Part shown: piece after piece, positions 1-64,000 of the stretch | How positions within the stretch are numbered: the stretch's first letter is position 1 | Layout of the letters: the number at the start of each line of letters is the position of its first letter | Source of the DNA: an uncultured Ruminococcus sp. | GTDB lineage: Bacteria; Bacillota; Clostridia; Oscillospirales; Acutalibacteraceae | NCBI GenBank assembly: GCA_902802105.1 | Contig: CADCKR010000010.1 | Location: 22,085 to 86,084 of the forward strand | Direction: 5' to 3' | DNA length: 64,000 bases | Notes under the pieces: model-generated | What the model was told of the DNA's origin: nothing | The model's database searches: none | Seen by the model: the letters and a program-made list of their open reading frames with translations, nothing else | Translations under genes and position numbers: made by a program

Positions 1-1
1 G

Positions 2-136
2 CTGTTCAACCTTCGCTTTCAGCTTGCAATAAATCAGCTCGACAACCCGATGCGTATATCAGCAGTAAAGAAAGACATCGCAAGAGTAAAGACAGTTATC
101 CGTCAGAACGAGCTTTCCGAAAAAGCTGACGCATAA
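2..136 (+). CDS. rpmC: 50S ribosomal protein L29 (3' end only)
   Basis: The window opens inside this gene; 44 C-terminal residues are visible, including the typical L29 ending with DNPMRI and [15 protein letters not shown]29 sits at the peptide exit tunnel of the large subunit. The stop is followed after 20 nt by rpsQ, the standard S10/spc operon order. The 5' part lies outside the window. Confidence 0.93.
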
Positions 137-156
137 GGTGAAGGAGGAAATGCACT

Positions 157-414
157 GTGAGTGAGAGAAATCTTAGAAAAACAGATGTCGGTAAGGTAGT
201 AAGCGACAAGATGGACAAGACCGTTGTTGTTGCTATTGAGAACAGCGTAAAGCACCCGCTTTACAATAAGATCATCAAGCGCACCATCAGACTGAAGGTT
301 CACGATGAGAACAATGAGTGCAGGGTCGGCGACCGTGTACGCATCATGGAGACACGTCCTCTTTCTAAGGATAAGAGATGGCGTCTTGTTGAGATCATAG
401 AGAAGGCTAAATAA
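157..414 (+). CDS. rpsQ: 30S ribosomal protein S17
   Basis: An 85-residue protein of normal S17 length that binds 16S rRNA early in small-subunit assembly. Family signatures seen are the N-terminal [18 protein letters not shown] stretch and the central [12 protein letters not shown]. The start is GTG at 157, placed correctly after AAGGAGG at 141-147. It belongs to the rpmC-rpsQ-rplN run. Confidence 0.97.
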
Positions 415-447
415 TAACAGCACTTTTTGTTAAAGGAGGAAAGCACT

Positions 448-816
448 GTGGTACAGCAGCAGACCTACCTCAAAGTGGCCGACAATACCGGAGCAAAGGA
501 GCTTATGTGCATCCGTGTTTTAGGTGGAACCGGCAGGAGGTACGCAAATATAGGCGACGTTGTGGTAGCTTCCGTTAAAAAAGCAGCACCCGGCGGCGTT
601 GTTAAAAAAGGCGACGTAGTAAAAGCAGTTATCGTTCGTTCAGCTAAGGGCGTTCGTCGTGAGGACGGCACATATATCAGATTTGATGAGAATGCGGCAG
701 TTATAATCAAGGACGACAAGAACCCGAAGGGAACACGTATTTTTGGACCGGTTGCAAGAGAGCTTCGTGACAAGGATTACATGAAGATCCTCAGCCTTGC
801 TCCGGAAGTGCTTTGA
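448..816 (+). CDS. rplN: 50S ribosomal protein L14
   Basis: A 122-residue protein, exactly the usual L14 length when started at GTG 448; an in-frame earlier start at 427 would add residues encoded by the ribosome-binding site AAAGGAGGA (432-440) and is rejected. The family block [15 protein letters not shown] at the N-terminus and the C-terminal [11 protein letters not shown] are intact. L14 contacts 23S rRNA and forms an intersubunit bridge. Confidence 0.97.
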
Positions 817-830
817 TGGAGGTGCATGAT

Positions 831-1151
831 ATGAACAATAAGCTTCACATTAAAACAGGCGACACAGTAGTTGTTCTGAGCGGCACCGAAAAGGGCAAAA
901 AGGGCAAGGTACTTGCAGTAAGCCCCAAAGAAGGCAAGGTAATCATCGAGAAGGTAAACCTTGTTTCAAAGCACGTCAAGCCCCGTAAGATGGGCGACCA
1001 GGGCGGCATTGTAGAAGCAGAGGGCGCTATGTACGCCTGCAAGGTACAGGTAGTATGCCCCCGCTGCAAGAAGCCTACAAGAGTTGCTCACAGAATTCTT
1101 GAGGACGGCACCAAGGAACGCATTTGCAAAAAATGCGGCGAGGCGCTTTAA
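831..1151 (+). CDS. rplX: 50S ribosomal protein L24
   Basis: A 106-residue L24, one of the proteins that initiates large-subunit assembly. The KOW motif is visible as VVVLSGTEKGKKGKVLAV near residues 12-29, and the C-terminus carries a CPRCKKPTRVAHR zinc-finger-like segment with a second CKKCG pair. The ATG at 831 follows GGAGGTG at 818-824; an upstream in-frame ATG at 813 overlaps rplN and has no ribosome site. Confidence 0.96.
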   Translation: MNNKLHIKTGDTVVVLSGTEKGKKGKVLAVSPKEGKVIIEKVNLVSKHVKPRKMGDQGGIVEAEGAMYACKVQVVCPRCKKPTRVAHRILEDGTKERICKKCGEAL

Positions 1152-1165
1152 GGAGGTAACGACAC

Positions 1166-1705
1166 ATGACAAGACTTAAAGATCTCTATGTGAAGGAAGC
1201 TGCTCCTGCTCTTATGAAGAAGTTTTCTTACAAGAGCGTAATGCAGATCCCGAAGCTTGAGAAGATCGTCATCAACGTAGGCGCCGGCGAAGCAAAGGAA
1301 AACTCCAAGGCTATAGACGCTATCAGCGGCGATCTTGCAAAGATCACCGGCCAGAAGCCCGTAGTATGCCGTGCAAAGAAGTCTGTCGCTAACTTTAAGC
1401 TCCGTGAGGGTATGCCCAACGGCGTTAAGGTAACACTCAGAGGCGACAAGATGTATGAGTTCATGGACAGACTCTTCAATGTAGCTCTCCCCAGAGTTCG
1501 TGACTTCCGCGGTATCAACCCGAACTCATTCGACGGCAGAGGCAACTACAATATGGGACTTAAAGAGCAGCTTATCTTCCCCGAGATCGAGTTCGACAAG
1601 ATCGACAAGGTCCGCGGTATGGACATCTGCTTTGTAACAACGGCAACAACAGACGAAGAGGCTCGTGAGCTGCTTACGCTTATGGGCGCTCCGTTCAGCA
1701 AGTAA
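1166..1705 (+). CDS. rplE: 50S ribosomal protein L5
   Basis: A 179-residue L5 of normal length, which binds 5S rRNA in the central protuberance. Recognisable segments are [19 protein letters not shown] and [18 protein letters not shown]. The ATG follows AAGGAGG at 1151-1157, 14 nt after rplX. Confidence 0.97.
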
Positions 1706-1717
1706 GGAGGGATCATC

Positions 1718-1903
1718 GTGGCCAAGACATCAATGAAGGTTAAACAGCAGAGAGAACCCAAGTTCTCTACAAGAGCATATAACAGATGCAAGATCTGTGG
1801 CAGGCCGCACGCTTATCTCCGTAAATATGGTGTTTGCCGTATCTGCTTCAGAGAGCTTGCTTACAAGGGCGAGATCCCAGGTGTGAAGAAGGCAAGCTGG
1901 TAA
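1718..1903 (+). CDS. rpsN: 30S ribosomal protein S14, zinc-binding type
   Basis: A 61-residue short S14 of the type Z form. Two CxxC pairs (CKIC and CRIC, near residues 24-27 and 40-43) make the zinc ribbon that the longer zinc-free paralogue lacks. The start is GTG at 1718 after AAGGAGG (1704-1710). Housekeeping member of the spc operon. Confidence 0.97.
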
Positions 1904-1927
1904 GGCTAAATAAGGAGGTAACCGATT

Positions 1928-2326
1928 ATGCAGATTACAGATGCTATTGCAGATCTGCTTACGAGAATCCGTAATGCAAATACTGCAAAACATGATACAG
2001 TAGAAGTTCCCGCTTCAAACATCAAAAAGGCTATCGTTCAGATCCTTCTTGACGAGGGATATATCAAGAGCTTTACCGTTATTGAGGATAACAAGCAGGG
2101 AATCATCAAGATCACGCTGAAATATACAGACGGCAAGGCTCCTGTTATCACAGGACTCAAGAGAGTATCAAAGCCCGGCCTGCGTATCTACAGCGATGTA
2201 GAGAATATGCCGAAGGTAATGAAGGGACTCGGAGTTGCCATCATCTCAACATCAAAGGGCGTTATGACAGACCGTCAGGCACGCAGGGAAAATGTTGGCG
2301 GCGAAGTTCTTGCATACATTTGGTAA
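1928..2326 (+). CDS. rpsH: 30S ribosomal protein S8
   Basis: A 132-residue S8 of normal length; it binds the central domain of 16S rRNA and in many bacteria is the spc-operon translational repressor. Typical N-terminus is [18 protein letters not shown], and the conserved C-terminus runs [20 protein letters not shown]. The ATG follows AAGGAGG at 1912-1918. Confidence 0.97.
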
Positions 2327-2338
2327 GGGGGCGCTGAA

Positions 2339-2884
2339 ATGTCACGAATTGGAAGAAAACCCATAAATATTCCCGCCGGAGTTACCGTATCTATCGGTGA
2401 CGGCGTTATCACAGTCAAGGGTCCTAAGGGCGAGCTGACAAAGCCTTTCCACAAGAACATGACTGTAAAGCAGGAGGGCACCGAGATCATCGTAAGCCGT
2501 CCTGATGATGCAAAAGAGAACCGTTCACTTCACGGTCTTACCCGTTCAAACATCCATAACATGGTTGTTGGTGTTACCGACGGATTCTCAAAGGAGCTTG
2601 ACGTAAACGGCGTCGGCTACCGTGTGCAGAAGAAGGGCAAGGAGCTCGTTATGAACCTGGGTTATTCACATCAGGTAGTCGTTTGCGATACAGATGATAT
2701 AACCATCGAGGCTCCCACACCCAACAAGATCATTATCCGCGGTATCGACAAACAGAAGGTCGGCCAGTTTGCCGCAGAGGTAAGAGAGAAGCGTCCGCCT
2801 GAGCCGTATAAGGGCAAGGGTATCAAGTACGTTGACGAGGTTATCCGCCGCAAGGAAGGTAAAGCCGGCAAGGGTAAGAAGTAA
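2339..2884 (+). CDS. rplF: 50S ribosomal protein L6
   Basis: A 181-residue L6 with the standard start MSRIGRKPINIPAGV and the C-terminal RPPEPYKGKGIKY signature for 23S rRNA binding near the factor-binding centre. The ATG lies 12 nt after rpsH, behind AAGGGGG. Confidence 0.97.
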   Translation: MSRIGRKPINIPAGVTVSIGDGVITVKGPKGELTKPFHKNMTVKQEGTEIIVSRPDDAKENRSLHGLTRSNIHNMVVGVTDGFSKELDVNGVGYRVQKKGKELVMNLGYSHQVVVCDTDDITIEAPTPNKIIIRGIDKQKVGQFAAEVREKRPPEPYKGKGIKYVDEVIRRKEGKAGKGKK

Positions 2885-2902
2885 TGAAGGAGTGAGTAAG
2901 AT

Positions 2903-3262
2903 ATGGTTAAAAAGCCTGATACAAATAAGGCAAGACTTAAGCGCCACAAGAGAGTTCGCAGCAAGATCAGCGGAACTGCTGAGTGTCCTCGCCTTAATGT
3001 CTTTCGCTCCACCAACAACATCTATGCTCAGCTGATCGACGATGTAAAGGGTGTAACTCTGGCATCTGCTTCGACGCTCGATAAGGAAATTGATGTTTAC
3101 GGCGGAAACAAGGACGCAGCACGCAAGGTCGGTGCTCTCATCGCTAAGAGAGCGCTTGACAAGGGCATTACCGAGGTCGTATTTGACCGAGGCGGCTATA
3201 TATTCCACGGCCGTGTCAAGGAGCTGGCCGAAGGCGCTCGTGAGGGCGGCCTCAAGTTCTAA
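2903..3262 (+). CDS. rplR: 50S ribosomal protein L18
   Basis: A 119-residue L18, the other major 5S rRNA-binding protein. The basic N-terminus [17 protein letters not shown] and the block [21 protein letters not shown] are diagnostic. The ATG at 2903 follows AAGGAG at 2886-2891. Confidence 0.97.
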
Positions 3263-3279
3263 GATAGGAGGAGAAAACT

Positions 3280-3777
3280 TTGGCTATAATTGACGGATCA
3301 ACTTTGGATTTGAAGGAGCACGTTGTTGCTATCAACCGTGTATCCAAAACAGTAAAGGGCGGTCGTATCTTCAAGTTTGCTGCTCTCGTCGTCGTAGGTG
3401 ACGGTCAGGGTACAGTAGGCTTCGGCATCGGTAAGGCAGGCGAGGTTCCGGATGCTATCCGCAAGGGCATCGAGGATGCCAAGAAGAACCTCAAGAAGAT
3501 CTCCCTTAAAGGCACAACGATCCCCCACGAGATCATTGGTGAGTTTGGCGCAGGCAGAGTTATCATGAAGCCCGCAGCTCCCGGTACCGGCGTTATCGCA
3601 GGCGGTCCTGTTCGTGCCGTTATTGAGGCAGTAGGCATCAAGGATATCAGAACAAAGGCTCTTCGCTCAAATAACCCCTGCAATGTTGTAAGAGCTACGC
3701 TCGCAGGTCTTGAGAGCCTCAGAACAGCAGACGAGGTTGCGGCTGTCCGTGGCAAGACTGCTAAGGAAATTCTGTAA
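3280..3777 (+). CDS. rpsE: 30S ribosomal protein S5
   Basis: A 165-residue S5, which takes part in decoding fidelity and mRNA unwinding. The N-terminal block ([19 protein letters not shown]) and [17 protein letters not shown] are intact. The start codon is TTG at 3280, set by AGGAGG at 3267-3272. It is one of several TTG starts in this operon. Confidence 0.97.
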
Positions 3778-3792
3778 TTGGAGGTAGCAGAC

Positions 3793-3972
3793 ATGGCACA
3801 GCTTAAGATTACTCTTAAAAAGAGCTTAATTGGAAGACCGAAGAACCAGATTGCAACTGCCAATTCACTCGGTCTTACAAAGCCGGGTAAGACAACAGTA
3901 CAGCCCGACAATGTACAGACTCAGGGAAAGATCAACACGATCAGACACCTTGTAGAGGTCACAGAAGCATAA
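3793..3972 (+). CDS. rpmD: 50S ribosomal protein L30
   Basis: A 59-residue L30, normal for bacteria. The pattern [16 protein letters not shown] followed by [11 protein letters not shown] is typical. The ATG at 3793 follows TTGGAGGTAG (3778-3787); that TTG could open the frame 15 nt earlier but would lie inside the ribosome site. Confidence 0.96.
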
Positions 3973-3992
3973 AGCAAGGAGGTGCGATAATA

Positions 3993-4433
3993 ATGAATTT
4001 GCACGAACTTTCACCTGCTGAGGGTGCAAAAAAGTCATCCAAGAGGATAGGCAGAGGCCACGGCTCAGGCTGGGGCAAGACTGCCGGCAAGGGTCACAAA
4101 GGTCAGAAGGCACGTTCAGGCGGCAGCATCCGTCCCGGCTTTGAAGGCGGTCAGATGCCTCTCCAGAGACGTGTTCCTAAGAGGGGCTTCAACAACATCT
4201 TCGCTAAAACTATTGTAGCTATCAATGTTTCCGCTTTGAATGCCTTTGAGGACGGCGTTGAGGTAACAGCTCAGGCACTCATCGAGAAGGGCATTGTAAA
4301 GAATGCCTGCGACGGCATCAAGGTGTTGGGAAACGGTACACTTACAAAGAAGCTCACAGTTAAGGTTGCAGCCTTTTCAGAGTCAGCAAAGCAGAAAATA
4401 GAAGCTGCGGGAGGAAAGGCTGAGGTGGTTTGA
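3993..4433 (+). CDS. rplO: 50S ribosomal protein L15
   Basis: A 146-residue L15 with the glycine/basic N-terminal extension ([20 protein letters not shown]) that threads into 23S rRNA and the [15 protein letters not shown] block. The ATG at 3993 follows AGGAGGTG. The last codons contain the ribosome site of secY, which starts 2 nt after the stop. Confidence 0.97.
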
Positions 4434-4434
4434 T

Positions 4435-5751
4435 TTGTTTAAAACTATCGCAAATGCCTGGAAGCTTCCCGATCTTCGCAAGAAGATGCTCTTTACACTT
4501 TTTATAGTATTCATTTTCAGGATAGGTTCGGTCATTCCTGTACCGTTCCTTGACGTTCATGCACTTAAATCACTTACTGCCGGTCTTTCGGGCGGCGAGA
4601 GTATGCTTGCATATTTCGACCTGTTCTCCGGCGGCGCGTTCTCAAATGCAACACTGTTCGCAATGTCAGTTACCCCGTACATCAACTCTTCAATTATCAT
4701 GCAGCTTCTCTCTGTTGCAATACCGCCCCTTGAGCGTCTTACCAAAGAGGGCGTCGAGGGCAGAAAGAAGATCGCAACGATAACGAGATATGTTACCGTT
4801 CTTTTGGGTATCATACAAGGTACGGCTTATTACATCTGGCTGCTCAGATCTAACATTGTTGAATATCAGGGCTGGAGCTTCGAGGGTGTGTTTACAGCAA
4901 TCGTTATCATCCTTGCGTTCACAGCAGGTACGGCACTCATGATGTGGCTCGGTGAGCAGATAAACCAGAACGGAGTAGGCAATGGTATCTCCATTCTGCT
5001 CTTCGTTGGTATTATCGCAAGGATCCCTGTTACCTTCAGAACACTTTGGGAAACATTCAAGGCCGGTCTTGAGGGTGACACTGCAAAGATCATCTATCCG
5101 ATAGTCTTTGTAATTCTCTTCCTTGTCATTATATGGGTGATCGTATTTATGAATGACGCTGAACGCCGCATTCCCGTACAGTATGCAAAGCGTGTTGTCG
5201 GACGTAAAATGTATGGCGGTCAGAGCACATATCTGCCTATTAAAGTAGGTCTTTCGGGCGTAATGCCGATCATCTTCGCAAGCTCCATTCTGTCTATCCC
5301 GTCAACGATCCTCCTCTTTATCGGTGAGGAAAACGTAACGAGCGACTTCTGGAAGGGCTTCTTCAAGGCCTTCACAATGGGCGGCTGGATATACATCGGC
5401 CTTTACTTCCTCCTTATCATCGGTTTTGCATATTTCTATGTTACTATCCAGTACAACCCGATAGAAATGTCCAACAACCTCCGTCAGAACAACGGTACGA
5501 TAAAGGGAATCCGTCCGGGCAAGCCCACCACGGACTATATTGCAAAGATCCTTTCAAAAATCACACTTATTGGCGCACTCTTCTTAGCGTTTATCGCTAT
5601 CGTTCCTCTCATCTATTCAAACGTAACAAACATGAGAGGCCTTATGATGGGCGGTACATCCGTCATCATCCTTGTAGGTGTTGCGCTTGATACGATGAAG
5701 CAGATCGAATCCCAGATGATGATGAGAAATTATAAGGGATTCCTTGATTAA
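4435..5751 (+). CDS. secY: Protein translocase channel subunit SecY
   Basis: A 438-residue, ten-helix SecY, the inner-membrane channel of the Sec system. The plug/first-helix segment (RIGSVIPVPFLD), the NQNGVGNGISILLF loop and the cytoplasmic RRIPVQYAKR segment are family hallmarks. It starts at TTG 4435, directly after rplO, with GAGGTGG as ribosome site, so it is translationally coupled. It is followed at once by adk. YajC, an accessory Sec factor, is encoded 12 kb downstream. Confidence 0.97.
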   Translation: MFKTIANAWKLPDLRKKMLFTLFIVFIFRIGSVIPVPFLDVHALKSLTAGLSGGESMLAYFDLFSGGAFSNATLFAMSVTPYINSSIIMQLLSVAIPPLERLTKEGVEGRKKIATITRYVTVLLGIIQGTAYYIWLLRSNIVEYQGWSFEGVFTAIVIILAFTAGTALMMWLGEQINQNGVGNGISILLFVGIIARIPVTFRTLWETFKAGLEGDTAKIIYPIVFVILFLVIIWVIVFMNDAERRIPVQYAKRVVGRKMYGGQSTYLPIKVGLSGVMPIIFASSILSIPSTILLFIGEENVTSDFWKGFFKAFTMGGWIYIGLYFLLIIGFAYFYVTIQYNPIEMSNNLRQNNGTIKGIRPGKPTTDYIAKILSKITLIGALFLAFIAIVPLIYSNVTNMRGLMMGGTSVIILVGVALDTMKQIESQMMMRNYKGFLD

Positions 5752-5776
5752 TCTACTGACCGAAAGGAGTATTAAT

Positions 5777-6409
5777 ATGAATATTATCTTACTTGGCGCT
5801 CCCGGCGCAGGAAAAGGCACACAGGCAGAGGTTATTTGTGATCGTCTTAATATCCCGACGATCTCTACAGGAAACATTATTCGTGAGGCGCTGAAGACCG
5901 GCACTGAGATGGGTCTGAAGGCTAAGAGCTATATGGAAGCCGGACAGCTTGTTCCGGATGAGGTCGTTATCGGCATCATCAAGGAAAGACTTGCTAAAGA
6001 TGACTGCCAGAAGGGCTTCATTCTTGACGGTTTCCCCAGAACCATTCCTCAGGCTGAGGCTCTGGACAAAATGGGCATCGTTATTGACAAGGTAATTGAT
6101 ATCGAGGTCAAGGACGAGGCTATCGTAAAGAGAATGTCCGGACGCCGTGTCTGCGAGAAGTGCGGCGCAAGCTACCACATGGAGTATAAGAAGCCTGCGG
6201 TAGAAGGCGTTTGCGATAAGTGCGCAGGCACCCTTGTTCAGCGTAAGGATGACCATCCGGATACAGTTAATGCTCGTCTTGAGGTTTATCATAAGGAGAC
6301 CGAGCCTCTCAAGGATTATTATGAGAAGCAGGGCAAGCTCTCAATAGTGGAAGGACAGGCAACAATAGAGTCTACAACAGAACTTATTCTGAAGGCTATC
6401 GAGGCTTGA
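5777..6409 (+). CDS. adk: Adenylate kinase, zinc-LID type
   Basis: A 210-residue adenylate kinase (ATP + AMP = 2 ADP). The P-loop GAPGAGKGT is at residues 7-15, and GFPRT for AMP binding and the LID domain follow. The LID carries two CxxC pairs (CEKC and CDKC), the structural zinc site of the Gram-positive form. The ATG at 5777 follows AAAGGAG; an in-frame earlier start overlaps the end of secY and lacks a ribosome site. Confidence 0.97.
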   Translation: MNIILLGAPGAGKGTQAEVICDRLNIPTISTGNIIREALKTGTEMGLKAKSYMEAGQLVPDEVVIGIIKERLAKDDCQKGFILDGFPRTIPQAEALDKMGIVIDKVIDIEVKDEAIVKRMSGRRVCEKCGASYHMEYKKPAVEGVCDKCAGTLVQRKDDHPDTVNARLEVYHKETEPLKDYYEKQGKLSIVEGQATIESTTELILKAIEA

Positions 6410-6412
6410 TCT

Positions 6413-7165
6413 ATGGTGATCCTGAAAACCGTCCGTGATATCGCAGTTATGCGTGAGGCGGGCAGAATTTCTCAGAGAGCATTGCGTGAAGCAGGGAAGG
6501 CTGTTGAGCCCGGAGTATCCACAAAGGAGCTTGACAGCATTGTCCGCAGCTGTATTGAAAAGCAGGGGGCGACCCCTTCTTTTCTCGGCTACGGCGGGTT
6601 CCCCGCAAGCGCTTGTATTTCAGTAAATGATGTAGTCATCCACGGCATACCGGGCAGTGACAAGATCCTGAAAAACGGCGATATCGTAAGCATAGACGTA
6701 GGCGCTTACTATAAAGGCTTCCACGGCGACAACGCATGGACCTTCGCCTGCGGTGATGTGTCTGCCGAAGCTCAGGCTCTGATGGACGCCACAAGAGAGG
6801 CTCTCTTTGAGGGTATCAGGGCGGCAACTGCCGGAAACAGGATCGGTGATATAGGTCATGCGGTCCAGAAGTATGTCGAGGCACGCAGTTACTCGGTGGT
6901 AAGAGATTTTGTCGGCCACGGAGTAGGTGCGAAGCTGCATGAAGATCCAAGCGTACCCAATTACGGCACTCCCGGACGAGGTGTGCGCCTGATGCCGGGC
7001 ATGGTGATAGCCATTGAGCCAATGGTAAACCAAGGTACACACAGGGTACGGGTGCTATCAGACAAATGGACAACGGTAACCGCCGACGGGAAGCTCTCGG
7101 CTCACTTTGAGCATACGGTAGCGATAACATCGGGCGGACCTGTAATTCTCACATTGCCGGACTGA
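6413..7165 (+). CDS. map: Methionine aminopeptidase type I
   Basis: A 250-residue type I enzyme that removes the initiator methionine. Metal ligands of the pita-bread fold are visible: D in SIDVGA, D in GDNAWTF, H in VGHGVG, E in AIEPM and E in FEHTVAI. It starts 3 nt after adk, the usual secY-adk-map order. Two adjacent starts (ATG 6413, GTG 6416) are both possible. Confidence 0.96.
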   Translation: MVILKTVRDIAVMREAGRISQRALREAGKAVEPGVSTKELDSIVRSCIEKQGATPSFLGYGGFPASACISVNDVVIHGIPGSDKILKNGDIVSIDVGAYYKGFHGDNAWTFACGDVSAEAQALMDATREALFEGIRAATAGNRIGDIGHAVQKYVEARSYSVVRDFVGHGVGAKLHEDPSVPNYGTPGRGVRLMPGMVIAIEPMVNQGTHRVRVLSDKWTTVTADGKLSAHFEHTVAITSGGPVILTLPD

Positions 7166-7173
7166 GGTGGAAT

Positions 7174-7440
7174 ATGCAGTTCGAAACAGGTATGGTCGTC
7201 AGATCCAAAAAAGGCCGCGATAAGGGCAGGTTCTATATGGTTTGCGGGTCAAGCGGCGCTCTGGTGCTTGTCACCGACGGCTGCAGGCGTACACTTGATG
7301 CACCCAAGGCCAAGAACCCGATCCACCTGGCGCCTACAAGAACGGTGCTCAGAGGCACGGCTTCAGTATCTGACAGCGAAATTCGCAAAGCTCTGTCTGA
7401 GTTCACGGACAGGATCGCTCTTCCTAAGGAGGTCATGTAA
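7174..7440 (+). CDS. KOW-domain RNA-binding protein between map and infA
   Basis: A small 88-residue protein. Its first half ([18 protein letters not shown]) is a KOW/L14e-like RNA-binding fold, and the rest is basic and loosely conserved. Similar short proteins between map and infA are usual in Clostridia, so a ribosome-associated role is likely but not proven. The 3' end of the gene holds the ribosome site AAGGAGG (7425-7431) for infA, which suggests translational coupling. Confidence 0.85.
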
Positions 7441-7441
7441 A

Positions 7442-7660
7442 TTGTCAAAGCAGGATGTAATTGAGGTAGAAGGCGTAGTTAAAGAGGCTCTTCCCAATGC
7501 ACAGTTCAAGGTAGAGCTCCAGAACGGTCATGTTATACTTGCTCATATTTCGGGTAAGCTCAGGATGAACTTTATCCGCATACTTCCCGGTGACAAGGTG
7601 ACAGTGGAAATGTCACCCTACGATCTTACCAAGGGTCGTATAACATGGCGCAGCAAGTAA
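7442..7660 (+). CDS. infA: Translation initiation factor IF-1
   Basis: A 72-residue IF-1, a single S1/OB-fold domain that occupies the ribosomal A site during initiation. The sequence [20 protein letters not shown] and the RIDV-like end ([13 protein letters not shown]) are diagnostic. The start is TTG at 7442, 1 nt after the stop of the KOW gene; this gives the normal length, whereas the longer frame opening at 7268 runs through that gene and is rejected. Confidence 0.95.
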
Positions 7661-7708
7661 TAAATAAGCAAGGCTATAATGGCTTTTAATGAAAGGAATG
7701 ATACCACG

Positions 7709-7822
7709 ATGAAAGTCAGACCTTCAGTAAAGAAAATCTGCGAAAAATGTAAGGTTATAAAGCGCAAGGGCAAGATCATGGTTATCTGTGAGAACCCCAA
7801 GCACAAGCAGCGTCAGGGCTAA
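7709..7822 (+). CDS. rpmJ: 50S ribosomal protein L36
   Basis: A 37-residue L36, the smallest ribosomal protein, with its zinc ligands CEKC (residues 11-14), C27 and H32 present (the C+ form). The ATG follows AAAGGAAT. The order infA-rpmJ-rpsM is the conserved one. Confidence 0.96.
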
Positions 7823-7853
7823 TGACGCCGTAACATAAACGGAGGTGCAAAGA

Positions 7854-8222
7854 ATGGCACGTATTTCAGGTGTAGATTTACCCAGAGATAAAAGAGTCGA
7901 GATCGGCTTGACTTATATTTACGGCATCGGCCGTAAGACATCCAACGATATTCTTGCAGCAACAGGTATCAACCCCGATACTCGTGTAAGAGATCTTACC
8001 GAGGACGATATCTCTAAGCTCAGAGAATACATCGACCACAACTGCCGCGTTGAGGGTGATCTCAGACGTGATGTAGCTTTCGATATCAAGAGACTTATCG
8101 AGATCGGCTGCTACAGAGGCGTTCGTCACCGCAAAGGTCTTCCTGTAAGAGGTCAGCGTTCAAAGACAAACGCTCGTACAAGAAAAGGCCCCAGAAAGAC
8201 AATGGCTAATAAGAAGAAATAA
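7854..8222 (+). CDS. rpsM: 30S ribosomal protein S13
   Basis: A 122-residue S13 beginning [18 protein letters not shown], with the C-terminal [16 protein letters not shown]-type tail (here [18 protein letters not shown]). It sits in the head of the small subunit and contacts P-site tRNA. The ATG 7854 is set by GGAGGTG at 7841-7847. Confidence 0.97.
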
Positions 8223-8241
8223 TCAGGGGAGGAATTAACTG

Positions 8242-8646
8242 ATGGCAGTTCAGAAAAGCGCAAAAAAGACTACTATCCGCAGACGTCGTGAGCGCAAGAA
8301 TATTGAAAAGGGCGCTGCTCATATTCAGTCAACATTCAACAATACGATCGTAACGATTTCAGACGTTTACGGCAATGCGATCTCTTGGGCAAGCGCCGGC
8401 GAGCTCGGCTTCAGAGGCTCAAGAAAGTCCACTCCGTTTGCTGCACAGTCCGCTGCTGAGACAGCAGCAAGGGCTGCTATGGAGCACGGCATGAAGAGCG
8501 TTGAGGTCTATGTAAAGGGCCCGGGCGCAGGCAGAGAGGCAGCTATCAGAGCACTTCAGTCTGCAGGCCTTGAGGTCAGCATGATCAAGGACGTAACACC
8601 CATCCCGCACAATGGTTGCCGTCCTCCGAAGAGAAGACGTGTATAA
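8242..8646 (+). CDS. rpsK: 30S ribosomal protein S11
   Basis: A 134-residue S11 with a basic N-terminus and the conserved [16 protein letters not shown] and CRPPKRRRV ends. It is part of the platform near the E site. The ATG follows GGGGAGG. Confidence 0.97.
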
Positions 8647-8666
8647 AATAGTGGAGGTGCACAGAC

Positions 8667-9263
8667 ATGGCAGTAAATAAAGACCCGATCCTTAAGAGAT
8701 GCAGATACCTCGGCATCAGCCCTTCTGTTGTCGGTATCAGCAAGTCATCCAACAGAAACCCCAACGCTAACTCCAGAAGAAAGGTCTCCGAATACGGAGT
8801 ACAGCTCAAGGAGAAGCAGAAGCTCAAGTTCATCTACGGCGTACTTGAGAAGCCTTTCCATCACTACTTTGAGATCGCTTCAAAGATGGAGGGTCAGGCA
8901 GGTAACAACCTTATCACAGTTCTTGAGTCAAGACTTGACAGCGTTATCTACAGAATGGGCTATGCTCTCACAAGAAGAGACGCCCGCCAGATCGCTACAC
9001 ACGGTCATTTCCTCGTAAATGGCAGAAGAGTAGATATCCCCTCCTACAGAGTTAAGGTAGGCGATGTTATCACTCTCAGAGATAAGAGCAAGAGCAGTGC
9101 AAAGTTCAAGGATATAGCAGAGCAGACAGGCGGCAGAGTTTCTCCCCTGTGGCTCGAAATGAATAAAGAGCAGTTCTCCGCCAAGATCGTTCGTATGCCC
9201 ACGATCGAGGATATTGACTATGAAGTTGCTCCTCATCTTATCGTTGAGTTGTACTCCAAGTAA
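8667..9263 (+). CDS. rpsD: 30S ribosomal protein S4
   Basis: A 198-residue S4, a primary 16S rRNA binder and in many bacteria the alpha-operon regulator. The S4 RNA-binding domain is visible from about residue 90 (ESRLDSVIYRMGYALTRRDA, GHFLVNGRRVDIPSY). A 70-nt gap with a short GC hairpin (about 9294-9312) separates it from rpoA. Confidence 0.97.
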   Translation: MAVNKDPILKRCRYLGISPSVVGISKSSNRNPNANSRRKVSEYGVQLKEKQKLKFIYGVLEKPFHHYFEIASKMEGQAGNNLITVLESRLDSVIYRMGYALTRRDARQIATHGHFLVNGRRVDIPSYRVKVGDVITLRDKSKSSAKFKDIAEQTGGRVSPLWLEMNKEQFSAKIVRMPTIEDIDYEVAPHLIVELYSK

Positions 9264-9333
9264 TCCGTCCGATTTTTGCTGGTTACACACATCATGGCGG
9301 CCTTGCGCCGCCTAATGTCAAGGAGGTTAGCTG

Positions 9334-10293
9334 ATGATTGAGATCCAAAAGCCAAAGATAGAAACTACTGAATTATCCGATGACGGAAGATTTGGCAGAT
9401 TTGTTGTAGAACCCCTCGAGCGTGGATTTGGCAACACGCTTGGAAACAGCCTCCGCAGAGTGCTGCTTTCTTCACTTGAGGGTGTGGCAGTTACCTCGAT
9501 AAAGATCGACGGAGTCCTGCATGAGTTTTCAACTATCCCGGGAGTAAAGGAAGACGTTACTGCGATCGTCCTCAACATGAAGGGACTTATTGCAAAGCTT
9601 CACACAAACGGTCCCAAAACAGTGGAGATCAACGCGGAAGGTCCTTGCATCGTCACTGCCGAGTCGATCAAGAGCGATGCAGAGGTAGAGATACTTAATC
9701 CCGAAATGCACATAGCAACTCTCGGCGAAGGTGCAAAGCTCTACATGGAGATCACGCTCAACAAGGGCAGAGGCTATGTTTCAGCTGACAAAAACAAGGC
9801 TGAAATGGCCGGAAATGCAAGCATCATCGGTATTTTGCCGATAGATTCGATATATACGCCCGTACTCAAGGTAAACTATATGGTAGACAATACCCGTGTA
9901 GGTCAGATCACTGACTACGACAAGCTTACCCTCGATGTATGGACAAACGGCGTTATCAATGCGCAGGAAGCTGTATCGCTGGCAGCCAAGGTACTTACAG
10001 AGCACCTCAATCTGTTTGTGAACCTTTCGGATAAGGGCACAAACACTGAGATCATGATCGAGAAGAACGTTCAGGGCAAGGAAAAGGTGCTTGAAATGAC
10101 TATTGAGGAGCTGGATCTTTCAGTTCGCTCATTTAACTGCTTAAAGCGTGCAGGCATCAACACGGTCGAAGACCTCATCAACAAGTCTGAGGATGATATG
10201 ATGAAGGTACGCAACCTTGGCCGCAAATCGCTGGAAGAGGTCGTTGAGAAGCTCAACTCCCTCGGTTTTCAGCTTCAAACTGACGAGGATTGA
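9334..10293 (+). CDS. rpoA: RNA polymerase alpha subunit
   Basis: A 319-residue alpha subunit. The N-terminal dimerisation/assembly domain has [20 protein letters not shown] at about residues 23-42, and the C-terminal DNA-contacting domain ends with the helix-hairpin segment [11 protein letters not shown]. Alpha operon position between rpsD and rplQ is standard. Confidence 0.97.
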
Positions 10294-10329
10294 TCCTCAA
10301 ACTAACCAAAGGTAAAGGAGTGAATATCT

Positions 10330-10671
10330 ATGCCAGGAACAAGAAAGCTCGGCAGAGAGACTGCTCATAGAACTGCAATGCTCAGAGGTATGGTCACTTT
10401 CCTTCTCGAGAACGGAAAGATCGAAACGACCGTTACCCGTGCAAAAGAAGTCAGTGCAATGACAGAAAAGTTTATCACCATAGCTAAGGAGGAGAACCTC
10501 CACAACAAGCGTCTGGCTCTTGCCTTCATCACCAAGGAGGACGTTGTTACCAAGCTCTTCAAGGAGATCGCTCCCAAGTATGCAGAGCGCAATGGCGGCT
10601 ATACACGCATCACAAAGCTCGGTCCGCGCCGCGGCGATGCAGCTGAGATGGCTATTATAGAGCTTATCTGA
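10330..10671 (+). CDS. rplQ: 50S ribosomal protein L17
   Basis: A 113-residue L17 starting [19 protein letters not shown] with the typical [20 protein letters not shown] end. It is the last gene of the alpha operon and is followed by a clear terminator. Confidence 0.97.
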
Positions 10672-10706
10672 TGAATTGTCTCTAAAAGAAAAGTAATATA
10701 TAGATC

Positions 10707-10740
10707 ACCTCCTGTCGGTCATGCCGGCGGGAGGTTTTTG
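10707..10740 (+). terminator. Rho-independent terminator of the ribosomal operon
   Basis: A 12-bp stem (10707-10718 with 10725-10736, including G-T pairs) closes a short loop and is followed by TTTTTG. It lies 36 nt after rplQ and ends the long ribosomal transcription unit. Confidence 0.88.
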
Positions 10741-10951
10741 TTATCATATTGATCGTCTGAAACATGGTTTTCGTGGGGAGCTTTTCGGAAAGTCCCATGA
10801 TAAAAATCAATTTCCCTGATAAAATTTTATTATCCAATGACAAATGATGATAAATGTGCTATACTGATATCAGCAGCTTTGGAGCTTTGGACATTGCGCA
10901 TGGCGAAGCTTCGGTCTGAGCGTTATCAAGGAATATTATGAGGTGAAGAAA

Positions 10952-11614
10952 ATGGCGGAAACTGCTGAGAAAATTGTTACCTGCCCGATGTGCGGCGTGA
11001 GAAGTACAGTAAACATTCCCGTCAGCGTGAATACAGTAAGGGATCCGGAGGTAAGGGACAGGATCATGGACGAGACCTTCTTTTTGTGGAAGTGCAGAAA
11101 GTGCGGCATGAACTCCAAAATGCTCCATCCGCTGCTTTACAGCAATGTGGACAGGAAATTCATGGTGTACTATATACCGAAGGTGTCAAGAAGTCAGATC
11201 TGCGATGAAAAGCTTGAAAATAAGTTCAGCGACCTTGCGGATGTCAGGCGGCGCGTTGTGGATAGCATAAACGCAATGAAGGAAAAGATCGTTATATTCG
11301 AGAACAGCTACAGCGATATGGCGGTCGAGCTTTCAAAGCTTGCTGTTGCAGAGGTCGTTTCAAAGATAACCGGACAGACTGTCTATGAAGGCTATTGTAC
11401 CGAGATAAACAAGACTCAGAATCAGATCACGTTCCAGTTCTTCCTCGGAGCAAATCACAGGTCGTACATACATACTACAAGGTACGATGTGTATAACAGG
11501 TCTCTTTCTATTGTAAAGGAATGCTTTCAGGATGTGGAGAAAAAGCGGGGCTTCCTTAATATAAACCAGAACTGGGCGTCAGAGGCGCTGAGAAGGTATA
11601 AGGGCTATGAGTAA
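10952..11614 (+). CDS. CpXC-domain zinc protein
   Basis: A 220-residue protein of unknown function. The N-terminal CPMC (about residues 12-15) and the later CRKC form the paired CxxC zinc site of the CpXC family. Between them the VRDPEVRDRIMDETFFLWKC stretch fits that family. The C-terminal half is helical with no known motif. ATG 10952 has GAGGTG six bases upstream, so it is preferred to the in-frame GTG at 10943. It is monocistronic by spacing. Confidence 0.75.
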   Translation: MAETAEKIVTCPMCGVRSTVNIPVSVNTVRDPEVRDRIMDETFFLWKCRKCGMNSKMLHPLLYSNVDRKFMVYYIPKVSRSQICDEKLENKFSDLADVRRRVVDSINAMKEKIVIFENSYSDMAVELSKLAVAEVVSKITGQTVYEGYCTEINKTQNQITFQFFLGANHRSYIHTTRYDVYNRSLSIVKECFQDVEKKRGFLNINQNWASEALRRYKGYE

Positions 11615-11766
11615 GGCGGCTTTTTGTTATATCTGAATTTTACTAAGGGCTGCTGTGAAACCGTCAGCCTGTTTTTGTGAAGCCGCAGAACGGCCGGAAA
11701 ACACAAAAAATTCAGCATTTGTTCCCGTTCGGAAAGAAAGATCTGCCTGCTTCATATACTTGTATA

Positions 11767-11814
11767 GTTTTTTAGAAAAAAATTTTAAAAAATATAGATT
11801 TTTTTCTAAAAAAC
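11767..11814. promoter_or_regulatory. Perfect 16-bp inverted repeat upstream of ppdK
   Basis: GTTTTTTAGAAAAAAA at 11767-11782 is mirrored exactly by its reverse complement at 11799-11814, with a 16-nt spacer. It lies just upstream of the -10 box of ppdK. The arms are AT-only apart from two G/C pairs, so it is a poor terminator stem; an operator or curved-DNA activator site is more likely. The bound protein is unknown. Confidence 0.6.
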
Positions 11815-11839
11815 AATAGCAATTTTCTGATAGATATGT

Positions 11840-11845
11840 TATAAT
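11840..11845 (+). promoter_or_regulatory. Probable -10 box of ppdK
   Basis: A perfect TATAAT lies 47 nt before the ppdK start. The position 17 bp upstream (TAGCAA, 11817-11822) is a poor -35 box, which suggests that the adjacent inverted repeat helps recruit polymerase or controls it. Confidence 0.55.
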
Positions 11846-11891
11846 GGGATTGGCGACATAGTCGAACTTTTATTATCAGGAGGTTTTTCCA

Positions 11892-14522
11892 ATGGCTAAA
11901 AAATGGGTGTATCTGTTTAGCGAGGGCGACGCTAATATGCGTGAGCTTCTCGGCGGTAAGGGCGCTAACCTTGCTGAAATGACCAAGATCGGTCTCCCTG
12001 TTCCTCAGGGCTTTACTATTTCTACAGAGGCTTGTACTCAGTATTATGAGGACGGCAGAAAGATCAATGATGAGATCCAGGCTCAGATCATGGAATACAT
12101 CACAAAGATGGAAGAGATCACAGGCAAGAAGTTCGGTGACAAGACAAACCCGCTTCTCGTTTCTGTTCGTTCAGGTGCAAGAGCTTCAATGCCCGGCATG
12201 ATGGATACTATCCTCAACCTCGGTCTTAACGAGGAGGTAGTAGAGGTCATCGCAGCTCAGTCAGGTAATCCCCGCTGGGCTTGGGACTGCTACAGAAGAT
12301 TTATCCAGATGTTCTCCGACGTTGTTATGGAGGTCGGCAAGAAGTACTTCGAGCAGCTCATCGACGAGATGAAGGAGAAGAAGGGCGTTAAGCAGGACGT
12401 AGAGCTTACAGCTGACGATCTTAAAGAGCTTGCTGCTCAGTTCAAAGCTGAATATAAGGCTAAGATCGGTGACGACTTCCCCTCAGATCCGAAGGTACAG
12501 CTCATGGAGGCTATCAAGGCTGTATTCCGTTCCTGGGATAACCCGAGAGCTAACGTATATCGCCGTGATAACGATATTCCTTATTCATGGGGTACTGCTG
12601 TTAACGTACAGTCAATGGCATTCGGCAACATGGGTGACGACTGCGGTACCGGTGTTGCATTTACCCGTGATCCTGCTACAGGCGATAAGGGCCTCTTCGG
12701 TGAGTTCCTTACAAATGCACAGGGTGAGGACGTTGTTGCAGGCGTTCGTACTCCTATGAAGATACAGGAAATGGCAGACAAGTTCCCCGAGGCTTTCAAG
12801 CAGTTCGAGGAGGTTTGCTCTACACTTGAGAATCACTACAGAGATATGCAGGATATGGAGTTCACCGTTGAGCACGGCAAGCTCTATATGCTCCAGACAA
12901 GAAACGGTAAGAGAACTGCAAAGGCTGCTCTCAAGATCGCTTGTGACCTCGTTGATGAGGGCATGAGAACTGAGGAAGAGGCTGTTGCAATGATCGACCC
13001 GCGTAACCTCGACACACTTCTCCACCCGCAGTTCGATGCTAAGGCTCTTAAGGCTGCTACACCTATCGGCAAGGGTCTGGGCGCATCTCCCGGCGCTGCT
13101 TGCGGACAGATCGTATTCACAGCTGAGGATGCTGAGGCTTGGAATGCTGCAGGCAAGAAGGTAGTTCTCGTAAGACTTGAGACTTCACCTGAGGATATCA
13201 CAGGTATGAAGGCTTCTCAGGGTATCCTTACAGTCCGCGGCGGTATGACATCTCACGCAGCTGTTGTTGCCCGCGGCATGGGTTCATGCTGCGTATCAGG
13301 CTGCTCTGATATCGTAATGGACGAGGCTAACAAGAAGTTCACACTCGGCGGCAAGACCTTCGTTGAGGGCGACTTCATTTCTATTGACGGTTCAACAGGA
13401 AACATCTATGATGGTATCATCCCCACAGTTGATGCTCAGATTGCTGGTGAGTTCGGCAGAGTTATGGCATGGGCTGACAAGTACAGAAAGCTCAAGGTAA
13501 GAACAAATGCTGATACACCTGCTGACGCTAAGAAGGCTCGTGAGCTTGGTGCTGAGGGTATCGGTCTTTGCCGTACAGAGCATATGTTCTTTGAGGGCGA
13601 CAGAATCGATGCATTCAGAGAGATGATCTGCGCTGATACAGTTGAAGAGAGAGAAGCAGCTCTTGCTAAGATCCTTCCTGTACAGCAGGGCGATTTCGAG
13701 GCTCTCTATGAGGCTCTTGAAGGCAACCCCGTAACGATCCGTTTCCTCGATCCTCCGCTCCATGAGTTCGTTCCCACTGAGGAAGAGGACATCAAGAAGC
13801 TTGCTGACGCTCAGGGCAAGACCGTTGAGCAGATCAAGGCTATCATTGATTCTCTCCATGAGTTCAACCCGATGATGGGTCATCGCGGATGCCGTCTTGC
13901 AGTTACATATCCTGAAATTGCAAAGATGCAGACCTCTGCTGTTATCCGCGCTGCTATCAACGTTCAGAAGAAGCATCCGGATTGGAAGGTAGAGCCCGAG
14001 ATCATGATCCCGCTCGTAGGCGATATCAAGGAGCTCAAGTATGTAAAGAAGTTTGTAGTAGAGACAGCTGATGCTGAGATCGCTGCTGCAGGCGCAGACC
14101 TCAAGTATGAGGTAGGTACAATGATCGAGATCCCGAGAGCTGCTCTCACAGCTGACGATATAGCTAAGGAAGCTGAGTTCTTCTGCTTCGGTACTAACGA
14201 CCTTACTCAGATGACATTCGGCTTCAGCCGTGACGATGCAGGTAAGTTCCTCAGTGCATACTATGATGCAAAGATCTTTGAGAACGATCCGTTTGCTAAG
14301 CTTGATCAGACAGGCGTTGGCAAGCTGATGAAGATGGCTATTGAGCTCGGTAAGGCTGAGCGTCCCACACTCCACTGCGGTATCTGCGGTGAGCACGGCG
14401 GCGATCCCTCATCTGTTGAGTTCTGCCATAAGATCGGTCTTGACTATGTATCATGCTCACCCTTCAGAGTACCGATCGCTCGTCTTGCTGCTGCACAGGC
14501 TGCAATCGCTGACAAGAAGTAA
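11892..14522 (+). CDS. ppdK: Pyruvate, phosphate dikinase
   Basis: An 876-residue PPDK, which interconverts pyruvate + ATP + Pi and PEP + AMP + PPi. The ATP-grasp domain occupies the N-terminus (SVRSGARASMPGMMDTILNL), the phosphohistidine domain has GGMTSHAAVVARG with His455, and the PEP/pyruvate barrel ends with the catalytic CGICGEHGGDP loop near residues 829-838. In rumen and gut clostridia PPDK often serves PPi-linked glycolysis. Strong ribosome site AGGAGG. The gene is rich in preferred codons, which implies high expression. It is a single-gene unit with its own terminator. Confidence 0.97.
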   Translation: MAKKWVYLFSEGDANMRELLGGKGANLAEMTKIGLPVPQGFTISTEACTQYYEDGRKINDEIQAQIMEYITKMEEITGKKFGDKTNPLLVSVRSGARASMPGMMDTILNLGLNEEVVEVIAAQSGNPRWAWDCYRRFIQMFSDVVMEVGKKYFEQLIDEMKEKKGVKQDVELTADDLKELAAQFKAEYKAKIGDDFPSDPKVQLMEAIKAVFRSWDNPRANVYRRDNDIPYSWGTAVNVQSMAFGNMGDDCGTGVAFTRDPATGDKGLFGEFLTNAQGEDVVAGVRTPMKIQEMADKFPEAFKQFEEVCSTLENHYRDMQDMEFTVEHGKLYMLQTRNGKRTAKAALKIACDLVDEGMRTEEEAVAMIDPRNLDTLLHPQFDAKALKAATPIGKGLGASPGAACGQIVFTAEDAEAWNAAGKKVVLVRLETSPEDITGMKASQGILTVRGGMTSHAAVVARGMGSCCVSGCSDIVMDEANKKFTLGGKTFVEGDFISIDGSTGNIYDGIIPTVDAQIAGEFGRVMAWADKYRKLKVRTNADTPADAKKARELGAEGIGLCRTEHMFFEGDRIDAFREMICADTVEEREAALAKILPVQQGDFEALYEALEGNPVTIRFLDPPLHEFVPTEEEDIKKLADAQGKTVEQIKAIIDSLHEFNPMMGHRGCRLAVTYPEIAKMQTSAVIRAAINVQKKHPDWKVEPEIMIPLVGDIKELKYVKKFVVETADAEIAAAGADLKYEVGTMIEIPRAALTADDIAKEAEFFCFGTNDLTQMTFGFSRDDAGKFLSAYYDAKIFENDPFAKLDQTGVGKLMKMAIELGKAERPTLHCGICGEHGGDPSSVEFCHKIGLDYVSCSPFRVPIARLAAAQAAIADKK

Positions 14523-14558
14523 TTCTTATAGGCTGAGTAATAGAACAGCATAATTATT

Positions 14559-14590
14559 GTCCCCGATATCAAATGATGTCGGGGACTTTT
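14559..14590 (+). terminator. Terminator after ppdK
   Basis: A stem of GTCCCCGATATC (14559-14570) with GATGTCGGGGAC (14575-14586) and a TTTT tail, 37 nt after the stop. Confidence 0.88.
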
Positions 14591-14687
14591 ATGTGCTGTA
14601 TGGTGTACATTATTATTGATGTTCAGGCATTTGCAGATAATTGATCAGGCGGCAATAATTATAAACCTTTTAACAGGAGATGAAAAA

Positions 14688-15125
14688 ATGTCCGGATACT
14701 GTTTTTATGGCTGGCGTTCAGCTGTCATACAAGATAAGAGAGGTCTGACGCCAAGGGATTACTACGATATTTTGTCGGATATATGGTGCGCGGAAACGTG
14801 TGCCCCGCGTCTGAGGGATAAGTGGAGCAAGGATAATAAGACGCTTGGGCAGTGTTCTGTAACAGCTTTTCTGATGCAGGATATTTTCGGGGGCAAGGTA
14901 TTCGGCATACTGCGCCCCGGAGGAAACTACCATTGCTTTAATGTGGTAGGAGACTGCGTGTTTGACCTCACAAGCGAACAGTTCGGTGATGAGGTTTTGA
15001 ATTATGAGGATAGTTCGGAGCAATTAAGGGAGATACATTTTAAAAAAGAAGAGAAAAGAATGAGGTATGAGTTATTGAAGGCTCAGACTCAGCTTTCACT
15101 CGAAAGTCTTACCGGCGAGAATTGA
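14688..15125 (+). CDS. YunG-like protein of unknown function
   Basis: A 145-residue cytosolic protein. The pattern W-x4-C-x-P near residues 37-45, then GQCSVTAFLMQDIFGGKV, then HCFN and DLTSEQF recalls Bacillus YunG-type proteins, whose function is unknown; conserved Cys and His suggest an enzyme-like or metal-binding fold. ATG 14688 follows AGGAGATG; an earlier in-frame start at 14616 has no ribosome site. Confidence 0.6.
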   Translation: MSGYCFYGWRSAVIQDKRGLTPRDYYDILSDIWCAETCAPRLRDKWSKDNKTLGQCSVTAFLMQDIFGGKVFGILRPGGNYHCFNVVGDCVFDLTSEQFGDEVLNYEDSSEQLREIHFKKEEKRMRYELLKAQTQLSLESLTGEN

Positions 15126-15139
15126 TTTCTGTATAATGA

Positions 15140-15168
15140 TTGACAAAAAAATTGATTTGTTGTAAAAT
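15140..15168 (+). promoter_or_regulatory. Sigma-A type promoter
   Basis: TTGACA (15140-15145), 17-bp spacer, TAAAAT (15163-15168), 79 nt upstream of the gene starting at 15248. It overlaps the tail of the YunG-like transcription unit and probably drives the 15248 gene and tgt. Confidence 0.75.
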
Positions 15169-15247
15169 ATTTCTATGCAACGTAAAAGCTGTCCTTGTGC
15201 TTAAAGACAGAATGGCAGAATAACAACCGGAAAGGAATAATATTGAT

Positions 15248-16006
15248 ATGATTACTTTTGAAACAAAGATCAGAGAGCAGACAGTCAGATTATATGCTGA
15301 CCTTCCGCTGAAAAACGCAGCAGGCGCTATTATGCGTGTGCTTGCAGACGTCAGCCGTAAAACCAATATCTTCAATAATAAGTTTACCCTTAACTTTGGC
15401 TGGGGCTTCTTCTTCCTTACTCAGAAGAGCGAGAGCGACGGCGAAAAATTCTGGGTGGTTGAAACTATTGATTTCAACAAGAATCCGGCAAAAGACAGAA
15501 CAGATAACCTCACAACGGCTCTTGTTGTGCAGAATATGCAGATGGAGGCTGTTCAGGTGGCAAAGGTAAAGCCTGAAAACTGCACCTGTAAGGACACGGT
15601 CCTTGTGCTGAAAGAGGCGCTCTCTTCAAACGATGTATATATGCACAGAAAGGAAGCCGCTAAGAACGGAGATTCCGGCTGGTATCTTGGCCTGCTTTAT
15701 GATCCCGATGATGAAAGCCATGTTCTTGCAGATTTTGAGAGTATGCCTACCTACAAGCTTATAGCTTTCTGTCCTGATGCAATGAGAGTGCTCCAGCTTC
15801 CGGTGGGAACTGTAGCTGTGTTCAACAATAAGTCGCTTACCGCTCTTGTTGATGCTGACGACAACACCATGAAATTCACTACCGATGAAGAAAGAAGACG
15901 TCTCGGAGAGAAGCAGCGCAAAGAGTTTGAGGCAGAGGTGGCTGCGGCAAGAGAAAGAGCAAAGGCCGGACAGTCTGATGCGCAGAGCTCCGAAAGCGCA
16001 GAATGA
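15248..16006 (+). CDS. Hypothetical protein, possible DUF2185/Imm33-like C-terminal domain
   Basis: A 252-residue soluble protein. The first 120 residues have no known motif. Residues about 130-200 contain DSGWYLGLL and a following Pro-rich, hydrophobic stretch ending in VAVFNN, which resembles the DUF2185 (Imm33) fold found in polymorphic-toxin immunity and SUFU-like proteins; this match is weak. The C-terminal 40 residues are charged and probably coiled coil. It ends 7 nt before tgt, so they are likely cotranscribed, although no functional link is known. Confidence 0.5.
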   Translation: MITFETKIREQTVRLYADLPLKNAAGAIMRVLADVSRKTNIFNNKFTLNFGWGFFFLTQKSESDGEKFWVVETIDFNKNPAKDRTDNLTTALVVQNMQMEAVQVAKVKPENCTCKDTVLVLKEALSSNDVYMHRKEAAKNGDSGWYLGLLYDPDDESHVLADFESMPTYKLIAFCPDAMRVLQLPVGTVAVFNNKSLTALVDADDNTMKFTTDEERRRLGEKQRKEFEAEVAAARERAKAGQSDAQSSESAE

Positions 16007-16012
16007 TCGGAA

Positions 16013-17143
16013 ATGTTTAAGCTTATAAAACAATGCGGCAGGGCAAGGAGAGGAGAGCTCATTACTCCTCACGGTACAGTCATGACGCCTGCTTTTATGA
16101 ATGTTGCTACCTGCGGAGCGATAAAGGGAGCTGTATCGGCTCTTGACCTGAAGGAGCTGCGCTGTCAGGTGCAGCTGTGCAATACCTACCACCTGCATCT
16201 TCGCCCTGGAGACGTAAATGTGAAAAAGCTCGGAGGTCTGCATAGGTTTACCCGGTGGAACGGCCCTATCCTTACAGACAGCGGCGGGTTTCAGGTGTTT
16301 TCGCTTGCAAAGCTGCGCAATATCAAAGAAGAGGGAGTTACATTCGCATCTCATATTGACGGACATAGGATCTTTATGGGGCCGGAGGAAAGCATGACGA
16401 TACAGTCTAACCTTGGCTCTACTATTGCAATGGCTTTTGATGAGTGTATTGAAAATCCCGCGGAATACGATTATACAAAAAAATCGTGTGACCGTACCTA
16501 CAGATGGCTTGTCCGCTGCCGTGACAAAATGAGGGAGCTCAACTCTCTTGACGATACAATAAACAAAGAACAGTATCTTTTCGGCATCAATCAGGGCTCG
16601 ACATACGATGATCTGCGCATAGACCATATGAAGCGTATCCGTGAGCTTGATCTTGACGGTTATGCTATAGGCGGTCTTGCAGTTGGAGAAAGCGCCGAAG
16701 AGATGTACCATATTATAGATGTCACCGAAGAATATATGCCCAAGGATAAGCCGAGATATCTTATGGGTGTGGGAACGCCCGTGAATATACTCGAAGCAGT
16801 ATACCGCGGTGTTGATATGTTCGATTGTGTTATGCCCACGCGGAACGCACGTCATGCAAATGTTTTTACATGGAGCGGCAGACGCAACATGATGAACGAA
16901 AAATATACCCTTGACGAGGAGCCTGTTGACACTGAATGCTCGTGCCCTGTGTGCAGGAATTTTACAAGAGCATATATAAGGCATCTTTTCAAAAGCGGAG
17001 AGATGCTTGCAATGAGGCTGTGTGTAATGCATAACGTCTGGTTCTACAATACGCTGCTTATGAAGATCAGGGAAGCTTTGGATAACGGCAGCTTTGATGA
17101 GTTTTATCTCCATTACCGTAATATCCTTGACAAGCGCATATAG
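16013..17143 (+). CDS. tgt: tRNA-guanine transglycosylase
   Basis: A 376-residue TGT, which exchanges G34 of GUN-anticodon tRNAs for preQ1 in queuosine synthesis. The active-site segments TDSGGFQVFSL, MAFDEC and VMPTRNARHAN are present, and the zinc site is C-S-C-P-V-C with a downstream His (C-x-C-x2-C-x25-H). Neighbour order tgt-yajC is common in bacteria. No queA is present here. Confidence 0.96.
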   Translation: MFKLIKQCGRARRGELITPHGTVMTPAFMNVATCGAIKGAVSALDLKELRCQVQLCNTYHLHLRPGDVNVKKLGGLHRFTRWNGPILTDSGGFQVFSLAKLRNIKEEGVTFASHIDGHRIFMGPEESMTIQSNLGSTIAMAFDECIENPAEYDYTKKSCDRTYRWLVRCRDKMRELNSLDDTINKEQYLFGINQGSTYDDLRIDHMKRIRELDLDGYAIGGLAVGESAEEMYHIIDVTEEYMPKDKPRYLMGVGTPVNILEAVYRGVDMFDCVMPTRNARHANVFTWSGRRNMMNEKYTLDEEPVDTECSCPVCRNFTRAYIRHLFKSGEMLAMRLCVMHNVWFYNTLLMKIREALDNGSFDEFYLHYRNILDKRI

Positions 17144-17262
17144 CAGCGCTTGCGATCATAGGCGGCTGCCGCAGTTTTGCTGTGAATGCATTACTGCGGT
17201 ATATTTTTGGGAAATGTAATAAAATAAATGTTTCATTTGTAATATTATCTGAATTATTGCTA

Positions 17263-17291
17263 TTGAAAGAAAAAGGAAAAACTGTTATAAT
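17263..17291 (+). promoter_or_regulatory. Promoter of yajC
   Basis: TTGAAA (17263-17268), 17-bp spacer, TATAAT (17286-17291), 34 nt before the yajC start. Confidence 0.75.
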
Positions 17292-17324
17292 ATTAACATT
17301 ATTTTGGAAAGGAAGATCTATTAA

Positions 17325-17804
17325 ATGATATCAGGATTTTTTGAAAATACTGCAGCAGCTGCAAACAGTGCCGGTGCTGCAAGTGCCGCCAGTGCTGCAC
17401 AGAATGCCAATGCCGCGCAGCAGGCTAATCCCTGGCAGTGGGTGCTTACCATAGGTGTATGGGTGGTTGTTATTGCCGCTGCATATTTCCTGTTTATTCG
17501 TCCTTCAAAGAAAAGGCAGAAGCAGGAGGAGGAGCTGAGAAACAGCATCGAGATCGGTGATGAAGTAACTACTATCGGCGGTATCGTCGGCTTGGTTATC
17601 GCAATTAAGGATGACGATGAAACTATTGTCATTGAAACAGGCAGCGACAGGACAAGAATGCGCTTCAAGAAGTGGGCTATCGCTTCTGTTGATACTCCTG
17701 ACAAGCAGCCTAAGAAGGAAGAAAAGAAGGAAGATAAGAAGGAAGACAAGAAAGACAACGATAAGGAAGACAAAAAAAGCAAAAGAAACAAGTACGAAGA
17801 GTGA
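17325..17804 (+). CDS. yajC: Sec translocase accessory protein YajC
   Basis: A 159-residue protein with one membrane helix (about residues 41-64), then the YajC pattern FIRPSKKRQKQEEELRNSI and GDEVTTIGGIVG. YajC associates with SecDF-YidC. The Ala-rich N-terminus and a Lys/Glu/Asp-rich tail of about 30 residues are longer than usual for the family. secDF is not in the window. Confidence 0.93.
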   Translation: MISGFFENTAAAANSAGAASAASAAQNANAAQQANPWQWVLTIGVWVVVIAAAYFLFIRPSKKRQKQEEELRNSIEIGDEVTTIGGIVGLVIAIKDDDETIVIETGSDRTRMRFKKWAIASVDTPDKQPKKEEKKEDKKEDKKDNDKEDKKSKRNKYEE

Positions 17805-17828
17805 TTTTCTGCAAAATGAGGTGAGCTT

Positions 17829-18236
17829 ATGAATGATCGTGGTGCGCTGATAAGCTGCAGCATTGTAGAGCTTGGCGGCATGACAGGCGGTGAATATGAG
17901 GTAAGCGTTGAGAAGGACGCAGAGGGCAGGATACTTGCGACCTATTTAAAAAAAGAAACTGCCACAAGCAGGGTCGTAAAGAAAAAGAAAAAGATAAAGC
18001 CTGAGGTTTTTGAAAAGCTTGAAGATGCCCTTTCGACCTTTGATTTTGAAAAGAAGGCTGAGCCTGACGTTATACTTCAGAGAAAGCAGCTTGCCGCCCT
18101 GGATGCTCCTGTCAAGCTTGTTACTGTGCGCTACGAGAAAGTGTCCTATGATCTTTGCACAGAGGACACTGCGGAGGAAAACATTTCAGCCGCGCGCATT
18201 CTCACCGGTTTCTTCGTATCTGCGTTTGACGAATAA
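17829..18236 (+). CDS. Hypothetical protein downstream of yajC
   Basis: A 135-residue charged soluble protein with no family that I recognise. A lysine run (KKKKKIK) lies near residue 52. It starts 25 nt after yajC with GAGGTGAG as ribosome site, so it is probably part of the same operon, and a terminator follows directly. Confidence 0.65.
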   Translation: MNDRGALISCSIVELGGMTGGEYEVSVEKDAEGRILATYLKKETATSRVVKKKKKIKPEVFEKLEDALSTFDFEKKAEPDVILQRKQLAALDAPVKLVTVRYEKVSYDLCTEDTAEENISAARILTGFFVSAFDE

Positions 18237-18244
18237 TGATATAA

Positions 18245-18287
18245 AAGCAGGTTCTGTCTGAAATGACGGAGCCTGTTATTTTTTTGC
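18245..18287 (+). terminator. Terminator of the yajC unit
   Basis: A 13-bp stem with G-T pairs (left arm AGCAGGTTCTGTC, right arm GACGGAGCCTGTT) followed by a run of T residues. Confidence 0.82.
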
Positions 18288-18349
18288 ATCGGCACGAATA
18301 TACTGTATAAACAAACCGGATCATTGAACGATGGAATGGAGCGGTGCTG

Positions 18350-18748
18350 ATGAAAAACGATGTTTCAAAGAAAAAGAAGGAGCTTATCAGGTCTGTAAGG
18401 GCAGTTCTTACCGGAGCGCTTGCGGGATCTGCGGCGGCGATGATCCTTCTGCTTGTCTGCGTTTACGCTGTTGTAAAAATGCAGTCGATACCTTACGGCG
18501 CCATCACGCCGCTGTCGGTCGTTATGACCTGTCTGGGCGCATTTATCGGCGGATATATCTGCGGGCGCATCAGCAGGCGGCTCGGCATGGCGCTCGGCGC
18601 CGCCTGCGGCGGGATAATGTTCCTGATATTTGTAGGTATCGGGCTTGCAGCGGGCGGTATTATCGGCAGTGTTACGCTTATCAGGCTTGCCCTGATGGCT
18701 GCATCGGGCGCTCTTGGAGGTATAGCCGGAGTTAATCGAAGACGTTGA
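18350..18748 (+). CDS. TIGR04086-type small membrane protein
   Basis: A 132-residue protein with four predicted membrane helices and small-residue packing motifs (GALAGSAAA, GAFIGGYICGRISRRLG). It fits the TIGR04086 membrane family, which in Clostridia is usually found between yajC and the SCIFF genes, as here. Function unknown. The ATG at 18350 is preferred over GTG 18344 because of the GGAG at 18338-18341. Confidence 0.72.
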   Translation: MKNDVSKKKKELIRSVRAVLTGALAGSAAAMILLLVCVYAVVKMQSIPYGAITPLSVVMTCLGAFIGGYICGRISRRLGMALGAACGGIMFLIFVGIGLAAGGIIGSVTLIRLALMAASGALGGIAGVNRRR

Positions 18749-19030
18749 GCACCCCTGTCCGCTCCGGCGCAGAGCCTGCGCACCCGTGTCCGCTCCGGCG
18801 CAGAGCCTGCGCTCCCCTGTCCGCTCCCGCTCCCTGCGAGTATAAAACAACGGCGTTAGTTGGTTGGTGTCGCTCCTTCTTGCTCATTCGGCAGTCATTC
18901 CCGTAGAAGTTGGTGCATTCGCAGTGCTTTGCAAAAACTTTATTTTACAGACGCTGGCGCAGAGCCTGCGCACCCGTGTCCGCTCCGGCGCAGAGCCTGC
19001 GCGGCAAGCTGCCGTCAGGGAAATCAATTT
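18749..19030. repeat. Dispersed intergenic repeat region, copy A
   Basis: The stretch has no gene. It starts with a roughly 31-bp tandem unit (copies from about 18751 and 18782, another from about 18970) containing CGCAGAGCCTGCG, a small hairpin. Next comes a block shared with the 22.3-kb gap (CAACGGCGTTAGTT and GGTGTCGCTCCTTC), then the conserved core 18900-18957 beginning CCCGTAGAAG and ending ACAGACGCTGG. The core recurs at 22367, 22435 and 43584. No transposase is nearby. Confidence 0.75.
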
Positions 19031-19045
19031 TTAGAATTTACAGCA

Positions 19046-19130
19046 GGCAGTATCACAAAATTACAATAGAGGATAATTTTGTGTAGTATTTTGGTCTCAA
19101 ACATATCAAATTCAGCGGTTTTAGGAAGGG
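19046..19130. repeat. Second dispersed repeat family, copy 1
   Basis: An 85-nt stretch that aligns with 28259-28344: shared blocks are TATCACAAAA, AGAGGAT, AACATATCA and CAGCGGTTT. It ends 33 nt before scfA and so may contribute its leader or promoter. Confidence 0.65.
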
Positions 19131-19163
19131 GGTGAAAGCGGCTGGCCGGAAAGGGTGAAAGTA

Positions 19164-19310
19164 ATGAAGGCAACAAAGCACATCAAGACGCTCAACAGCG
19201 CAAACCTGAAGGAAAGTGCAGTAAAGGGCGGCTGCGGCGAATGTCAGGCTTCCTGTCAGTCTGCTTGCAAGACCTCCTGCACAGTGGCTAACCAGAAGTG
19301 TGAGAAGTAA
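19164..19310 (+). CDS. scfA: SCIFF ribosomally synthesised precursor peptide
   Basis: A 48-residue peptide that matches the SCIFF family (six cysteines in forty-five residues). Cysteines are at 24, 27, 31, 35, 39 and 46, and the conserved core reads SCQSACKTSCTVANQKCEK. The family is the substrate for thioether cross-linking between a Cys and a Thr by its radical SAM maturase, encoded next. Function of the mature product is unknown, although the pair is nearly universal in Clostridia. ATG 19164 follows GGGTGAAAG, a modest ribosome site. Confidence 0.95.
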   Translation: MKATKHIKTLNSANLKESAVKGGCGECQASCQSACKTSCTVANQKCEK

Positions 19311-19331
19311 TTTTCAGCCATCAGAACCGAT

Positions 19332-19363
19332 AAAGGGCGGACGGAAATTCTTGTCCGCCCTTT
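19332..19363 (+). terminator. Intercistronic stem-loop between scfA and scfB
   Basis: A perfect 11-bp stem (AAAGGGCGGAC 19332-19342, GTCCGCCCTTT 19353-19363) with a short T tail. Placed between a peptide gene and its enzyme gene, it likely acts as a leaky terminator or mRNA stabiliser that keeps peptide above enzyme. Confidence 0.75.
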
Positions 19364-19396
19364 ATGTGTGTGAACTTGTAAAAAAGGAGAATGGAA

Positions 19397-20812
19397 ATGA
19401 TACATAAGTATCAGCTTAACGGTTATAATATCTGTCTGGATGTTCACAGCGGCGCAGTGCACGTTCTTGACGATATCGCTTACGATGTTCTTGACTGCTG
19501 TGACGAAAATATGAGCAGGGAGGCTCCTGCGGCAATGTTTGAAAAGCTTTCGTCAAAATACAGCAGGGAAGACCTGAAGGAAGCCTATGACGCTCTTTAT
19601 GAGCTTTACGATATGGGTCAGCTTTTTTCACCGGACGATTATGAGCAGTTCGCCGACCTTATGACAAAGGCGCCGATAAAGTCTATGTGCATAAACATAT
19701 CACATGACTGCAATCTGAGATGTGAATACTGCTTTGCCGCAAAGGGCGATTTCGGTCAGGGACGCTGCCTTATGTCGCTTGAAACAGCTAAAAAGGCTAT
19801 CGACTTTATTATCGCAAATTCCGGAACAAGACACAATCTTGAGGTGGACTTCTTCGGCGGTGAACCGCTTATGAACTTCGATGTTGTAAAGCAGACTGTT
19901 GAATATGCAAGAAGCATCGAAAAGCAGCATAACAAGAATTTCCGCTTTACAATAACTACAAACGGTCTGCTGCTCGATGATGACAAGATAGATTTCATCA
20001 ACCGTGAGATGAACAACGTGGTGCTTTCGCTTGACGGCAGAAAGGAAGTAAACGACAAGCTGCGTGTTACTCCCAACGGCAAGGGCTGCTATGATATTAT
20101 TGTTCCCAAGTATCAGAAGCTTGTTTCAAAGCGCGGCGACAAGGACTACTATATAAGAGGTACCTTTACCACATACAGCAAGGATTTTACCGCAGATGTG
20201 CTCCACATGAAGGAGCTGGGCTTTGAGCAGCTTTCGATAGAGCCTGTGGTATCCGACCCGAAGCTTGACTATTCCATTAAGGAAGCTGACCTTCCGATGG
20301 TATTCGATGAGTATGAGCGCCTTGCAAAAACTCTTATTGACATGAGAAAGCGCGGAGAATATTTTAACTTCTTCCACTTTATGATAGACCTCGATCAGGG
20401 TCCATGCGCTATAAAGCGTCTGCGCGGCTGCGGCTGCGGAAACGAATATGTTGCCGTTACGCCGCAGGGGGATATCTACCCGTGTCACCAGTTTGTTGGC
20501 GAGGAAAAGTTCAGAATGGGCAACCTCAACGACGGCACCTTCGATCAGGATATGAAGCTGCGCTTTGCAAGGGCAAACGTATATTCAAAGACCAACTGCA
20601 AAAGCTGCTGGGCGAAGTTCTATTGCAGCGGCGGCTGCAACGCAAACAATTACCAGTATGAGGGCGATATACTCAGATCCCACAAGGTGGGCTGCGAGCT
20701 TGAAAAGAAGCGTCTTGAGTGCGCTATAATGATAAAGGCCGCTCTTGCAGACTATCAGGACGAGCAGAAAAGCACCTGCGACAGCGAGGACTGCTTTGCT
20801 GAGTGCAGATGA
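19397..20812 (+). CDS. scfB: SCIFF radical SAM maturase (thioether bond forming)
   Basis: A 471-residue radical SAM/SPASM enzyme. The N-terminal 90 residues are a RRE-like peptide-binding domain; CNLRCEYC (Cys105, 109, 112) binds the SAM cluster; FFGGEPL follows; the C-terminal SPASM region carries CGCG, YPCHQF, CKSCWAKFYCSGGC and a last Cys for the auxiliary clusters. It acts on the adjacent scfA peptide. ATG 19397 is chosen over 19391 because AAGGAG (19384-19389) sits 7 nt before it. Confidence 0.95.
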   Translation: MIHKYQLNGYNICLDVHSGAVHVLDDIAYDVLDCCDENMSREAPAAMFEKLSSKYSREDLKEAYDALYELYDMGQLFSPDDYEQFADLMTKAPIKSMCINISHDCNLRCEYCFAAKGDFGQGRCLMSLETAKKAIDFIIANSGTRHNLEVDFFGGEPLMNFDVVKQTVEYARSIEKQHNKNFRFTITTNGLLLDDDKIDFINREMNNVVLSLDGRKEVNDKLRVTPNGKGCYDIIVPKYQKLVSKRGDKDYYIRGTFTTYSKDFTADVLHMKELGFEQLSIEPVVSDPKLDYSIKEADLPMVFDEYERLAKTLIDMRKRGEYFNFFHFMIDLDQGPCAIKRLRGCGCGNEYVAVTPQGDIYPCHQFVGEEKFRMGNLNDGTFDQDMKLRFARANVYSKTNCKSCWAKFYCSGGCNANNYQYEGDILRSHKVGCELEKKRLECAIMIKAALADYQDEQKSTCDSEDCFAECR

Positions 20813-20847
20813 TATTGAAATTAATTGAAATAAATTGCAGAAAAACA

Positions 20848-20876
20848 TTGACAAGCCTTTGATAATGTGATATCAT
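20848..20876 (+). promoter_or_regulatory. Promoter of infC-rpmI-rplT
   Basis: TTGACA (20848-20853), 17-bp spacer, TATCAT (20871-20876). It lies about 170 nt upstream of infC, leaving room for a structured leader. Confidence 0.82.
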
Positions 20877-20882
20877 ATATCG

Positions 20883-21030
20883 GTAAAACAAAGTAAAGTT
20901 TAGGCTTTCACCTGTATGGTAACGTCCGTTACGGGTCAATAGTAGACGCCTCTGTGTGCAGGGGATAATTATGCTGTTGATGTGCGGATAGTCGGGTGGC
21001 TGTCCGCACTTTCTTATTGTTTATATTTTC
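20883..21030 (+). promoter_or_regulatory. infC operon leader, probable L20-type autoregulatory element
   Basis: A roughly 150-nt untranslated leader between the promoter and infC. It ends in a stem (GTGCGGATA 20982-20990 with TGTCCGCAC 21001-21009) followed by TTTCTTATTG, which looks like an attenuator. In Firmicutes the infC-rpmI-rplT leader is commonly bound by ribosomal protein L20 to cause premature termination; that mechanism is inferred from position, not shown here. Confidence 0.6.
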
Positions 21031-21047
21031 TACGGAGGTGCATTAAG

Positions 21048-21566
21048 ATTAGCAAGCAGGAGATTCAGATCAACGAAGAAATTCGTGACAAGGAGATCAG
21101 AGTGATAGATTCCGAAGGCGGTCAGCTTGGCATTATGTCGAGTGCAAAGGCACTGGAGATCGCTGAGTCCAAGAATCTTGACCTGGTGAAGATCGCGCCG
21201 CAGGCGCAGCCGCCCGTGTGCAAGATCATGGATTATGGCAAATACCGCTTTGAGCAGGCAAAGCGTGAAAAGGAAGCAAGGAAAAATCAGCATATTGTCG
21301 ATATCAAGGAAGTAAGGCTTTCTTTGAATATTGATACCCACGATTTTAACACAAAGCTCAATCACACACAAAAGTTCATTAAAAGCGGCGATAAGGTAAA
21401 GGTATCTATCAGGTTCCGAGGAAGAGAGATGGGTCACCCAGAGATTGGCACCGAGATCATGAATAAATTTGCCGAGGCTTGTCAGGAATTCGCAAACGTT
21501 GAAAAGCCTGCAAAGTTAGAGGGACGCAGTATGATAATGTTCCTGGCACCGAAAGTAAACAAATAA
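21048..21566 (+). CDS. infC: Translation initiation factor IF-3
   Basis: A 172-residue IF-3, which blocks subunit joining and checks the start codon. N-domain QINEEIRDKEIRVID and C-domain SIRFRGREMGH are typical. No ATG, GTG or TTG fits: the ribosome site GGAGGTG (21034-21040) is 7 nt from an ATT at 21048, giving the normal family N-terminus. An ATT start is known for infC in Escherichia coli, where it allows IF-3 to repress its own translation. Confidence 0.9.
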   Translation: MSKQEIQINEEIRDKEIRVIDSEGGQLGIMSSAKALEIAESKNLDLVKIAPQAQPPVCKIMDYGKYRFEQAKREKEARKNQHIVDIKEVRLSLNIDTHDFNTKLNHTQKFIKSGDKVKVSIRFRGREMGHPEIGTEIMNKFAEACQEFANVEKPAKLEGRSMIMFLAPKVNK

Positions 21567-21593
21567 AAACCAAAATTCAAGGAGGAGCTTAAA

Positions 21594-21791
21594 ATGCCCA
21601 AGATCAAGACACACAGCGGAGCAAAAAAGCGCTTCAAGCTTTCAAAGAACGGAAAGGTCATCCGTGCGCACGCAAACAAATCCCACATCCTCAACAAGAA
21701 GACAACAAAGCGTAAAAGAGGTCTGAGAAAGACTGTTGCTGCCGATAAGACAAACGTTGCAGCTATCAAGCAGCTTATTCCTTACAAATAA
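21594..21791 (+). CDS. rpmI: 50S ribosomal protein L35
   Basis: A 65-residue basic L35 beginning [17 protein letters not shown], second gene of the infC operon. AAGGAGGAG precedes the ATG. Confidence 0.97.
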
Positions 21792-21846
21792 TCGGCGCTT
21801 GCGGATCGTGAATATCGTAAATTAAGTATTATCGGAGGTTTATAAA

Positions 21847-22200
21847 ATGGCAAGAGTAAAGGGTGCGTTGGCAACACGCAAAAGAAGAAAAAAGATTCTT
21901 AAGCTCGCAAAGGGCTATTGGGGCGCAAAGAGCAAGCACTTCAAGATGGCTAAGGAAGCCGTAATGAAGAGCGGCAACTATGCATATATCGGCCGTAAGC
22001 AGAAGAAGAGAGATTTCAGAAGGCTCTGGATCACCCGTATCTCATCAGGCTGCAAGGCTAACAATATCAATTACTCGACCTTTATGAACGGTCTCAAGAA
22101 GGCAGGCATCACTCTCAACAGAAAGATGCTCTCAGAGATCGCTATTGCAGACGCTCAGGCTTTTACAGCGCTTGTTGAAAAAGCAAAGGCAGCTCTTTAA
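21847..22200 (+). CDS. rplT: 50S ribosomal protein L20
   Basis: A 117-residue L20, an assembly protein and the likely autoregulator of this operon. The basic N-terminal extension ([20 protein letters not shown]) and the [17 protein letters not shown] core are diagnostic. Confidence 0.97.
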
Positions 22201-22212
22201 TAAAGTCTTTCG

Positions 22213-22243
22213 GCACCTAAGTCATATCGCCTTAGGTGCTTTT
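22213..22243 (+). terminator. Terminator after rplT
   Basis: Stem GCACCTAAG (22213-22221) with CTTAGGTGC (22231-22239) followed by TTTT. Confidence 0.88.
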
Positions 22244-22254
22244 ATCATTATTGG

Positions 22255-22590
22255 CACCGGCGGCGCCGGCGAGCCGCCGGGGCCGTGTCCGCTCCCGCTC
22301 CCTGCGAGCGTCAAACAACGGCGTTAGTTTTTGGTGTCGCTCCTTCATGCTCATTCTGCAGATAGTCCCGTAGAAGCAGGTGCATCAGCGGTGCTTTGCA
22401 AAGACTTATTTTACAGACGCTGGTTTATTCGCCGCCCGTAGAAGCAGGTGCATCCGCGGTCTTTTGACGAACATTCTTTTACAGACGCTGATTTACTTGC
22501 CGCGGCGGTACTAACTGAGGTATGAGCAAGACAGGCGCCGAATTGGGTGCGGCAGCTTGCCGCCCAAAATTGATTTTCGTGATCCAGCTT
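22255..22590. repeat. Dispersed intergenic repeat region, copies B and B'
   Basis: No gene is seen here. The block from about 22282 repeats the 18.8-kb gap (CGCTCCCGCTCCCTGCGAG, CAACGGCGTTAGTT, GGTGTCGCTCCTTC). Two cores follow in tandem: 22367-22423 and a more divergent 22435-22490, each starting CCCGTAGAAGCAGGTGCAT and ending with ACAGACGCTG. A GGCAGCTTGCCG hairpin-like end is at about 22550. Confidence 0.75.
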
Positions 22591-22605
22591 TAGGTGGTGT
22601 TGTAT

Positions 22606-23160
22606 TTGAAAGGAAAAAATGTTGTACTTATAGGTATGCCCGGCTGCGGAAAAAGTACAGTGGGCGTTGTGCTTGCAAAGACACTCGGCTACCGCTTCCT
22701 TGATTCTGATCTTCTGATACAGGAGCAGGAGGACAGGCTCCTCAGTGAGATAATCGAGCAGGACGGCATAGACGGCTTTGAGGCGATAGAGAACAGGGTG
22801 AATGCAGGAATAAGCGTGAAAAAGACCGTCATTGCGACAGGCGGCAGCGTGGTATACGGCAAACAGGCAATGGAGCATCTGCGCAAGATAGGCGCGGTAG
22901 TCTACATAAAGCTGCCCTATGAGGAGATAGAGCACCGTCTTGGCGACCTTGCAAAAAGAGGAGTTGCTATAAGAAACGGACAGACTCTCAGGGATCTTTA
23001 TGACGAGAGAAAGCCTTTGTATGAAAGCTATGCGGATATCATAGCCGACGAGGAAGGCCGGACGATATCGGAAATGGCATTGTATATAAGGGAAAAGGTT
23101 CTGAGCTATTTTGAGCCGGTCAGTGCGGAGGTGAGTGCCGATGATAAGCGCAAAGGATAA
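22606..23160 (+). CDS. aroK: Shikimate kinase family protein
   Basis: A 184-residue P-loop kinase. GMPGCGKST is the Walker A motif, DSD follows at the end of the second strand, and GGSVV plus a LID-region arginine match shikimate kinase, which phosphorylates shikimate at position 3 in the aromatic pathway. No other aro gene is near. Start choice: TTG 22606 has AGGTGG 8 nt upstream; GTG 22594 is possible but lies within that site. Gluconate-kinase-like specificity cannot be excluded. Confidence 0.8.
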   Translation: MKGKNVVLIGMPGCGKSTVGVVLAKTLGYRFLDSDLLIQEQEDRLLSEIIEQDGIDGFEAIENRVNAGISVKKTVIATGGSVVYGKQAMEHLRKIGAVVYIKLPYEEIEHRLGDLAKRGVAIRNGQTLRDLYDERKPLYESYADIIADEEGRTISEMALYIREKVLSYFEPVSAEVSADDKRKG

Positions 23161-23920
23161 CGAGCTGATAAAACAGGTGTCGGCGCTCATGTCGAGCGCA
23201 AAGCGCCGGCGTGAGAGCGGCAGTTTTGCCGCAGAGGGCGTAAGGCTTTGCGCTGACGGCGTGCAGTCGGGCGCAGAAGCGCTGTGCTTTCTCTATACCG
23301 ATGCGGCAAGGAAAAAATACAGCGCAGAGTTCGGGCTTGTTTCTTCGTCTGCCGGGAGGTGCGAGGAGATAAGCGAGAGCCTTTTCAGAAAAATTGCAGA
23401 CACACAGAACCCTCAGGGCTTTATGTGTGTGTTTAAAAAGCTTGACAAAAACGACAAATCGTATACAATAAATAATCAGGGGCGATATGCGGCGCTTGAA
23501 AATATACAGGACCCGTCAAATATGGGTACGATACTGAGAACAGCCGAGGCTCTGGGCGCGGACGGCGTTATACTTTCGGAGGACTGCTGCGATATTTATT
23601 CTCCCAAGGTAGTCAGGGGCAGCATGGGAGCGGTTTTCCGCGTACCGGTGGTCATTGCCGCTGATTTTACGGAATATATTGCAGGGCTTACTATGAGAGG
23701 CGTATGCACATACGCTTCAACACCGCACGAGGCCGAGGATATAAGGAATGTTTCATTTGAAAACGGCGGCGTTATGCTGATCGGCAACGAAGGGAACGGC
23801 CTGCGGCGGGAAACTGTAGAAGCCTGCAAAATGAGTGTAAGGATAAACATGAAGGGTCGTGCGGAGTCGCTCAATGCTGCTGCTGCGGCGGCGATACTGC
23901 TGTACAGATTCTTGTCATAG
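23141..23920 (+). CDS. TrmH/SpoU-family RNA 2'-O-methyltransferase
   Basis: A 259-residue protein with an N-terminal substrate-binding domain (about residues 1-100) and a C-terminal SPOUT domain. Motifs seen are ALENIQDPSNMGTILRTAEA, the IGNEGNGL loop and SLNAAAAAAILLYRF, which form the knotted SAM site. Substrate is probably a 23S rRNA or tRNA ribose; it is not predictable from motif reading. ATG 23141 follows GGAGGTG and overlaps the previous gene by 20 nt, indicating coupling. Confidence 0.9.
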   Translation: MISAKDNELIKQVSALMSSAKRRRESGSFAAEGVRLCADGVQSGAEALCFLYTDAARKKYSAEFGLVSSSAGRCEEISESLFRKIADTQNPQGFMCVFKKLDKNDKSYTINNQGRYAALENIQDPSNMGTILRTAEALGADGVILSEDCCDIYSPKVVRGSMGAVFRVPVVIAADFTEYIAGLTMRGVCTYASTPHEAEDIRNVSFENGGVMLIGNEGNGLRRETVEACKMSVRINMKGRAESLNAAAAAAILLYRFLS

Positions 23921-23961
23921 ATATATACAATGCCGCTGCTGATCCTGAGGAGGTGCCTGAT

Positions 23962-25428
23962 TTGGAGAAGAGAGTGCTTTATACTCTTTGGATGCAGTCG
24001 TGTATCGGATATGCAAATCAATACGTTATGCAGATAATCAACACATTTGAAACATCGGAGCAGATCTATCGCGCAGGCGAGAAGGAGCTTCGTGTTTCCG
24101 GACTGTTTACAAAAGGACAGATCAATAAGCTGCTGAATAAGGATCTTGACCCTGCAAAGCGTATATACGACAGGGCGATGCAGGCGGGCGCAAGGATAGT
24201 CACGATCTCATCTGCTGAATATCCGGCTTCGCTGAGGAGGATACCTGACCCTCCGCTGCTGTTTTTTATAAAGGGAAAGATGCCTGCTCACAGAGGACTG
24301 AAGGTGGCTGTTGTAGGCACAAGACAACCTACAAAGCTTGGCGGGCAGATCGCATTTGACCTTTCATACGAGCTTACTAAGAATAAAGCCCTTATCATAA
24401 GCGGCGGCGCCGAAGGTATAGATATTCAGGCGCATAAGGCGGCAATTATGGCGGGCGGTCAGACGATATGTGTGCTTGGCAACGGTCTCGAAGCAAGGTA
24501 TCTTATGAAGTTTGCATCTGTAAGGGATGAGATAGCAAAAAACGGCGCTGTCATATCGGAGTATCCTATGGATTTTGTTTCCAGACCGTTTTCGTTCCCT
24601 CAGCGCAACAGGATAATAGTCGGCATTGCTGACTGTGCACTCGTGGTCGAGGGCGGGCTTGAAAGCGGTTCGCTTTTGTCGGCGTCAATAGCGGCAGAAC
24701 AGCATAAGATGGTCTTTGCAGTTCCGGGAAGTCTTGACAATAAGATGGCGCTCGGGCCGAACTACCTTCTCACAAAGGGCGCAAGGGCGGCAGTGCGTTT
24801 TCAGGATATAACAGAATGGTACGAAACACGCAGAAGCGCAGACGATATTGCCCCGCCTGTACTGAGCGCCAAGGTCATTTCCAATGTACGCAGCATAACA
24901 AAGCAAAGAATTGCAGAGGCTGAGAAATATGAATGTATGATAAACAGCAGCGACAGTGATGTGCACAGCAATTATGAGCAGGTACAGGAGAATATTGTTT
25001 CTGCGCGGAAGAAAATACAGGTCTCTGCTGTGCCGGCTGCGGAGGAGACAGGCGGCAGAGAGCCGTATAAAGAGAGCACTGAAAGTAAAAAGCGGGATTA
25101 CGGATCATTAAAAGATAAGATAAGACATTATGATCCTTTTTTGTATGATTATAATAAGAATAGTCAGCCTGATGTAAAAACCGCTATTTTACACGAAAAA
25201 TCCGGCAATACTTCGTCAAAGACGGAGAAAACCGGAGATGACAGCCTTTCAATGTTGACAAAGGAGGCTTTGTCGGTGTATCATACAATTTCGGAGACAC
25301 CAAAAGCCGCAGAGACTATCGGCGAAGAGCTGGGGATAAGCACCGATGAGGTGATGACGGCACTGTCAGAGCTGGAAATGCTTGGCCTTATGGAAACAAA
25401 CGGCTATGGGTTTTATCAGAAAAAATAG
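23962..25428 (+). CDS. dprA: DNA-processing protein DprA
   Basis: A 488-residue DprA, which loads RecA onto incoming single-stranded DNA. The Rossmann-like core has VVGTRQPTKLG, SGGAEGIDIQAHKAA, NRIIVGIADCALVVEG and ESGSLLSASIAAE. A linker of about 130 low-complexity charged residues separates it from a C-terminal winged helix (about residues 425-488). This linker is longer than usual. TTG 23962 is set by AGGAGGTG 6 nt upstream. dprA-topA order is common in Firmicutes. Confidence 0.95.
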   Translation: MEKRVLYTLWMQSCIGYANQYVMQIINTFETSEQIYRAGEKELRVSGLFTKGQINKLLNKDLDPAKRIYDRAMQAGARIVTISSAEYPASLRRIPDPPLLFFIKGKMPAHRGLKVAVVGTRQPTKLGGQIAFDLSYELTKNKALIISGGAEGIDIQAHKAAIMAGGQTICVLGNGLEARYLMKFASVRDEIAKNGAVISEYPMDFVSRPFSFPQRNRIIVGIADCALVVEGGLESGSLLSASIAAEQHKMVFAVPGSLDNKMALGPNYLLTKGARAAVRFQDITEWYETRRSADDIAPPVLSAKVISNVRSITKQRIAEAEKYECMINSSDSDVHSNYEQVQENIVSARKKIQVSAVPAAEETGGREPYKESTESKKRDYGSLKDKIRHYDPFLYDYNKNSQPDVKTAILHEKSGNTSSKTEKTGDDSLSMLTKEALSVYHTISETPKAAETIGEELGISTDEVMTALSELEMLGLMETNGYGFYQKK

Positions 25429-25531
25429 CCCTGCTTATGGCTGTGGTGAAGCACCGTAAAAGCCTGTTTAAGATCTTATACAGATATTGAACGGGCTCTG
25501 AGACAACATTATTAGTCTATGGAGGAAATGT

Positions 25532-27673
25532 ATGTCAAAGCTTGTAATAGTTGAGTCGCCGGCAAAGGCGAAAACTATAAAAAAATATCTTGGCCCCGAC
25601 TATGAGGTCGTGGCATCAATGGGTCATGTAAGAGATCTGAACCCTCACAGGCTCAGTGTTGATATAAAAAAGAAATTCACACCAAAGTATGAAATAATCA
25701 GCGGAAAGGAAAAGCTTGCCGATGAGCTCGTGAAGCTTGCCGGCAAAAGCGACTATGTTTATCTTGCTACTGACCCCGACCGTGAGGGAGAGGCGATATC
25801 CTGGCATCTGGCATATCTGCTTGACCTTGATCTCACCGACAGCAACCGCGTCACCTTTAACGAGATAACCAAGACCGGAGTAAAAAACGGAATGGCGTCT
25901 CCGCGGAAAATAGATATTGACCTTGTTAACGCACAGCAGGCCAGGAGAATACTCGACAGGCTTGTGGGCTATAAGCTCAGCCCGTTTCTTTCGCAGAAGA
26001 TACGCAAGGGGCTTTCGGCAGGCAGGGTACAGTCTGTTGCGGTAAGGATCATTGTAGACAGAGAAAATAAGATAAGAGACTTCAAGCCCGAAGAATACTG
26101 GAGCATTGATGCAAAGTTCATTCCCAAGGGAAGCAGAAAGGCGTTTCCTGCCGCATTTTACGGCAATGCAGAGGGCAAGATAAAAATAGAAACAGGTGAA
26201 CAGGCTCAGAAGCTTCTTGACGCCATGAAGGATGCGCAGCCCTTTGTGGAGAAGGTGCGCAACGGCACAAGAAAGCACCAGCCTGCGCCGCCGTTTATCA
26301 CCTCAACGCTTCAGCAGGAGGCTTCAAGAAAGCTTGGCTTTCAGTCAAAGCGTACAATGAAGATCGCTCAGGAGCTGTATGAAGGCATCGACATTGAGGG
26401 TATGGGCGCGGTAGGTCTTATCACCTATATGAGAACAGACTCGCTCAGGCTTTCTGAGGATGCGCTGAACGCTGCCGAAGAATATATCAGGAACAAGTGG
26501 GGCGAAAAATATCTGCCCTCTGCCGGACACAGGCATTTCAAGTCACGCTCAAACGCTCAGGACGGTCACGAGGCTATCCGTCCTACTACGGTAGACCTTG
26601 ACCCGGAGTCTGTCAGGGCAAGCCTTACAAGCGATCAGTATAAGCTCTACAAGCTTATATGGGAGCGCTTTATTGCCTGTCAGATGGCTGAGTGCATCCA
26701 CAAGACAACACAGGCGGATATAAATGCTGCGGGCTATATTTTCAAGGCGTCGGGCTATAAGGTGGATTTTGACGGCTATACGGTGCTGTATGTGGAGAGC
26801 ACGGATTCCTCGGATGAGGAAAAGGAGTCTGAGCTTCCTGCGCTTGAAAAGGATATGCCGCTTCGCGTAAAGGAGATGCTTCCTAATCAGCATTTCACTC
26901 AGCCGCCTGCGCGCTATACCGAGGCTTCGCTTATAAAGGCGCTTGAAGAATACGGCATCGGCAGACCGTCCACTTATGCGGCTACGATATCCACTATAAC
27001 CTCACGCGGCTATGTAAAGCGTGAGAGCAAGACGCTTATCCCGACAGAGCTTGGCGAGGTAACGACAAAGCTCATGGAGGATCGTTTTCCTAAGATCGTA
27101 AATGTAAAGTTCACTGCACAGATGGAGCAGGAGCTTGACGATGTTGAAGGCGGAAAAACAGGTTGGGTGGAGCTTCTTACTGAGTTTTACGGCGATTTTG
27201 ACAAGACACTCAAGGAAGCAAAGGAAGAAATGAAGGATGTCAAGATCGAGCTGGAGGAGGACAAGACAGACCTTATCTGTGATAAGTGCGGCAAGCCTAT
27301 GGTAGTCAAATTCGGACGTTTCGGGCGCTTTATTGCCTGCTCAGGATATCCCGAATGCAAGAATATCGTCAAGATGATAAGCAAGATAGGCGTTTCCTGT
27401 CCGAAATGCGGAGGAGATGTGATCGTCCGCAAGACGAAAAAGGGCAGAGAATTCTACGGCTGCTCAAACTATCCGAATTGTAACTTTGTTTCGTGGAGTC
27501 AGCCGACAGATCAGAAGTGTCCGCAGTGCGGCTCTGTTCTTTTCAAGAAAAAGGGCAAGCTCCCGAAGCTGATCTGTACAGCGGAGGGCTGCGGCTATCA
27601 GCGTGACGATGACACAGAGGATGCTGTGATAACTCAGGTAGCTGTCGTGGCGAAGAACTCTCCCGAAGGCTGA
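25532..27673 (+). CDS. topA: DNA topoisomerase I
   Basis: A 713-residue type IA topoisomerase that relaxes negative supercoils. The Toprim domain has VIVESPAKAKTI and DPDREGEAI; the catalytic tyrosine is Tyr299 in ITYMRTDS. Three C-terminal four-cysteine zinc ribbons are visible (CDKC/CSGYPEC, CPKC/CSNYPNC, CPQC/CTAEGC). Ribosome site GGAGG. Confidence 0.97.
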   Translation: MSKLVIVESPAKAKTIKKYLGPDYEVVASMGHVRDLNPHRLSVDIKKKFTPKYEIISGKEKLADELVKLAGKSDYVYLATDPDREGEAISWHLAYLLDLDLTDSNRVTFNEITKTGVKNGMASPRKIDIDLVNAQQARRILDRLVGYKLSPFLSQKIRKGLSAGRVQSVAVRIIVDRENKIRDFKPEEYWSIDAKFIPKGSRKAFPAAFYGNAEGKIKIETGEQAQKLLDAMKDAQPFVEKVRNGTRKHQPAPPFITSTLQQEASRKLGFQSKRTMKIAQELYEGIDIEGMGAVGLITYMRTDSLRLSEDALNAAEEYIRNKWGEKYLPSAGHRHFKSRSNAQDGHEAIRPTTVDLDPESVRASLTSDQYKLYKLIWERFIACQMAECIHKTTQADINAAGYIFKASGYKVDFDGYTVLYVESTDSSDEEKESELPALEKDMPLRVKEMLPNQHFTQPPARYTEASLIKALEEYGIGRPSTYAATISTITSRGYVKRESKTLIPTELGEVTTKLMEDRFPKIVNVKFTAQMEQELDDVEGGKTGWVELLTEFYGDFDKTLKEAKEEMKDVKIELEEDKTDLICDKCGKPMVVKFGRFGRFIACSGYPECKNIVKMISKIGVSCPKCGGDVIVRKTKKGREFYGCSNYPNCNFVSWSQPTDQKCPQCGSVLFKKKGKLPKLICTAEGCGYQRDDDTEDAVITQVAVVAKNSPEG

Positions 27674-27689
27674 TAATATGCGTTGATAT

Positions 27690-27725
27690 CTGGCGGGACA
27701 ATTATCTGTCCCGTCAGTATTTTTG
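27690..27725 (+). terminator. Terminator after topA
   Basis: Stem CTGGCGGGAC (27690-27699) with GTCCCGTCAG (27708-27717), then a T-rich tail. Confidence 0.88.
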
Positions 27726-27785
27726 CATATTACGCAGTTATAGCACTGAATAATTTTACGTTGTTTTTATTTTGCAAAATATTGA

Positions 27786-27837
27786 TTGCATTATTAAGAT
27801 CATAGGTGTATAATCATATAAGGTTAGATTAATCTAA
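27786..27837 (+). promoter_or_regulatory. Promoter with DtxR-like palindromic operator
   Basis: TTGCAT (27786-27791), 17-bp spacer, TATAAT (27809-27814). A perfect 14-bp palindrome TTAGATTAATCTAA (27824-27837) covers the expected start site. TTAG-N6-CTAA palindromes resemble sites of DtxR/MntR-type metal repressors, and such a regulator is encoded at 43016-43402. It now drives only a truncated permease gene. Confidence 0.65.
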
Positions 27838-27853
27838 TGTATATTTAATCGGT

Positions 27854-28243
27854 ATGGTCATCATACTTGTTATTGCCGCCTCGGTTCTCGGCGTAGTAGT
27901 TCTTTACAATCTTGGAGTTATGAGCTATATTGAGCGCTCGCGTGAGCTTGCTACCTTAAAGGTGCTCGGCTTCCGCGATAAGCATATAGGGCGGCTGCTG
28001 ATCTCACAGAATATCTGGCTGACGATCATCGGCGTTATCCTCGGACTTCCCGCAGGCGTGGGGGCTTTGGAATGGATGCTCATTGCTCTTGGCGGCGAAT
28101 ATGAATTGTCGCTTATGCTCGGCCCGATGACATATTGTCTCTCTGTTTTGCTCACCTTCGGCGTTTCGCTTCTTGTGGGATTCATGGTTGCAAGGAAGAA
28201 CAGGAAAATTGATATGGTCGAAGCCTTGAAGGGTTCAGAGTGA
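27854..28243 (+). pseudogene. C-terminal remnant of an FtsX-like ABC permease
   Basis: The 129-residue frame covers only the last three helices of an FtsX/MacB permease domain (YIERSRELATLKVLGFRDKH, the coupling loop typical of these proteins, then two helices and a basic tail ending MVEALKG). Full-length family members have about 400 or more residues, so the N-terminal helix and the large extracellular domain are missing. There is no convincing ribosome site. It is a deletion relic behind an intact promoter. Confidence 0.8.
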
Positions 28244-28258
28244 TCCCGGTTTTGTAAA

Positions 28259-28344
28259 GGCGGTATCACAAAACGCCGGCAGAGGATGATATTTTTACAG
28301 TATTTGGTTCTTGAACATATCAGATCCAGCGGTTTCAGTAAGGG
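28259..28344. repeat. Second dispersed repeat family, copy 2
   Basis: An 86-nt stretch aligning with 19046-19130, with shared blocks TATCACAAAA, AGAGGAT, AACATATCA and CAGCGGTTT. It begins 15 nt after the stop of the permease relic and fills the gap before the iron operon promoter. Confidence 0.65.
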
Positions 28345-28402
28345 TTTACCCCATGCAGACTGACGGCCAAAATTCATTTGCGTGAAGAGTAATAAAAAAC
28401 TG

Positions 28403-28461
28403 TTGACAAAGAATAAAAAAGGTGCTACAATATCGTTGGTTTAATTGAACTAACGATATTG
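28403..28461 (+). promoter_or_regulatory. Promoter and operator of the iron/fumarate operon
   Basis: TTGACA (28403-28408), 17-bp spacer, TACAAT (28426-28431). From 28428 to 28461 runs a 34-nt imperfect palindrome: perfect 10-nt arms CAATATCGTT and AACGATATTG around GGTTTAATTGAACT, itself nearly symmetric. It overlaps the -10 box and the start site, as a repressor operator should. Metal control by the DtxR-like protein at 43016-43402 is inferred. Confidence 0.7.
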
Positions 28462-28481
28462 CGCTTTTTGGGCGTTGGCTG

Positions 28482-28536
28482 ATACTAATTCCTTATAAAA
28501 AGCAGACTTATACTAATTCCTTATAAAAAGCAGACT
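28482..28536. repeat. Tandem 28-nt direct repeat in the iron operon leader
   Basis: Two identical 27-nt copies (28482-28508 and 28510-28536) separated by one T. Each contains ATACTAATTCC and AAAAAGCAGACT. They lie in the transcribed leader, 270 nt before the first gene. Confidence 0.85.
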
Positions 28537-28652
28537 CAGGTTTGCGAGGATGATTTTCGCAAGACGCGGCGCAGGACGCAGGAATCCTGACGGATTCCGA
28601 GAACGACAACAAAGCACTGCGGAAATCAGACCGCAAAAATTGTCTGCTTTTT
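28525..28652. repeat. MITE-like element with 11-bp terminal inverted repeats
   Basis: AAAAAGCAGAC (28525-28535) and its exact reverse complement GTCTGCTTTTT (28642-28652) bracket about 106 nt. The same ends with a GATTTTCGCA block recur at 57634-57673 in a much shorter form. No transposase is encoded. An RNA structure in the leader is an alternative reading. The rest of the 28462-28805 leader has no gene; a GC-rich hairpin (GGCCGCTTTTTTATGGCC) lies at about 28725-28742. Confidence 0.55.
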
Positions 28653-28805
28653 GTCAGGCAGTAGTATGATATCATTGCTGCCGCGGTCTGAACGGCAGAT
28701 CGTCGCTTTATGAGACCGGTAACGGCCGCTTTTTTATGGCCGGCGGTTCGATAAAACTAATCCGAGTTAGCCCAATGCAACATTTATTTGAAAGGAGAGT
28801 TGGAT

Positions 28806-30206
28806 TTGTACAGAAAAAAATACGCTTTGCTGCCCGGCATACTGATCGTTTTGGTTCTGATATTCGGAGCGTTCACGGTAAATGCCTTTGCGGCTGAAAG
28901 CGGCAGTGCTCAGGCGGATTATTATATGTCCTATAAAAAATACAAGGCCGCAGTTGATCCTGAGGGTACGAAAACCGTTACCTACAATGAGATCACCGAT
29001 CAGATATCGAATCTCCTGGAGGAGGGAATGAGAAGATATACGAGCGCAGCGGAAAAGGACGGAGATGACGGATATTACAAGCCGTTTTCCAATGCATACG
29101 GCTTCTGGTACGAGACCTCAGGCTTTGAAAAGACTGTAATGGGATATATTTCCGGTTCAAGAGTAACAGATGTTGAATTACAGTTTTCAACCATGAGAAA
29201 GAGTGTTTCTAACGGGGAAAGCCCGGAGGCTGTCCGTCAGGAGGTAGATACCCTTGTGTCCATGCTCAGAGAGGACGCAAACAAGCTTGATGAGCTTTTC
29301 GGATACAGCGGTGACGGCTCTTCCGGAGGAGGACTTGCCTGGGCGACATTTGGCGCGGTGTTCAGCATTATTGTCCGTGAGGGACTTGAGGCGATACTGA
29401 TAGTCGGCGCAATGGCGGCATACCTTATAAAAACAAAGAACAGGCGCGGAACGCTTTATGTTTATATCGGCGCAGTACTTGCGCTTATAGCAAGCGTTAT
29501 TATGGCAGTGATACTTTATTCGTTTGCAAGCAATGCAGGAAACTCCATACCGCAGGAGATAGTTGAAGGAGTTACGGCGCTTCTTGCGGTTGCTGTTCTC
29601 ATCTATGTTTCAAACTGGATGATATCAAAGGCAGAAGCGGATAACTGGACGAAATATCTTACGGATAAGGTCTCTGAGTCTGCCGGCAAGGGCAAAATGT
29701 TTGCGCTTGGCTTTACGTCCTTTCTGGCGGTATTCCGTGAGGGCGCTGAGGTGATACTTTTCTGTCAGCAGTATTTTACAAGGGCAGGTTCAATGGACAA
29801 CGGCTATCTTGCCGTGTTCGGAGGCATATTGGGAGGCCTTGCAACGGTCGCGCTGATATTTGTGCTGATAAGAGTGTTCGGCATCAGGATACCGCTCAAA
29901 CCGTTCTTTATGGCAACAAGCATACTTATGGCGATAATGTCCATAGCGTTCCTTGGTTCCGGTATGTGGGAGCTGTTTATGGACGGCGGTCTGGCTGACA
30001 GCATCGGCGGCTGGGTACAGCAGCTTGCTTCGACTATCCCGTGGCTGTCATGGATGTCCGGCAATGACACGCTTGCTTTCTTTGGCCTGTATCCCACATG
30101 GATAACGCTTATACCGCAGCTGATACTTCTTGTGATAACCGTTATCACCTTCGTTATCGCAATGAAGAAAAAGCCTGAGCCAAAGCAGCGTGCAGAAGAA
30201 AAATAA
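28806..30206 (+). CDS. FTR1-family high-affinity iron permease
   Basis: A 466-residue protein. A signal peptide (to about residue 30, ending AFA) leads to a 150-residue extracellular helical domain, then seven membrane helices. The two iron-transport motifs are REGLEA (residues 191-196) and REGAEV (311-316), the REXXE pairs of FTR1/EfeU/cFtr1 proteins. Start is TTG 28806 behind AAAGGAGAG. Partner genes downstream match the Campylobacter cFtr1-P19 iron system, in which the permease works with a periplasmic iron-binding P19 protein and an ABC-type FtsX complex. First gene of a 14-gene unit. Confidence 0.93.
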   Translation: MYRKKYALLPGILIVLVLIFGAFTVNAFAAESGSAQADYYMSYKKYKAAVDPEGTKTVTYNEITDQISNLLEEGMRRYTSAAEKDGDDGYYKPFSNAYGFWYETSGFEKTVMGYISGSRVTDVELQFSTMRKSVSNGESPEAVRQEVDTLVSMLREDANKLDELFGYSGDGSSGGGLAWATFGAVFSIIVREGLEAILIVGAMAAYLIKTKNRRGTLYVYIGAVLALIASVIMAVILYSFASNAGNSIPQEIVEGVTALLAVAVLIYVSNWMISKAEADNWTKYLTDKVSESAGKGKMFALGFTSFLAVFREGAEVILFCQQYFTRAGSMDNGYLAVFGGILGGLATVALIFVLIRVFGIRIPLKPFFMATSILMAIMSIAFLGSGMWELFMDGGLADSIGGWVQQLASTIPWLSWMSGNDTLAFFGLYPTWITLIPQLILLVITVITFVIAMKKKPEPKQRAEEK

Positions 30207-30226
30207 CTGCGCAATAGTCCGGCAAT

Positions 30227-30270
30227 GACCCGCAAAGGGTCCCGGTTTATTGAGAGCCTGTAAAGGCTCT
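30227..30270 (+). other. Two tandem intercistronic hairpins
   Basis: GACCC-GCAAA-GGGTC (30227-30241) and AGAGCC-TGTAAA-GGCTCT (30253-30270) lie between the FTR1 and P19 genes without T-runs. They more likely stabilise or process the message than stop it. Confidence 0.55.
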
Positions 30271-30307
30271 GATACAAAAACAAAAAGAATATCAGGAGGA
30301 ATTGAAA

Positions 30308-30952
30308 GTGAAAAAATTTGTAAGGATCTTAGCAGCAGCAATATGTTCAGCTCTTATGGCGGCAAGCCTTGCGGCTTGTAATTCAAACAGCGGTTCTTCA
30401 TCCAAGCCGGCTGAGGACTCAAAACCGGCTTCTGCTGCTGACGCAAAAACGGAATCTGAGGATGAAAAAGCAGACGAGCCCGATCTCGGCTTTACAGAGG
30501 TGCCGATCTTTGAGGACGTTGAAAAAGAGTTCCTTAATCTGACGGCAGTGTATTTTCAGGCTGTAGACATGACAGGCGGCTACAAGGCAGAGGACTATGA
30601 CTGCCACCTTGAGCTTGATGTAAAGGCTCTCAAAAACGGTCTCGGCTACGGTACAGGCGACTGGGTGCCCTACCTTACAGTAAACTATGAGGTAACAAAG
30701 AACGATACAAAGGCTAAGGTAAGCGAAGGCACATTCATGCCGATGGCTGCTTCTGACGGTCCGCACTACGGCGCAAACATAAAGATGGCCGGCGATGGTC
30801 TTTATACCGTCAAGTTTACGGTCAAGTTCCCGGATTCAAGCACATATCTCATTCATACTGATGAAACAGGCCCTGACGATCATGCATTCCCGAACGCTAT
30901 TGAATACACCTATGACAAGTGGCAGTTCACCAAGGGCGCATGGGCAGAGTGA
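30308..30952 (+). CDS. P19/Tp34-type iron-binding lipoprotein
   Basis: A 214-residue lipoprotein with lipobox LAAC (Cys24), a 40-residue Ser/Ala/Glu linker, then the iron-transport domain seen in P19 and Tp34: FEDVEKEFLNLTAVYFQAVD, LGYGTGDWVPYLTVNYEV, FMPMAASDGPHYGANIKM. The Glu/Met/His residues that bind metal in P19 (E in the first block, M and H in FMPM and GPHYG) are present. In a Gram-positive cell it would be tethered outside the membrane. GTG 30308 follows AGGAGGA by 7 nt. Confidence 0.93.
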   Translation: MKKFVRILAAAICSALMAASLAACNSNSGSSSKPAEDSKPASAADAKTESEDEKADEPDLGFTEVPIFEDVEKEFLNLTAVYFQAVDMTGGYKAEDYDCHLELDVKALKNGLGYGTGDWVPYLTVNYEVTKNDTKAKVSEGTFMPMAASDGPHYGANIKMAGDGLYTVKFTVKFPDSSTYLIHTDETGPDDHAFPNAIEYTYDKWQFTKGAWAE

Positions 30953-31007
30953 TCAAAGGCTGAAAGCCGGTGATCTCACTTTATAAATCCTGTGCCTGCA
31001 CAGCAAT

Positions 31008-31035
31008 ACTCCGACACGAGTTTTTGTGTCGGAGT
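31008..31035 (+). other. Intercistronic 10-bp stem-loop
   Basis: ACTCCGACAC (31008-31017) pairs perfectly with GTGTCGGAGT (31026-31035), loop GAGTTTTT, no T-run after the stem. It lies between the P19 and DUF2318 genes. Confidence 0.6.
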
Positions 31036-31090
31036 GATTTGCTTGTTACGGCGAGAGTATTTTTGGGATCAACAGCAAAGGGGGAAAAAT

Positions 31091-32404
31091 ATGCTTACAT
31101 ATCTTATCAATGTAACAGACGATATGCTCGCTTTATCACTTTTGACAGGTATGGTGCTTGCGTTTCTGGATACCTTCTGCAGGAGCAGCGGAAGGCTTAT
31201 CGGAAGGCTCGGCCTGCTTGCCGGTTTTATCGCTGCCGCTGTAAGGGCTTATTTTACCAATACACGCCGCATAAAGGACGGCTGGAAGGTGGGCACCTAC
31301 GGCTACGGATTTTCTCTTGGCTTTTTGGTGCTGACATTGATCCTGCTTGCAGTATTTGCATACTTCCTGATGCGGAAAAAAGAAAAAAGCAAAATGAAAA
31401 CAGCGGCAAGCTGGGTGATATCGCTTAGCTTTGCTCTGCTGATGACGGCGTTTCTTTACTGCTCACTGCCAAATGTGCTGGTCTATCCGTTTAAATTTGA
31501 TACGGGCGGCAACGGCATCATTTCCTCCGAGTTTTTCCTCAGACTTGGCGGTTATCTGCTTGGCATCATTATCTGTGCTTTGTCCGGCTTTGGCGTCTAC
31601 AAGCTTTATATGTGTTCGGCGCTGAAGGGTATAAGAGCCGTACCGTTTGCTGCAATGTGCACAGGCCTTGTTCTTTATGGAGTATACTTCTTCGGAAAGC
31701 TTATGGCGGTCCTTACTACAAGAAAGATCATTGACGATCTTGATCTGTTCAACTTTGCGGCACAGAGCAACAATCTTTCGCACTGGTACACCTATGGGCT
31801 GTTCATTCTTGCGCTTGTTGTGGGAATTATTTTCTTTATCAAAAGCTTTACAAAGAAGGAGCCGTTTTCCACCAAGGCTCAGCAAAGAAAGCAGCGCGCT
31901 TTGTGGAGAAGCGGAAAAAGATATTCCCTTGTATTGATCGCTTGCTTTATAGCGGGTATATTGTGTTCAACTCTTTTTGTAGAAATGAATAAGGTAGTTA
32001 TCCGTGAAGCGCCGGTAGAGGAGCCTGTTATTATAAAAGACGCAGGCGGAGAGGATAAGGAGCTGCAGGTACCTCTTGAAATGGTAAGCGACGGACATCT
32101 GCACCGTTTCGGCTATAAGACGGCAGAGGGCAGCCATGTTCGTTTTATCGTTGTTTTGAAGCAGGAGAACACAAGCAATTACGGAGTGGGGCTTGACGCC
32201 TGCGAGATATGCGGCGAAGCAGGATATTACGAAAACAACAGCGGTCAGATCGTGTGCAAAAAGTGCAATGTAATTATGAACCGCACTACCATAGGCATGA
32301 AGGGCGGCTGCAATCCTATAATAATAGATTACGATATGGATGAAAACGCAATTACTGTTCCCGTATCGGAAATGATAAAGAATCAGAAGATATTCAAAAA
32401 TTGA
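31091..32404 (+). CDS. DUF2318 membrane protein of the iron-uptake system
   Basis: A 437-residue protein with about eight membrane helices and a C-terminal extracellular DUF2318 domain. That domain carries CEICG, CKKC and MKGGCNP, together with HLHRFGY, a likely metal or cluster site. Homologues sit beside FTR1 and P19 in Campylobacter (Cj1660) and Bifidobacterium; the exact role is unknown, with electron or metal transfer suggested. ATG 31091 follows AAGGGGG; a longer frame from 30992 reads through the intercistronic stem and is rejected. Confidence 0.88.
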   Translation: MLTYLINVTDDMLALSLLTGMVLAFLDTFCRSSGRLIGRLGLLAGFIAAAVRAYFTNTRRIKDGWKVGTYGYGFSLGFLVLTLILLAVFAYFLMRKKEKSKMKTAASWVISLSFALLMTAFLYCSLPNVLVYPFKFDTGGNGIISSEFFLRLGGYLLGIIICALSGFGVYKLYMCSALKGIRAVPFAAMCTGLVLYGVYFFGKLMAVLTTRKIIDDLDLFNFAAQSNNLSHWYTYGLFILALVVGIIFFIKSFTKKEPFSTKAQQRKQRALWRSGKRYSLVLIACFIAGILCSTLFVEMNKVVIREAPVEEPVIIKDAGGEDKELQVPLEMVSDGHLHRFGYKTAEGSHVRFIVVLKQENTSNYGVGLDACEICGEAGYYENNSGQIVCKKCNVIMNRTTIGMKGGCNPIIIDYDMDENAITVPVSEMIKNQKIFKN

Positions 32405-32427
32405 TATCCTGCGGAAGGAGGGATAAT

Positions 32428-33726
32428 ATGTTTTTCAGAATGATAGCAGGTGCATTCCGCCGTCAATGGAAAAAGATGCTGATGATAGCTCTTACTGTAG
32501 CGCTCGGAGCCTCCATCGCTACAGCAATGCTCAATGTCATGCTTGGCGTAGGCGATAAGATAAACGAGGAGCTGAAAGCGTATGGCTCAAATATAACGGT
32601 CGTTCCCAATTCACAGGCTGTAATATCCGATCTTTATGATGTGGAGGACGGCGGAGAAAAGGAGGAGTATCTTGCTGAGGAGACTCTCGGAGAATTTCTC
32701 ACTATATTCTGGGCTAACAATATTACGGATTTTGCCCCTGTTATTGACACAAGCGTTACCGTCAAAGGCAAAGAGATGAAGCTTATAGGCACATGGTTCG
32801 ACCATCATTTTGAGTTCAGGAAAAAGGGTACTGTATACCAGCGCGATACAGGCATAATCAACCTCAGAAGCTGGTGGGATATTACAGACGGCAAATGGCT
32901 GGACGAAGCCGCTCTCAGCGGTGACGCCTATGCAATGGCAGGCAAAAGGGCTGCGGAAGCCCTCGGCGTAAAAGCCGGCGACAAGATAGAGGTCAAGGGC
33001 AGCGGCAATACCGAAAGTCTGGAGATCGTCGGGATATTTGAATCCGGCGATGATGAAGAAGAATGCATCTTTACAACGCTTTTTGCAGCTCAGAGATTAT
33101 CCGGAGCAGAGGGAAAATACAAAAAGGCTGAGGTCAGCGCGATCACCTCTCCTGATGATGAGCTGGCTCAGAAGGCCGCAAAGAATCCCGATCTTCTCAG
33201 CGGAGATGAATATGACCTCTGGTACTGTACCGCTTACGTCAGCTCTATCTGCTTTCAGATACAGGAGGCTATTCCCGAAGCTTCCGCAAGAGCGGTAAGG
33301 CAGATAGCGGATTCCGAGGGAAAGATACTCGAAAAGACGGAGCTTCTTATGGCGCTTATTACCCTTATGAGCCTTATCGGAGCAACTCTCGGCATTTCAA
33401 ATCTTGTTACGTCAAGCGTCATGGAGAGATCGGCAGAGCTTGCTCTTATGAAGGCTGTAGGAGCCAAAAACGGACAGATAACCCGTCTTGTTATGACTGA
33501 AATAATACTTACCGCTATTGCGGGAGCGGCGGCAGGATATTTTATGGGTTATGCCTTTGCGCAGGTAATAGGGCAGACAGTATTCTCTTCTGCTATTGAA
33601 ATGAGCGGTATGGTAGCGTTCCTGGTAACTGTCCTTATAATTGCGGTCACGTTCGTGGGAAGTATCCCTGCCATGAGAACGATATTGAGGCTGCGGCCGT
33701 CAGAAGTTCTTCACGGCGGACATTAA
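32428..33726 (+). CDS. FtsX-like ABC permease (iron locus, first)
   Basis: A 432-residue MacB/FtsX-type protein: one N-terminal helix (about residues 15-35), a large extracellular domain to about residue 300, then three helices with the coupling motif MERSAELALMKAVGAK. Such proteins transmit force rather than forming a channel. It matches the position of Cj1661 in the p19 locus. Ribosome site AAGGAGG. Confidence 0.9.
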   Translation: MFFRMIAGAFRRQWKKMLMIALTVALGASIATAMLNVMLGVGDKINEELKAYGSNITVVPNSQAVISDLYDVEDGGEKEEYLAEETLGEFLTIFWANNITDFAPVIDTSVTVKGKEMKLIGTWFDHHFEFRKKGTVYQRDTGIINLRSWWDITDGKWLDEAALSGDAYAMAGKRAAEALGVKAGDKIEVKGSGNTESLEIVGIFESGDDEEECIFTTLFAAQRLSGAEGKYKKAEVSAITSPDDELAQKAAKNPDLLSGDEYDLWYCTAYVSSICFQIQEAIPEASARAVRQIADSEGKILEKTELLMALITLMSLIGATLGISNLVTSSVMERSAELALMKAVGAKNGQITRLVMTEIILTAIAGAAAGYFMGYAFAQVIGQTVFSSAIEMSGMVAFLVTVLIIAVTFVGSIPAMRTILRLRPSEVLHGGH

Positions 33727-33738
33727 GGGGGCACAGAT

Positions 33739-34944
33739 ATGAATAAAAAACACCGTATGTTCGTCAGAATGGTGCTTGCGTCACTGCTCAGACGCCGTTC
33801 AAGAATGATAGTCGCTCTTCTTGCGATAGTTGTAGGAGCTACAATTCTTTCCGGTCTCGGACTGATATATTATGATGTTCCGCGCCAGATGAGCGCGCAG
33901 TTCCGCAGCTATGGAGCAAATGTGATACTTTCGCCTTCGGGCAGCGCAGAAATGACCGACAGCGAGATAAAAAGCGCGGTATCGGTTTTCCCGTCCGATA
34001 AGCTGGAGGGCTATACCCCGTACCGCTATGAAAATTCAAAGCTCAACAATCTTCCCGTAGGCATTTCGGGTACGGATTTTTCATCAGTCCTAAAAACAAG
34101 CCCGTACTGGCACATTTCGGGCGATCCGCCCGATGAAAACGGAAGAGCGCTTGTAGGCAGAAAGCTTGCCGAGAAATTCGGCCTGAGTGTCGGCGACAGC
34201 TTCAGCCTGCTGAATTCCTTTGAAATTACCGCTGACAGGGATATGACAGGCATACCCGATCACGAGATATACACCGATTCTCAGACCGGTGAGAGATACT
34301 GCGACCATACTCTTGATCTAAGGGTAGCGGGCATACTTGAAACAGGCGGCTCCGAAGAGGAATACATCTATGTGACTCTTGATGATATAAGTTATATCAT
34401 GCTCAGTGACAGAAGCTGCGATATCGTTGAGGTAAGTGTTGCCGCAAGTGAAAATGAATTGAAGGGCTATCTTGATGAGATCAACAAAAGGTCTGATACT
34501 CTTTCGGCAAAGCCGGTAAAGCGGGTAACGGCGTCTGAAAGCACGGTGCTTTCAAAGCTTGAATCGCTTGTGCTGATAGTTACGGCTGTGGTGCTTGCGC
34601 TGACTATGATATGCGTAGCTACCACGATGATGGCAGTAATAGCCGAAAGGCGGCGCGAGATCGGCCTGCGCAAGGCTCTTGGCGCGCTTGATTCGAGCAT
34701 TGTGGCCGAATTTTTGTCAGAGGGTCTGGTGCTTGGCGCAGCGGGAGGCATAATCGGCTCTGTTCTCGGCTATTTGTTTGCCGATGCGGTGAGCATGAAT
34801 GTTTTCAGCAGCGCGATAACATTCCGCCCGCTGCTGATACCTGTTGCGATAATTGCTTCGGTAGCGGTCACGGGGCTTGCTTGTCTGATACCGATCAGGA
34901 GCGCGGTCGATGTTGATCCGGCGCTTGTTCTGAAAGGCGAATAA
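33739..34944 (+). CDS. FtsX-like ABC permease (iron locus, second)
   Basis: A 401-residue paralogue of the preceding gene: N-terminal helix, extracellular domain, three C-terminal helices with ERRREIGLRKALGALDSS as coupling loop. It starts 12 nt after the first permease, so the two probably form a heterodimer with the following ATPase (as Cj1662 does). Confidence 0.9.
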   Translation: MNKKHRMFVRMVLASLLRRRSRMIVALLAIVVGATILSGLGLIYYDVPRQMSAQFRSYGANVILSPSGSAEMTDSEIKSAVSVFPSDKLEGYTPYRYENSKLNNLPVGISGTDFSSVLKTSPYWHISGDPPDENGRALVGRKLAEKFGLSVGDSFSLLNSFEITADRDMTGIPDHEIYTDSQTGERYCDHTLDLRVAGILETGGSEEEYIYVTLDDISYIMLSDRSCDIVEVSVAASENELKGYLDEINKRSDTLSAKPVKRVTASESTVLSKLESLVLIVTAVVLALTMICVATTMMAVIAERRREIGLRKALGALDSSIVAEFLSEGLVLGAAGGIIGSVLGYLFADAVSMNVFSSAITFRPLLIPVAIIASVAVTGLACLIPIRSAVDVDPALVLKGE

Positions 34945-34957
34945 GGAGGAATCAAAA

Positions 34958-35632
34958 TTGAAATTATTGGAGCTGAAAAATGTATCAAAAAGATACGGAA
35001 GCCTTTATGCACTTGACAATGTAAACCTGAGCATCGACAAGGGCGAATGGATAGCGATCATGGGACCGTCGGGCTCGGGCAAAAGCACAATGATGAACAT
35101 TATAAGCTGCATGGATAAGCCTACGGACGGTCAGGTTATCTTTGACGGCAGGGACATCACAAAGGACAGCAGAAGAAAGCTGACGGAATTTCACAGGGAT
35201 AAGATCGGACTTGTTTTCCAGCAGTTCCATCTTATCAATTATCTTAACGCTGTAGAAAATGTCATGGTAGCTCAGTATTATCACAGTATGCCCGATGAGA
35301 AGGAGGCGCTTGAAGCGCTGGAAAGAGTCGGCCTTAAAGACAGGGCGAAGCATCTGCCGAGCCAGCTTTCAGGCGGCGAACAGCAGAGGGTGTGCATAGC
35401 AAGAGCGCTTATCAATTCTCCGGAGCTTATTCTTGCCGATGAACCTACAGGAAATCTTGATGAAGCAAACGAAAATATTGTTCTTGATCTGTTCAGACAG
35501 CTTCACAAGGAGGGCACGAGCCTTATTGTCGTTACTCACGACCCTGAGGTCGGCGAGGTGGCGGAGCGTATTGTCCGGCTTGAACACGGAAAGATAATTT
35601 CCGACAAGAAAAACAGTCAGTTTGATAAATGA
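34958..35632 (+). CDS. ABC transporter ATPase (iron locus)
   Basis: A 224-residue LolD/MacB-type ATPase. Walker [11 protein letters not shown]-loop FQQFHL, signature LSGGEQQR, Walker [10 protein letters not shown] and H-loop VTHD are all intact. The start is TTG 34958 after AAGGAGGA. It powers the two FtsX-like permeases. Confidence 0.95.
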
Positions 35633-35646
35633 TGAGGTGAAAGGCT

Positions 35647-36111
35647 ATGAGCAGAAAATATTTCCCGAAAGCATGGTTTGCCTTGGTGTCATCGGCTATA
35701 ATATTATTATCATTTTCAGCCTGCGGCAGCAGCGGAGCCGGACCTGTAAATTACAGTGACGGCACTTATTCCGGCAGGAGCAGCAATTTTGATGAGGACG
35801 AAAACGGCAACGGCGCAGGCTATGGCGAAGTAAGCATCAAGATAGAAAACAATAAGATAACGGAGTGCACGTTCAGAATGTATAACCTTGACGGCACCCT
35901 GAAGGACGACAGCTACGGCGCAGACCTTTCGCGCGAAAACCGTCTGAAAGCGCAGAAGGCGGTACAGTCGGCAGATAAGTATGCGGCTGCCGTGATAGGC
36001 AAAGGCTCTGCGGAGGATATTGACGTTATAAGCGGAGCTACTATATCCTGTCAGGAATTTAAAGAGGCGGTAGGCGATGCTCTGAAAAAAGCTGCGAAGC
36101 CTGCGGAGTAA
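35647..36111 (+). CDS. FMN-binding-domain lipoprotein
   Basis: A 154-residue lipoprotein (lipobox LSFSAC, Cys26) with an FMN_bind domain. SGATIS (residues 129-134) preceded by Asp fits the flavinylation motif, where ApbE would attach FMN to Thr132. Extracellular FMN-bind proteins carry electrons, for example in flavin-based extracellular electron transfer. No apbE is in the window. Its place right after an iron-transport ATPase suggests a role in reducing Fe(III) outside the cell or passing electrons to the reductase encoded downstream; this is inference. Confidence 0.85.
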   Translation: MSRKYFPKAWFALVSSAIILLSFSACGSSGAGPVNYSDGTYSGRSSNFDEDENGNGAGYGEVSIKIENNKITECTFRMYNLDGTLKDDSYGADLSRENRLKAQKAVQSADKYAAAVIGKGSAEDIDVISGATISCQEFKEAVGDALKKAAKPAE

Positions 36112-36153
36112 AACGGATCCTTCCGTGAAGCTTTATCAATGGGGTCAAGTAAA

Positions 36154-36657
36154 ATGAAGATTATCAGAATAACAGCGCATATTATATTGAGCCTTACAGC
36201 GGCTTTTCTGACAGCGGGCGTGCCGGCTTTATACGTTCTGCATCAGACGCAGGAAAATGCTCCTGACGCGGTTTCCGGCGCAAGCATAAAGCTGCCGGAT
36301 AAGCCGTCGGGAGAGTATATCGTTTTGCTTAACCGTTCTCTGCATGAGGGCTCTGCTGACGACTGGACGGCTTTTTTCCGTGACGGTGAGCTGAATGTTA
36401 TTTTTGATGATATAAGCTGTATTGCGGCTCAGTCTGATGCTCCGGCGATACAGATGGCAGAAAGATTCCGGGCGCAGCTGCCGGAAAATCAGATGAGACT
36501 GCGCAGGGAAAATGCGCTGCTGCTCGCTTCCAAAGCAGAAAACGGCTGTATTGATGCGGCGATATTTTCAAAGGAGACCGCCGAAGCATTGAAGATAGAT
36601 GCAGGCGCGGCTGAGAACATTATCTGTATAGAAATAAAGGGCGGTGAGGAGAAATGA
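36154..36657 (+). CDS. Membrane-anchored protein of unknown function
   Basis: A 167-residue protein with one N-terminal helix (about residues 5-27) and a soluble domain outside the membrane. An SGAS tetrapeptide after the helix (DAVSGAS) recalls the flavinylation motif but lacks its last Ser/Thr. The rest (EYIVLLNRSLH, DDWTAFF, then a helical end) matches no family I know. It may act as a substrate-binding or periplasmic partner for the neighbours. The last 4 nt overlap the next gene (ATGA). Confidence 0.6.
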   Translation: MKIIRITAHIILSLTAAFLTAGVPALYVLHQTQENAPDAVSGASIKLPDKPSGEYIVLLNRSLHEGSADDWTAFFRDGELNVIFDDISCIAAQSDAPAIQMAERFRAQLPENQMRLRRENALLLASKAENGCIDAAIFSKETAEALKIDAGAAENIICIEIKGGEEK

Positions 36658-37193
36658 GAAGATTAAATACATTTCTTGTCATAGGCATAATACTGAGCTT
36701 TCTTTTTCATGCCGTTTCGGGCAGCATAAGATTATTCGGCGCAGATGCAGGCTATCCAAAAACCGCCGCAATGCTCTGTATTGCCTTAGTGGTTCTCCAT
36801 GTGGTAATAACTGCAGTACTGACAGCTAAAACGCTGAAAGCCATGCGTAAGAGCGGCAAAGGCTATTTCAGGGAAAATAAGCTTTTCTGGACAAGAAGGA
36901 TAAGCGGCGCCGCTCTGCTTATCCCGCTTGTGATGCATCTGCTCGTTTTCAGCGGCACAGGCGGAGAGACATACAGGCTCGTTTTCTTTCACAGCGGCAG
37001 GCTGACAGCTCAGATACTACTTATCGCTTGTCTGGCGCTGCATCTGCTGACAAATATCCGCCCTTTGCTTATCGGCATGGGAGTGAGATCACGCAGTCTG
37101 CTTTCTGCGGATATATGCTTTGTGCTTTCGGTCGTCCTTTTGCTTTGCTGCTGCGCATTCTGCGTTTACTATATTCGCTGGATGGAGTTTTGA
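36654..37193 (+). CDS. Four-histidine cytochrome-b-like membrane protein (probable fumarate reductase anchor)
   Basis: A 179-residue, five-helix protein. His19, His49, His95 and His130 sit inside helices I-IV, the arrangement expected for two b hemes, as in the di-heme anchors of Bacillus succinate dehydrogenase and Wolinella fumarate reductase. The start (RRLNTFLVIGIILSFLFHAV) resembles such anchors. The flavoprotein and iron-sulfur subunits lie 3.4 kb downstream in the same unit, so it probably links that enzyme to a quinone or to the FMN lipoprotein. Assigned from topology, not from strong identity. Confidence 0.7.
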   Translation: MRRLNTFLVIGIILSFLFHAVSGSIRLFGADAGYPKTAAMLCIALVVLHVVITAVLTAKTLKAMRKSGKGYFRENKLFWTRRISGAALLIPLVMHLLVFSGTGGETYRLVFFHSGRLTAQILLIACLALHLLTNIRPLLIGMGVRSRSLLSADICFVLSVVLLLCCCAFCVYYIRWMEF

Positions 37194-37210
37194 TACTAAA
37201 GGAGAAGAAA

Positions 37211-37666
37211 ATGATAGTTAATAAAAGAAAATTTAAAATAGCATTTACCGATATTCTGCTTACGGCATTGGGCGTGCTGTATTATTTTGGCATACATTAC
37301 TGGTTCCCTGTTTGTATGGCTATGGAGGACAAGCCGATGAACTGTCATTGGGCAGGAGAGGTGCTTTCCGCGCTTGCGGTTGTGCTGTCGGTGCTTTCTG
37401 CTGTACATATTCTTATGCCTGACGAAAAAATAAAGTCAGGCATGGATGTTTCAATGGCAGGCATTGCCGTATTGGCTGTCCTTATACCCGGAAATATAAT
37501 ACCTCTTTGCAAAAGCAGTGATATGATGTGCAGGAACGGCACTTCTATGTGGACGGCTGTGTTTATGATATCGTTTATTATTATTGCTGCTGCGGATATT
37601 TTTATATATCTGCAGTCATTGTCAGACAAAAAGCATAAAAGAAAAGGCTCGGGTGAAGGCGCATGA
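37211..37666 (+). CDS. DUF4418 membrane protein
   Basis: A 151-residue protein with four helices. MNCHWAGE near residues 44-51 and a later MMCRNGTSMW match DUF4418, a family usually found next to FtsX-like permeases; its role is unknown. The Met/Cys/His cluster might bind metal. ATG 37211 is used; a frame extending upstream overlaps the previous gene. It overlaps the next gene by ATGA. Confidence 0.75.
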   Translation: MIVNKRKFKIAFTDILLTALGVLYYFGIHYWFPVCMAMEDKPMNCHWAGEVLSALAVVLSVLSAVHILMPDEKIKSGMDVSMAGIAVLAVLIPGNIIPLCKSSDMMCRNGTSMWTAVFMISFIIIAAADIFIYLQSLSDKKHKRKGSGEGA

Positions 37667-38871
37667 GATTTTCAGTAAGGATCGCCTGCAAAAATATAAG
37701 GCGCAGGCCTGTCAGAGCCGCTTTGATGTGCATAATAGTTCTTTTTCTGTCTTTTACAGCGTTTATGGGAGGATATCTTATAATAAGCCTGCAAAACGGT
37801 CTTGACGGATACCGCGCAAGGCTCGGAGCGGATATCGTTGTAGTGCCGTCATCTGCTCAGGGACACGGGACTGTTGATAATGTCCTGCTGCATGGTATTA
37901 CCGGAAATTATTATATCCCGCAGGACAGCCTGGAAAAGCTTGACGGCATAGAAGGCATAGAGAAAAAGACCGGACAATTTTATCTTACCTCGGCAAAAGC
38001 AAGCTGCTGCAGCGTAAGAGTACAGATAATCGGCTTCGACCCCGAAACCGACTTTACAGTTCTGCCGTGGATAAGCAGCAGCATCACCGGCACCTTAGGC
38101 GACGGCGATATCATCATCGGCGCGGATATAGCATATCCTGCCGATGACTGTCTGCGCTTTTACGGAGAAAGCTATCGTGTGGCAGGTCAGCTTGAAAAGA
38201 CCGGCACAGGACTTGACAATGCTGTGTTTACAAACAGGAGGACCATAAGGAAAATGGCGGAGTCTGCGGCAGGCTCCATAGAAAGAGGATCGCTCAGGGG
38301 CGTTGATACCGAAAATGCGGTCTCATGTGTGCTTATCAGGGTGAAGGACGGCTATGACAGCTCTGAGGTTGCCGATGATATAAATATCCATGTTTCAAAG
38401 GTAAGAGCAACTCCTTCTGCAAGCATGATAGGCTCTGTTGCGGACGGCTTTGGAAGCGTATCCGTGTTTATCAGCGCTGCTGCAGCGGGGATATGGCTCA
38501 TTGCCGTTGTAATAATGATCGCTGTGTTTGCGCTTATGATGAATGAGCGCAGAAAGGAATTCGCTGTCCTGCGTGTGGCAGGCGCATCGGGAAAAATGAT
38601 AGTTTCGGCAGTATCATGGGAGGCTGCGCTTATCGGCGCGGCAGGCTCGCTCATAGGGCTTGCAGTTTCACTGCTGCTCACAGCGCCGCTTTCCGAGAGT
38701 ATAAGGAATCATTTTTCACTTCCCTTCATGCAGCCGGATATCGGCGTTGTGGTCATGCTTTCGGCCGGCGCAGTCATAATGCCGATAATTGTCGGAGTTG
38801 CTGCGGCGGTGCTGTCAGCGCTCAGGATAACCAAAAACGAAACGGGACTTTTGCTGAGGGAGGATGCATGA
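37663..38871 (+). CDS. FtsX-like ABC permease (third in the operon)
   Basis: A 402-residue MacB/FtsX-like permease: one N-terminal helix, extracellular domain with a paired Cys (ASCCS near residue 113), three C-terminal helices with NERRKEFAVLRVAGASG as coupling loop. With the DUF4418 protein and the next ATPase it forms a second, smaller transporter module. The stop overlaps the next start (TGATG). Confidence 0.9.
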   Translation: MRFSVRIACKNIRRRPVRAALMCIIVLFLSFTAFMGGYLIISLQNGLDGYRARLGADIVVVPSSAQGHGTVDNVLLHGITGNYYIPQDSLEKLDGIEGIEKKTGQFYLTSAKASCCSVRVQIIGFDPETDFTVLPWISSSITGTLGDGDIIIGADIAYPADDCLRFYGESYRVAGQLEKTGTGLDNAVFTNRRTIRKMAESAAGSIERGSLRGVDTENAVSCVLIRVKDGYDSSEVADDINIHVSKVRATPSASMIGSVADGFGSVSVFISAAAAGIWLIAVVIMIAVFALMMNERRKEFAVLRVAGASGKMIVSAVSWEAALIGAAGSLIGLAVSLLLTAPLSESIRNHFSLPFMQPDIGVVVMLSAGAVIMPIIVGVAAAVLSALRITKNETGLLLREDA

Positions 38872-39545
38872 TGAAGCTGAGAGCGGAAAATGTAGGCAGA
38901 ATGTATTTTCGCAGCAGCAAAAATACAAATTTCTTTTATGCTGTCGAATCACTTGACCTTGAACTTGAGGAGGGAAAAATCACCGTTATTACAGGCAGAT
39001 CGGGCAGCGGGAAAACTACCCTTATCAATATGCTCTGCGGTCTGTTAACGCCGTCCTGCGGGCGTGTTCTTCTGGATGACAAGGATCTGTATGCTTCAGG
39101 CGACAGAGAGCGCTCCCTTTTGAGGAACCGCAGCTTTGGCATTATCCCGCAGGGACAGACAGGCCTGCAGTGCCTTACCGCAGCGGAAAATGTTCTGCTG
39201 CCGGTGTCTATGTACGGCAGTTCAAAGGGCAAAGAGGACAAGGCAAGAATACTTCTTGAAAAACTGGGAATAGATGATCTGTGGGACGTTTATTCAAATG
39301 AGCTTTCCGGCGGCGAGCTGAGAAGAATGTCCGTTGCGAGAGCGCTGATAAACGATCCCGGAATAATTATCGCCGATGAACCTACAGGAGACCTTGACGC
39401 AGATACGACAGTGCTTGTAATGGAGCTGCTGAAAGAACGTGCACGCAATGGGGCAGCTGTCCTTATCGTAACGCATGACAAGGACGTTATGCCTTATGCG
39501 GATACAGTTTATACAATGGAAAAGGGTGTTCTGAAGAAGGCGTGA
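38871..39545 (+). CDS. ABC transporter ATPase (second module)
   Basis: A 224-residue ATPase with Walker A GRSGSGKTT, signature LSGGELRR, Walker B IIIADEPTG and VTHD. The ATG 38871 overlaps the permease stop by one base; ATG 38868 is an alternative. Paired with the DUF4418 protein and the 37663 permease. Confidence 0.93.
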   Translation: MKLRAENVGRMYFRSSKNTNFFYAVESLDLELEEGKITVITGRSGSGKTTLINMLCGLLTPSCGRVLLDDKDLYASGDRERSLLRNRSFGIIPQGQTGLQCLTAAENVLLPVSMYGSSKGKEDKARILLEKLGIDDLWDVYSNELSGGELRRMSVARALINDPGIIIADEPTGDLDADTTVLVMELLKERARNGAAVLIVTHDKDVMPYADTVYTMEKGVLKKA

Positions 39546-39563
39546 TCTGAGGAGGTATTTACT

Positions 39564-40526
39564 GTGAAAAATAAAAAGGCTGCAATAATAGGAGCCGGCT
39601 TTGTAGGAGCTTCTGCCGCATATTCTCTGATGCTTGACGGTACAGCAGATGAGATAGTGCTGATAGACATTGACCATAAAAAGGCCTGCGGCGAAGCGGA
39701 CGATATTGCTCACGGCGTTGAAGGTACGGCAAATGCGGCAATATATGCCGGAGCTTACAGCGATTGCAGGGACAGCGATATTATCATCATAACTGCCGGC
39801 AGAGGCAGGCTGCCCGGAGAGAGCCGCATTGATCTTGCCGCAGAGAATATAAAAATAATACGCAGCGTTACAGATTCCGTCGAGCCGTACTATAGCGGCT
39901 GTCCGATACTGATGATCTCCAACCCCGTTGATATTCTTACCGCAAGCGCGGAGCGCCTGCTTGGAACTCCGGAAGGCAGGGTTTTCGGTTCGGGCTGTAT
40001 GCTTGATTCCTCACGTTTCAGAAGATGTATTGCCCGCACTGTTTTTCCGAGTGATAAAGCGCGTCAGGCAGGCTGCGCCGAAAGTATAGGCGCCTTTGTC
40101 ATAGGCGAACACGGCGATGCGCAGATACCTCTCTGGAGCGGAGTTTCCGTGTGCGGAAAAACTGCGGAGGAATATTGCGCGGAGCATGATATCGTCTGGA
40201 ATGATGACGTAAGACAGGCAATATACCGCGAGACAAGGAATATGGGCTCGTCCATTATAAAAGCCAAGGGAAGAACAAATTACGGGATTGCTGTCTGCGC
40301 TTCACGCATAGCAAGAGCAGTGCTTGATGACGAGCGCTTTACAGCCTCTGTAAGCAGTACAATGGGGCTTGGCGGGGATAATATCAGGGCGTCGCTCTCA
40401 CTTCCCTATGTGATAGGCGGCAAAGGACTGATATCAGGAGCGCCTTTAAGTCTTTCCCCTGCCGAGAAGGAATGTTTTGAAAAGAGCGCTGCCGGAATGA
40501 CGGAAATGATAAAAGATCTGCTTTGA
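39564..40526 (+). CDS. Malate/lactate dehydrogenase family enzyme, malate-type specificity residue
   Basis: A 320-residue NAD-dependent 2-hydroxyacid dehydrogenase. NAD motif GAGFVGASAA, Asp35, catalytic Asp148 and His183 (GEHGD), substrate-binding Arg88 and Arg151 are present. At the position that separates lactate (Gln) from malate (Arg) enzymes, the loop reads AGRGRLPGESR with Arg82. This suggests oxaloacetate/malate as substrate, although GESR is LDH-like. A malate enzyme would feed fumarate to the reductase encoded next, if fumarase is elsewhere. Confidence 0.85.
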   Translation: MKNKKAAIIGAGFVGASAAYSLMLDGTADEIVLIDIDHKKACGEADDIAHGVEGTANAAIYAGAYSDCRDSDIIIITAGRGRLPGESRIDLAAENIKIIRSVTDSVEPYYSGCPILMISNPVDILTASAERLLGTPEGRVFGSGCMLDSSRFRRCIARTVFPSDKARQAGCAESIGAFVIGEHGDAQIPLWSGVSVCGKTAEEYCAEHDIVWNDDVRQAIYRETRNMGSSIIKAKGRTNYGIAVCASRIARAVLDDERFTASVSSTMGLGGDNIRASLSLPYVIGGKGLISGAPLSLSPAEKECFEKSAAGMTEMIKDLL

Positions 40527-40541
40527 GATAGGGTGAATGTT

Positions 40542-42191
40542 ATGAGGAACGATACCGCTTCTGCAAACGATATATTAAATAAAAGACCGGATAAAATACC
40601 TGCGGTAAATATTATAGGCGCGGGACTGGCGGGGCTTTCGGCTGCGCTTGCCCTTGCGCGTTCGGGTATATCGTGCAGGCTTGTTTCGCCTATGCCGTCG
40701 GAACGGGCGCAGTCTGTCATGGCGGAGGGCGGCATCAACGCGGCTCTTGACACTATGGGAGAAAATGACACTGCGGCCGGACATTTTAATGATACCATGA
40801 ATGGAGGCGTATATCTTGCCGACCCTGACGCCGTATGGGCTCTTTGCAGCAATGCGCCGGAAACGGTACGTATGCTGCTTGCTCTCGGCGCGGCTCTCAG
40901 TACAGAAAACGGCAGGCCTGTCCTGCGCAGCTTCGGCGGACAGAAAAAAAAGCGTACCGCCTATGCAAGAAGCAGTACGGGAAAGATACTCATGACTGCG
41001 CTGACAGACGCGGTAAGGCGATATGAGGCTGAGGGGCTTGTGCAAAGATATTCTCACCACAGGCTGCATTCGCTTAATATCAGAAACGGTGAATGCTTTG
41101 GCGCAAGGGTGCTTGACCTGCACCGCAGGGTATTATCGGATATGAAAGGCTCCGTAATACTTGCAAGCGGAGGAATGAACGGTCTTTTTCCGGGCATGAC
41201 TACAGGCTCTGTCTTAAATACGGGTGATGCTGCCGCTCTTGCCTTTGTCAGCGGCGCAGAGCTTGCCAATCCCGAAATGATACAGTACCATCCTACTACC
41301 TTCCCGATATCGGGGAAAAGATGTCTTGTAAGCGAAGCCGCAAGAGGAGAAGGCGGGCGGCTGTTTATCATGCGGAATAATGCGCGGTGGTACTTTATGG
41401 AGGAAAAATATCCGGAGCTTGGCAATCTTATGCCGAGAGATGTGGTATCAAGAGAGATCGAGCTTGTCAGGAATGATAAAGAGTGCAGCGGTCAGGTCTG
41501 CCTTGATATGACAGCGCTTGACAGGGCTGTATGGGAAAGCAGGCTTTCAGACCTGCGTGAGGAGTGTATAAGGTACCTTGGCAGAGATCCTGCCGCCGTA
41601 CCTTTGGAGGTATCGCCCGGAATACATTATTTTATGGGCGGAATAAATGTTGACAAAGCCCACCGCACAAGTATTGCAAGGCTTTATGCCGCAGGAGAGT
41701 GCGCCTGTCAGTATCACGGGGCAAACCGTCTGGGCGGCAATTCGATGCTTGGAGCGGTATTCGGAGGACAGACCGCCGCAAAAACCGCCGCATCGGAAAT
41801 CATACCTGATAATGCAGGCGAGGAGGAGATCGCAGGCGGTGAAGAGCTTGAGATCATGCAGCCTGCCGGCGTGCCGGATAAGGCTGCAGAACTGCTCAGG
41901 GAGGCGCTCGGCATCTTTCGCAGCGGCGAAAAGCTTGAGAGCGCCGTTCAAAAAATGCAGGAGCTTATCGACAATGAAAATGATGCTCTGCAAAGGAACA
42001 GAATGATACTCGGCAAGGCTGTTCTGCTTGGAGCCCTGAACAGAAAGGAAAGCCGCGGAGCGCATACAAGGACCGACTATCCCGAAAGGGACGATGCGCA
42101 TTACCGCAAAACCACCATAGCTGTATTTGACGGGAAGGAAATAGCTGTGAGTTTTCGTGATATTCAGTCTGAAAGAGGTGAAGCCGAATGA
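40542..42191 (+). CDS. frdA: Fumarate reductase/succinate dehydrogenase flavoprotein subunit
   Basis: A 549-residue flavoprotein. FAD motif GAGLAG (residues 26-31), QYHPTTF, SEAARGEGG, MPRDVVSRE, GIHYFMGGI and HGANRLGGNSMLG supply the catalytic His and Arg residues of fumarate reductase. The His that binds FAD covalently in Escherichia coli and Wolinella enzymes is replaced by Gln57 (RAQSVMAEGG), so FAD should be held non-covalently, as in L-aspartate oxidase. The following iron-sulfur gene argues against NadB. ATG 40542 follows AGGGTG; the last 4 nt overlap frdB. Confidence 0.88.
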   Translation: MRNDTASANDILNKRPDKIPAVNIIGAGLAGLSAALALARSGISCRLVSPMPSERAQSVMAEGGINAALDTMGENDTAAGHFNDTMNGGVYLADPDAVWALCSNAPETVRMLLALGAALSTENGRPVLRSFGGQKKKRTAYARSSTGKILMTALTDAVRRYEAEGLVQRYSHHRLHSLNIRNGECFGARVLDLHRRVLSDMKGSVILASGGMNGLFPGMTTGSVLNTGDAAALAFVSGAELANPEMIQYHPTTFPISGKRCLVSEAARGEGGRLFIMRNNARWYFMEEKYPELGNLMPRDVVSREIELVRNDKECSGQVCLDMTALDRAVWESRLSDLREECIRYLGRDPAAVPLEVSPGIHYFMGGINVDKAHRTSIARLYAAGECACQYHGANRLGGNSMLGAVFGGQTAAKTAASEIIPDNAGEEEIAGGEELEIMQPAGVPDKAAELLREALGIFRSGEKLESAVQKMQELIDNENDALQRNRMILGKAVLLGALNRKESRGAHTRTDYPERDDAHYRKTTIAVFDGKEIAVSFRDIQSERGEAE

Positions 42192-42931
42192 AATACCTTC
42201 TTGATATATGGCGGCAGAGGGACAAGGACACTGACGGTTCGTTCAGGACATATCTGTACGAAACAGACTCCGATACCGTCACTGTTGCGTCTGCGCTTTC
42301 AGAGCTCAACAAAAGAAAAGAGCTTGCTGATATTGAAGGCGTTGTCAGCGGAAGGATAGTATGGGAATGCAGCTGTATGCAAAAGAAATGCGGCGCCTGC
42401 GCTATGCTGATAAACGGAAAGCCTCGTCTTGCCTGTGATGCAAGGCTTTCCGATAATAAAAGCGGCAGGCTCAGGATAGAGCCGCTGAGGAAATTCCCCT
42501 TGGTTGCCGATCTGACGGTAAACAGGCAGATAATTTTTGACGATCTCAGACAGATGCAGGTCTGGTCGGAATCGGACATATTTGCCGATGACAGGAATAA
42601 TACGGTAATGTACGAAGCCTCGCGCTGTCTGCAATGCGGCTGCTGTCTTGAGGTCTGTCCCAATTTTGCCGTGGGCGAAAAATTTTTCGGAATGTCGGCT
42701 ATGGTGCCTGCTTCAAGGCTGTTAGCGGGAATGACGGGCAGCTCCTTTGACAGACTGAGAAAGCAATACGGAAAGGTCATTACTGACGGCTGCGGAAAAT
42801 CCCTTGCCTGTCGGAATATATGTCCTGCCGGGATAGATATAGAAGGCCTGATGGCAAGATCGAATGCGGCGGTTCTCTGGAAATGGTTTTCAAAGCGCCG
42901 CAGCAGGCATGATAACGGTAATAATACTTAG
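42188..42931 (+). CDS. frdB: Fumarate reductase/succinate dehydrogenase iron-sulfur subunit
   Basis: A 247-residue iron-sulfur protein. The N-terminal ferredoxin-like domain has a [2Fe-2S] set (C61, C63 or neighbour, C68, C71, C83), and the C-terminal domain has CLQCGCCLEVCP (147-157) and a second set with Cys202, Cys208 and Cys212-Pro. It passes electrons between the flavoprotein and the cytochrome-b-like anchor. Last gene of the unit, followed by a terminator. Confidence 0.92.
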   Translation: MKYLLDIWRQRDKDTDGSFRTYLYETDSDTVTVASALSELNKRKELADIEGVVSGRIVWECSCMQKKCGACAMLINGKPRLACDARLSDNKSGRLRIEPLRKFPLVADLTVNRQIIFDDLRQMQVWSESDIFADDRNNTVMYEASRCLQCGCCLEVCPNFAVGEKFFGMSAMVPASRLLAGMTGSSFDRLRKQYGKVITDGCGKSLACRNICPAGIDIEGLMARSNAAVLWKWFSKRRSRHDNGNNT

Positions 42932-42963
42932 TTAGTATAAGGATAATAGCTGAATATATAAAG

Positions 42964-43002
42964 CTTCCGCGCCGACAGACGTTTTCGGTGCGGGAGTTTT
43001 TG
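42964..43002 (+). terminator. Terminator of the iron/fumarate operon
   Basis: A 12-bp stem (CTTCCGCGCCGA with TCGGTGCGGGAG, G-T pairs included) followed by TTTTTG. It lies between two convergent genes. Confidence 0.85.
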
Positions 43003-43015
43003 CCGTATGCGCTCA

Positions 43016-43402
43016 TCAGTTTTCTCTGTAGGTCTCAAGATGCCTGCAAAGCGCGTTAAAGGTTTCCGGGCTGATATCGTGTTCTATTTTGCAGGCGTCC
43101 TCTTCGGCAATATCTTCCGGAACGCCGAGACGTACAAAAAGGTCGGTGAGTATCTTATGGCGGGCATAGATCTTTTCGGCTATTTCTAATCCTCTTTCGG
43201 TTATAGTAATATAATTATCGTTGTCCATTGTTATGTAACCCTTTTCTTTCAGGCGTTTGGTAGTATATGTTACGCTTGGCTTTGTTATGCCCAGGTGACG
43301 AGCTACATCAATGGATCGGATATATCCCTTGTTTTTCTTTATCATAAGCATAGCTTCAAGATAATCCTCGGTCGTTTTTTCTGAATTTATATCAGGTCGC
43401 AT
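43016..43402 (-). CDS. DtxR-family metal-dependent repressor
   Basis: A 128-residue regulator: winged helix in the first 60 residues (recognition region around GITKPSVTYTTKRL), then a dimerisation/metal domain. Metal ligand candidates are Asp13, Glu16, His82, Cys104, Glu107 and His108. The C-x-x-E-H arrangement is closer to iron-sensing DtxR/IdeR than to MntR. No SH3-like third domain. Encoded convergently right after the iron operon, it is the obvious candidate to bind the palindromes at 27824 and 28428. Confidence 0.9.
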   Translation of the reverse strand: MRPDINSEKTTEDYLEAMLMIKKNKGYIRSIDVARHLGITKPSVTYTTKRLKEKGYITMDNDNYITITERGLEIAEKIYARHKILTDLFVRLGVPEDIAEEDACKIEHDISPETFNALCRHLETYREN

Positions 43403-43444
43403 AAACGATAACCTCCTTATTTTTATGTTACTGTCATCAGCTCT

Positions 43445-43474
43445 ATTATACCATTTTGCTCGCCCCTTTACAAC
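43445..43474 (-). promoter_or_regulatory. Promoter of the DtxR-family gene
   Basis: Read on the minus strand: TTGTAA, 17-bp spacer, TATAAT, about 45 nt before the start codon. No obvious palindrome of the operon type overlaps it. Confidence 0.6.
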
Positions 43475-43479
43475 AATAT

Positions 43480-43700
43480 TTTTGCCTGTCGCCGGCGGCG
43501 CAGAGCCTGCGACGGCAAGCTGCCGTTCCCAACCCCGCTCCGCTCGTTTACACTCGCTTTGTTCTGCTCATTCTTTAGTTATCCCCGTAGAAGTTGGTGC
43601 ATTAGCGGTGCTTTGCAAAGACTTATTTTACAGACGCTAATTTACTTGCCGCGGCGGTACGGACTACAGTATGTGTTGAACAAGAAGCGAATCGGCACCG
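43480..43700. repeat. Dispersed intergenic repeat region, copy C
   Basis: Without genes. It contains GGCGCAGAGCCTGCG, a GGCAAGCTGCCG hairpin, and the core 43584-43640 (CCCGTAGAAGTTGGTGCAT to ACAGACGCTAA) followed by TTTACTTGCCGCGGCGGTAC, which also follows core B' at 22490. Confidence 0.75.
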
Positions 43701-43727
43701 GCGGCTCGCCGGCGCAGGAAAAGGCGG

Positions 43728-43756
43728 TTGACATTACAGGGAGGTAATGATAATAT
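43728..43756 (+). promoter_or_regulatory. Promoter of the XRE regulator gene
   Basis: TTGACA (43728-43733), 17-bp spacer, TAATAT (43751-43756), about 64 nt before the start codon. Confidence 0.65.
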
Positions 43757-43819
43757 AAGATCATAAAGTAAACGGATGGTTGAATTTACGGCAGGAACAT
43801 TAAAAGGAGGATGAGCAAA

Positions 43820-44653
43820 ATGAGCATAATCGGAGGGCAGATAAAGAAATACCGCGTCAGTAAGGATATCACCCAGGAGCAGCTTGGTCAGATGATCGGG
43901 GTAACTACTCAGGCTGTTTCAAAATGGGAGAGGGGAGGCGTTCCCGATGCGGAGAGCATACCGCTTATTGCCGATGCGCTTGGCGTGAGTACGGATATGC
44001 TTTTCGGAAGAGAAAATACGGCTACGATCGTTGACATGATAATGGATGAGATACAATCGGTGGAGAGGACCGAAGCTATGAAAAAGGTGTTTCATTATCT
44101 TTGGGCTGCATCAATGGCTATCCTTAATGAAAAGTATATCAAGGACAGCATAGGCATTGAGCTTATAGACAATCTGAGGCATTCGCAGGGTATGGGCTAT
44201 TATTCGCGGTTCTGCCTGAACGAGGGCATTATGGACGCCAGACTAAACTCTGATTTTAAATATTTTTTCTTTATGCCGGAGCCGGAAAAGGGCTTTTGCG
44301 ATTCTCTCGGAGATCCTGCCGCTCTGGCTGAAACAATGAGCGTTTTTTCAAACAAGGATTCCATTAAGATACTTTTCTTTATGTATACCCGCCTGAATAC
44401 TCCGCTTTCGCTTTCGCTGATCGCTTCGCGGACTGAAATACCGGCTGAAAGAGCCGAAAAGCTGATGAAAAAAATGTGCGATATAAATATCATGAAATGC
44501 AGTCAGATCGAAACGGAAAACGGCTTTATCATGTCATATACATTCTATAACGAAACAGTTGTCCTGCCTTTTCTTTTTTTGGCAAAGGAGATGCGCGAGG
44601 ACAAGATCATAAACTGGGGAGTATGGTTCGACAGAAATAAACCGCTGTTTTAA
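43820..44653 (+). CDS. XRE-family transcriptional regulator
   Basis: A 277-residue protein with an N-terminal helix-turn-helix of Cro/CI type (about residues 4-62: YRVSKDITQEQLGQMIGVTT, AVSKWERGGVPDAESIPLIA). The C-terminal 210 residues contain a second winged-helix-like segment (about 185-255) and no known ligand domain. ATG 43820 is preferred because AAAGGAGG abuts the earlier ATG. Target genes are unknown; the esterase gene downstream is a candidate. Confidence 0.85.
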   Translation: MSIIGGQIKKYRVSKDITQEQLGQMIGVTTQAVSKWERGGVPDAESIPLIADALGVSTDMLFGRENTATIVDMIMDEIQSVERTEAMKKVFHYLWAASMAILNEKYIKDSIGIELIDNLRHSQGMGYYSRFCLNEGIMDARLNSDFKYFFFMPEPEKGFCDSLGDPAALAETMSVFSNKDSIKILFFMYTRLNTPLSLSLIASRTEIPAERAEKLMKKMCDINIMKCSQIETENGFIMSYTFYNETVVLPFLFLAKEMREDKIINWGVWFDRNKPLF

Positions 44654-44768
44654 ATGTTGTCCGTCCGGTTGTTTTATTTATTTAATGGTTGTTTGATAAT
44701 TCCGGACTTTGCAGTTATACTTGAAAAAGAAAGAGACATTTCCAAAAACAACGAGGAGGAGAATGACC

Positions 44769-46580
44769 ATGAAAGCCAGAAGAAGATTTATTACAAGTAT
44801 TCTTGCAGCTGTATTGTGCTTATCCTTTACAGCAGGATGCGGCAGCAGCGGAACATCTCAGAACAAGGAAGAAAGTAAAACCTCGGTCAATGCAGAGGAA
44901 AGCAGCAAGAACAGCACCGAAGAAAAAAGCAATGAAGATAACAGCACCGAAGAAAAAAGCAATGAAGAAAGCAGCGGCGAAGAAAAAGAAGCCGACGGAA
45001 TGCACACTTTGTTTATAAGAGATGCAGGCAAAAACAGTAAAATGACAGCAACATTCCTTAACACTGCAAGCGGAAAAACAGAAGTTGTTGAAATGACAAA
45101 GACGGAGGAAGGCGATGATCACGTCACCTTCACCTGCAAGGGCGACCCGAAGCTTTACAATATGGTAAATATCACATACGGCGACAATATCGTGAGCAGC
45201 AATCTTGCATTTAACCGCTTTACAGCAGGCTGGTATCTTAACGAGAAGAAGCTCCTTCCCTATGCGGACGGAATGGACCTTAAATACGATCCGGCATTTG
45301 ATACGCATAAATTCAGCTTTGACGGTATTGATAAATCCGTATATGTATGGACGCCGGAGGGCTACGATAAAGATTCGGAAGAGAAATATCCCACGATCTA
45401 TATGTTCGACGGTCAGACCGTGCTTGCTACAGGCAGAGAAAGAGGAATGGACAGCGATACCGACAGCTGGAATGTTTCCGAAAGCGTTGCGGCAATGATG
45501 TCGGTGACTGACAATAAGGCGATAATCGTAGGTATTTCCAATATTGAAGGCAACAGGGACGATGAGCTTGTGCCTGACCTCGGAGAGCTCGGACTCGACC
45601 CGAAGGCAGCTGAAGATCTTGATACCCAGAAGCACGGCAACGCATTTGCCGATTATATCTGTGATACTATAATGCCCTTTATTCAGGAAAACTACAATGT
45701 CTATACCGACGCAGAGCATACATCGCTGGCAGGCAGCTCCCTCGGCGGACTGGAATCGTTTTACGCTGTTCTTGCTCATCCCGATAAATTCGGTACAGCC
45801 GGTGTAATGTCTGCTTCGTTCCAGGTCTATAATGAAAATACCTGGGCTGATTTCCTTAAAGACAAGGTAAATATGGAAAATACGCCGTTCCTCTATTTTT
45901 ATGCAGGCGCTTTCTCAGGAGATAACGGAGACGTCAATGAGCCTGTGTACAATATGCTGATAGAAATGGGCTATCCTAAGGACAAGCTGGTATTTGACAA
46001 ATATGAGCCCGGCCGTCATGAGCCGATGTACTGGAGAAACATCTTCCCCGAATTCTTACAGGCAATGTTTGAGCATAAGGTTGAAGCGCTTGAATGCGGT
46101 GTTTCGGTAAAATATCAGGACAGGACCAGCTTTTCAGACGTTCCCCCTGAGATAAGCATAGCGCCCGATGATCCCGGACTCAGTGTAAAGGAAAATTTCA
46201 TCTATTTCGACAACAGCGAGACAAAATGGGACAAGGTATTCGCTTATTGGTGGGACGCTATACCGACAAATAAGATAAGCGGCGGCTTATACGGAGCCGA
46301 ATGGCCCGGCATCGAGATGGAAAGAATAGAAGGAACTGATATTTACCGTGCGGTAATGCCTATGGGACCGACCCAGATAGTATTCAGCTCAGGCGTAAAG
46401 GATGAGGATATCGCAAATGGTACTGTCGGTTATCAGACAGAGAATATGGACTATGACGACCAGAAAAATGCAGGTCAGATATTCCGTATAGATACATCAA
46501 AGGAAGCCAAAGCAGGCAAGAGCATTGAAAAAACAAAGTTCAAATATCCTGCCGGCTCATGGGAAGATTTTGAGCTTTAA
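44769..46580 (+). CDS. Secreted esterase lipoprotein with C-terminal starch-binding-like module
   Basis: A 603-residue lipoprotein (lipobox LTAGC-type, Cys24). A Ser/Glu/Lys/Asn linker carries near-identical NSTEEKSNE units. An immunoglobulin-like domain leads to a D-type esterase domain with VYVWTPEGYD, nucleophile Ser324 in AGSSLGG and His417 in GRHEP. Residues about 475-560 (FIYFDNSETKWDKVFAYWWD, WPGIEMERI) resemble CBM25/26 starch-binding modules. It could deacylate polysaccharide at the cell surface or on starch; ferri-siderophore esterase is an alternative. Confidence 0.82.
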   Translation: MKARRRFITSILAAVLCLSFTAGCGSSGTSQNKEESKTSVNAEESSKNSTEEKSNEDNSTEEKSNEESSGEEKEADGMHTLFIRDAGKNSKMTATFLNTASGKTEVVEMTKTEEGDDHVTFTCKGDPKLYNMVNITYGDNIVSSNLAFNRFTAGWYLNEKKLLPYADGMDLKYDPAFDTHKFSFDGIDKSVYVWTPEGYDKDSEEKYPTIYMFDGQTVLATGRERGMDSDTDSWNVSESVAAMMSVTDNKAIIVGISNIEGNRDDELVPDLGELGLDPKAAEDLDTQKHGNAFADYICDTIMPFIQENYNVYTDAEHTSLAGSSLGGLESFYAVLAHPDKFGTAGVMSASFQVYNENTWADFLKDKVNMENTPFLYFYAGAFSGDNGDVNEPVYNMLIEMGYPKDKLVFDKYEPGRHEPMYWRNIFPEFLQAMFEHKVEALECGVSVKYQDRTSFSDVPPEISIAPDDPGLSVKENFIYFDNSETKWDKVFAYWWDAIPTNKISGGLYGAEWPGIEMERIEGTDIYRAVMPMGPTQIVFSSGVKDEDIANGTVGYQTENMDYDDQKNAGQIFRIDTSKEAKAGKSIEKTKFKYPAGSWEDFEL

Positions 46581-46640
46581 TAAAATTATTCAGCCGTTAT
46601 AATTCGCTCACCCCCTAAGCGACAAATGAAGCGGCAGTCA

Positions 46641-46675
46641 AAAAGACCGGTGAACAAAAGGTTCATCGGTCTTTT
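46641..46675 (+). terminator. Terminator after the esterase gene
   Basis: A 15-bp stem (AAAAGACCGGTGAAC with GTTCATCGGTCTTTT, one G-T pair), ending in TTTT, 60 nt after the stop. Confidence 0.85.
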
Positions 46676-46762
46676 CCTATGTATTTTTGCGCTTGTTCTG
46701 ATAATAATAATCAAAGACCGTTCAAAAATTATTTTCAAACAAAAATGCATGGGAGAGATAGC

Positions 46763-47650
46763 ATGATATTGAGAACAGACCTTGCAGTTGAGTCTGAGGG
46801 CTGCCGCTGCGGCAGCATGAAAGGCGTTGAGCGTGAGGAATATGTGTCGGGCGGCATAAGAGTAACGAGGATAACAATAAAAGATGACAGCGCATCTTCT
46901 GCGATAGGCAAGCCTAAGGGACGGTATATCACTGCCGACGGTCTTGATATGACCGATACGCCCGGAGATGAGCGTGAGCATATCGGGCTTGCGGCAAGGG
47001 AGCTGCAAAGCCTTCTTCCGGACAAGGAGGGCACTGTGCTCGTGGTCGGCCTTGGCAACAGGGATATCACCCCCGATGCGCTTGGTCCCAAAAGTATAGA
47101 TCACATTCTTGCTACAAGACACATAAAGGGTGAGCTGAAAAAAAGCAGCGGTCTGTCTGCGCTTAAAAGCGTGGCGGCTGTGTCGCCCGGAGTTCTTGGG
47201 CAGACAGGCATAGAGGCTGCCGAATTTATCACGGGCATTGTAAACAGGATAAAGCCCTGCGCCGTCATTGCGGTGGACGCTCTTGCTTCAAGAAGTCTTG
47301 CAAGGCTTGGCAGGACGATACAGCTCAGTGATACCGGCATCTCTCCGGGCAGCGGAGTGGGCAGCAGACGGCTTACTCTGAATGAAAAAACTCTCGGTGT
47401 GCCGGTAATTGCATTCGGGGTGCCTACCGTGGTAGACGCTGCAACGCTTGCCTATGATATTTTAGGGATAGATGACACCGATCTTGCGTCCGAACAGATA
47501 GAGGCTGTCATTCAGGGCAGGAGAATGTTTGTTACCCCTAAGGAGACCGACCTTCTTACAGACAGGGCGGCAAGGCTTGCGGGCATGGCTATAAACTGTG
47601 CGCTCCAGCCGGATATTGATCTTGACACCCTGATATCACTTGTATCATAA
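46763..47650 (+). CDS. gpr: Spore germination protease GPR
   Basis: A 295-residue GPR, the aspartic-like protease that degrades small acid-soluble spore proteins at germination. The start RTDLAVES, the SVAAVSPGVLGQTGIEAAE block and VIAVDALASRS are typical. The family is made as a zymogen cleaved near the N-terminus. Its presence, with spoIIP, indicates a spore former. ATG 46763 follows GGGAGAG. Confidence 0.95.
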   Translation: MILRTDLAVESEGCRCGSMKGVEREEYVSGGIRVTRITIKDDSASSAIGKPKGRYITADGLDMTDTPGDEREHIGLAARELQSLLPDKEGTVLVVGLGNRDITPDALGPKSIDHILATRHIKGELKKSSGLSALKSVAAVSPGVLGQTGIEAAEFITGIVNRIKPCAVIAVDALASRSLARLGRTIQLSDTGISPGSGVGSRRLTLNEKTLGVPVIAFGVPTVVDAATLAYDILGIDDTDLASEQIEAVIQGRRMFVTPKETDLLTDRAARLAGMAINCALQPDIDLDTLISLVS

Positions 47651-47713
47651 CAGCGGCATCCTGCGCATAAAATAATATTGTAGCTTTGGATATCTGTACG
47701 GCAGGAGGGTATT

Positions 47714-48886
47714 ATGAGCAGGAAAAGCAAACTGTACGGGATACTGCTGTCGGCGGCTGCGGCTGCGCTGACAGGAGCAGGTTCGCTGTGTGTGGGAATA
47801 AAGATAGCTCAGGCAGGAATGGAGCCGCCGATAAATATTGTGGCTGCCGAGACGGCTATGCCTACAGGTCACGCCGAATACAAGGAGGTCTCTGTGTTTG
47901 TGCCTAAGGATCTTCCGGCTGTGCAGGATAAGCAGCCGCAGGATAGCGGCAGCAGGGAGACGTCTGCGCAGGGGCAGGCAAAAGCAGAGCCTGCCGGCAG
48001 CAGCAGTGAGGGTTTTTCGGCAAATGACCCTTCAAAGGAGGATATAGCCGCATACGAAAAAGAGCATGAGGGCGAAGAAAGATACCCTGTGCATGAGTTT
48101 AATGTGACAGAGGGTAATATAAGTTATGGCGCGGTGCAGGTGAAGAACACCTCATCGACAGAAATAGATATCAGGGAAGAGCTTGATTCAGCGCTTGGCT
48201 TTTCGCTTGAAAAGACAGACAAGCCGCAGGTGCTGATATATCATACGCATACATCGGAGAGCTATCTGCCGTATGATACGGGTTATTTCTTCGAGAGCTT
48301 TTTTCCGAGATCGACAGAGCGTTCCGAAAATGTCTGCGCGGTAGGAGAGGAGATATCAAAGCAGCTCAACAGCGCGGGCATCGTCACCATACACGACACG
48401 ACTCTTCACGATTATCCGAGCTACAGCGGCGCCTATTACCGCAGCTGTGATACTGTTGAGGAGTACCTTGAAAAATACCCTTCGATAAAGGTCGTGCTTG
48501 ATATACACCGTGACGGCATCGGGACCGATACCGAAAAATACAAGCCTGTTTTTACGGCTGACGGCAGGCAGGGCGCTCAGGCGATGATACTTGCAGGATA
48601 TAACTATGACGGCAGCGAAGAATTCAGCGACTGGGAGTATAATCTTCGCTTTGCGCTTCGCCTGCAAAAAACTGCGGGTGAGCTTTATCCGGGAATGCTC
48701 AGGCCGCTCAACTTTTCGGACTTTATGTATAATATGAATGTGAACACCGGCTCGCTGCTTATAGAGGTGGGCGGCGAAGCAAACACGATAAATGAAGCAA
48801 GATATACCGGATATCTTCTGGGAAAGGTCATTGCAGAGACACTGAAAAAAGAGATGAACAGCGGCGTTTCGGACAAAAAAGGGTAA
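47714..48886 (+). CDS. spoIIP: Stage II sporulation protein P
   Basis: A 390-residue membrane-anchored peptidoglycan hydrolase needed for engulfment. One N-terminal helix, a low-complexity linker to about residue 120, then the amidase/endopeptidase domain with IYHTHTSESY, VVLDIHRDG and LIEVGGEANT, which provide the zinc His, His and catalytic Glu. gpr-spoIIP order is standard in Clostridia. Confidence 0.95.
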   Translation: MSRKSKLYGILLSAAAAALTGAGSLCVGIKIAQAGMEPPINIVAAETAMPTGHAEYKEVSVFVPKDLPAVQDKQPQDSGSRETSAQGQAKAEPAGSSSEGFSANDPSKEDIAAYEKEHEGEERYPVHEFNVTEGNISYGAVQVKNTSSTEIDIREELDSALGFSLEKTDKPQVLIYHTHTSESYLPYDTGYFFESFFPRSTERSENVCAVGEEISKQLNSAGIVTIHDTTLHDYPSYSGAYYRSCDTVEEYLEKYPSIKVVLDIHRDGIGTDTEKYKPVFTADGRQGAQAMILAGYNYDGSEEFSDWEYNLRFALRLQKTAGELYPGMLRPLNFSDFMYNMNVNTGSLLIEVGGEANTINEARYTGYLLGKVIAETLKKEMNSGVSDKKG

Positions 48887-48946
48887 AAAATGCCGTGGCA
48901 TTGAGAAAAATCATAAAAAATACTTTAATATTTTTCCGGACTGTGA

Positions 48947-48952
48947 TATAAT
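48947..48952 (+). promoter_or_regulatory. Probable -10 box
   Basis: TATAAT about 220 nt before the gene at 49171; no good -35 box. The stretch between has no gene but contains GGCGGTACGGAG and a CAGCTTGCCGG-like end related to the dispersed repeats. Confidence 0.4.
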
Positions 48953-49170
48953 CAAAGAAATGTGTTCCGCAGAAGTGCCCGGCGGTACGGAGATCGGTTT
49001 TAAGGCAATATACAAAGCTGCCCCGGAGTATGGCCTGCCTGTAATGCTCAGATCACGAATGCATTGAGCTATGGCGTGTTCCGGAAGTTTTTAGCCCGCG
49101 CAGCTTGCCGGCACAGAATTGATCCCCATGACGTAACGGAGCATTATCTTTACATTTTGGCGGTGAGGAT

Positions 49171-50205
49171 ATGAAAAGAAAAAGATGTATCTTTTTGTCG
49201 GCGGTGCTTACACTGTCGTTTTTGTCGTGCATGGTGCTGACGGCTTCGGCGGAGAACGAAAGCTCTTCCGGCGGAAGCTCCGATATTGCCGCAGAGACCG
49301 GAAAACAGAGTGCCGCGGAGAGTGAATTGGTTATTAAAATATCATACAGCCAGTCAGATGAAGGCTCATACGATATTCCGTCCGGAAGCAGTGCGGAAAG
49401 CTTTGAAGAGACCTCTGCCGATATGCCGCCCGAAAGCTCGGAGATATCTTTTCAGGAGAGTTCTGATGAAAGCCTTCCCGAAAGCTTTCCCGAAAGCTCA
49501 TCGGAGAGCCTGCCGGAAAGCAGCGATGAAAGTCCGGCGCAGAGTGAGCCGGATATATCGCAGCAGAGCAGCGAACCTGAACAGAGCAGCGAACAGCCGC
49601 CCGAACAGTCACAGACAGAAAGCAGCATTGAAGAAAGCGGAAATACAGAGCAGAGCAGCGAACCTGAGCAGAGCAGCGAACCTGAGCAGAGCAGCGAGCC
49701 TGAACAGAGCAGCGAGCCTGAACAGAGCAGCGAGCCTGAGCAGAGCAGCGAGCCGCAGCAGAGCAGCGAACCTGATGAGCCGGGTCAGGAGCCGAGCGAA
49801 GCCGAGACGTCAAGTGAGGAGAGCGAATATGTACAGCTTACCGCGCCAAGGAGAGACCCGTTCAACTGGATAGCGGGTATCGCCGTAGTTCTTCCGGTGC
49901 AGAAGGAAAGCTCCGATGAACCGGAAAGCTCATTCACGCCGGGATATGACGAGTATCTGTCGTTTGCCGATGTAAGCCTTGATATAAGCTTCGATTCGGA
50001 TATGAGCGGCGTTATCGCAGAGCCTGTGACCGAGAGCGTGCCGGCTATCTATGAAGGCAGCGCACAAAGTAATATCAGAGTGCTGCTCATAGGTATTGTC
50101 ATATTTGCGGCAATAGGCATGGGAGTTACGCTTGCGCTTATTATTATTTTGAGGAAAAGCGGTTATTTCCCTGCAAGGAGCAAGCCGAGACACAGAGCTT
50201 TGTAG
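49171..50205 (+). CDS. Ser/Glu/Pro-rich repeat protein, membrane anchored
   Basis: A 344-residue protein: signal peptide (cleavage near ASA, residue 27), about 200 residues of Ser/Glu/Pro low complexity, a short hydrophobic-acidic region, a C-terminal helix (about residues 308-330) and a basic tail. Seven 6-residue units (six EQSSEP, one QQSSEP) lie at residues 160-201. It is probably an extended cell-wall spacer or stalk. No family can be named. It sits between spoIIP and tex without clear linkage. Confidence 0.75.
   Translation: MKRKRCIFLSAVLTLSFLSCMVLTASAENESSSGGSSDIAAETGKQSAAESELVIKISYSQSDEGSYDIPSGSSAESFEETSADMPPESSEISFQESSDESLPESFPESSSESLPESSDESPAQSEPDISQQSSEPEQSSEQPPEQSQTESSIEESGNTEQSSEPEQSSEPEQSSEPEQSSEPEQSSEPEQSSEPQQSSEPDEPGQEPSEAETSSEESEYVQLTAPRRDPFNWIAGIAVVLPVQKESSDEPESSFTPGYDEYLSFADVSLDISFDSDMSGVIAEPVTESVPAIYEGSAQSNIRVLLIGIVIFAAIGMGVTLALIIILRKSGYFPARSKPRHRAL
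49648..49773 (+). repeat. 18-bp tandem repeat inside the Ser/Glu-rich gene
   Basis: Seven in-frame 18-nt units such as GAGCAGAGCAGCGAACCT with only synonymous third-base changes and one E-to-Q change. The near identity points to recent slippage. Confidence 0.9.
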
Positions 50206-50248
50206 GGTGACGAAAGAACGTAAAGATACATAGTGGAGGAAAAGGAAA

Positions 50249-52390
50249 ATGGAACACGCAAAACAGCTTGCGCAGGAATTCAATATCAGGGAGGAGTATG
50301 CGGGAAATATCATCTCACTGCTTGACGAGGGCAATACGATACCCTTTATTGCAAGATACCGCAAGGAAATGCACGGTACTCTTGACGATCAGACAATAAG
50401 AGCGATAAGTGAGAGACTGGAATATCTGAGGAGCCTTGATAAAAGGCGCGGGGAGGTCGCAGGGCTTATTGAGGGTCTGGGTCAGATGAATGACGAGATA
50501 AGAGCTGCGCTTGACAATGCAGTGATACTTTCGGAGATCGAGGATATTTACCGTCCGTATAAGCCCAAGAGGAGGACAAGAGCCTCAGCAGCCCGCGAAA
50601 AAGGCCTTGAAGGTCTTGCGCAGGCGATATTTGCTCAGGAGAATATTGACGCTGATGCGGAAGCGGATAAGTACATAAATGAAGAAAAGGGCGTATCGTG
50701 CCGCGAGGAAGCTCTTGCGGGAGCTATGGATATTATTGCCGAGGATATCTCCGACAATGCCGAGATAAGAAAGCGTCTGAAAAATATAATACGGCTCAAT
50801 GCAGATCTGCGCTCAAAGGCAGCCGACCCGGAGAAGGAGAGCGTTTATTCTCAATATTACGACTACAGCGAGCCTGTAAGAAGCATTGCAGGACATCGTG
50901 TGCTTGCGGTAGACAGGGGAGAGCGTGAGGGCTTTCTAAAGGTAAGCATAGACATAGACGCCGAAAAGTGCCTTACAATAATATGCAGGCTCATGATAAA
51001 GGCTCAGAACACCTGCGCCGATCTTGTAAGGGCGGCTATTTCGGATTCATATTCAAGACTTATTTTCCCGTCTGTTGAAAGAGAGATACGCTCAGAGCTT
51101 ACCGATGCGGCAGATGAGCAGGCAATAAAGCTCTTTGCTATGAACCTTCGTCAGCTTTTGATGCAGCCGCCTGTAAAGGGCTACACGGCTATCGGCCTTG
51201 ACCCCGGCTACAGAACGGGCTGTAAGCTTGCGGTGGTAGATGCTACCGGACGTGTACTTGACACTGCCGTTATCTATCCTACGCACAGCGCAGCGCAGAT
51301 AGAAAGATCAAAGCAGACGCTCAAAAATATGATAAAGAAGTACGGCGCAGGCATTATTGCAATAGGCAACGGAACAGCTTCAAAGGAGACCGAAATGTTC
51401 ACGGCTGAATGCATAGGTGAGATAGATGACAAGGTCTCGTATATGGTGGTGAGCGAAGCCGGAGCATCGGTGTATTCCGCGTCAAAATCAGCTGCCGCCG
51501 AAATGCCGGAGCTTGACCTGACGCTGAGAAGCGCCGTGTCTATTGCAAGAAGGCTTCAGGATCCTCTTGCCGAGCTTGTCAAGATAGAGCCGAAGGCTAT
51601 CGGTGTTGGTCAGTATCAGCACGATATGCCGCAGAAGCGCCTGAGCGAAGCCCTTGACGGCGTTGTTGAGGACTGTGTAAACACTGTAGGCGCCGACCTT
51701 AATACTGCGTCTCCGGCGCTGCTTTCAAGAGTGTCGGGCATTACCTCGGCGGTATCGGGAAATATCGTTGCCTACCGTGAGGAGAACGGCGCGTTTACTT
51801 CACGTGCGGAGCTGAAAAAGGTGCCCAAGCTTGGCCCCAAGGCCTTTGAACAGTGCGCGGGCTTTCTGAGGGTATCGGAGAGCGTTGAGCCGCTTGACAA
51901 TACGGCGGTGCATCCTGAATCCTACAAGGCTGCAAGAGAACTGCTCAGGCTTTGCGGATATGAGCCGGAGGATATCAGGAACGGCGGTGTAGGCGAACTG
52001 AGGAGCAGGGTAGAGGCTATCGGAGCAGAAAATGCAGCGGCGCATATCGGTACGGGCGTACCTACGCTCATGGATATGATAAGCGAGCTTACCAAGCCCG
52101 GACGTGACCCGCGTGATGAGCTTCCGCCCCCGCTGCTGAGAACGGACGTGCTTGATATAAAAGACCTGAAGCCCGGAATGGAGATGAAGGGCACTGTCAG
52201 GAATGTTATAGACTTTGGCGCTTTTGTGGATATCGGTGTGCATCAGGACGGACTTGTGCATATATCACAGATAAGCCGCAAGCGGATAAAGCATCCGTCC
52301 GATGTGCTGAAGGTGGGCGACGTGGTGAACGTAAAGGTGCTTTCGGTAGATACGGAAAAGGGGAGAATATCCCTCACGATGAAGGAATGA
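50249..52390 (+). CDS. tex: Tex-family RNA-binding transcription accessory protein
   Basis: A 713-residue Tex protein. N-terminal helical domain (EEYAGNIISLLDEGNTIPFI), YqgF-like domain (AIGLDPGYRTGCKLAVVD), helix-hairpin-helix region (RVSGITSAVSGNIVAYREEN) and a C-terminal S1 domain (GTVRNVIDFGAFVDIGV). It binds nucleic acid and affects transcription; the exact role in Firmicutes is unclear. Confidence 0.95.
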   Translation: MEHAKQLAQEFNIREEYAGNIISLLDEGNTIPFIARYRKEMHGTLDDQTIRAISERLEYLRSLDKRRGEVAGLIEGLGQMNDEIRAALDNAVILSEIEDIYRPYKPKRRTRASAAREKGLEGLAQAIFAQENIDADAEADKYINEEKGVSCREEALAGAMDIIAEDISDNAEIRKRLKNIIRLNADLRSKAADPEKESVYSQYYDYSEPVRSIAGHRVLAVDRGEREGFLKVSIDIDAEKCLTIICRLMIKAQNTCADLVRAAISDSYSRLIFPSVEREIRSELTDAADEQAIKLFAMNLRQLLMQPPVKGYTAIGLDPGYRTGCKLAVVDATGRVLDTAVIYPTHSAAQIERSKQTLKNMIKKYGAGIIAIGNGTASKETEMFTAECIGEIDDKVSYMVVSEAGASVYSASKSAAAEMPELDLTLRSAVSIARRLQDPLAELVKIEPKAIGVGQYQHDMPQKRLSEALDGVVEDCVNTVGADLNTASPALLSRVSGITSAVSGNIVAYREENGAFTSRAELKKVPKLGPKAFEQCAGFLRVSESVEPLDNTAVHPESYKAARELLRLCGYEPEDIRNGGVGELRSRVEAIGAENAAAHIGTGVPTLMDMISELTKPGRDPRDELPPPLLRTDVLDIKDLKPGMEMKGTVRNVIDFGAFVDIGVHQDGLVHISQISRKRIKHPSDVLKVGDVVNVKVLSVDTEKGRISLTMKE

Positions 52391-52396
52391 TGCGGA

Positions 52397-53056
52397 ATGA
52401 GAAGGTATGATATGGCGCTTTTTGACCTTGACGGTACACTGAGCGAATCGGGCGAAGGGATACTGCTTTGCGTCAGGAAGATATTTGAAGAAATGGAAAG
52501 ACCCCTGCCGGACGAAAGGACGCTCGGCACATTTATAGGACCGCCTATGTATGACAGTCTGAGAATGTGCGGTTTTTCGCACGAGGACGCGGAAAAGGGC
52601 GTTGAGATATACAAGAGGAATTTTCTCGAAAGCGGGATATATATGAACAGGCTTTATCCGGGCATGATGGAGGTGCTTGTTTCTTTGAAGAAAAACGGTG
52701 TGCGCCTTGGAGTTGCCACTACAAAGTACTATCCGTTTGCGCAGAGGATAATAGGAATGCTCGGTACTGCGGAGCTGTTTGATTTTGTCGGCGGCGCTAC
52801 CGCAGGCACAGAGCGCCGCACAAAAATCGGGGTGATAGAATATACCCTTGAAAATCTCGGCTGCGCCGACAGGAGCAGAGCTGTAATGATAGGCGATACA
52901 AAGTATGACGCTGAGGGTGCGGCTCTTGCCGGGCTTGACTTCATAGGCTGTCTTTACGGCTACGGCACGCGCGGGGAGATGGCGGATTTCTGCCCTGATG
53001 CGGAGTATGTAAGCGAGGCGGCTCAGATCGAAGGCATTATTCTTGCGCAGGGCTGA
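52397..53056 (+). CDS. HAD-superfamily phosphatase, phosphoglycolate-phosphatase-like
   Basis: A 219-residue HAD hydrolase with cap domain C1. Motif I FDLDGTL with an Asp nucleophile at residue 10, motif II VATTK, motif III Lys in RRTK and motif IV IGDTKYD are present. Substrate cannot be read; phosphoglycolate or a pyrophosphate-like compound is possible. It begins 7 nt after tex. Confidence 0.88.
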   Translation: MRRYDMALFDLDGTLSESGEGILLCVRKIFEEMERPLPDERTLGTFIGPPMYDSLRMCGFSHEDAEKGVEIYKRNFLESGIYMNRLYPGMMEVLVSLKKNGVRLGVATTKYYPFAQRIIGMLGTAELFDFVGGATAGTERRTKIGVIEYTLENLGCADRSRAVMIGDTKYDAEGAALAGLDFIGCLYGYGTRGEMADFCPDAEYVSEAAQIEGIILAQG

Positions 53057-53184
53057 ATACGAGCCGGCGGCGGCCGGCGGACCTGCCTGAAAAAAAGTAT
53101 CGGCTGACGCTGTTGTATGTATAAGCGGCGCTCCTGCGGGAAATGATAATAGTACCGCTTCGGCGGAGAAAAGAGGTCATTTCT

Positions 53185-53349
53185 ATGGAAAACATCAACA
53201 GAAGCGTTAAGTGTACGGTAGAGGATTGCAGGCACCATTGCCGCAGCTGCGACTACTGTTCTCTTGATACTATCCGTGTGGGCGCCCACGAAAAGCATCC
53301 GTCCGGCGACAGATGCACCGATTGTCTGTCATTTGCGGAAAAATACTGA
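53185..53349 (+). CDS. DUF1540 small cysteine-rich protein
   Basis: A 54-residue protein with cysteines in C-x4-C-x3-C-x2-C-x2-C and a final C-x2-C, followed by LSF, which matches DUF1540, thought to bind a metal. Function unknown. ATG 53185 is set by AGAGGT 9 nt upstream; an earlier frame start at 53143 lacks a ribosome site. Confidence 0.8.
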   Translation: MENINRSVKCTVEDCRHHCRSCDYCSLDTIRVGAHEKHPSGDRCTDCLSFAEKY

Positions 53350-53384
53350 GCTTCATCGGCGGCTTCTGAGTCTGCTGATAAAAA

Positions 53385-53420
53385 AGCGCAGCCGGCTGTA
53401 TTGTCGGCTGCGCTGAATTT
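53385..53420. terminator. Bidirectional terminator between convergent genes
   Basis: Stem AGCGCAGCCGGC (53385-53396) with GTCGGCTGCGCT (53403-53414), flanked by an A-run on the left and T-run on the right, so that it can stop transcription from both sides. Confidence 0.82.
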
Positions 53421-53429
53421 TTGCTTTTG

Positions 53430-53939
53430 TTACTGATAGAACGATGGATTTATGAACCTGCCGATAACGTCGGCAAGCGCGATGGTGATGCCCACTAAGA
53501 TTATAAACATAACAATGAGCACCGCCTTATTAAAGGCGCCTTTTGTGGGAGACTGCTCCGGTTCCTTTTTGTTTTTTTCTTCTTCAAGCTTCTGCCGGTC
53601 GTCTGCGCTGAGCTCGTCTGCTGCGGTCATTGCGCCGATTCCTATAAGAAGTTCCGACGCCTGAGTATAATAGCCGAGCGGTACCGTGACGATGCAGTTT
53701 TCGGGAGGAGCGGCATTCATTATCTGTATTCCCATGTCACGCTTTACCTCTCTTGTTGAAAAGGGTATCTCTGCTTCTTTAAGCGCTGCGCTTATGCGTT
53801 CAAGCTCAAAGCCGTTGGCTGTGACGATATCGACAGGCGAAAAGCGGTTCGGCTCTCCTACAAGCTCTCTGCCGCATTCCGTGCAGACCTCAGCTTCGTC
53901 CCCGGTGTATATTTTCTTGCATTTTGTGCAGTATTTCAT
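53430..53939 (-). CDS. Zinc-ribbon protein with DUF2007-like domain and membrane anchor
   Basis: A 169-residue protein. N-terminal CTKC and CTEC (residues 4-7 and 19-22) make a zinc ribbon; residues about 35-100 resemble the small signal-transduction fold of DUF2007 (VTANGFELERISAALKEAEI); the C-terminus has one helix (about 138-160). It starts 21 nt after the antiporter gene and ends the minus-strand group. Function unknown. Confidence 0.7.
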   Translation of the reverse strand: MKYCTKCKKIYTGDEAEVCTECGRELVGEPNRFSPVDIVTANGFELERISAALKEAEIPFSTREVKRDMGIQIMNAAPPENCIVTVPLGYYTQASELLIGIGAMTAADELSADDRQKLEEEKNKKEPEQSPTKGAFNKAVLIVMFIILVGITIALADVIGRFINPSFYQ

Positions 53940-53960
53940 TATCCTTCCTCAATTCCTCTG

Positions 53961-55223
53961 TTATAGTTTTTTTGATACTGAACGGTTTATTCTTTTATAA
54001 ACCGGTTTCATGGTCAAGCCCTGAATGATCGTAGTAAAGAATACAATAGCATAGGTGCTGCCAAGAATTATGTAATAGGTCTGGTCGGGCAGCATGGCTC
54101 TTGTGCTCATTGCAAGGGCAACAGAAAGACCGCCCCTGAGACCGCACCAGGTAAGAAGCCTTATGAAATTGAACCTGTTATAGCCGTCAGGGAGCTTGCC
54201 CATAAACAGTGAGGATACAGACAGACTGCCTGCCCTTGCGATAAGGTTTGCTGCTATGGCTGTAAGCGACAGTATAACTACGTGCTCCATCTGCAAAATA
54301 CGCACGAATGTCAGCCCCAGCATTACATACAGGACGGAGTTGAGCAGCACATCTATCGTCTCCCAGAAAGAATCAAATGCCTGTGCCTTTTCGGGAGGCT
54401 CTTCCTTTGAAAAATGCGAACGCAGCGCAGAAAACAGTATGCCGCAGATGACCGATGCTATTGCGCCGGAAAAACCAAAGCCTTCACAGATGCAGTATGA
54501 TAGTGAAACTGCAAACAGACTGATGAAAATGCCGAGCGTCCTGCTTTTTGAAAAACGGAACATCAGAAAGCACAGGAGCGTTACTGATACACCTACCAAT
54601 ACGGCACCGAATATCTCCTTTAGTATTACGGATACCAAACCGCCGGCTGATCCTGCCGAAGCAATACCGCTGAAACAAACAAACAGCGCAACTCCTACAC
54701 CGTCATTAAAAAGTGACTCACCCTCAATAAGGAAGGAGATATTTTTCGGAAGATTGAATTTACTGAGAATGCCTGTTGCGGCTATAGGATCGGTAGGAGC
54801 GACAATGCTGCCGAACATAAGGCAGACAGGCAGCGAAAGATCAAGACCGAGCAGAAGTCCTGCGCAGTAGAACAGACCGCCGTAGAAGCAGGCACCTAAA
54901 AATGTGCAGACAAAGGCAAGCACTGTGATCTGCCGCGCGTGTGTTTTGAGATCAGACAGCTTCATGTGGCATGAGCCGGCAAAGAGCATGAAGCACAGCA
55001 CACCCTCCATCAGAAAGCTTTCGATATTGAATACCTGCATCTGCCTGAGAATATCTGAAATGCCTGTCCCGTTAAGAACGGCAGTTCCTGACAGCAGCAA
55101 TATTCCTATTATTACTGAAAAAAGCATCAGTGAGATCTCGTATGTCAGCTTGGTGAGCTTCTCATTAAGAAATCCCAGTACACAGATCAATCCGATGATC
55201 GCTACAAAATGATATATACTCAT
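53961..55223 (-). CDS. CPA1-family Na+(K+)/H+ antiporter
   Basis: A 420-residue protein with about 12 helices. The cation site pattern APTDPIAATG (Asp145) and GESLFNDGVGVALF with Asn173-Asp174 mark the NhaP/CPA1 group, expected to exchange sodium or potassium for protons. A C-terminal cytoplasmic domain is absent. Encoded next to a ClC-family gene, which suggests a joint role in pH and ion balance. Confidence 0.92.
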   Translation of the reverse strand: MSIYHFVAIIGLICVLGFLNEKLTKLTYEISLMLFSVIIGILLLSGTAVLNGTGISDILRQMQVFNIESFLMEGVLCFMLFAGSCHMKLSDLKTHARQITVLAFVCTFLGACFYGGLFYCAGLLLGLDLSLPVCLMFGSIVAPTDPIAATGILSKFNLPKNISFLIEGESLFNDGVGVALFVCFSGIASAGSAGGLVSVILKEIFGAVLVGVSVTLLCFLMFRFSKSRTLGIFISLFAVSLSYCICEGFGFSGAIASVICGILFSALRSHFSKEEPPEKAQAFDSFWETIDVLLNSVLYVMLGLTFVRILQMEHVVILSLTAIAANLIARAGSLSVSSLFMGKLPDGYNRFNFIRLLTWCGLRGGLSVALAMSTRAMLPDQTYYIILGSTYAIVFFTTIIQGLTMKPVYKRINRSVSKKL

Positions 55224-55314
55224 AATCGACCCTGCCTTAAATTATTTCAGTGCGGCGCGCCTGCGCTGCACCCTTCATGCCCATTCGGCAGTAATTGCCG
55301 CAGGCGAACACAGA

Positions 55315-56556
55315 TCAGTTTCTGCTAAAGGAGTCTTTGCGAAGCGCCGACAGCAGTACAGCCGGGGTGGGTATGAATTTCGCCGCAGCAGACGCAAACA
55401 GCATTATCGGTATAAGCCTCGGCGGGAAAAGGATCATCAGCAGCAGAACGGTCGCCATCGGCTTTTTCAGCGTATGCCCTACAAGCGCCGCTGTGACTGC
55501 TGCCGTACTGAACAGGACGTTCACGCCGAGCAGCAGGCTCATGGCACAGCCTATACTTATCCCGCAGAAGATAACGGGGAAGAAATGTCCGCCTTTAAGT
55601 CCGGTGTCTATACATATATTCGTCAGCAGAAGCTTTGCTATGGCGGTGACAAGCAGCATTACAGCACCTATCTTTTCCATATCCGCCATGACAGCCGGGA
55701 TCTGATGCTCGCCGGAAAACATTGTCAGCGGAAGAAAAGTGCCCGATATGCCCAGGATAAGACCGCCGCATACTGCCCGCAGCACAACAAATTTTTTCAG
55801 ACGGTGCTCTATCATACCCGTGAGCTTCCTGAAAGCAAAATAGATATATCCTGCGGCTATGCCGACAAGAACGAGAGGAACGGCGTAAAGGTAGCTTTCA
55901 GCAGGTATACTGCCGCCCTCGATGCCCTCCATACCCATTTGTATCCCGAAAAGACTATTCATCAGGATAAAAACGCCGAAGGAACTGAGTATAGCTGCAA
56001 AATACAGGACTATCTTTGATGCTTTGGGCAGAGTGGTCTCATCGTCAGATTCAAGAGGCTCCATAAAACCGAACATAGGAGAGCGGAATATCGTTCCCAG
56101 TGTGGCGCTCATTCCTATAGCGGTAAGCTCCTGCACCTCCCTGCGAAAGCCTTTAAGCTTGTCGCCTACCCATGTGCAAAGTCCGGCAATAACACCCGTA
56201 AGACCTGCTTCGGGTCCGATGCTGGCACCCGTCAGAAGCGGTATAAGCGCGGAAACGATAGTTGAAAAAACATTATTATACGGGTAGCGTCCGGTCTTTT
56301 TTACTTTGGCTATGACCATTGTAAGCTCTTCGGGATAGTCTCCGGACTTACGCTTCCATACGCCGACGATAAGTCCTCCTGCCGTACAGACGCAGACAGT
56401 ATATAGCGGAAAGTTCAGCTGCGAGGGAAGATATTCCCACAGAAATTCTATGCCATAGTTCATTATCCTCAGAAATCCCCATATTATAAGTCCGACTATC
56501 GCGCCGAGTATGACCGTATAAAGCATAAATAACACATTATTCTTTGCTTTGCCCAT
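55315..56556 (-). CDS. ClC-family chloride channel/antiporter
   Basis: A 413-residue protein of about 11 helices. The selectivity segments are GASIGPEAG (residues 110-118) and LKGGHFFP. In the first, the external gating glutamate (G-R-E-G-P in Escherichia coli ClC) is Ile113, followed by Glu116 after the proline. This fits a divergent ClC subgroup that may be an uncoupled channel. It lacks the CBS domains. First gene of a minus-strand run of three. Confidence 0.9.
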   Translation of the reverse strand: MGKAKNNVLFMLYTVILGAIVGLIIWGFLRIMNYGIEFLWEYLPSQLNFPLYTVCVCTAGGLIVGVWKRKSGDYPEELTMVIAKVKKTGRYPYNNVFSTIVSALIPLLTGASIGPEAGLTGVIAGLCTWVGDKLKGFRREVQELTAIGMSATLGTIFRSPMFGFMEPLESDDETTLPKASKIVLYFAAILSSFGVFILMNSLFGIQMGMEGIEGGSIPAESYLYAVPLVLVGIAAGYIYFAFRKLTGMIEHRLKKFVVLRAVCGGLILGISGTFLPLTMFSGEHQIPAVMADMEKIGAVMLLVTAIAKLLLTNICIDTGLKGGHFFPVIFCGISIGCAMSLLLGVNVLFSTAAVTAALVGHTLKKPMATVLLLMILFPPRLIPIMLFASAAAKFIPTPAVLLSALRKDSFSRN

Positions 56557-56623
56557 GAGAACACTTCCCTAAGATATAATATAATACTTTCTTCCGTTTT
56601 TCCTATGACTATCCATTAACGCA

Positions 56624-56652
56624 ATTATAACACTCAGGCTATGAAAAAACAA
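56624..56652 (-). promoter_or_regulatory. Promoter of the ClC-family gene
   Basis: On the minus strand: TTGTTT, 17-bp spacer, TATAAT, about 67 nt before the start codon at 56556. The remaining 56653-56750 stretch holds nothing that I recognise. Confidence 0.6.
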
Positions 56653-56751
56653 CCGATTCTGTACAAAAATCCGACTGAAATATTTTTGCCGCTGCTCGGT
56701 AAAAGGATAATCATACTGCCTGATGTGATAAGACGCGAGTGTTTACGGGCA

Positions 56752-56786
56752 AAAAAAGACCGCCGTTTGACATTCAAAACGGCGAT
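56752..56786 (-). terminator. Terminator of the surface-protein fragment
   Basis: On the minus strand ATCGCCGTTT pairs with AAACGGCGGT and is followed by a run of seven T. Confidence 0.85.
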
Positions 56787-56872
56787 CCTTTTGTGATCGA
56801 CATTATCAGAGCTAAAGCGTCTGAATTATATTTTGTGCGGCGCTGCCCTTACATGATAAGGCTTGCTGCCGA

Positions 56873-57553
56873 TCAATCATTTTCCTTTCTGCGCTTCATG
56901 CTGAGTACAGCAACACCAAGAGCGGCTGCTGCGGTTACTGCAAGAGCTGCTGCAGATGAAGTGCTGCCGGTAGCAGGAGTATCTGTGTCGGGAACAGGAG
57001 TATCTGTGTCGGGAACAGGAGTATCTGTGTCGGGAACAGGAGTGCTGTTGTCGCTTGAAGAAGAGCTGATTTCATCGTCGCCGGTGCTCTCAGGAGTAAA
57101 TACTGCGGTCAGGTCGAGCGCATTTACAGCCTCAAATTCATATCTTGCATCTGTGGAAACTATCTCGCCTGTAGCATTGTCCTTCCAGCCTGTAAACTTC
57201 CATTCTGCAAGCGCCGGGTCTTCGCTGGGCTTTGCGACAAGGATTATTGTATTTCCTGCCAGTGTGTTAAGATATATCGACTGTACCGGATATTCGCTGT
57301 TGAATTCAGGCTCGCTGCCGTCATCAGTGCCTTCTATCTGTCCCGGGCCCTCTGTATCGACCTTTATGCTGACAGTTTCTTCGTCAGGGATAAAGTATGC
57401 TTTCAGCTCTGTTGCTTCTGTGACAGCTACAGTGATATCAGCGTCCATTGAATAGAGCTGCTTAGTTGTCTCGTTCATCCATAAAGCGAATTTATAGCCC
57501 TCGTCTGCCTTGGCTTTGAGAACGACTGTATCGCCGGGGATAACATTTATCAC
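56873..57553 (-). pseudogene. C-terminal fragment of a sortase-type surface protein
   Basis: The frame encodes 226 residues: two InlB/Big-like beta repeats (DEGYKFALWMNETT, AEWKFTGWKDNATG), three PVPDTDT units, a PATGS motif, a hydrophobic helix and KRRK tail, which is a typical C-terminal cell-wall anchor. There is no signal peptide, and only GTG 57553 is available; the open frame continues to a TAA about 60 nt further upstream. A repeat element lies at that broken end. It is best read as a 5'-truncated gene; a distant start by frameshift cannot be excluded. Confidence 0.7.
56976..57038 (-). repeat. Three 21-bp tandem repeats
   Basis: Three identical units of GGAGTATCTGTGTCGGGAAC plus A, coding on the minus strand for PVPDTDT. 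They form the wall-spanning linker of the surface-protein fragment. Confidence 0.9.
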
Positions 57554-57633
57554 AGCAGACTGTATAGGATCCTCATAGCGCTTTTTTTGTAAAATTTAAA
57601 CAAAAACTCAGGCTATGTAATTTATAACCTGAT

Positions 57634-57673
57634 AAAAAGCAGACTTTGATTTTCGCAAAAATTGTCTGTTTTT
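57634..57673. repeat. Short copy of the 28.5-kb inverted-repeat element
   Basis: AAAAAGCAGAC (57634-57644) and GTCTGTTTTT (57664-57673) with GATTTTCGCA between. The ends match the element at 28525-28652, but the internal part is reduced to about 20 nt. It lies between the surface-protein fragment and the kinase promoter. Confidence 0.6.
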
Positions 57674-57716
57674 GTTTTTTGTTAGGTATCAGTATAAAGC
57701 AGAGATATTTTTTGAG

Positions 57717-57745
57717 TTGAATTTAAGTCGGAATTGCTGTATAAT
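57717..57745 (+). promoter_or_regulatory. Promoter of the two-component genes
   Basis: TTGAAT (57717-57722), 17-bp spacer, TATAAT (57740-57745). It rules out kinase starts upstream of about 57752. Confidence 0.7.
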
Positions 57746-57785
57746 GCTGTTTAGAAATAATGCAGGGAACGGAGCTTTGCTGAAA

Positions 57786-59072
57786 ATGGAGCTTATGAAG
57801 GAATATATAGTTTTTATCCCGCTTATAGTGATGCTGGCGGGTCTTACGCCGATCGTGATATTTGACAAATACATAGGCAAAGCGCAAAAGAGGATAATGC
57901 TGATAATCATTGCATCGGTGGCGCTGCTTCTGGTGCAGAACTGCGGTGACTATATCTGTCAGGCGAAAGATGTTTCGCCGCTTATTTACAGAACGCTTTT
58001 CGGCATCATGGGCTACTGCCTGCGCCCGCTCATTATCCTGCTGTTCTGCAAGCTCATTCAGCCTGAAAAAAAGCACATTTTAGCCTGGGCGCTTGTTGCG
58101 GGCAATGCGCTTGTTTATATGACCGCGCTGTTTTCAGGCATAGCGTTTTATATAGATGAGAAAAATCATTTTAATCGCGGACCCCTAAGCTACACCGTTT
58201 TTTACGTCAGCATATTCATGCTTGCATATCTTTTTTATTGTAATTTCTTGAAATTCCGTTACAGAAAGCATGGGATATGGGTAACTATTGCAAACGAGTT
58301 GCTGGTGATAGCGGGCGTAGCTGCGGATCTGTCACCCTTATATGTTGATTATCCCGTAAGCTATCTTACGATCTTTGTTACCTGCGCTACGTTCTTTTAT
58401 TATAACTGGCTGCACCTTGATTTTTTATATGAGCACGAAAACGCTCTGAAGGCGGAGCAGCGCATCAGAATAATGATGTCTCAGATACAGCCGCATTTTT
58501 TATACAACACTCTGACGACCATTCAGTCGCTGTGCCTTACCGACCCGCAAAAAGCTTTTGAAACAACGGGAAAGTTCGGCGCTTATCTGAGGAATAATAT
58601 CGACTCGCTTGAACAGTCGGGGCTTATACCGCTGAAAAAAGAGCTGGAGCATACAAGGGTCTATGCCGATATAGAAATGCTGCGTTTTCCGAAGATCAGC
58701 GTCAGGTATAATATCGGGGAGGATGATTATTCCGTACCCGTACTGACTGTTCAGCCGCTTGTTGAAAACGCTATCCGCCACGGTGTGCGTGACCGCGAGC
58801 AGGGTCTTGTGGAGATCACGTCAGTGAGGACGGAAAACGCTTTTGAGATCATCATACGGGATAACGGAGCGGGCTTTGAAGCGGAAAAGCCGCTTTCGTC
58901 GGACGGTACGCATATCGGCATTAAAAACGTGCGTGAAAGAGTAGAAAAAATGTGCGGCGGCACCCTGACGATCGACAGCAGGATCAACGAAGGGACGACT
59001 GTTACAATAAGGATACCGAGGAGCTTGTATTGGATCTTGTTGTTTATATGTGCAGCCAGATGCCTCAGATAG
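57786..59072 (+). CDS. LytS/AgrC-like sensor histidine kinase
   Basis: A 428-residue protein. Six or seven membrane helices (residues about 5-220) form the sensor, then a His_kinase domain with QIQPHFLYNTLTTIQSLC (phospho-His), VQPLVENAIRHG (N box), RDNGAGF and GIKNVRERVEKMCGG. The normal end at TIRIP is followed by an odd tail (RSLYWILLFICAARCLR) that reads in another frame of the regulator gene, so the two genes seem fused by a deletion. The signal is unknown. Confidence 0.85.
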   Translation: MELMKEYIVFIPLIVMLAGLTPIVIFDKYIGKAQKRIMLIIIASVALLLVQNCGDYICQAKDVSPLIYRTLFGIMGYCLRPLIILLFCKLIQPEKKHILAWALVAGNALVYMTALFSGIAFYIDEKNHFNRGPLSYTVFYVSIFMLAYLFYCNFLKFRYRKHGIWVTIANELLVIAGVAADLSPLYVDYPVSYLTIFVTCATFFYYNWLHLDFLYEHENALKAEQRIRIMMSQIQPHFLYNTLTTIQSLCLTDPQKAFETTGKFGAYLRNNIDSLEQSGLIPLKKELEHTRVYADIEMLRFPKISVRYNIGEDDYSVPVLTVQPLVENAIRHGVRDREQGLVEITSVRTENAFEIIIRDNGAGFEAEKPLSSDGTHIGIKNVRERVEKMCGGTLTIDSRINEGTTVTIRIPRSLYWILLFICAARCLR

Positions 59073-59791
59073 ATGATGTAAAGGGCTTTTTGAGCCCGTT
59101 TGAAGCGCTTGATTATCTCAGCAGCAACAAGGCCGATATTGTGCTTCTTGATATTGATATGCCCGGAATGAACGGTATCAGCCTTGCAGTAAAGATCAAG
59201 GAAAAGCATACGGATATCTCCGTTATTTTTCTGACAGGCTATTCAAATTATGCGCTTGATGCTTTCAGGATCCACGCAAACGGCTACCTGATGAAGCCTA
59301 TCGAAAGGGAAAAACTTGAAGATGAGATACAGTACGCGCTAAAGCCTAAGCTGAAGCCGAAATATCCTCATATATTTGCTAAAACCTTCGGCGTATTCGA
59401 CTTTTTGATCGACGGGAAATCGGTACACTTTGAGAGGTCAAAATCGAAAGAGCTCCTTGCGTTTCTTGTGGATAAGCAAGGCTCAGGCGTAAAGAGGGCG
59501 GAGGCGTTTGCCGCGCTGTATGAAGATAAGATCTATGACCGGAAAATGCAGAAGCAGTTCAATGTCATTGTTCATAACCTGAAAACGACATTGGAGGAAA
59601 ACGGCGCAGGCGAGATACTCGAAATGAGATCGGGCGAGCTGAGAGTAAATACCGAATTGTTCGGCTGCGATCTGTACCGCCTTCTGGACGGTGACGCAGG
59701 CGCAGTAAACGCTTACCGCGGCGAATATATGAGCACCTATCCGTGGGCAAGCATAACGGAGGCGTTTATAGAAATGTCAGATCAGAATTAG
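58952..59791 (+). CDS. Response regulator with SARP/BTAD-like output domain, 5' end damaged
   Basis: Receiver domain with phospho-acceptor Asp in LLDIDMPGMNG, Thr in LTGYS and Lys in LMKPIE. The output domain (about the last 140 residues: SKELLAFLVDKQGSGVKR, VIVHNLKTTLEENG) is a winged helix and BTAD-like segment. The first strand and the acidic pair (normally V-D-D-E) are missing: the frame reads N-K-D-T-E-E-L-V-L-D at 59006-59035 inside the kinase gene. No ribosome site or credible start exists; the given start is only the first in-frame GTG. Activity is doubtful. Confidence 0.7.
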   Translation: MRRHPDDRQQDQRRDDCYNKDTEELVLDLVVYMCSQMPQIDDVKGFLSPFEALDYLSSNKADIVLLDIDMPGMNGISLAVKIKEKHTDISVIFLTGYSNYALDAFRIHANGYLMKPIEREKLEDEIQYALKPKLKPKYPHIFAKTFGVFDFLIDGKSVHFERSKSKELLAFLVDKQGSGVKRAEAFAALYEDKIYDRKMQKQFNVIVHNLKTTLEENGAGEILEMRSGELRVNTELFGCDLYRLLDGDAGAVNAYRGEYMSTYPWASITEAFIEMSDQN

Positions 59792-59801
59792 AATACTCTG
59801 A

Positions 59802-59838
59802 AAATACTTTCCGTGCAGTGCGGAAGGTATTTTTTTCT
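59802..59838 (+). terminator. Terminator after the response regulator gene
   Basis: Stem AAATACTTTCCG (59802-59813) with CGGAAGGTATTT (59821-59832), then a T-run. Confidence 0.87.
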
Positions 59839-60061
59839 TCTTGACGCTTTTGTTATACATTTGTTATACGCTGTGTGTTATAATAAAACAAAAAAATGCA
59901 GATCATGAAGCGGTTTGCAGAAAAAAGACTTCACGGACAGATCAGCTGTAAAAAATGAAGGGTGACCGTATGTGATGAAAGCGTGATCAGTCATGCCGGA
60001 TATTTATATAGTATGATCGGAATATCGTGATATCTTAATAAATTATTCAGGAGGGACAAAA

Positions 60062-61039
60062 ATGACAAACAAAGAGATCTACAGAAAAACGCTGGTGTTC
60101 TCAGTAAGAAGGCTCTTGATAGATTTTATCGGAGTTGCGCTGATGGCAGGAATGTGCGTTTTAGGCTTCATTGTACTTGACAAAACTATGGACCAGGGAA
60201 TTATCGGTCTTTTTATCGGTCTGATAGTGGGAATAATAATCATGGCGGTAATTGCACACTTTATTTCCTATTCGCTCAAGGCAGGACAGATAGCTATGAT
60301 GACAAGGGGTATAACCGACGGAGTGCTGCCCGAAAATGTCTACGCAGAGGGCAAGGCTGTTGTCAAAAAGCGCTTTGCGACAGTTGCAGCCTACTATGCT
60401 ATTACAAACGTTATCAAGGGTATTTTTAATCAGATAGGAAAGGGCATTACCGCTGTAGGCGAAATGGTAGGCGGCGATGCGGGCAGCACAGTCGGTTCGG
60501 CTATTTCAAGCGCTATTCAGGTGGTAGTTGCTTACCTGTGCGACTGCTGTCTTGGCTGGGTGTTCTACCGTGAGGGTACGAGCGCTGCAAAGGCGACCTG
60601 CGAGGGCGCAGTACTGTTTTTCAAGCACGGCAAGACACTTGCAAAGAATATGGGCAGGGTCTTCGGAATGGGTATCCTTTCACTGCTTATCATCGGCGGT
60701 GCATTTACAGGCGTATTCTATCTGATATTCATGCTCATACCCGATGCATTTACCGCTCTTTCAAACGAGATAGTTCAGATCTCTGCAGAGACGGAATCGA
60801 CCCCGCCGGAATTCCTGACAAACCCCACGACACTGATGATAATATCTGCCGTTGTTTTAGGCGTGATCTTATGGAATATCATTCATTCCGCATTTATCCG
60901 TCCGTTCGTTCTTACAGGCGTACTTCGCAACTACATTGAGTCAGGCAAGAACGACATTCCGAGTGAGTCGTCCTTCTCCATGCTTGATAAAAAATCCGCA
61001 AAATTCGCAAAGCTCCACAGAGAGGTCAAAAACGCATAA
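60062..61039 (+). CDS. Polytopic membrane protein of unknown function
   Basis: A 325-residue protein with about five to six helices (near residues 18-38, 46-70, 148-172, 198-222 and 257-278). The GMVGG-like glycine-rich middle and VFYREGTSAAKATCEGAVLF show no family that I recognise. It follows AGGAGGG and stands alone between two terminators. The 220 nt upstream have TTGACG (59841) with a TTATAC 17 bp further as a candidate promoter and two TTTGTTATACA-like direct repeats, but nothing else. Confidence 0.75.
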   Translation: MTNKEIYRKTLVFSVRRLLIDFIGVALMAGMCVLGFIVLDKTMDQGIIGLFIGLIVGIIIMAVIAHFISYSLKAGQIAMMTRGITDGVLPENVYAEGKAVVKKRFATVAAYYAITNVIKGIFNQIGKGITAVGEMVGGDAGSTVGSAISSAIQVVVAYLCDCCLGWVFYREGTSAAKATCEGAVLFFKHGKTLAKNMGRVFGMGILSLLIIGGAFTGVFYLIFMLIPDAFTALSNEIVQISAETESTPPEFLTNPTTLMIISAVVLGVILWNIIHSAFIRPFVLTGVLRNYIESGKNDIPSESSFSMLDKKSAKFAKLHREVKNA

Positions 61040-61111
61040 AACAAAGGCTTTGTGCGGTGTTGCCTTAAGTTTTCCGTGAGCGCAGTAACGGCATAAAAAA
61101 CAGATGAAAAC

Positions 61112-61162
61112 AAAAACGGCAGAGTATCGCGCCTGAGGGTGTTATGCTCCGCCGTTTTTTAT
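61112..61162 (+). terminator. Terminator after the membrane protein gene
   Basis: AAAAACGGC pairs with GCCGTTTTTT across a loop of about 30 nt that itself can pair partly; followed by T residues. Confidence 0.75.
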
Positions 61163-61219
61163 ATGCGCTGTATCTGCTGTAAAAATGCAGAGCGCCCTGC
61201 GGGAGAAATTTAAAAAATT

Positions 61220-61248
61220 TTGCATAATTCGACCTTTTCAGGTATAAT
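61220..61248 (+). promoter_or_regulatory. Promoter of the replication-protein pair
   Basis: TTGCAT (61220-61225), 17-bp spacer, TATAAT (61243-61248), 55 nt before the start codon at 61304. Confidence 0.7.
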
Positions 61249-61303
61249 TTTACGGCTTTTTCGCAGTATGGTGAAAAAGCTTTTTTTAAAGGAGGCAAAA
61301 CTG

Positions 61304-62137
61304 ATGAAAAACGATCGTATGATCGAGGAAATGCCTGAAAACATGAGCGGGGTGAAAAAAATGAGCGACAGAAAAAAATCGTTTATGATGTATCTTGACT
61401 ACGAACAGCACTTTTCCCTTTTGACAGATGCCCAGCTGGGAGCGCTTATGCGCGCGGTCTATGTGTATGAATCAACGGGAGAGCTGCCGTCATTTGACGA
61501 TGCGGCTTTAAAGATGTGCTTTTCGTTCGTGAAAAGTCAGCTTGACCGTGACAATGAAGCGTACAACGCAAAATGTGAGGCGAACCGTGAAAACGGAAAG
61601 CGCGGAGGCAGACCTAAAAAAACCTCAAACCCCCACAAAGCCAAAAAAACCGAACGCTTTTCCGACAAACCCAAAAAACCCGATACAGATACAGATACTG
61701 ATACAGATACAGATACAGATACTGATACTGATACAGATACTGATACTGATACAGATACTGATACTACTATTCTCTTGTCGGCAGGAGCCGACAGGCGCGC
61801 ACCTGACTATAAAAAGATCGCGGAGCTTTTCAATACGGTATGCCGTTCTCTGCCTAATATCAAAAATCTTACGTCAGGCAGGAAAAGAAGGATAAAAGCG
61901 GTTTATGAGTGCCTGAACGGTGATTTTGAGCCGTTTTTCAAAAGGATAGAGGACTCCGACTTTCTGACGGGCAGAAAAGGCGATTGGAGCGGCTGTTCCT
62001 TTGACTGGATATTTAAGCCGCAGAATTTTGTGAAGATACTTGAAGGCAATTACGACAACAAAGCAAAGCCTGAGAGCAGCAGAACGGGCTATTATATTGA
62101 CTATTCGGAGGGAGCGTCTGATGATGGAATACTTTGA
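61304..62137 (+). CDS. DUF6291/DnaD-like replication protein with Asp-Thr repeat
   Basis: A 277-residue protein. Residues about 22-100 (KKSFMMYLDYEQHFSLLTDA, GALMRAVYVYESTG) match the DUF6291 domain found in phage and plasmid replisome organisers; a basic segment ends in RENGKRGGRPKK. Next comes a (DT)14 tract, then a C-terminal domain (SGRKRRIKAVYEC, WSGCSFDWIFKPQNFVKI) typical of phage replication proteins. The next gene is a DnaC-like loader, so the two likely act together at a phage or integrative-element origin. ATG 61304 follows AAAGGAGG. Confidence 0.8.
   Translation: MKNDRMIEEMPENMSGVKKMSDRKKSFMMYLDYEQHFSLLTDAQLGALMRAVYVYESTGELPSFDDAALKMCFSFVKSQLDRDNEAYNAKCEANRENGKRGGRPKKTSNPHKAKKTERFSDKPKKPDTDTDTDTDTDTDTDTDTDTDTDTDTDTTILLSAGADRRAPDYKKIAELFNTVCRSLPNIKNLTSGRKRRIKAVYECLNGDFEPFFKRIEDSDFLTGRKGDWSGCSFDWIFKPQNFVKILEGNYDNKAKPESSRTGYYIDYSEGASDDGIL
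61682..61765 (+). repeat. Hexanucleotide microsatellite coding for (Asp-Thr)14
   Basis: Fourteen GATACA/GATACT units in frame. Length changes by six bases keep the frame, so it would vary linker length rather than switch the gene off. Confidence 0.92.
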
Positions 62138-62945
62138 AGCGATAACAAGGCGGCAGGCGGCAAGAGAGCCAAAGCAGGACGAATATAAGGACGAAAGCGG
62201 TCTTATCATGTGCCGCAAATGCAGACAGCCTTTACAGTGCCGCATAAAGGGACGGCTTTTTCCTGTTCCATGCCGCTGTGAGCGTGAGGCCGACGAAAAA
62301 GCAAGGGCGGCTCTTGACGAATTTGACAGGATCCAGCGGGAAAAGAAATTGAACGAGGGCATAAAAAACAGCTTTTACAAAGACCTCACGTTCGATAAGG
62401 ATGACGGGCGGCACCGGGAGGTCTCAAAGATATGCTGTGATTTTGTCCGGAGCTTCAAAGAGGCAGAGGAGCTGTCTGCGGGTATCCTGTTTTACGGAGC
62501 CTGCGGTCTGGGCAAGACCTTTCACGCGGCGAGTATCGGGAACGCCCTGCTGAAAAGGAACATCCCTGTGCTTTTCTCGACATTGAGGTACCTGATCGAC
62601 GACAGGCTTTCGGCAAAGTACAATGGCACTGAAAAGATAGATCTCCGGAAATACCGCTGTTTTTTCATAGACGACATAGGCGCCGAGCAATACACAAAGC
62701 AGGATCTTGACGCGGCATTTCAGGTAGTTGACGAGCTTTACAACACGAAAAAGCCGCTGCTCATCACTTCAAATATGAATATGAAGATGCTGGAGCATCC
62801 TGACAGTCTGGAGCTTGAACGCATTTACAGCCGTCTGCTTGAACGCGCGCCGAAACGCATCTTAGTAGACGGCGACAAAAGCCGCCTGACCGAAGCGAAA
62901 AACAAGCGTCTCCTGCTGGACGCCGTACTGAGCAGTGAGACGTAA
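62121..62945 (+). CDS. DnaC-like helicase loader (AAA+ ATPase)
   Basis: A 274-residue protein. The N-terminus has a four-cysteine zinc site (CRKC, CRC near residues 34-58), then an AAA+ domain with Walker A GACGLGKT, Walker B FFIDDIG and sensor LITSN. It matches phage DnaC/IstB-like loaders. It overlaps the preceding gene by 17 nt, with GGAGGGAG before ATG 62121, so they are coupled. Confidence 0.9.
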   Translation: MMEYFEAITRRQAAREPKQDEYKDESGLIMCRKCRQPLQCRIKGRLFPVPCRCEREADEKARAALDEFDRIQREKKLNEGIKNSFYKDLTFDKDDGRHREVSKICCDFVRSFKEAEELSAGILFYGACGLGKTFHAASIGNALLKRNIPVLFSTLRYLIDDRLSAKYNGTEKIDLRKYRCFFIDDIGAEQYTKQDLDAAFQVVDELYNTKKPLLITSNMNMKMLEHPDSLELERIYSRLLERAPKRILVDGDKSRLTEAKNKRLLLDAVLSSET

Positions 62946-62971
62946 GCGCAGGCCTGCTTAGCTATACACAG

Positions 62972-64000
62972 ATGGCGGCTGAGGGTGATGTGTTCAAGTA
63001 TACAGTATCTAACACAGTACCGTCTACTATAACTCAGCAGGAAATCCCCCTTCCCACAGGTGCGTATTATTCATCAACTGTTCCTACTTATACAAGAACC
63101 GCCGAGGGTAATTCCACTTGGACAACTGACATTACACCAAACGGCAGTACCGGAACAGAGAATTTGTTCAACAACGGAACTGCCATAAATACAGATACAC
63201 AGACTCCTGTTGCAAACACCTCATACTGGTGGGTAGATGAATTTGTTGGTGAAGATATTGAAATGTTCGGCAAATCGGATAGTACCGGTTCACTGTTCCT
63301 GATGTATGGTACAGGTGACATAATATATGGTAACAACCAACATGGCTTGGAATCTTCCGCCGAGTTTGAGAAGCAGTTTACAAGAAACTCTAAAATGACT
63401 GTCACACAAGGTGCGAATATTTACAGGCTGACGAGAGCCAATGACGGTACTGCAAGCTTGTATAGCTTCGGAACTTTACAGGCAGTTGAGCAGAATGGTG
63501 CAAATTCAACACCCAGCAGAGCGGTTGCGGATTGCTATACTACACAGTACAGACTTATTGACCGTGCCGGTAATACTCTCCTGAATGAGAATCATGCAAC
63601 ATATAGCAATTCTGAAACAGGCGGAAGAAACTCAACATTTGATTTTAATAATCATAGTAATGTAAATGAAAGCCTTTCCGTCATGCTCACGGAGTTTGTA
63701 GAAAAAACCGTCCGCACGGGCAGCCTTACCCTGACAAAGACGATAAAGGACGAACCTGATAACCACGCACTGATCCCGTTTAAGCTGACGCTGACGAATG
63801 TGTTCGGTGTGAGCGGTGTGGATGTGAGCGATTACAGCGGCATAGATGTCACCAACGCGTATACGGATGCTCAGGGACAGACACAAGGAATAAATTCAGA
63901 CGGCACCTTCTATATCAAGGCGGGCTCAGGCTCGGAATATAAAGTGACTATCGCAGGTATCCCCGTGGGGACAAGTTATGAACTTGAAGAGGTCACCAAC
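62972..64000 (+). pseudogene. Adhesin-like surface protein reading frame, 5' end missing, runs off the window
   Basis: The frame stays open from 62939 to the window end. The first ATG is 62972. It encodes a beta-rich, Thr/Asn/Ser-rich surface protein; from about 63710 TGSLTLTKTIKDEP and GTSYELEEVTN match the Cna-B/Spy0128-like pilin and T-surface-exposed domains that form isopeptide bonds. There is no signal peptide and no ribosome site, and it begins only 27 nt after the DnaC-like gene. It is probably a truncated adhesin gene or a silent cassette; the 3' part is outside the window. Confidence 0.65.

Follow-up and report, generated by a model that had tools for sequence, protein, structure and literature searches.

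A P19-type iron-uptake cluster and the genes of a fumarate reductase-type complex (FrdABC) lie together in one 15-gene operon in the 64,000-nucleotide stretch of uncultured Ruminococcus DNA analysed here (the window), and the two form a conserved unit among near relatives, which is new here. We lean slightly towards reading the operon as an iron importer equipped with an electron sink of its own, in which electrons would pass from Fe(II) inward to fumarate.

Operon layout and conservation

The unit spans positions 28806-42931 of the window, with all 15 genes on one strand in the order listed here together with the flanking signals.

28403..28431, +, promoter-like site TTGACA-17-TACAAT (11/12 matches, TG before the -10)
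28435..28454, strand not assigned, operator-like palindrome GTTGGTTTAATTGAACTAAC, directly 3' of the -10 (N10 form, one mismatch)
28806..30206, +, FTR1-family iron permease, two REGxE motifs (Pfam, motif inspection)
30302..30952, +, P19 (Iron_transport), extracytosolic iron-binding protein (PF10634, 150 bits)
31007..31036, +, terminator-like hairpin in the P19-FtrD gap (terminator scan)
31091..32404, +, FtrD-like/DUF2318 membrane protein, CxxC-x14-CxxC-x14-C (Pfam)
32428..33726, +, FtsX/MacB-type permease 1, FtsX1 (Pfam)
33739..34944, +, FtsX/MacB-type permease 2, FtsX2 (Pfam)
34958..35632, +, ABC ATPase 1 (Pfam)
35647..36111, +, FMN-bind lipoprotein, ApbE motif DVISGAT (Pfam, motif scan)
36139..36657, +, x12, N-terminal helix, linker and small alpha/beta domain (sequence, predicted structure)
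36654..37193, +, FrdC/SdhC-type cytochrome b (cytb), five long helices, invariant His 19, 49, 95 and 130
37211..37666, +, DUF4418 membrane protein (Pfam)
37663..38871, +, FtsX-type permease 3, FtsX3 (Pfam)
38868..39545, +, ABC ATPase 2 (Pfam)
39564..40526, +, lactate/malate dehydrogenase family, lineage-specific insertion (family match)
40533..42191, +, FrdA flavoprotein, Gln60 at the FAD-linking His position, catalytic residues intact (Pfam, alignment)
42188..42931, +, FrdB iron-sulfur subunit, Cys sets for 2Fe-2S, 4Fe-4S and 3Fe-4S (TIGR00384 over cut-off)
42960..43000, strand not assigned, terminator-like hairpin, then T's, between frdB and the convergent DtxR-family gene (fold; unlisted by the terminator scan)
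43016..43402, -, DtxR-family metal-dependent repressor, candidate regulator (family match)

The initial annotation had counted fourteen same-strand genes; the shared strand and the genes it named (matched by Pfam) stand, and the count becomes 15 with x12, which it omitted. Its 0-20 nt gaps are, with the starts chosen here, 6-27 nt or 4-nt overlaps, except for FTR1-P19 (95 nt) and P19-FtrD (138 nt), and its four gene overlaps are found at 36654, 37663, 38868 and 42188; that at 38868 visibly reads ATGATG and is thus an ATGA or a TGATG overlap depending on the start. The strong promoter it described was likewise recovered, in a scan that gave 39 promoter-like sites against 18.8 expected, and internal promoters may or may not exist. 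Its single terminator corresponds to the strong hairpin after frdB, and the terminator-like hairpin in the P19-FtrD gap had been missed. Since stable folds recur in that gap in relatives (z <= -3 in 56 of 71 folded gaps, counted by hand, each z from 20 simple shuffles), the operon may not be a single evenly expressed mRNA. The palindrome beside the promoter is the N10 form of a motif, GTTAG-N6/N10-CTAAC, that occurs upstream of P19-type loci, and such operator-like palindromes precede 61 of 69 loci; a longer palindrome at 28428-28461 also scores as terminator-like. DtxR genes were present in 10 of the 80 named stretches.

When the gene order was searched for in other genomes, as the annotation had advised, it recurred in three of the order's families and among the named loci. 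The iron and fumarate reductase halves, whose occurrence apart in nearly all relatives the annotation had named as a refutation, stand together in 39 of the 47 evaluable named loci (those extending 7 kb or more downstream of FtsX1) as x12-cytb-FrdA-FrdB. The claimed joining therefore holds near the window, but more distant P19 loci often lack Frd: among 11 evaluable P19 loci fetched from the family, order and class, Frd was present in 4 and absent from 7, including all those evaluated at class level. FrdA is also missing from 6 of the 47 named loci, and the iron system can thus run without a fumarate sink. Over all 80 named loci, cytb, FrdA and FrdB occur in 45; in 27 the sequence stops too soon and the set is incomplete, and 8 have at least 7 kb without holding all three. 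Within the 45, FMN-bind, x12 and cytb are consecutive in 42 and cytb lies directly 5' of FrdA in 43. Distances between FtsX1 sequences correlate with those between FrdA sequences (r 0.66, a value reached in 0 of 999 permutations), to which shared species history contributes. The malate-type dehydrogenase, included in the unit by the annotation, is instead a local addition confined to the window and three of the 80 named loci (L030, L032 and L051); its substrate-specificity position holds Arg, which we take to denote malate and which suggests that substrate.

Iron, flavin and complex II components

Pfam matches agree with the p19-type iron genes named earlier (FTR1, P19, DUF2318, the FtsX pair and the ATPase). 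The REGxE motifs of FTR1 are those that we assume to define an FTR1 permease. P19 has a lipoprotein-like N-terminus, as seen in its sequence, matches solved P19 structures and keeps H102, E104, M146, H155 and H185, presumably the metal ligands, in 100% of 71 sequences; it was found in 60 of the 61 named loci that extend 3.5 kb or more upstream of FtsX1. The FtrD-like cysteine motif is a probable Fe-S site, with a first spacer of 14 residues versus 13 in the DUF2318 motif CxxC-x13-CxxC-x14/15-C published in PMC6083913 (excerpt). The DUF4418-FtsX-ATPase module is present also in P19 loci without Frd and so belongs to the iron half.

An FMN-bind protein in place of thioredoxins had been singled out in the annotation; the protein is indeed there, but P19 clusters with FMN-bind were already described in the excerpts of PMC6083913 and PMC8238504. 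The strict ApbE motif, D-x-x-[ST]-G-A-[ST] in an excerpt of PMC12052999, occurs in 68 of 71 FMN-bind proteins and ApbE in all eight genomes examined, so that both the motif and the enzyme expected for flavinylation were found; in one genome (G051) the sole FMN_bind and sole ApbE matches adjoin each other within the P19 cluster. For x12 there was no Pfam match at E 0.01 and no NCBIfam match at E 0.001. Its N-terminal helix would be a membrane anchor, and its linker, modelled at low confidence, carries the ApbE-like motif DAVSGAS. Across the x12 family the strict motif occurs in just 16 of 60 members and, with the G relaxed, in 53 of 60 (against a background of 26 relaxed-motif hits in 277128 residues), and we regard x12 as a putative second flavinylated carrier.

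The four-His membrane protein of the annotation is present, its identity now corrected to an FrdC/SdhC-type subunit. Its four His are kept in 55/55 sequences, and a Foldseek search with the predicted model (pLDDT 90) placed complex II anchors at the top (9lay_C, E 0.004; 1qlb_C, E 0.12), with no match at E <= 0.001. Sequence matches to families were all below curated cut-offs or at E 2e-4, and Pfam gave no DUF4405 match. Judged by its four His and the model, the protein is a complex II-type di-heme anchor with two predicted hemes, an identification new here that makes FrdABC complete. Ferrochelatase was found in 0/8 genomes (controls 8/14) and AhbD over its cut-off in 0/8, pointing to hemes that are imported or made by another route; these absent heme-synthesis genes are the main puzzle.

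FrdB has all three Fe-S Cys sets across 50 sequences. In FrdA, aligned to Wolinella FrdA, the residues that we take to form the dicarboxylate site (H253, E268, R271, R302, H365 and R399) are kept in 51/51. Gln60, equally in 51/51, aligns with the His of Wolinella RSHS that presumably links FAD, and the covalent-FAD His of quinol:fumarate reductases is therefore replaced throughout. Relatives with noncovalent FAD catalyse fumarate reduction only, according to part of PMC9557727, and the loss of the linking His argues for electron flow toward fumarate. Among the matches listed (25 of 42), FrdA falls below the curated cut-offs of NCBIfam families. In a tree with four P19-less FrdAs, the 51 from P19-type loci group as a single clade; sister to it (support 0.947) is the FrdA of a genome, G610, with a P19-less FrdABC. 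The genome from which the window comes, 89.5% complete, has just one other strong FAD_binding_2 match, which by eye resembles NadB and lies beside NadC.

A UbiA-family prenyltransferase over the cut-off was lacking in 47 of the 52 carrier genomes examined, mostly MAGs, the greater part without a stated completeness, whose gaps may account for some absences. By set, it was found in 0/8 genomes and in 5/50 (5/46 carriers), with controls 14/14 both times; two further genomes had matches below the cut-off. Home-made quinol is thus an unlikely donor to FrdABC in most carriers examined.

Direction of electron flow

The annotation proposed external Fe(III) reduction through a menaquinone chain, which fits poorly with carriers largely without UbiA and with FrdA lacking the FAD-linking His. 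We infer the opposite, inward direction, with Fe(II) as donor. P19 and FtrD would present Fe(II) at the outer face of the membrane, and the iron would be oxidised while FTR1 imports it, as proposed for FTR1-type uptake in an excerpt of PMC11966278. Electrons would move to FtrD and the FMN lipoprotein, perhaps by way of x12, which would carry its flavin close to the membrane, and then through the two hemes of the cytochrome b to FrdB and FrdA, which would reduce fumarate in the cytosol. Both ABC/FtsX modules would perform ATP-driven work of unspecified kind and, in the window lineage, malate dehydrogenase may help to supply the fumarate branch. That FrdABC itself is a quinone-independent complex II fed from outside the cytosol, by Fe(II) from FTR1 import through flavoproteins and di-heme cytochrome b, we put forward tentatively, at a little under an even chance.

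Earlier papers, in the excerpts of PMC8238504 and PMC6083913, favour a reductive role and suggest that iron is reduced by the FMN-binding or thioredoxin-like protein; outward operation is also the interpretation given to other flavinylated systems. Electrons would then leave the membrane or cytosol through cytochrome b and the flavoproteins and reduce Fe(III) outside ahead of its uptake, as in an assimilatory ferric reductase, with FrdAB as entry point or side branch. The cytochrome has very weak Foldseek matches to transmembrane reductases (cytochrome b561, E 0.41; STEAP4, E 3.6), yet we find such a reductase unlikely: the His missing from 51/51 FrdA argues against succinate oxidation, succinate is a weak reductant, home-made quinol is improbable in most carriers examined, and the conserved core has no NAD(P)H-binding electron-input domain, the NAD-binding malate-type dehydrogenase being limited to four loci. 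Quite unlikely, in our view, is an ordinary quinol:fumarate reductase placed in an iron operon through regulation or shared ancestry rather than electron coupling. Rumen and gut communities could provide it with scavenged quinones, five carriers have UbiA, FrdABC resembles di-heme complex II and has relatives apart from P19; the tight FMN-bind-x12-cytb-FrdA order (42-43/45 loci) and an FrdA clade tied to P19-type clusters speak against it, and it would be strange to raise an Fe-S- and heme-rich enzyme alongside iron-starvation genes if that enzyme did not serve uptake.

Alternatively, the FrdA clade might use a different unsaturated acid as substrate, or serve as a switch that depends on iron or redox state, and remain the inward electron sink of the same chain. 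Its sub-cut-off NCBIfam scores and the many unknown substrates of the superfamily (PMC8238504, excerpt) would allow this, but with the tested fumarate/succinate-site residues intact and an adjacent malate-type dehydrogenase in four loci that would feed a fumarate branch, we think it very unlikely. As for two unrelated operons adjacent by chance or a recent event, only the lineage-specific dehydrogenase and the Frd-less distant P19 loci speak for it, and its probability is next to negligible given the near-constant order in three families and 45 named loci and the correlated FtsX1 and FrdA distances.

Relation to known systems

If the inward chain is true, iron supply would be tied to fumarate in gut bacteria, and a complex II without quinone would extend the range of that enzyme family. 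The complete membrane-spanning module lies inside an operon conserved in near relatives, making electron direction directly testable.

The Campylobacter P19/FTR1 cluster (1649-1656) shares FTR1, P19, DUF2318, two FtsX and the ATPase in identical order, and Gram-positive variants share the FMN-bind gene (260 clusters in PMC8238504, Firmicutes and other clusters in PMC6083913, both in part); the window adds x12, the di-heme cytochrome b and FrdAB to these known clusters, for which the same excerpts identify no electron partner. With the di-heme complex II of Wolinella (QFR) and Chloroflexus (SDH) it has in common FrdA catalytic residues, FrdB Fe-S Cys sets and a five-helix, four-His anchor, but differs in lacking the FAD-linking His, in its doubtful quinone partner and in its place within an iron-uptake operon. 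ApbE-flavinylated extracytosolic electron transfer, with extracellular fumarate reductases and DUF4405 di-heme cytochromes, shares an FMN-bind lipoprotein and ApbE in the genome, and a four-His cytochrome as membrane step resembles what part of PMC11334425 proposes for DUF4405; the window cytochrome is instead of complex II type and its FrdAB is cytosolic-type, not extracellular and FMN-linked. FtrABCD of Brucella and Bordetella has a P19-like FtrA and an FTR1-like FtrC, with uptake driven by Fe(II) oxidation proposed in PMC11966278 (excerpt), whereas none of the 15 genes encodes an FtrB-type cupredoxin and the sink would be fumarate via complex II. The proposed chain, if true, would be to anaerobes what the Fet3-Ftr1 pair is to yeast, with fumarate replacing O2.

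Operon layout and expression signals

The source genome of the window (2.0 Mb in 50 contigs, 89.5% complete) was compared with named loci taken as the best 80 of 533 stretches in an FtsX1 profile scan, nearly all from MAGs and with some near-duplicates (e.g. L045/L047); since these were chosen for their likeness to the FtsX1 of the window, frequencies among them apply to near relatives only. Nearest by FtsX1 among these best 80 of 533 are MAGs of the uncultured Ruminococcus isolates RUG12907 and RUG11172, RUG presumably denoting rumen. The operon runs FTR1, P19, FtrD/DUF2318, FtsX1, FtsX2, ATPase 1, FMN-bind, x12, cytb, DUF4418, FtsX3, ATPase 2, dehydrogenase, FrdA and FrdB, with these features:

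28435-28454, GTTAG-N10-CTAAC palindrome with one mismatch
28806-42931, fifteen same-strand genes of the operon
31007-31036, 13-pair hairpin in the P19-FtrD gap
36139-36657, x12, tethered protein
36654-37193, cytb, FrdC/SdhC-type four-His membrane protein

The initial annotation had counted fourteen genes where fifteen are present, fourteen of them with Pfam matches; its gaps and overlaps are as it described, except that two longer gaps, of 95 and 138 nt, flank P19. The hairpin lies in the latter, and folds with z of -3 or lower occur in 56 of the 71 P19-FtrD gaps folded among relatives, which together suggest that FTR1-P19 is expressed differentially over the remaining genes. No riboswitch or other RNA family reached the gathering threshold, the sole RNA-family match in 28200-31200 being to a snoRNA at chance level, and a tRNA search found none.

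Upstream of the block, GTTAG-N6 to N10-CTAAC, with up to one mismatch allowed, is present in 61/69 loci against 4.4 expected from simple shuffles, a comparison that is partly post hoc because the pattern was derived from a few hits, in the same loci, of a general palindrome search upstream of FTR1 that was uninformative overall. The density of exact N6/N10 copies, a stronger form of evidence yet using the same pattern, is about 76-fold higher upstream (53 in 31 kb, versus 26 in the remaining 1166 kb of these loci), and exact copies are present in 39/69 loci. The window's promoter lacks the N6 form and has the N10 form, which overlaps the start region; the window's single N6 near-match is at chance level. 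On the 3' side, a gene for a DtxR-family repressor points towards the operon, and DtxR genes lie within 10 of the 80 named stretches (best 80 of 533); as the candidate for the palindrome, a regulator of the DtxR type may reasonably be guessed.

In the leader from promoter to FTR1 (28482-28667), ATACTAATTCCTTATAAAAAGCAGACT is present as two direct copies of 27 bases, together with a diverged copy in inverted orientation; it looks like a dispersed MITE-like repeat, since the same genome has more copies on other contigs (L122/L128, L133) and a further one is found in L072. A lone C-terminal FtsX fragment of 129 aa (27854-28243), perhaps a remnant permease, has just upstream of it, at 27823, the window's one match to GTTAGATTAATCTAAT, which is chance level. 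Unconnected with the operon, 44709-46580 encodes a putative secreted esterase that may carry a CBM26 starch-binding module, the match of 27.9 bits falling slightly short of the cut-off.

The membrane anchor and direction of electron flow

The initial annotation was right about the four His of cytb, invariant in 55/55 sequences, but missed its identity: judged by profiles and a predicted structure, cytb is the membrane anchor of a complex II-type enzyme. Its matches to Sdh_cyt of Pfam (E 5e-4) and TIGR02970 (E 2e-5) fall short of the curated cut-offs, and a profile of 48 cytb homologues found mycobacterial SdhC at E 2e-4. The model is a confident five-helix one (pLDDT 90), for which Foldseek ranked Chloroflexus SDH cytochrome b558 first (E 0.004) and Wolinella FrdC next (E 0.12); none being at E 0.001 or below, it is the consistent ranking that carries weight. 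FrdA lies directly after cytb in 43/45 named loci (best 80 of 533), and in the window DUF4418-FtsX-ATPase-dehydrogenase is inserted between the two. With cytb as the anchor, FrdABC is complete.

Relatives with noncovalent FAD are described, in the available part of PMC9557727, as carrying out fumarate reduction only. FrdA keeps the catalytic residues tested and has a Gln that aligns with the His of RSHS in Wolinella FrdA, common also to three distant P19-less FrdA relatives and to the copy in G610, a genome with a P19-less FrdABC.

A home-made quinol as donor to the anchor would require UbiA-family prenyltransferases, which are needed for quinone synthesis. Such a gene over the cut-off was found in 0/8 genomes and, in a second set, 5/50; none was found in the related genomes with a P19-less FrdABC, four of which were tested. 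Because 47/52 carriers of the unit (the iron half with x12-cytb-FrdA-FrdB) are without one, the donor is probably not home-made quinol; the five carriers that do have one do not fit. These tests covered 46 of the 49 FrdA-bearing named loci and L092 (Catonella morbi), leaving out L058, L083 and the genome of L126, and the genomes are mostly MAGs for which completeness is not given. As for iron, FTR1-type permeases are proposed to take it in while it is being oxidised (PMC11966278, in the portion available). Together, the FrdA Gln, the missing UbiA and this oxidation proposal favour a flow in which electrons would pass from Fe(II) outside inward to fumarate inside; each end is supported, and the chain is what we infer.

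Flavinylation, dehydrogenase and heme

The ApbE recognition motif is given as D-x-x-[ST]-G-A-[ST] in the available part of PMC12052999. The FMN-bind protein has it in strict form in 68/71 sequences. The predicted model of x12 shows a single N-terminal helix together with a linker of low confidence and a small alpha/beta domain, and the linker holds D-A-V-S-x-A-[ST], near this motif; the strict form is a minority (16/60, or 53/60 with the Gly relaxed). ApbE is encoded in 8/8 genomes examined. In G051, whose P19 cluster is without Frd, the sole ApbE match adjoins the sole FMN_bind match within that cluster, and flavinylation is therefore tied to the P19 system. The fold of x12 led to 3noh (E 4e-6, TM 0.50 by query) and periplasmic binding protein lobes, which give no function, and a sequence search for a solved relative gave nothing convincing.

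Apart from the window, only three named loci (best 80 of 533) have the dehydrogenase, which hence lies outside the core. Lactate models of NCBIfam score it at 268 bits versus 213 bits for malate, none over cut-off. It has an Arg in common with 1y6j where 6j9s has Gln, at what we take to be the position of the malate-type dehydrogenase specificity rule, and from this Arg it is read as a putative malate-type enzyme.

Ferrochelatase was found in 0/8 genomes examined and AhbD over cut-off in 0/8, which does not fit, and the two hemes of FrdABC would thus have to come from outside or by another route. Heme synthesis by the Ahb route was rejected: matches occur in 8/8 genomes, none over the 500-bit cut-off, while controls match in 14/14 (one passing that cut-off), and the matches were therefore treated as generic radical-SAM proteins.

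Distribution and ancestry of the unit

P19 is uncommon, in 4/300 family, 6/394 order (one weak) and 7/391 class genomes drawn, figures that each include the window's own genome. At the P19 loci fetched from the wider draws, which leave out G854 and G510, x12-cytb-FrdA-FrdB is present in L019, L021, L022 and L023, which together with the window represent three families, and absent from L018, L020, L025, L026, L027, L028 and L029, L024 being too short to judge. Frd is missing from 5/5 class-level loci, which makes the iron half the older, wider unit, and the many P19 clusters without Frd do not fit the proposed coupling.

Nearer the window, cytb, FrdA and FrdB occur together in 45 named loci, a further 27 without the full set end too early, and 8 lack it despite having enough sequence (best 80 of 533). 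Where at least 7 kb lies downstream of FtsX1, 39/47 of these best 80 of 533 are complete and 6 are without FrdA; with at least 3.5 kb upstream, P19 is present in 60/61. No P19 is seen in 10/49 FrdA-bearing loci of the same best 80 of 533, nine of which are cut off upstream; L085 has a full upstream stretch and FrdA with no P19 call. Catonella morbi ATCC 51271 (L092) is a cultured carrier.

The cytb profile matched 9/394 order genomes, five strongly, with P19 in four of those five; for G610 no P19 match was listed in the order sample and none lies nearby. When four P19-less FrdAs are included, the 51 FrdAs of P19-type loci form a single clade that has the FrdA of G610 as sister, which fits a single join that would then have been kept. 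Three of four weak cytb relatives (L124, L125, L127) lie beside FrdAB, and L126 does not. These three adjoin a more distant FrdAB clade away from P19 (L125:4627-7474, L127:3613-6477, L124:7825-10672) that shares Gln60; in L125 a lipoprotein-like gene without a Pfam match precedes FrdAB.

Fourteen loci have a secreted-looking transglutaminase-like protein within or close to the cluster (including L052:17083-17967, L085:16946-17851 and L109:16256-17299), with Transglut_core in all 6 scanned. A distantly similar one, matched by 4/5 queries, comes before the P19-less FrdABC of G610 (L123).

No description of the P19-FrdABC unit was found in the literature searched, mainly passages of open-access papers; this is not proof of absence. 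Published systems, in the available portions of PMC6083913 and PMC8238504, are P19 with FMN-bind in Gram-positives and P19 with thioredoxin in Gram-negatives.
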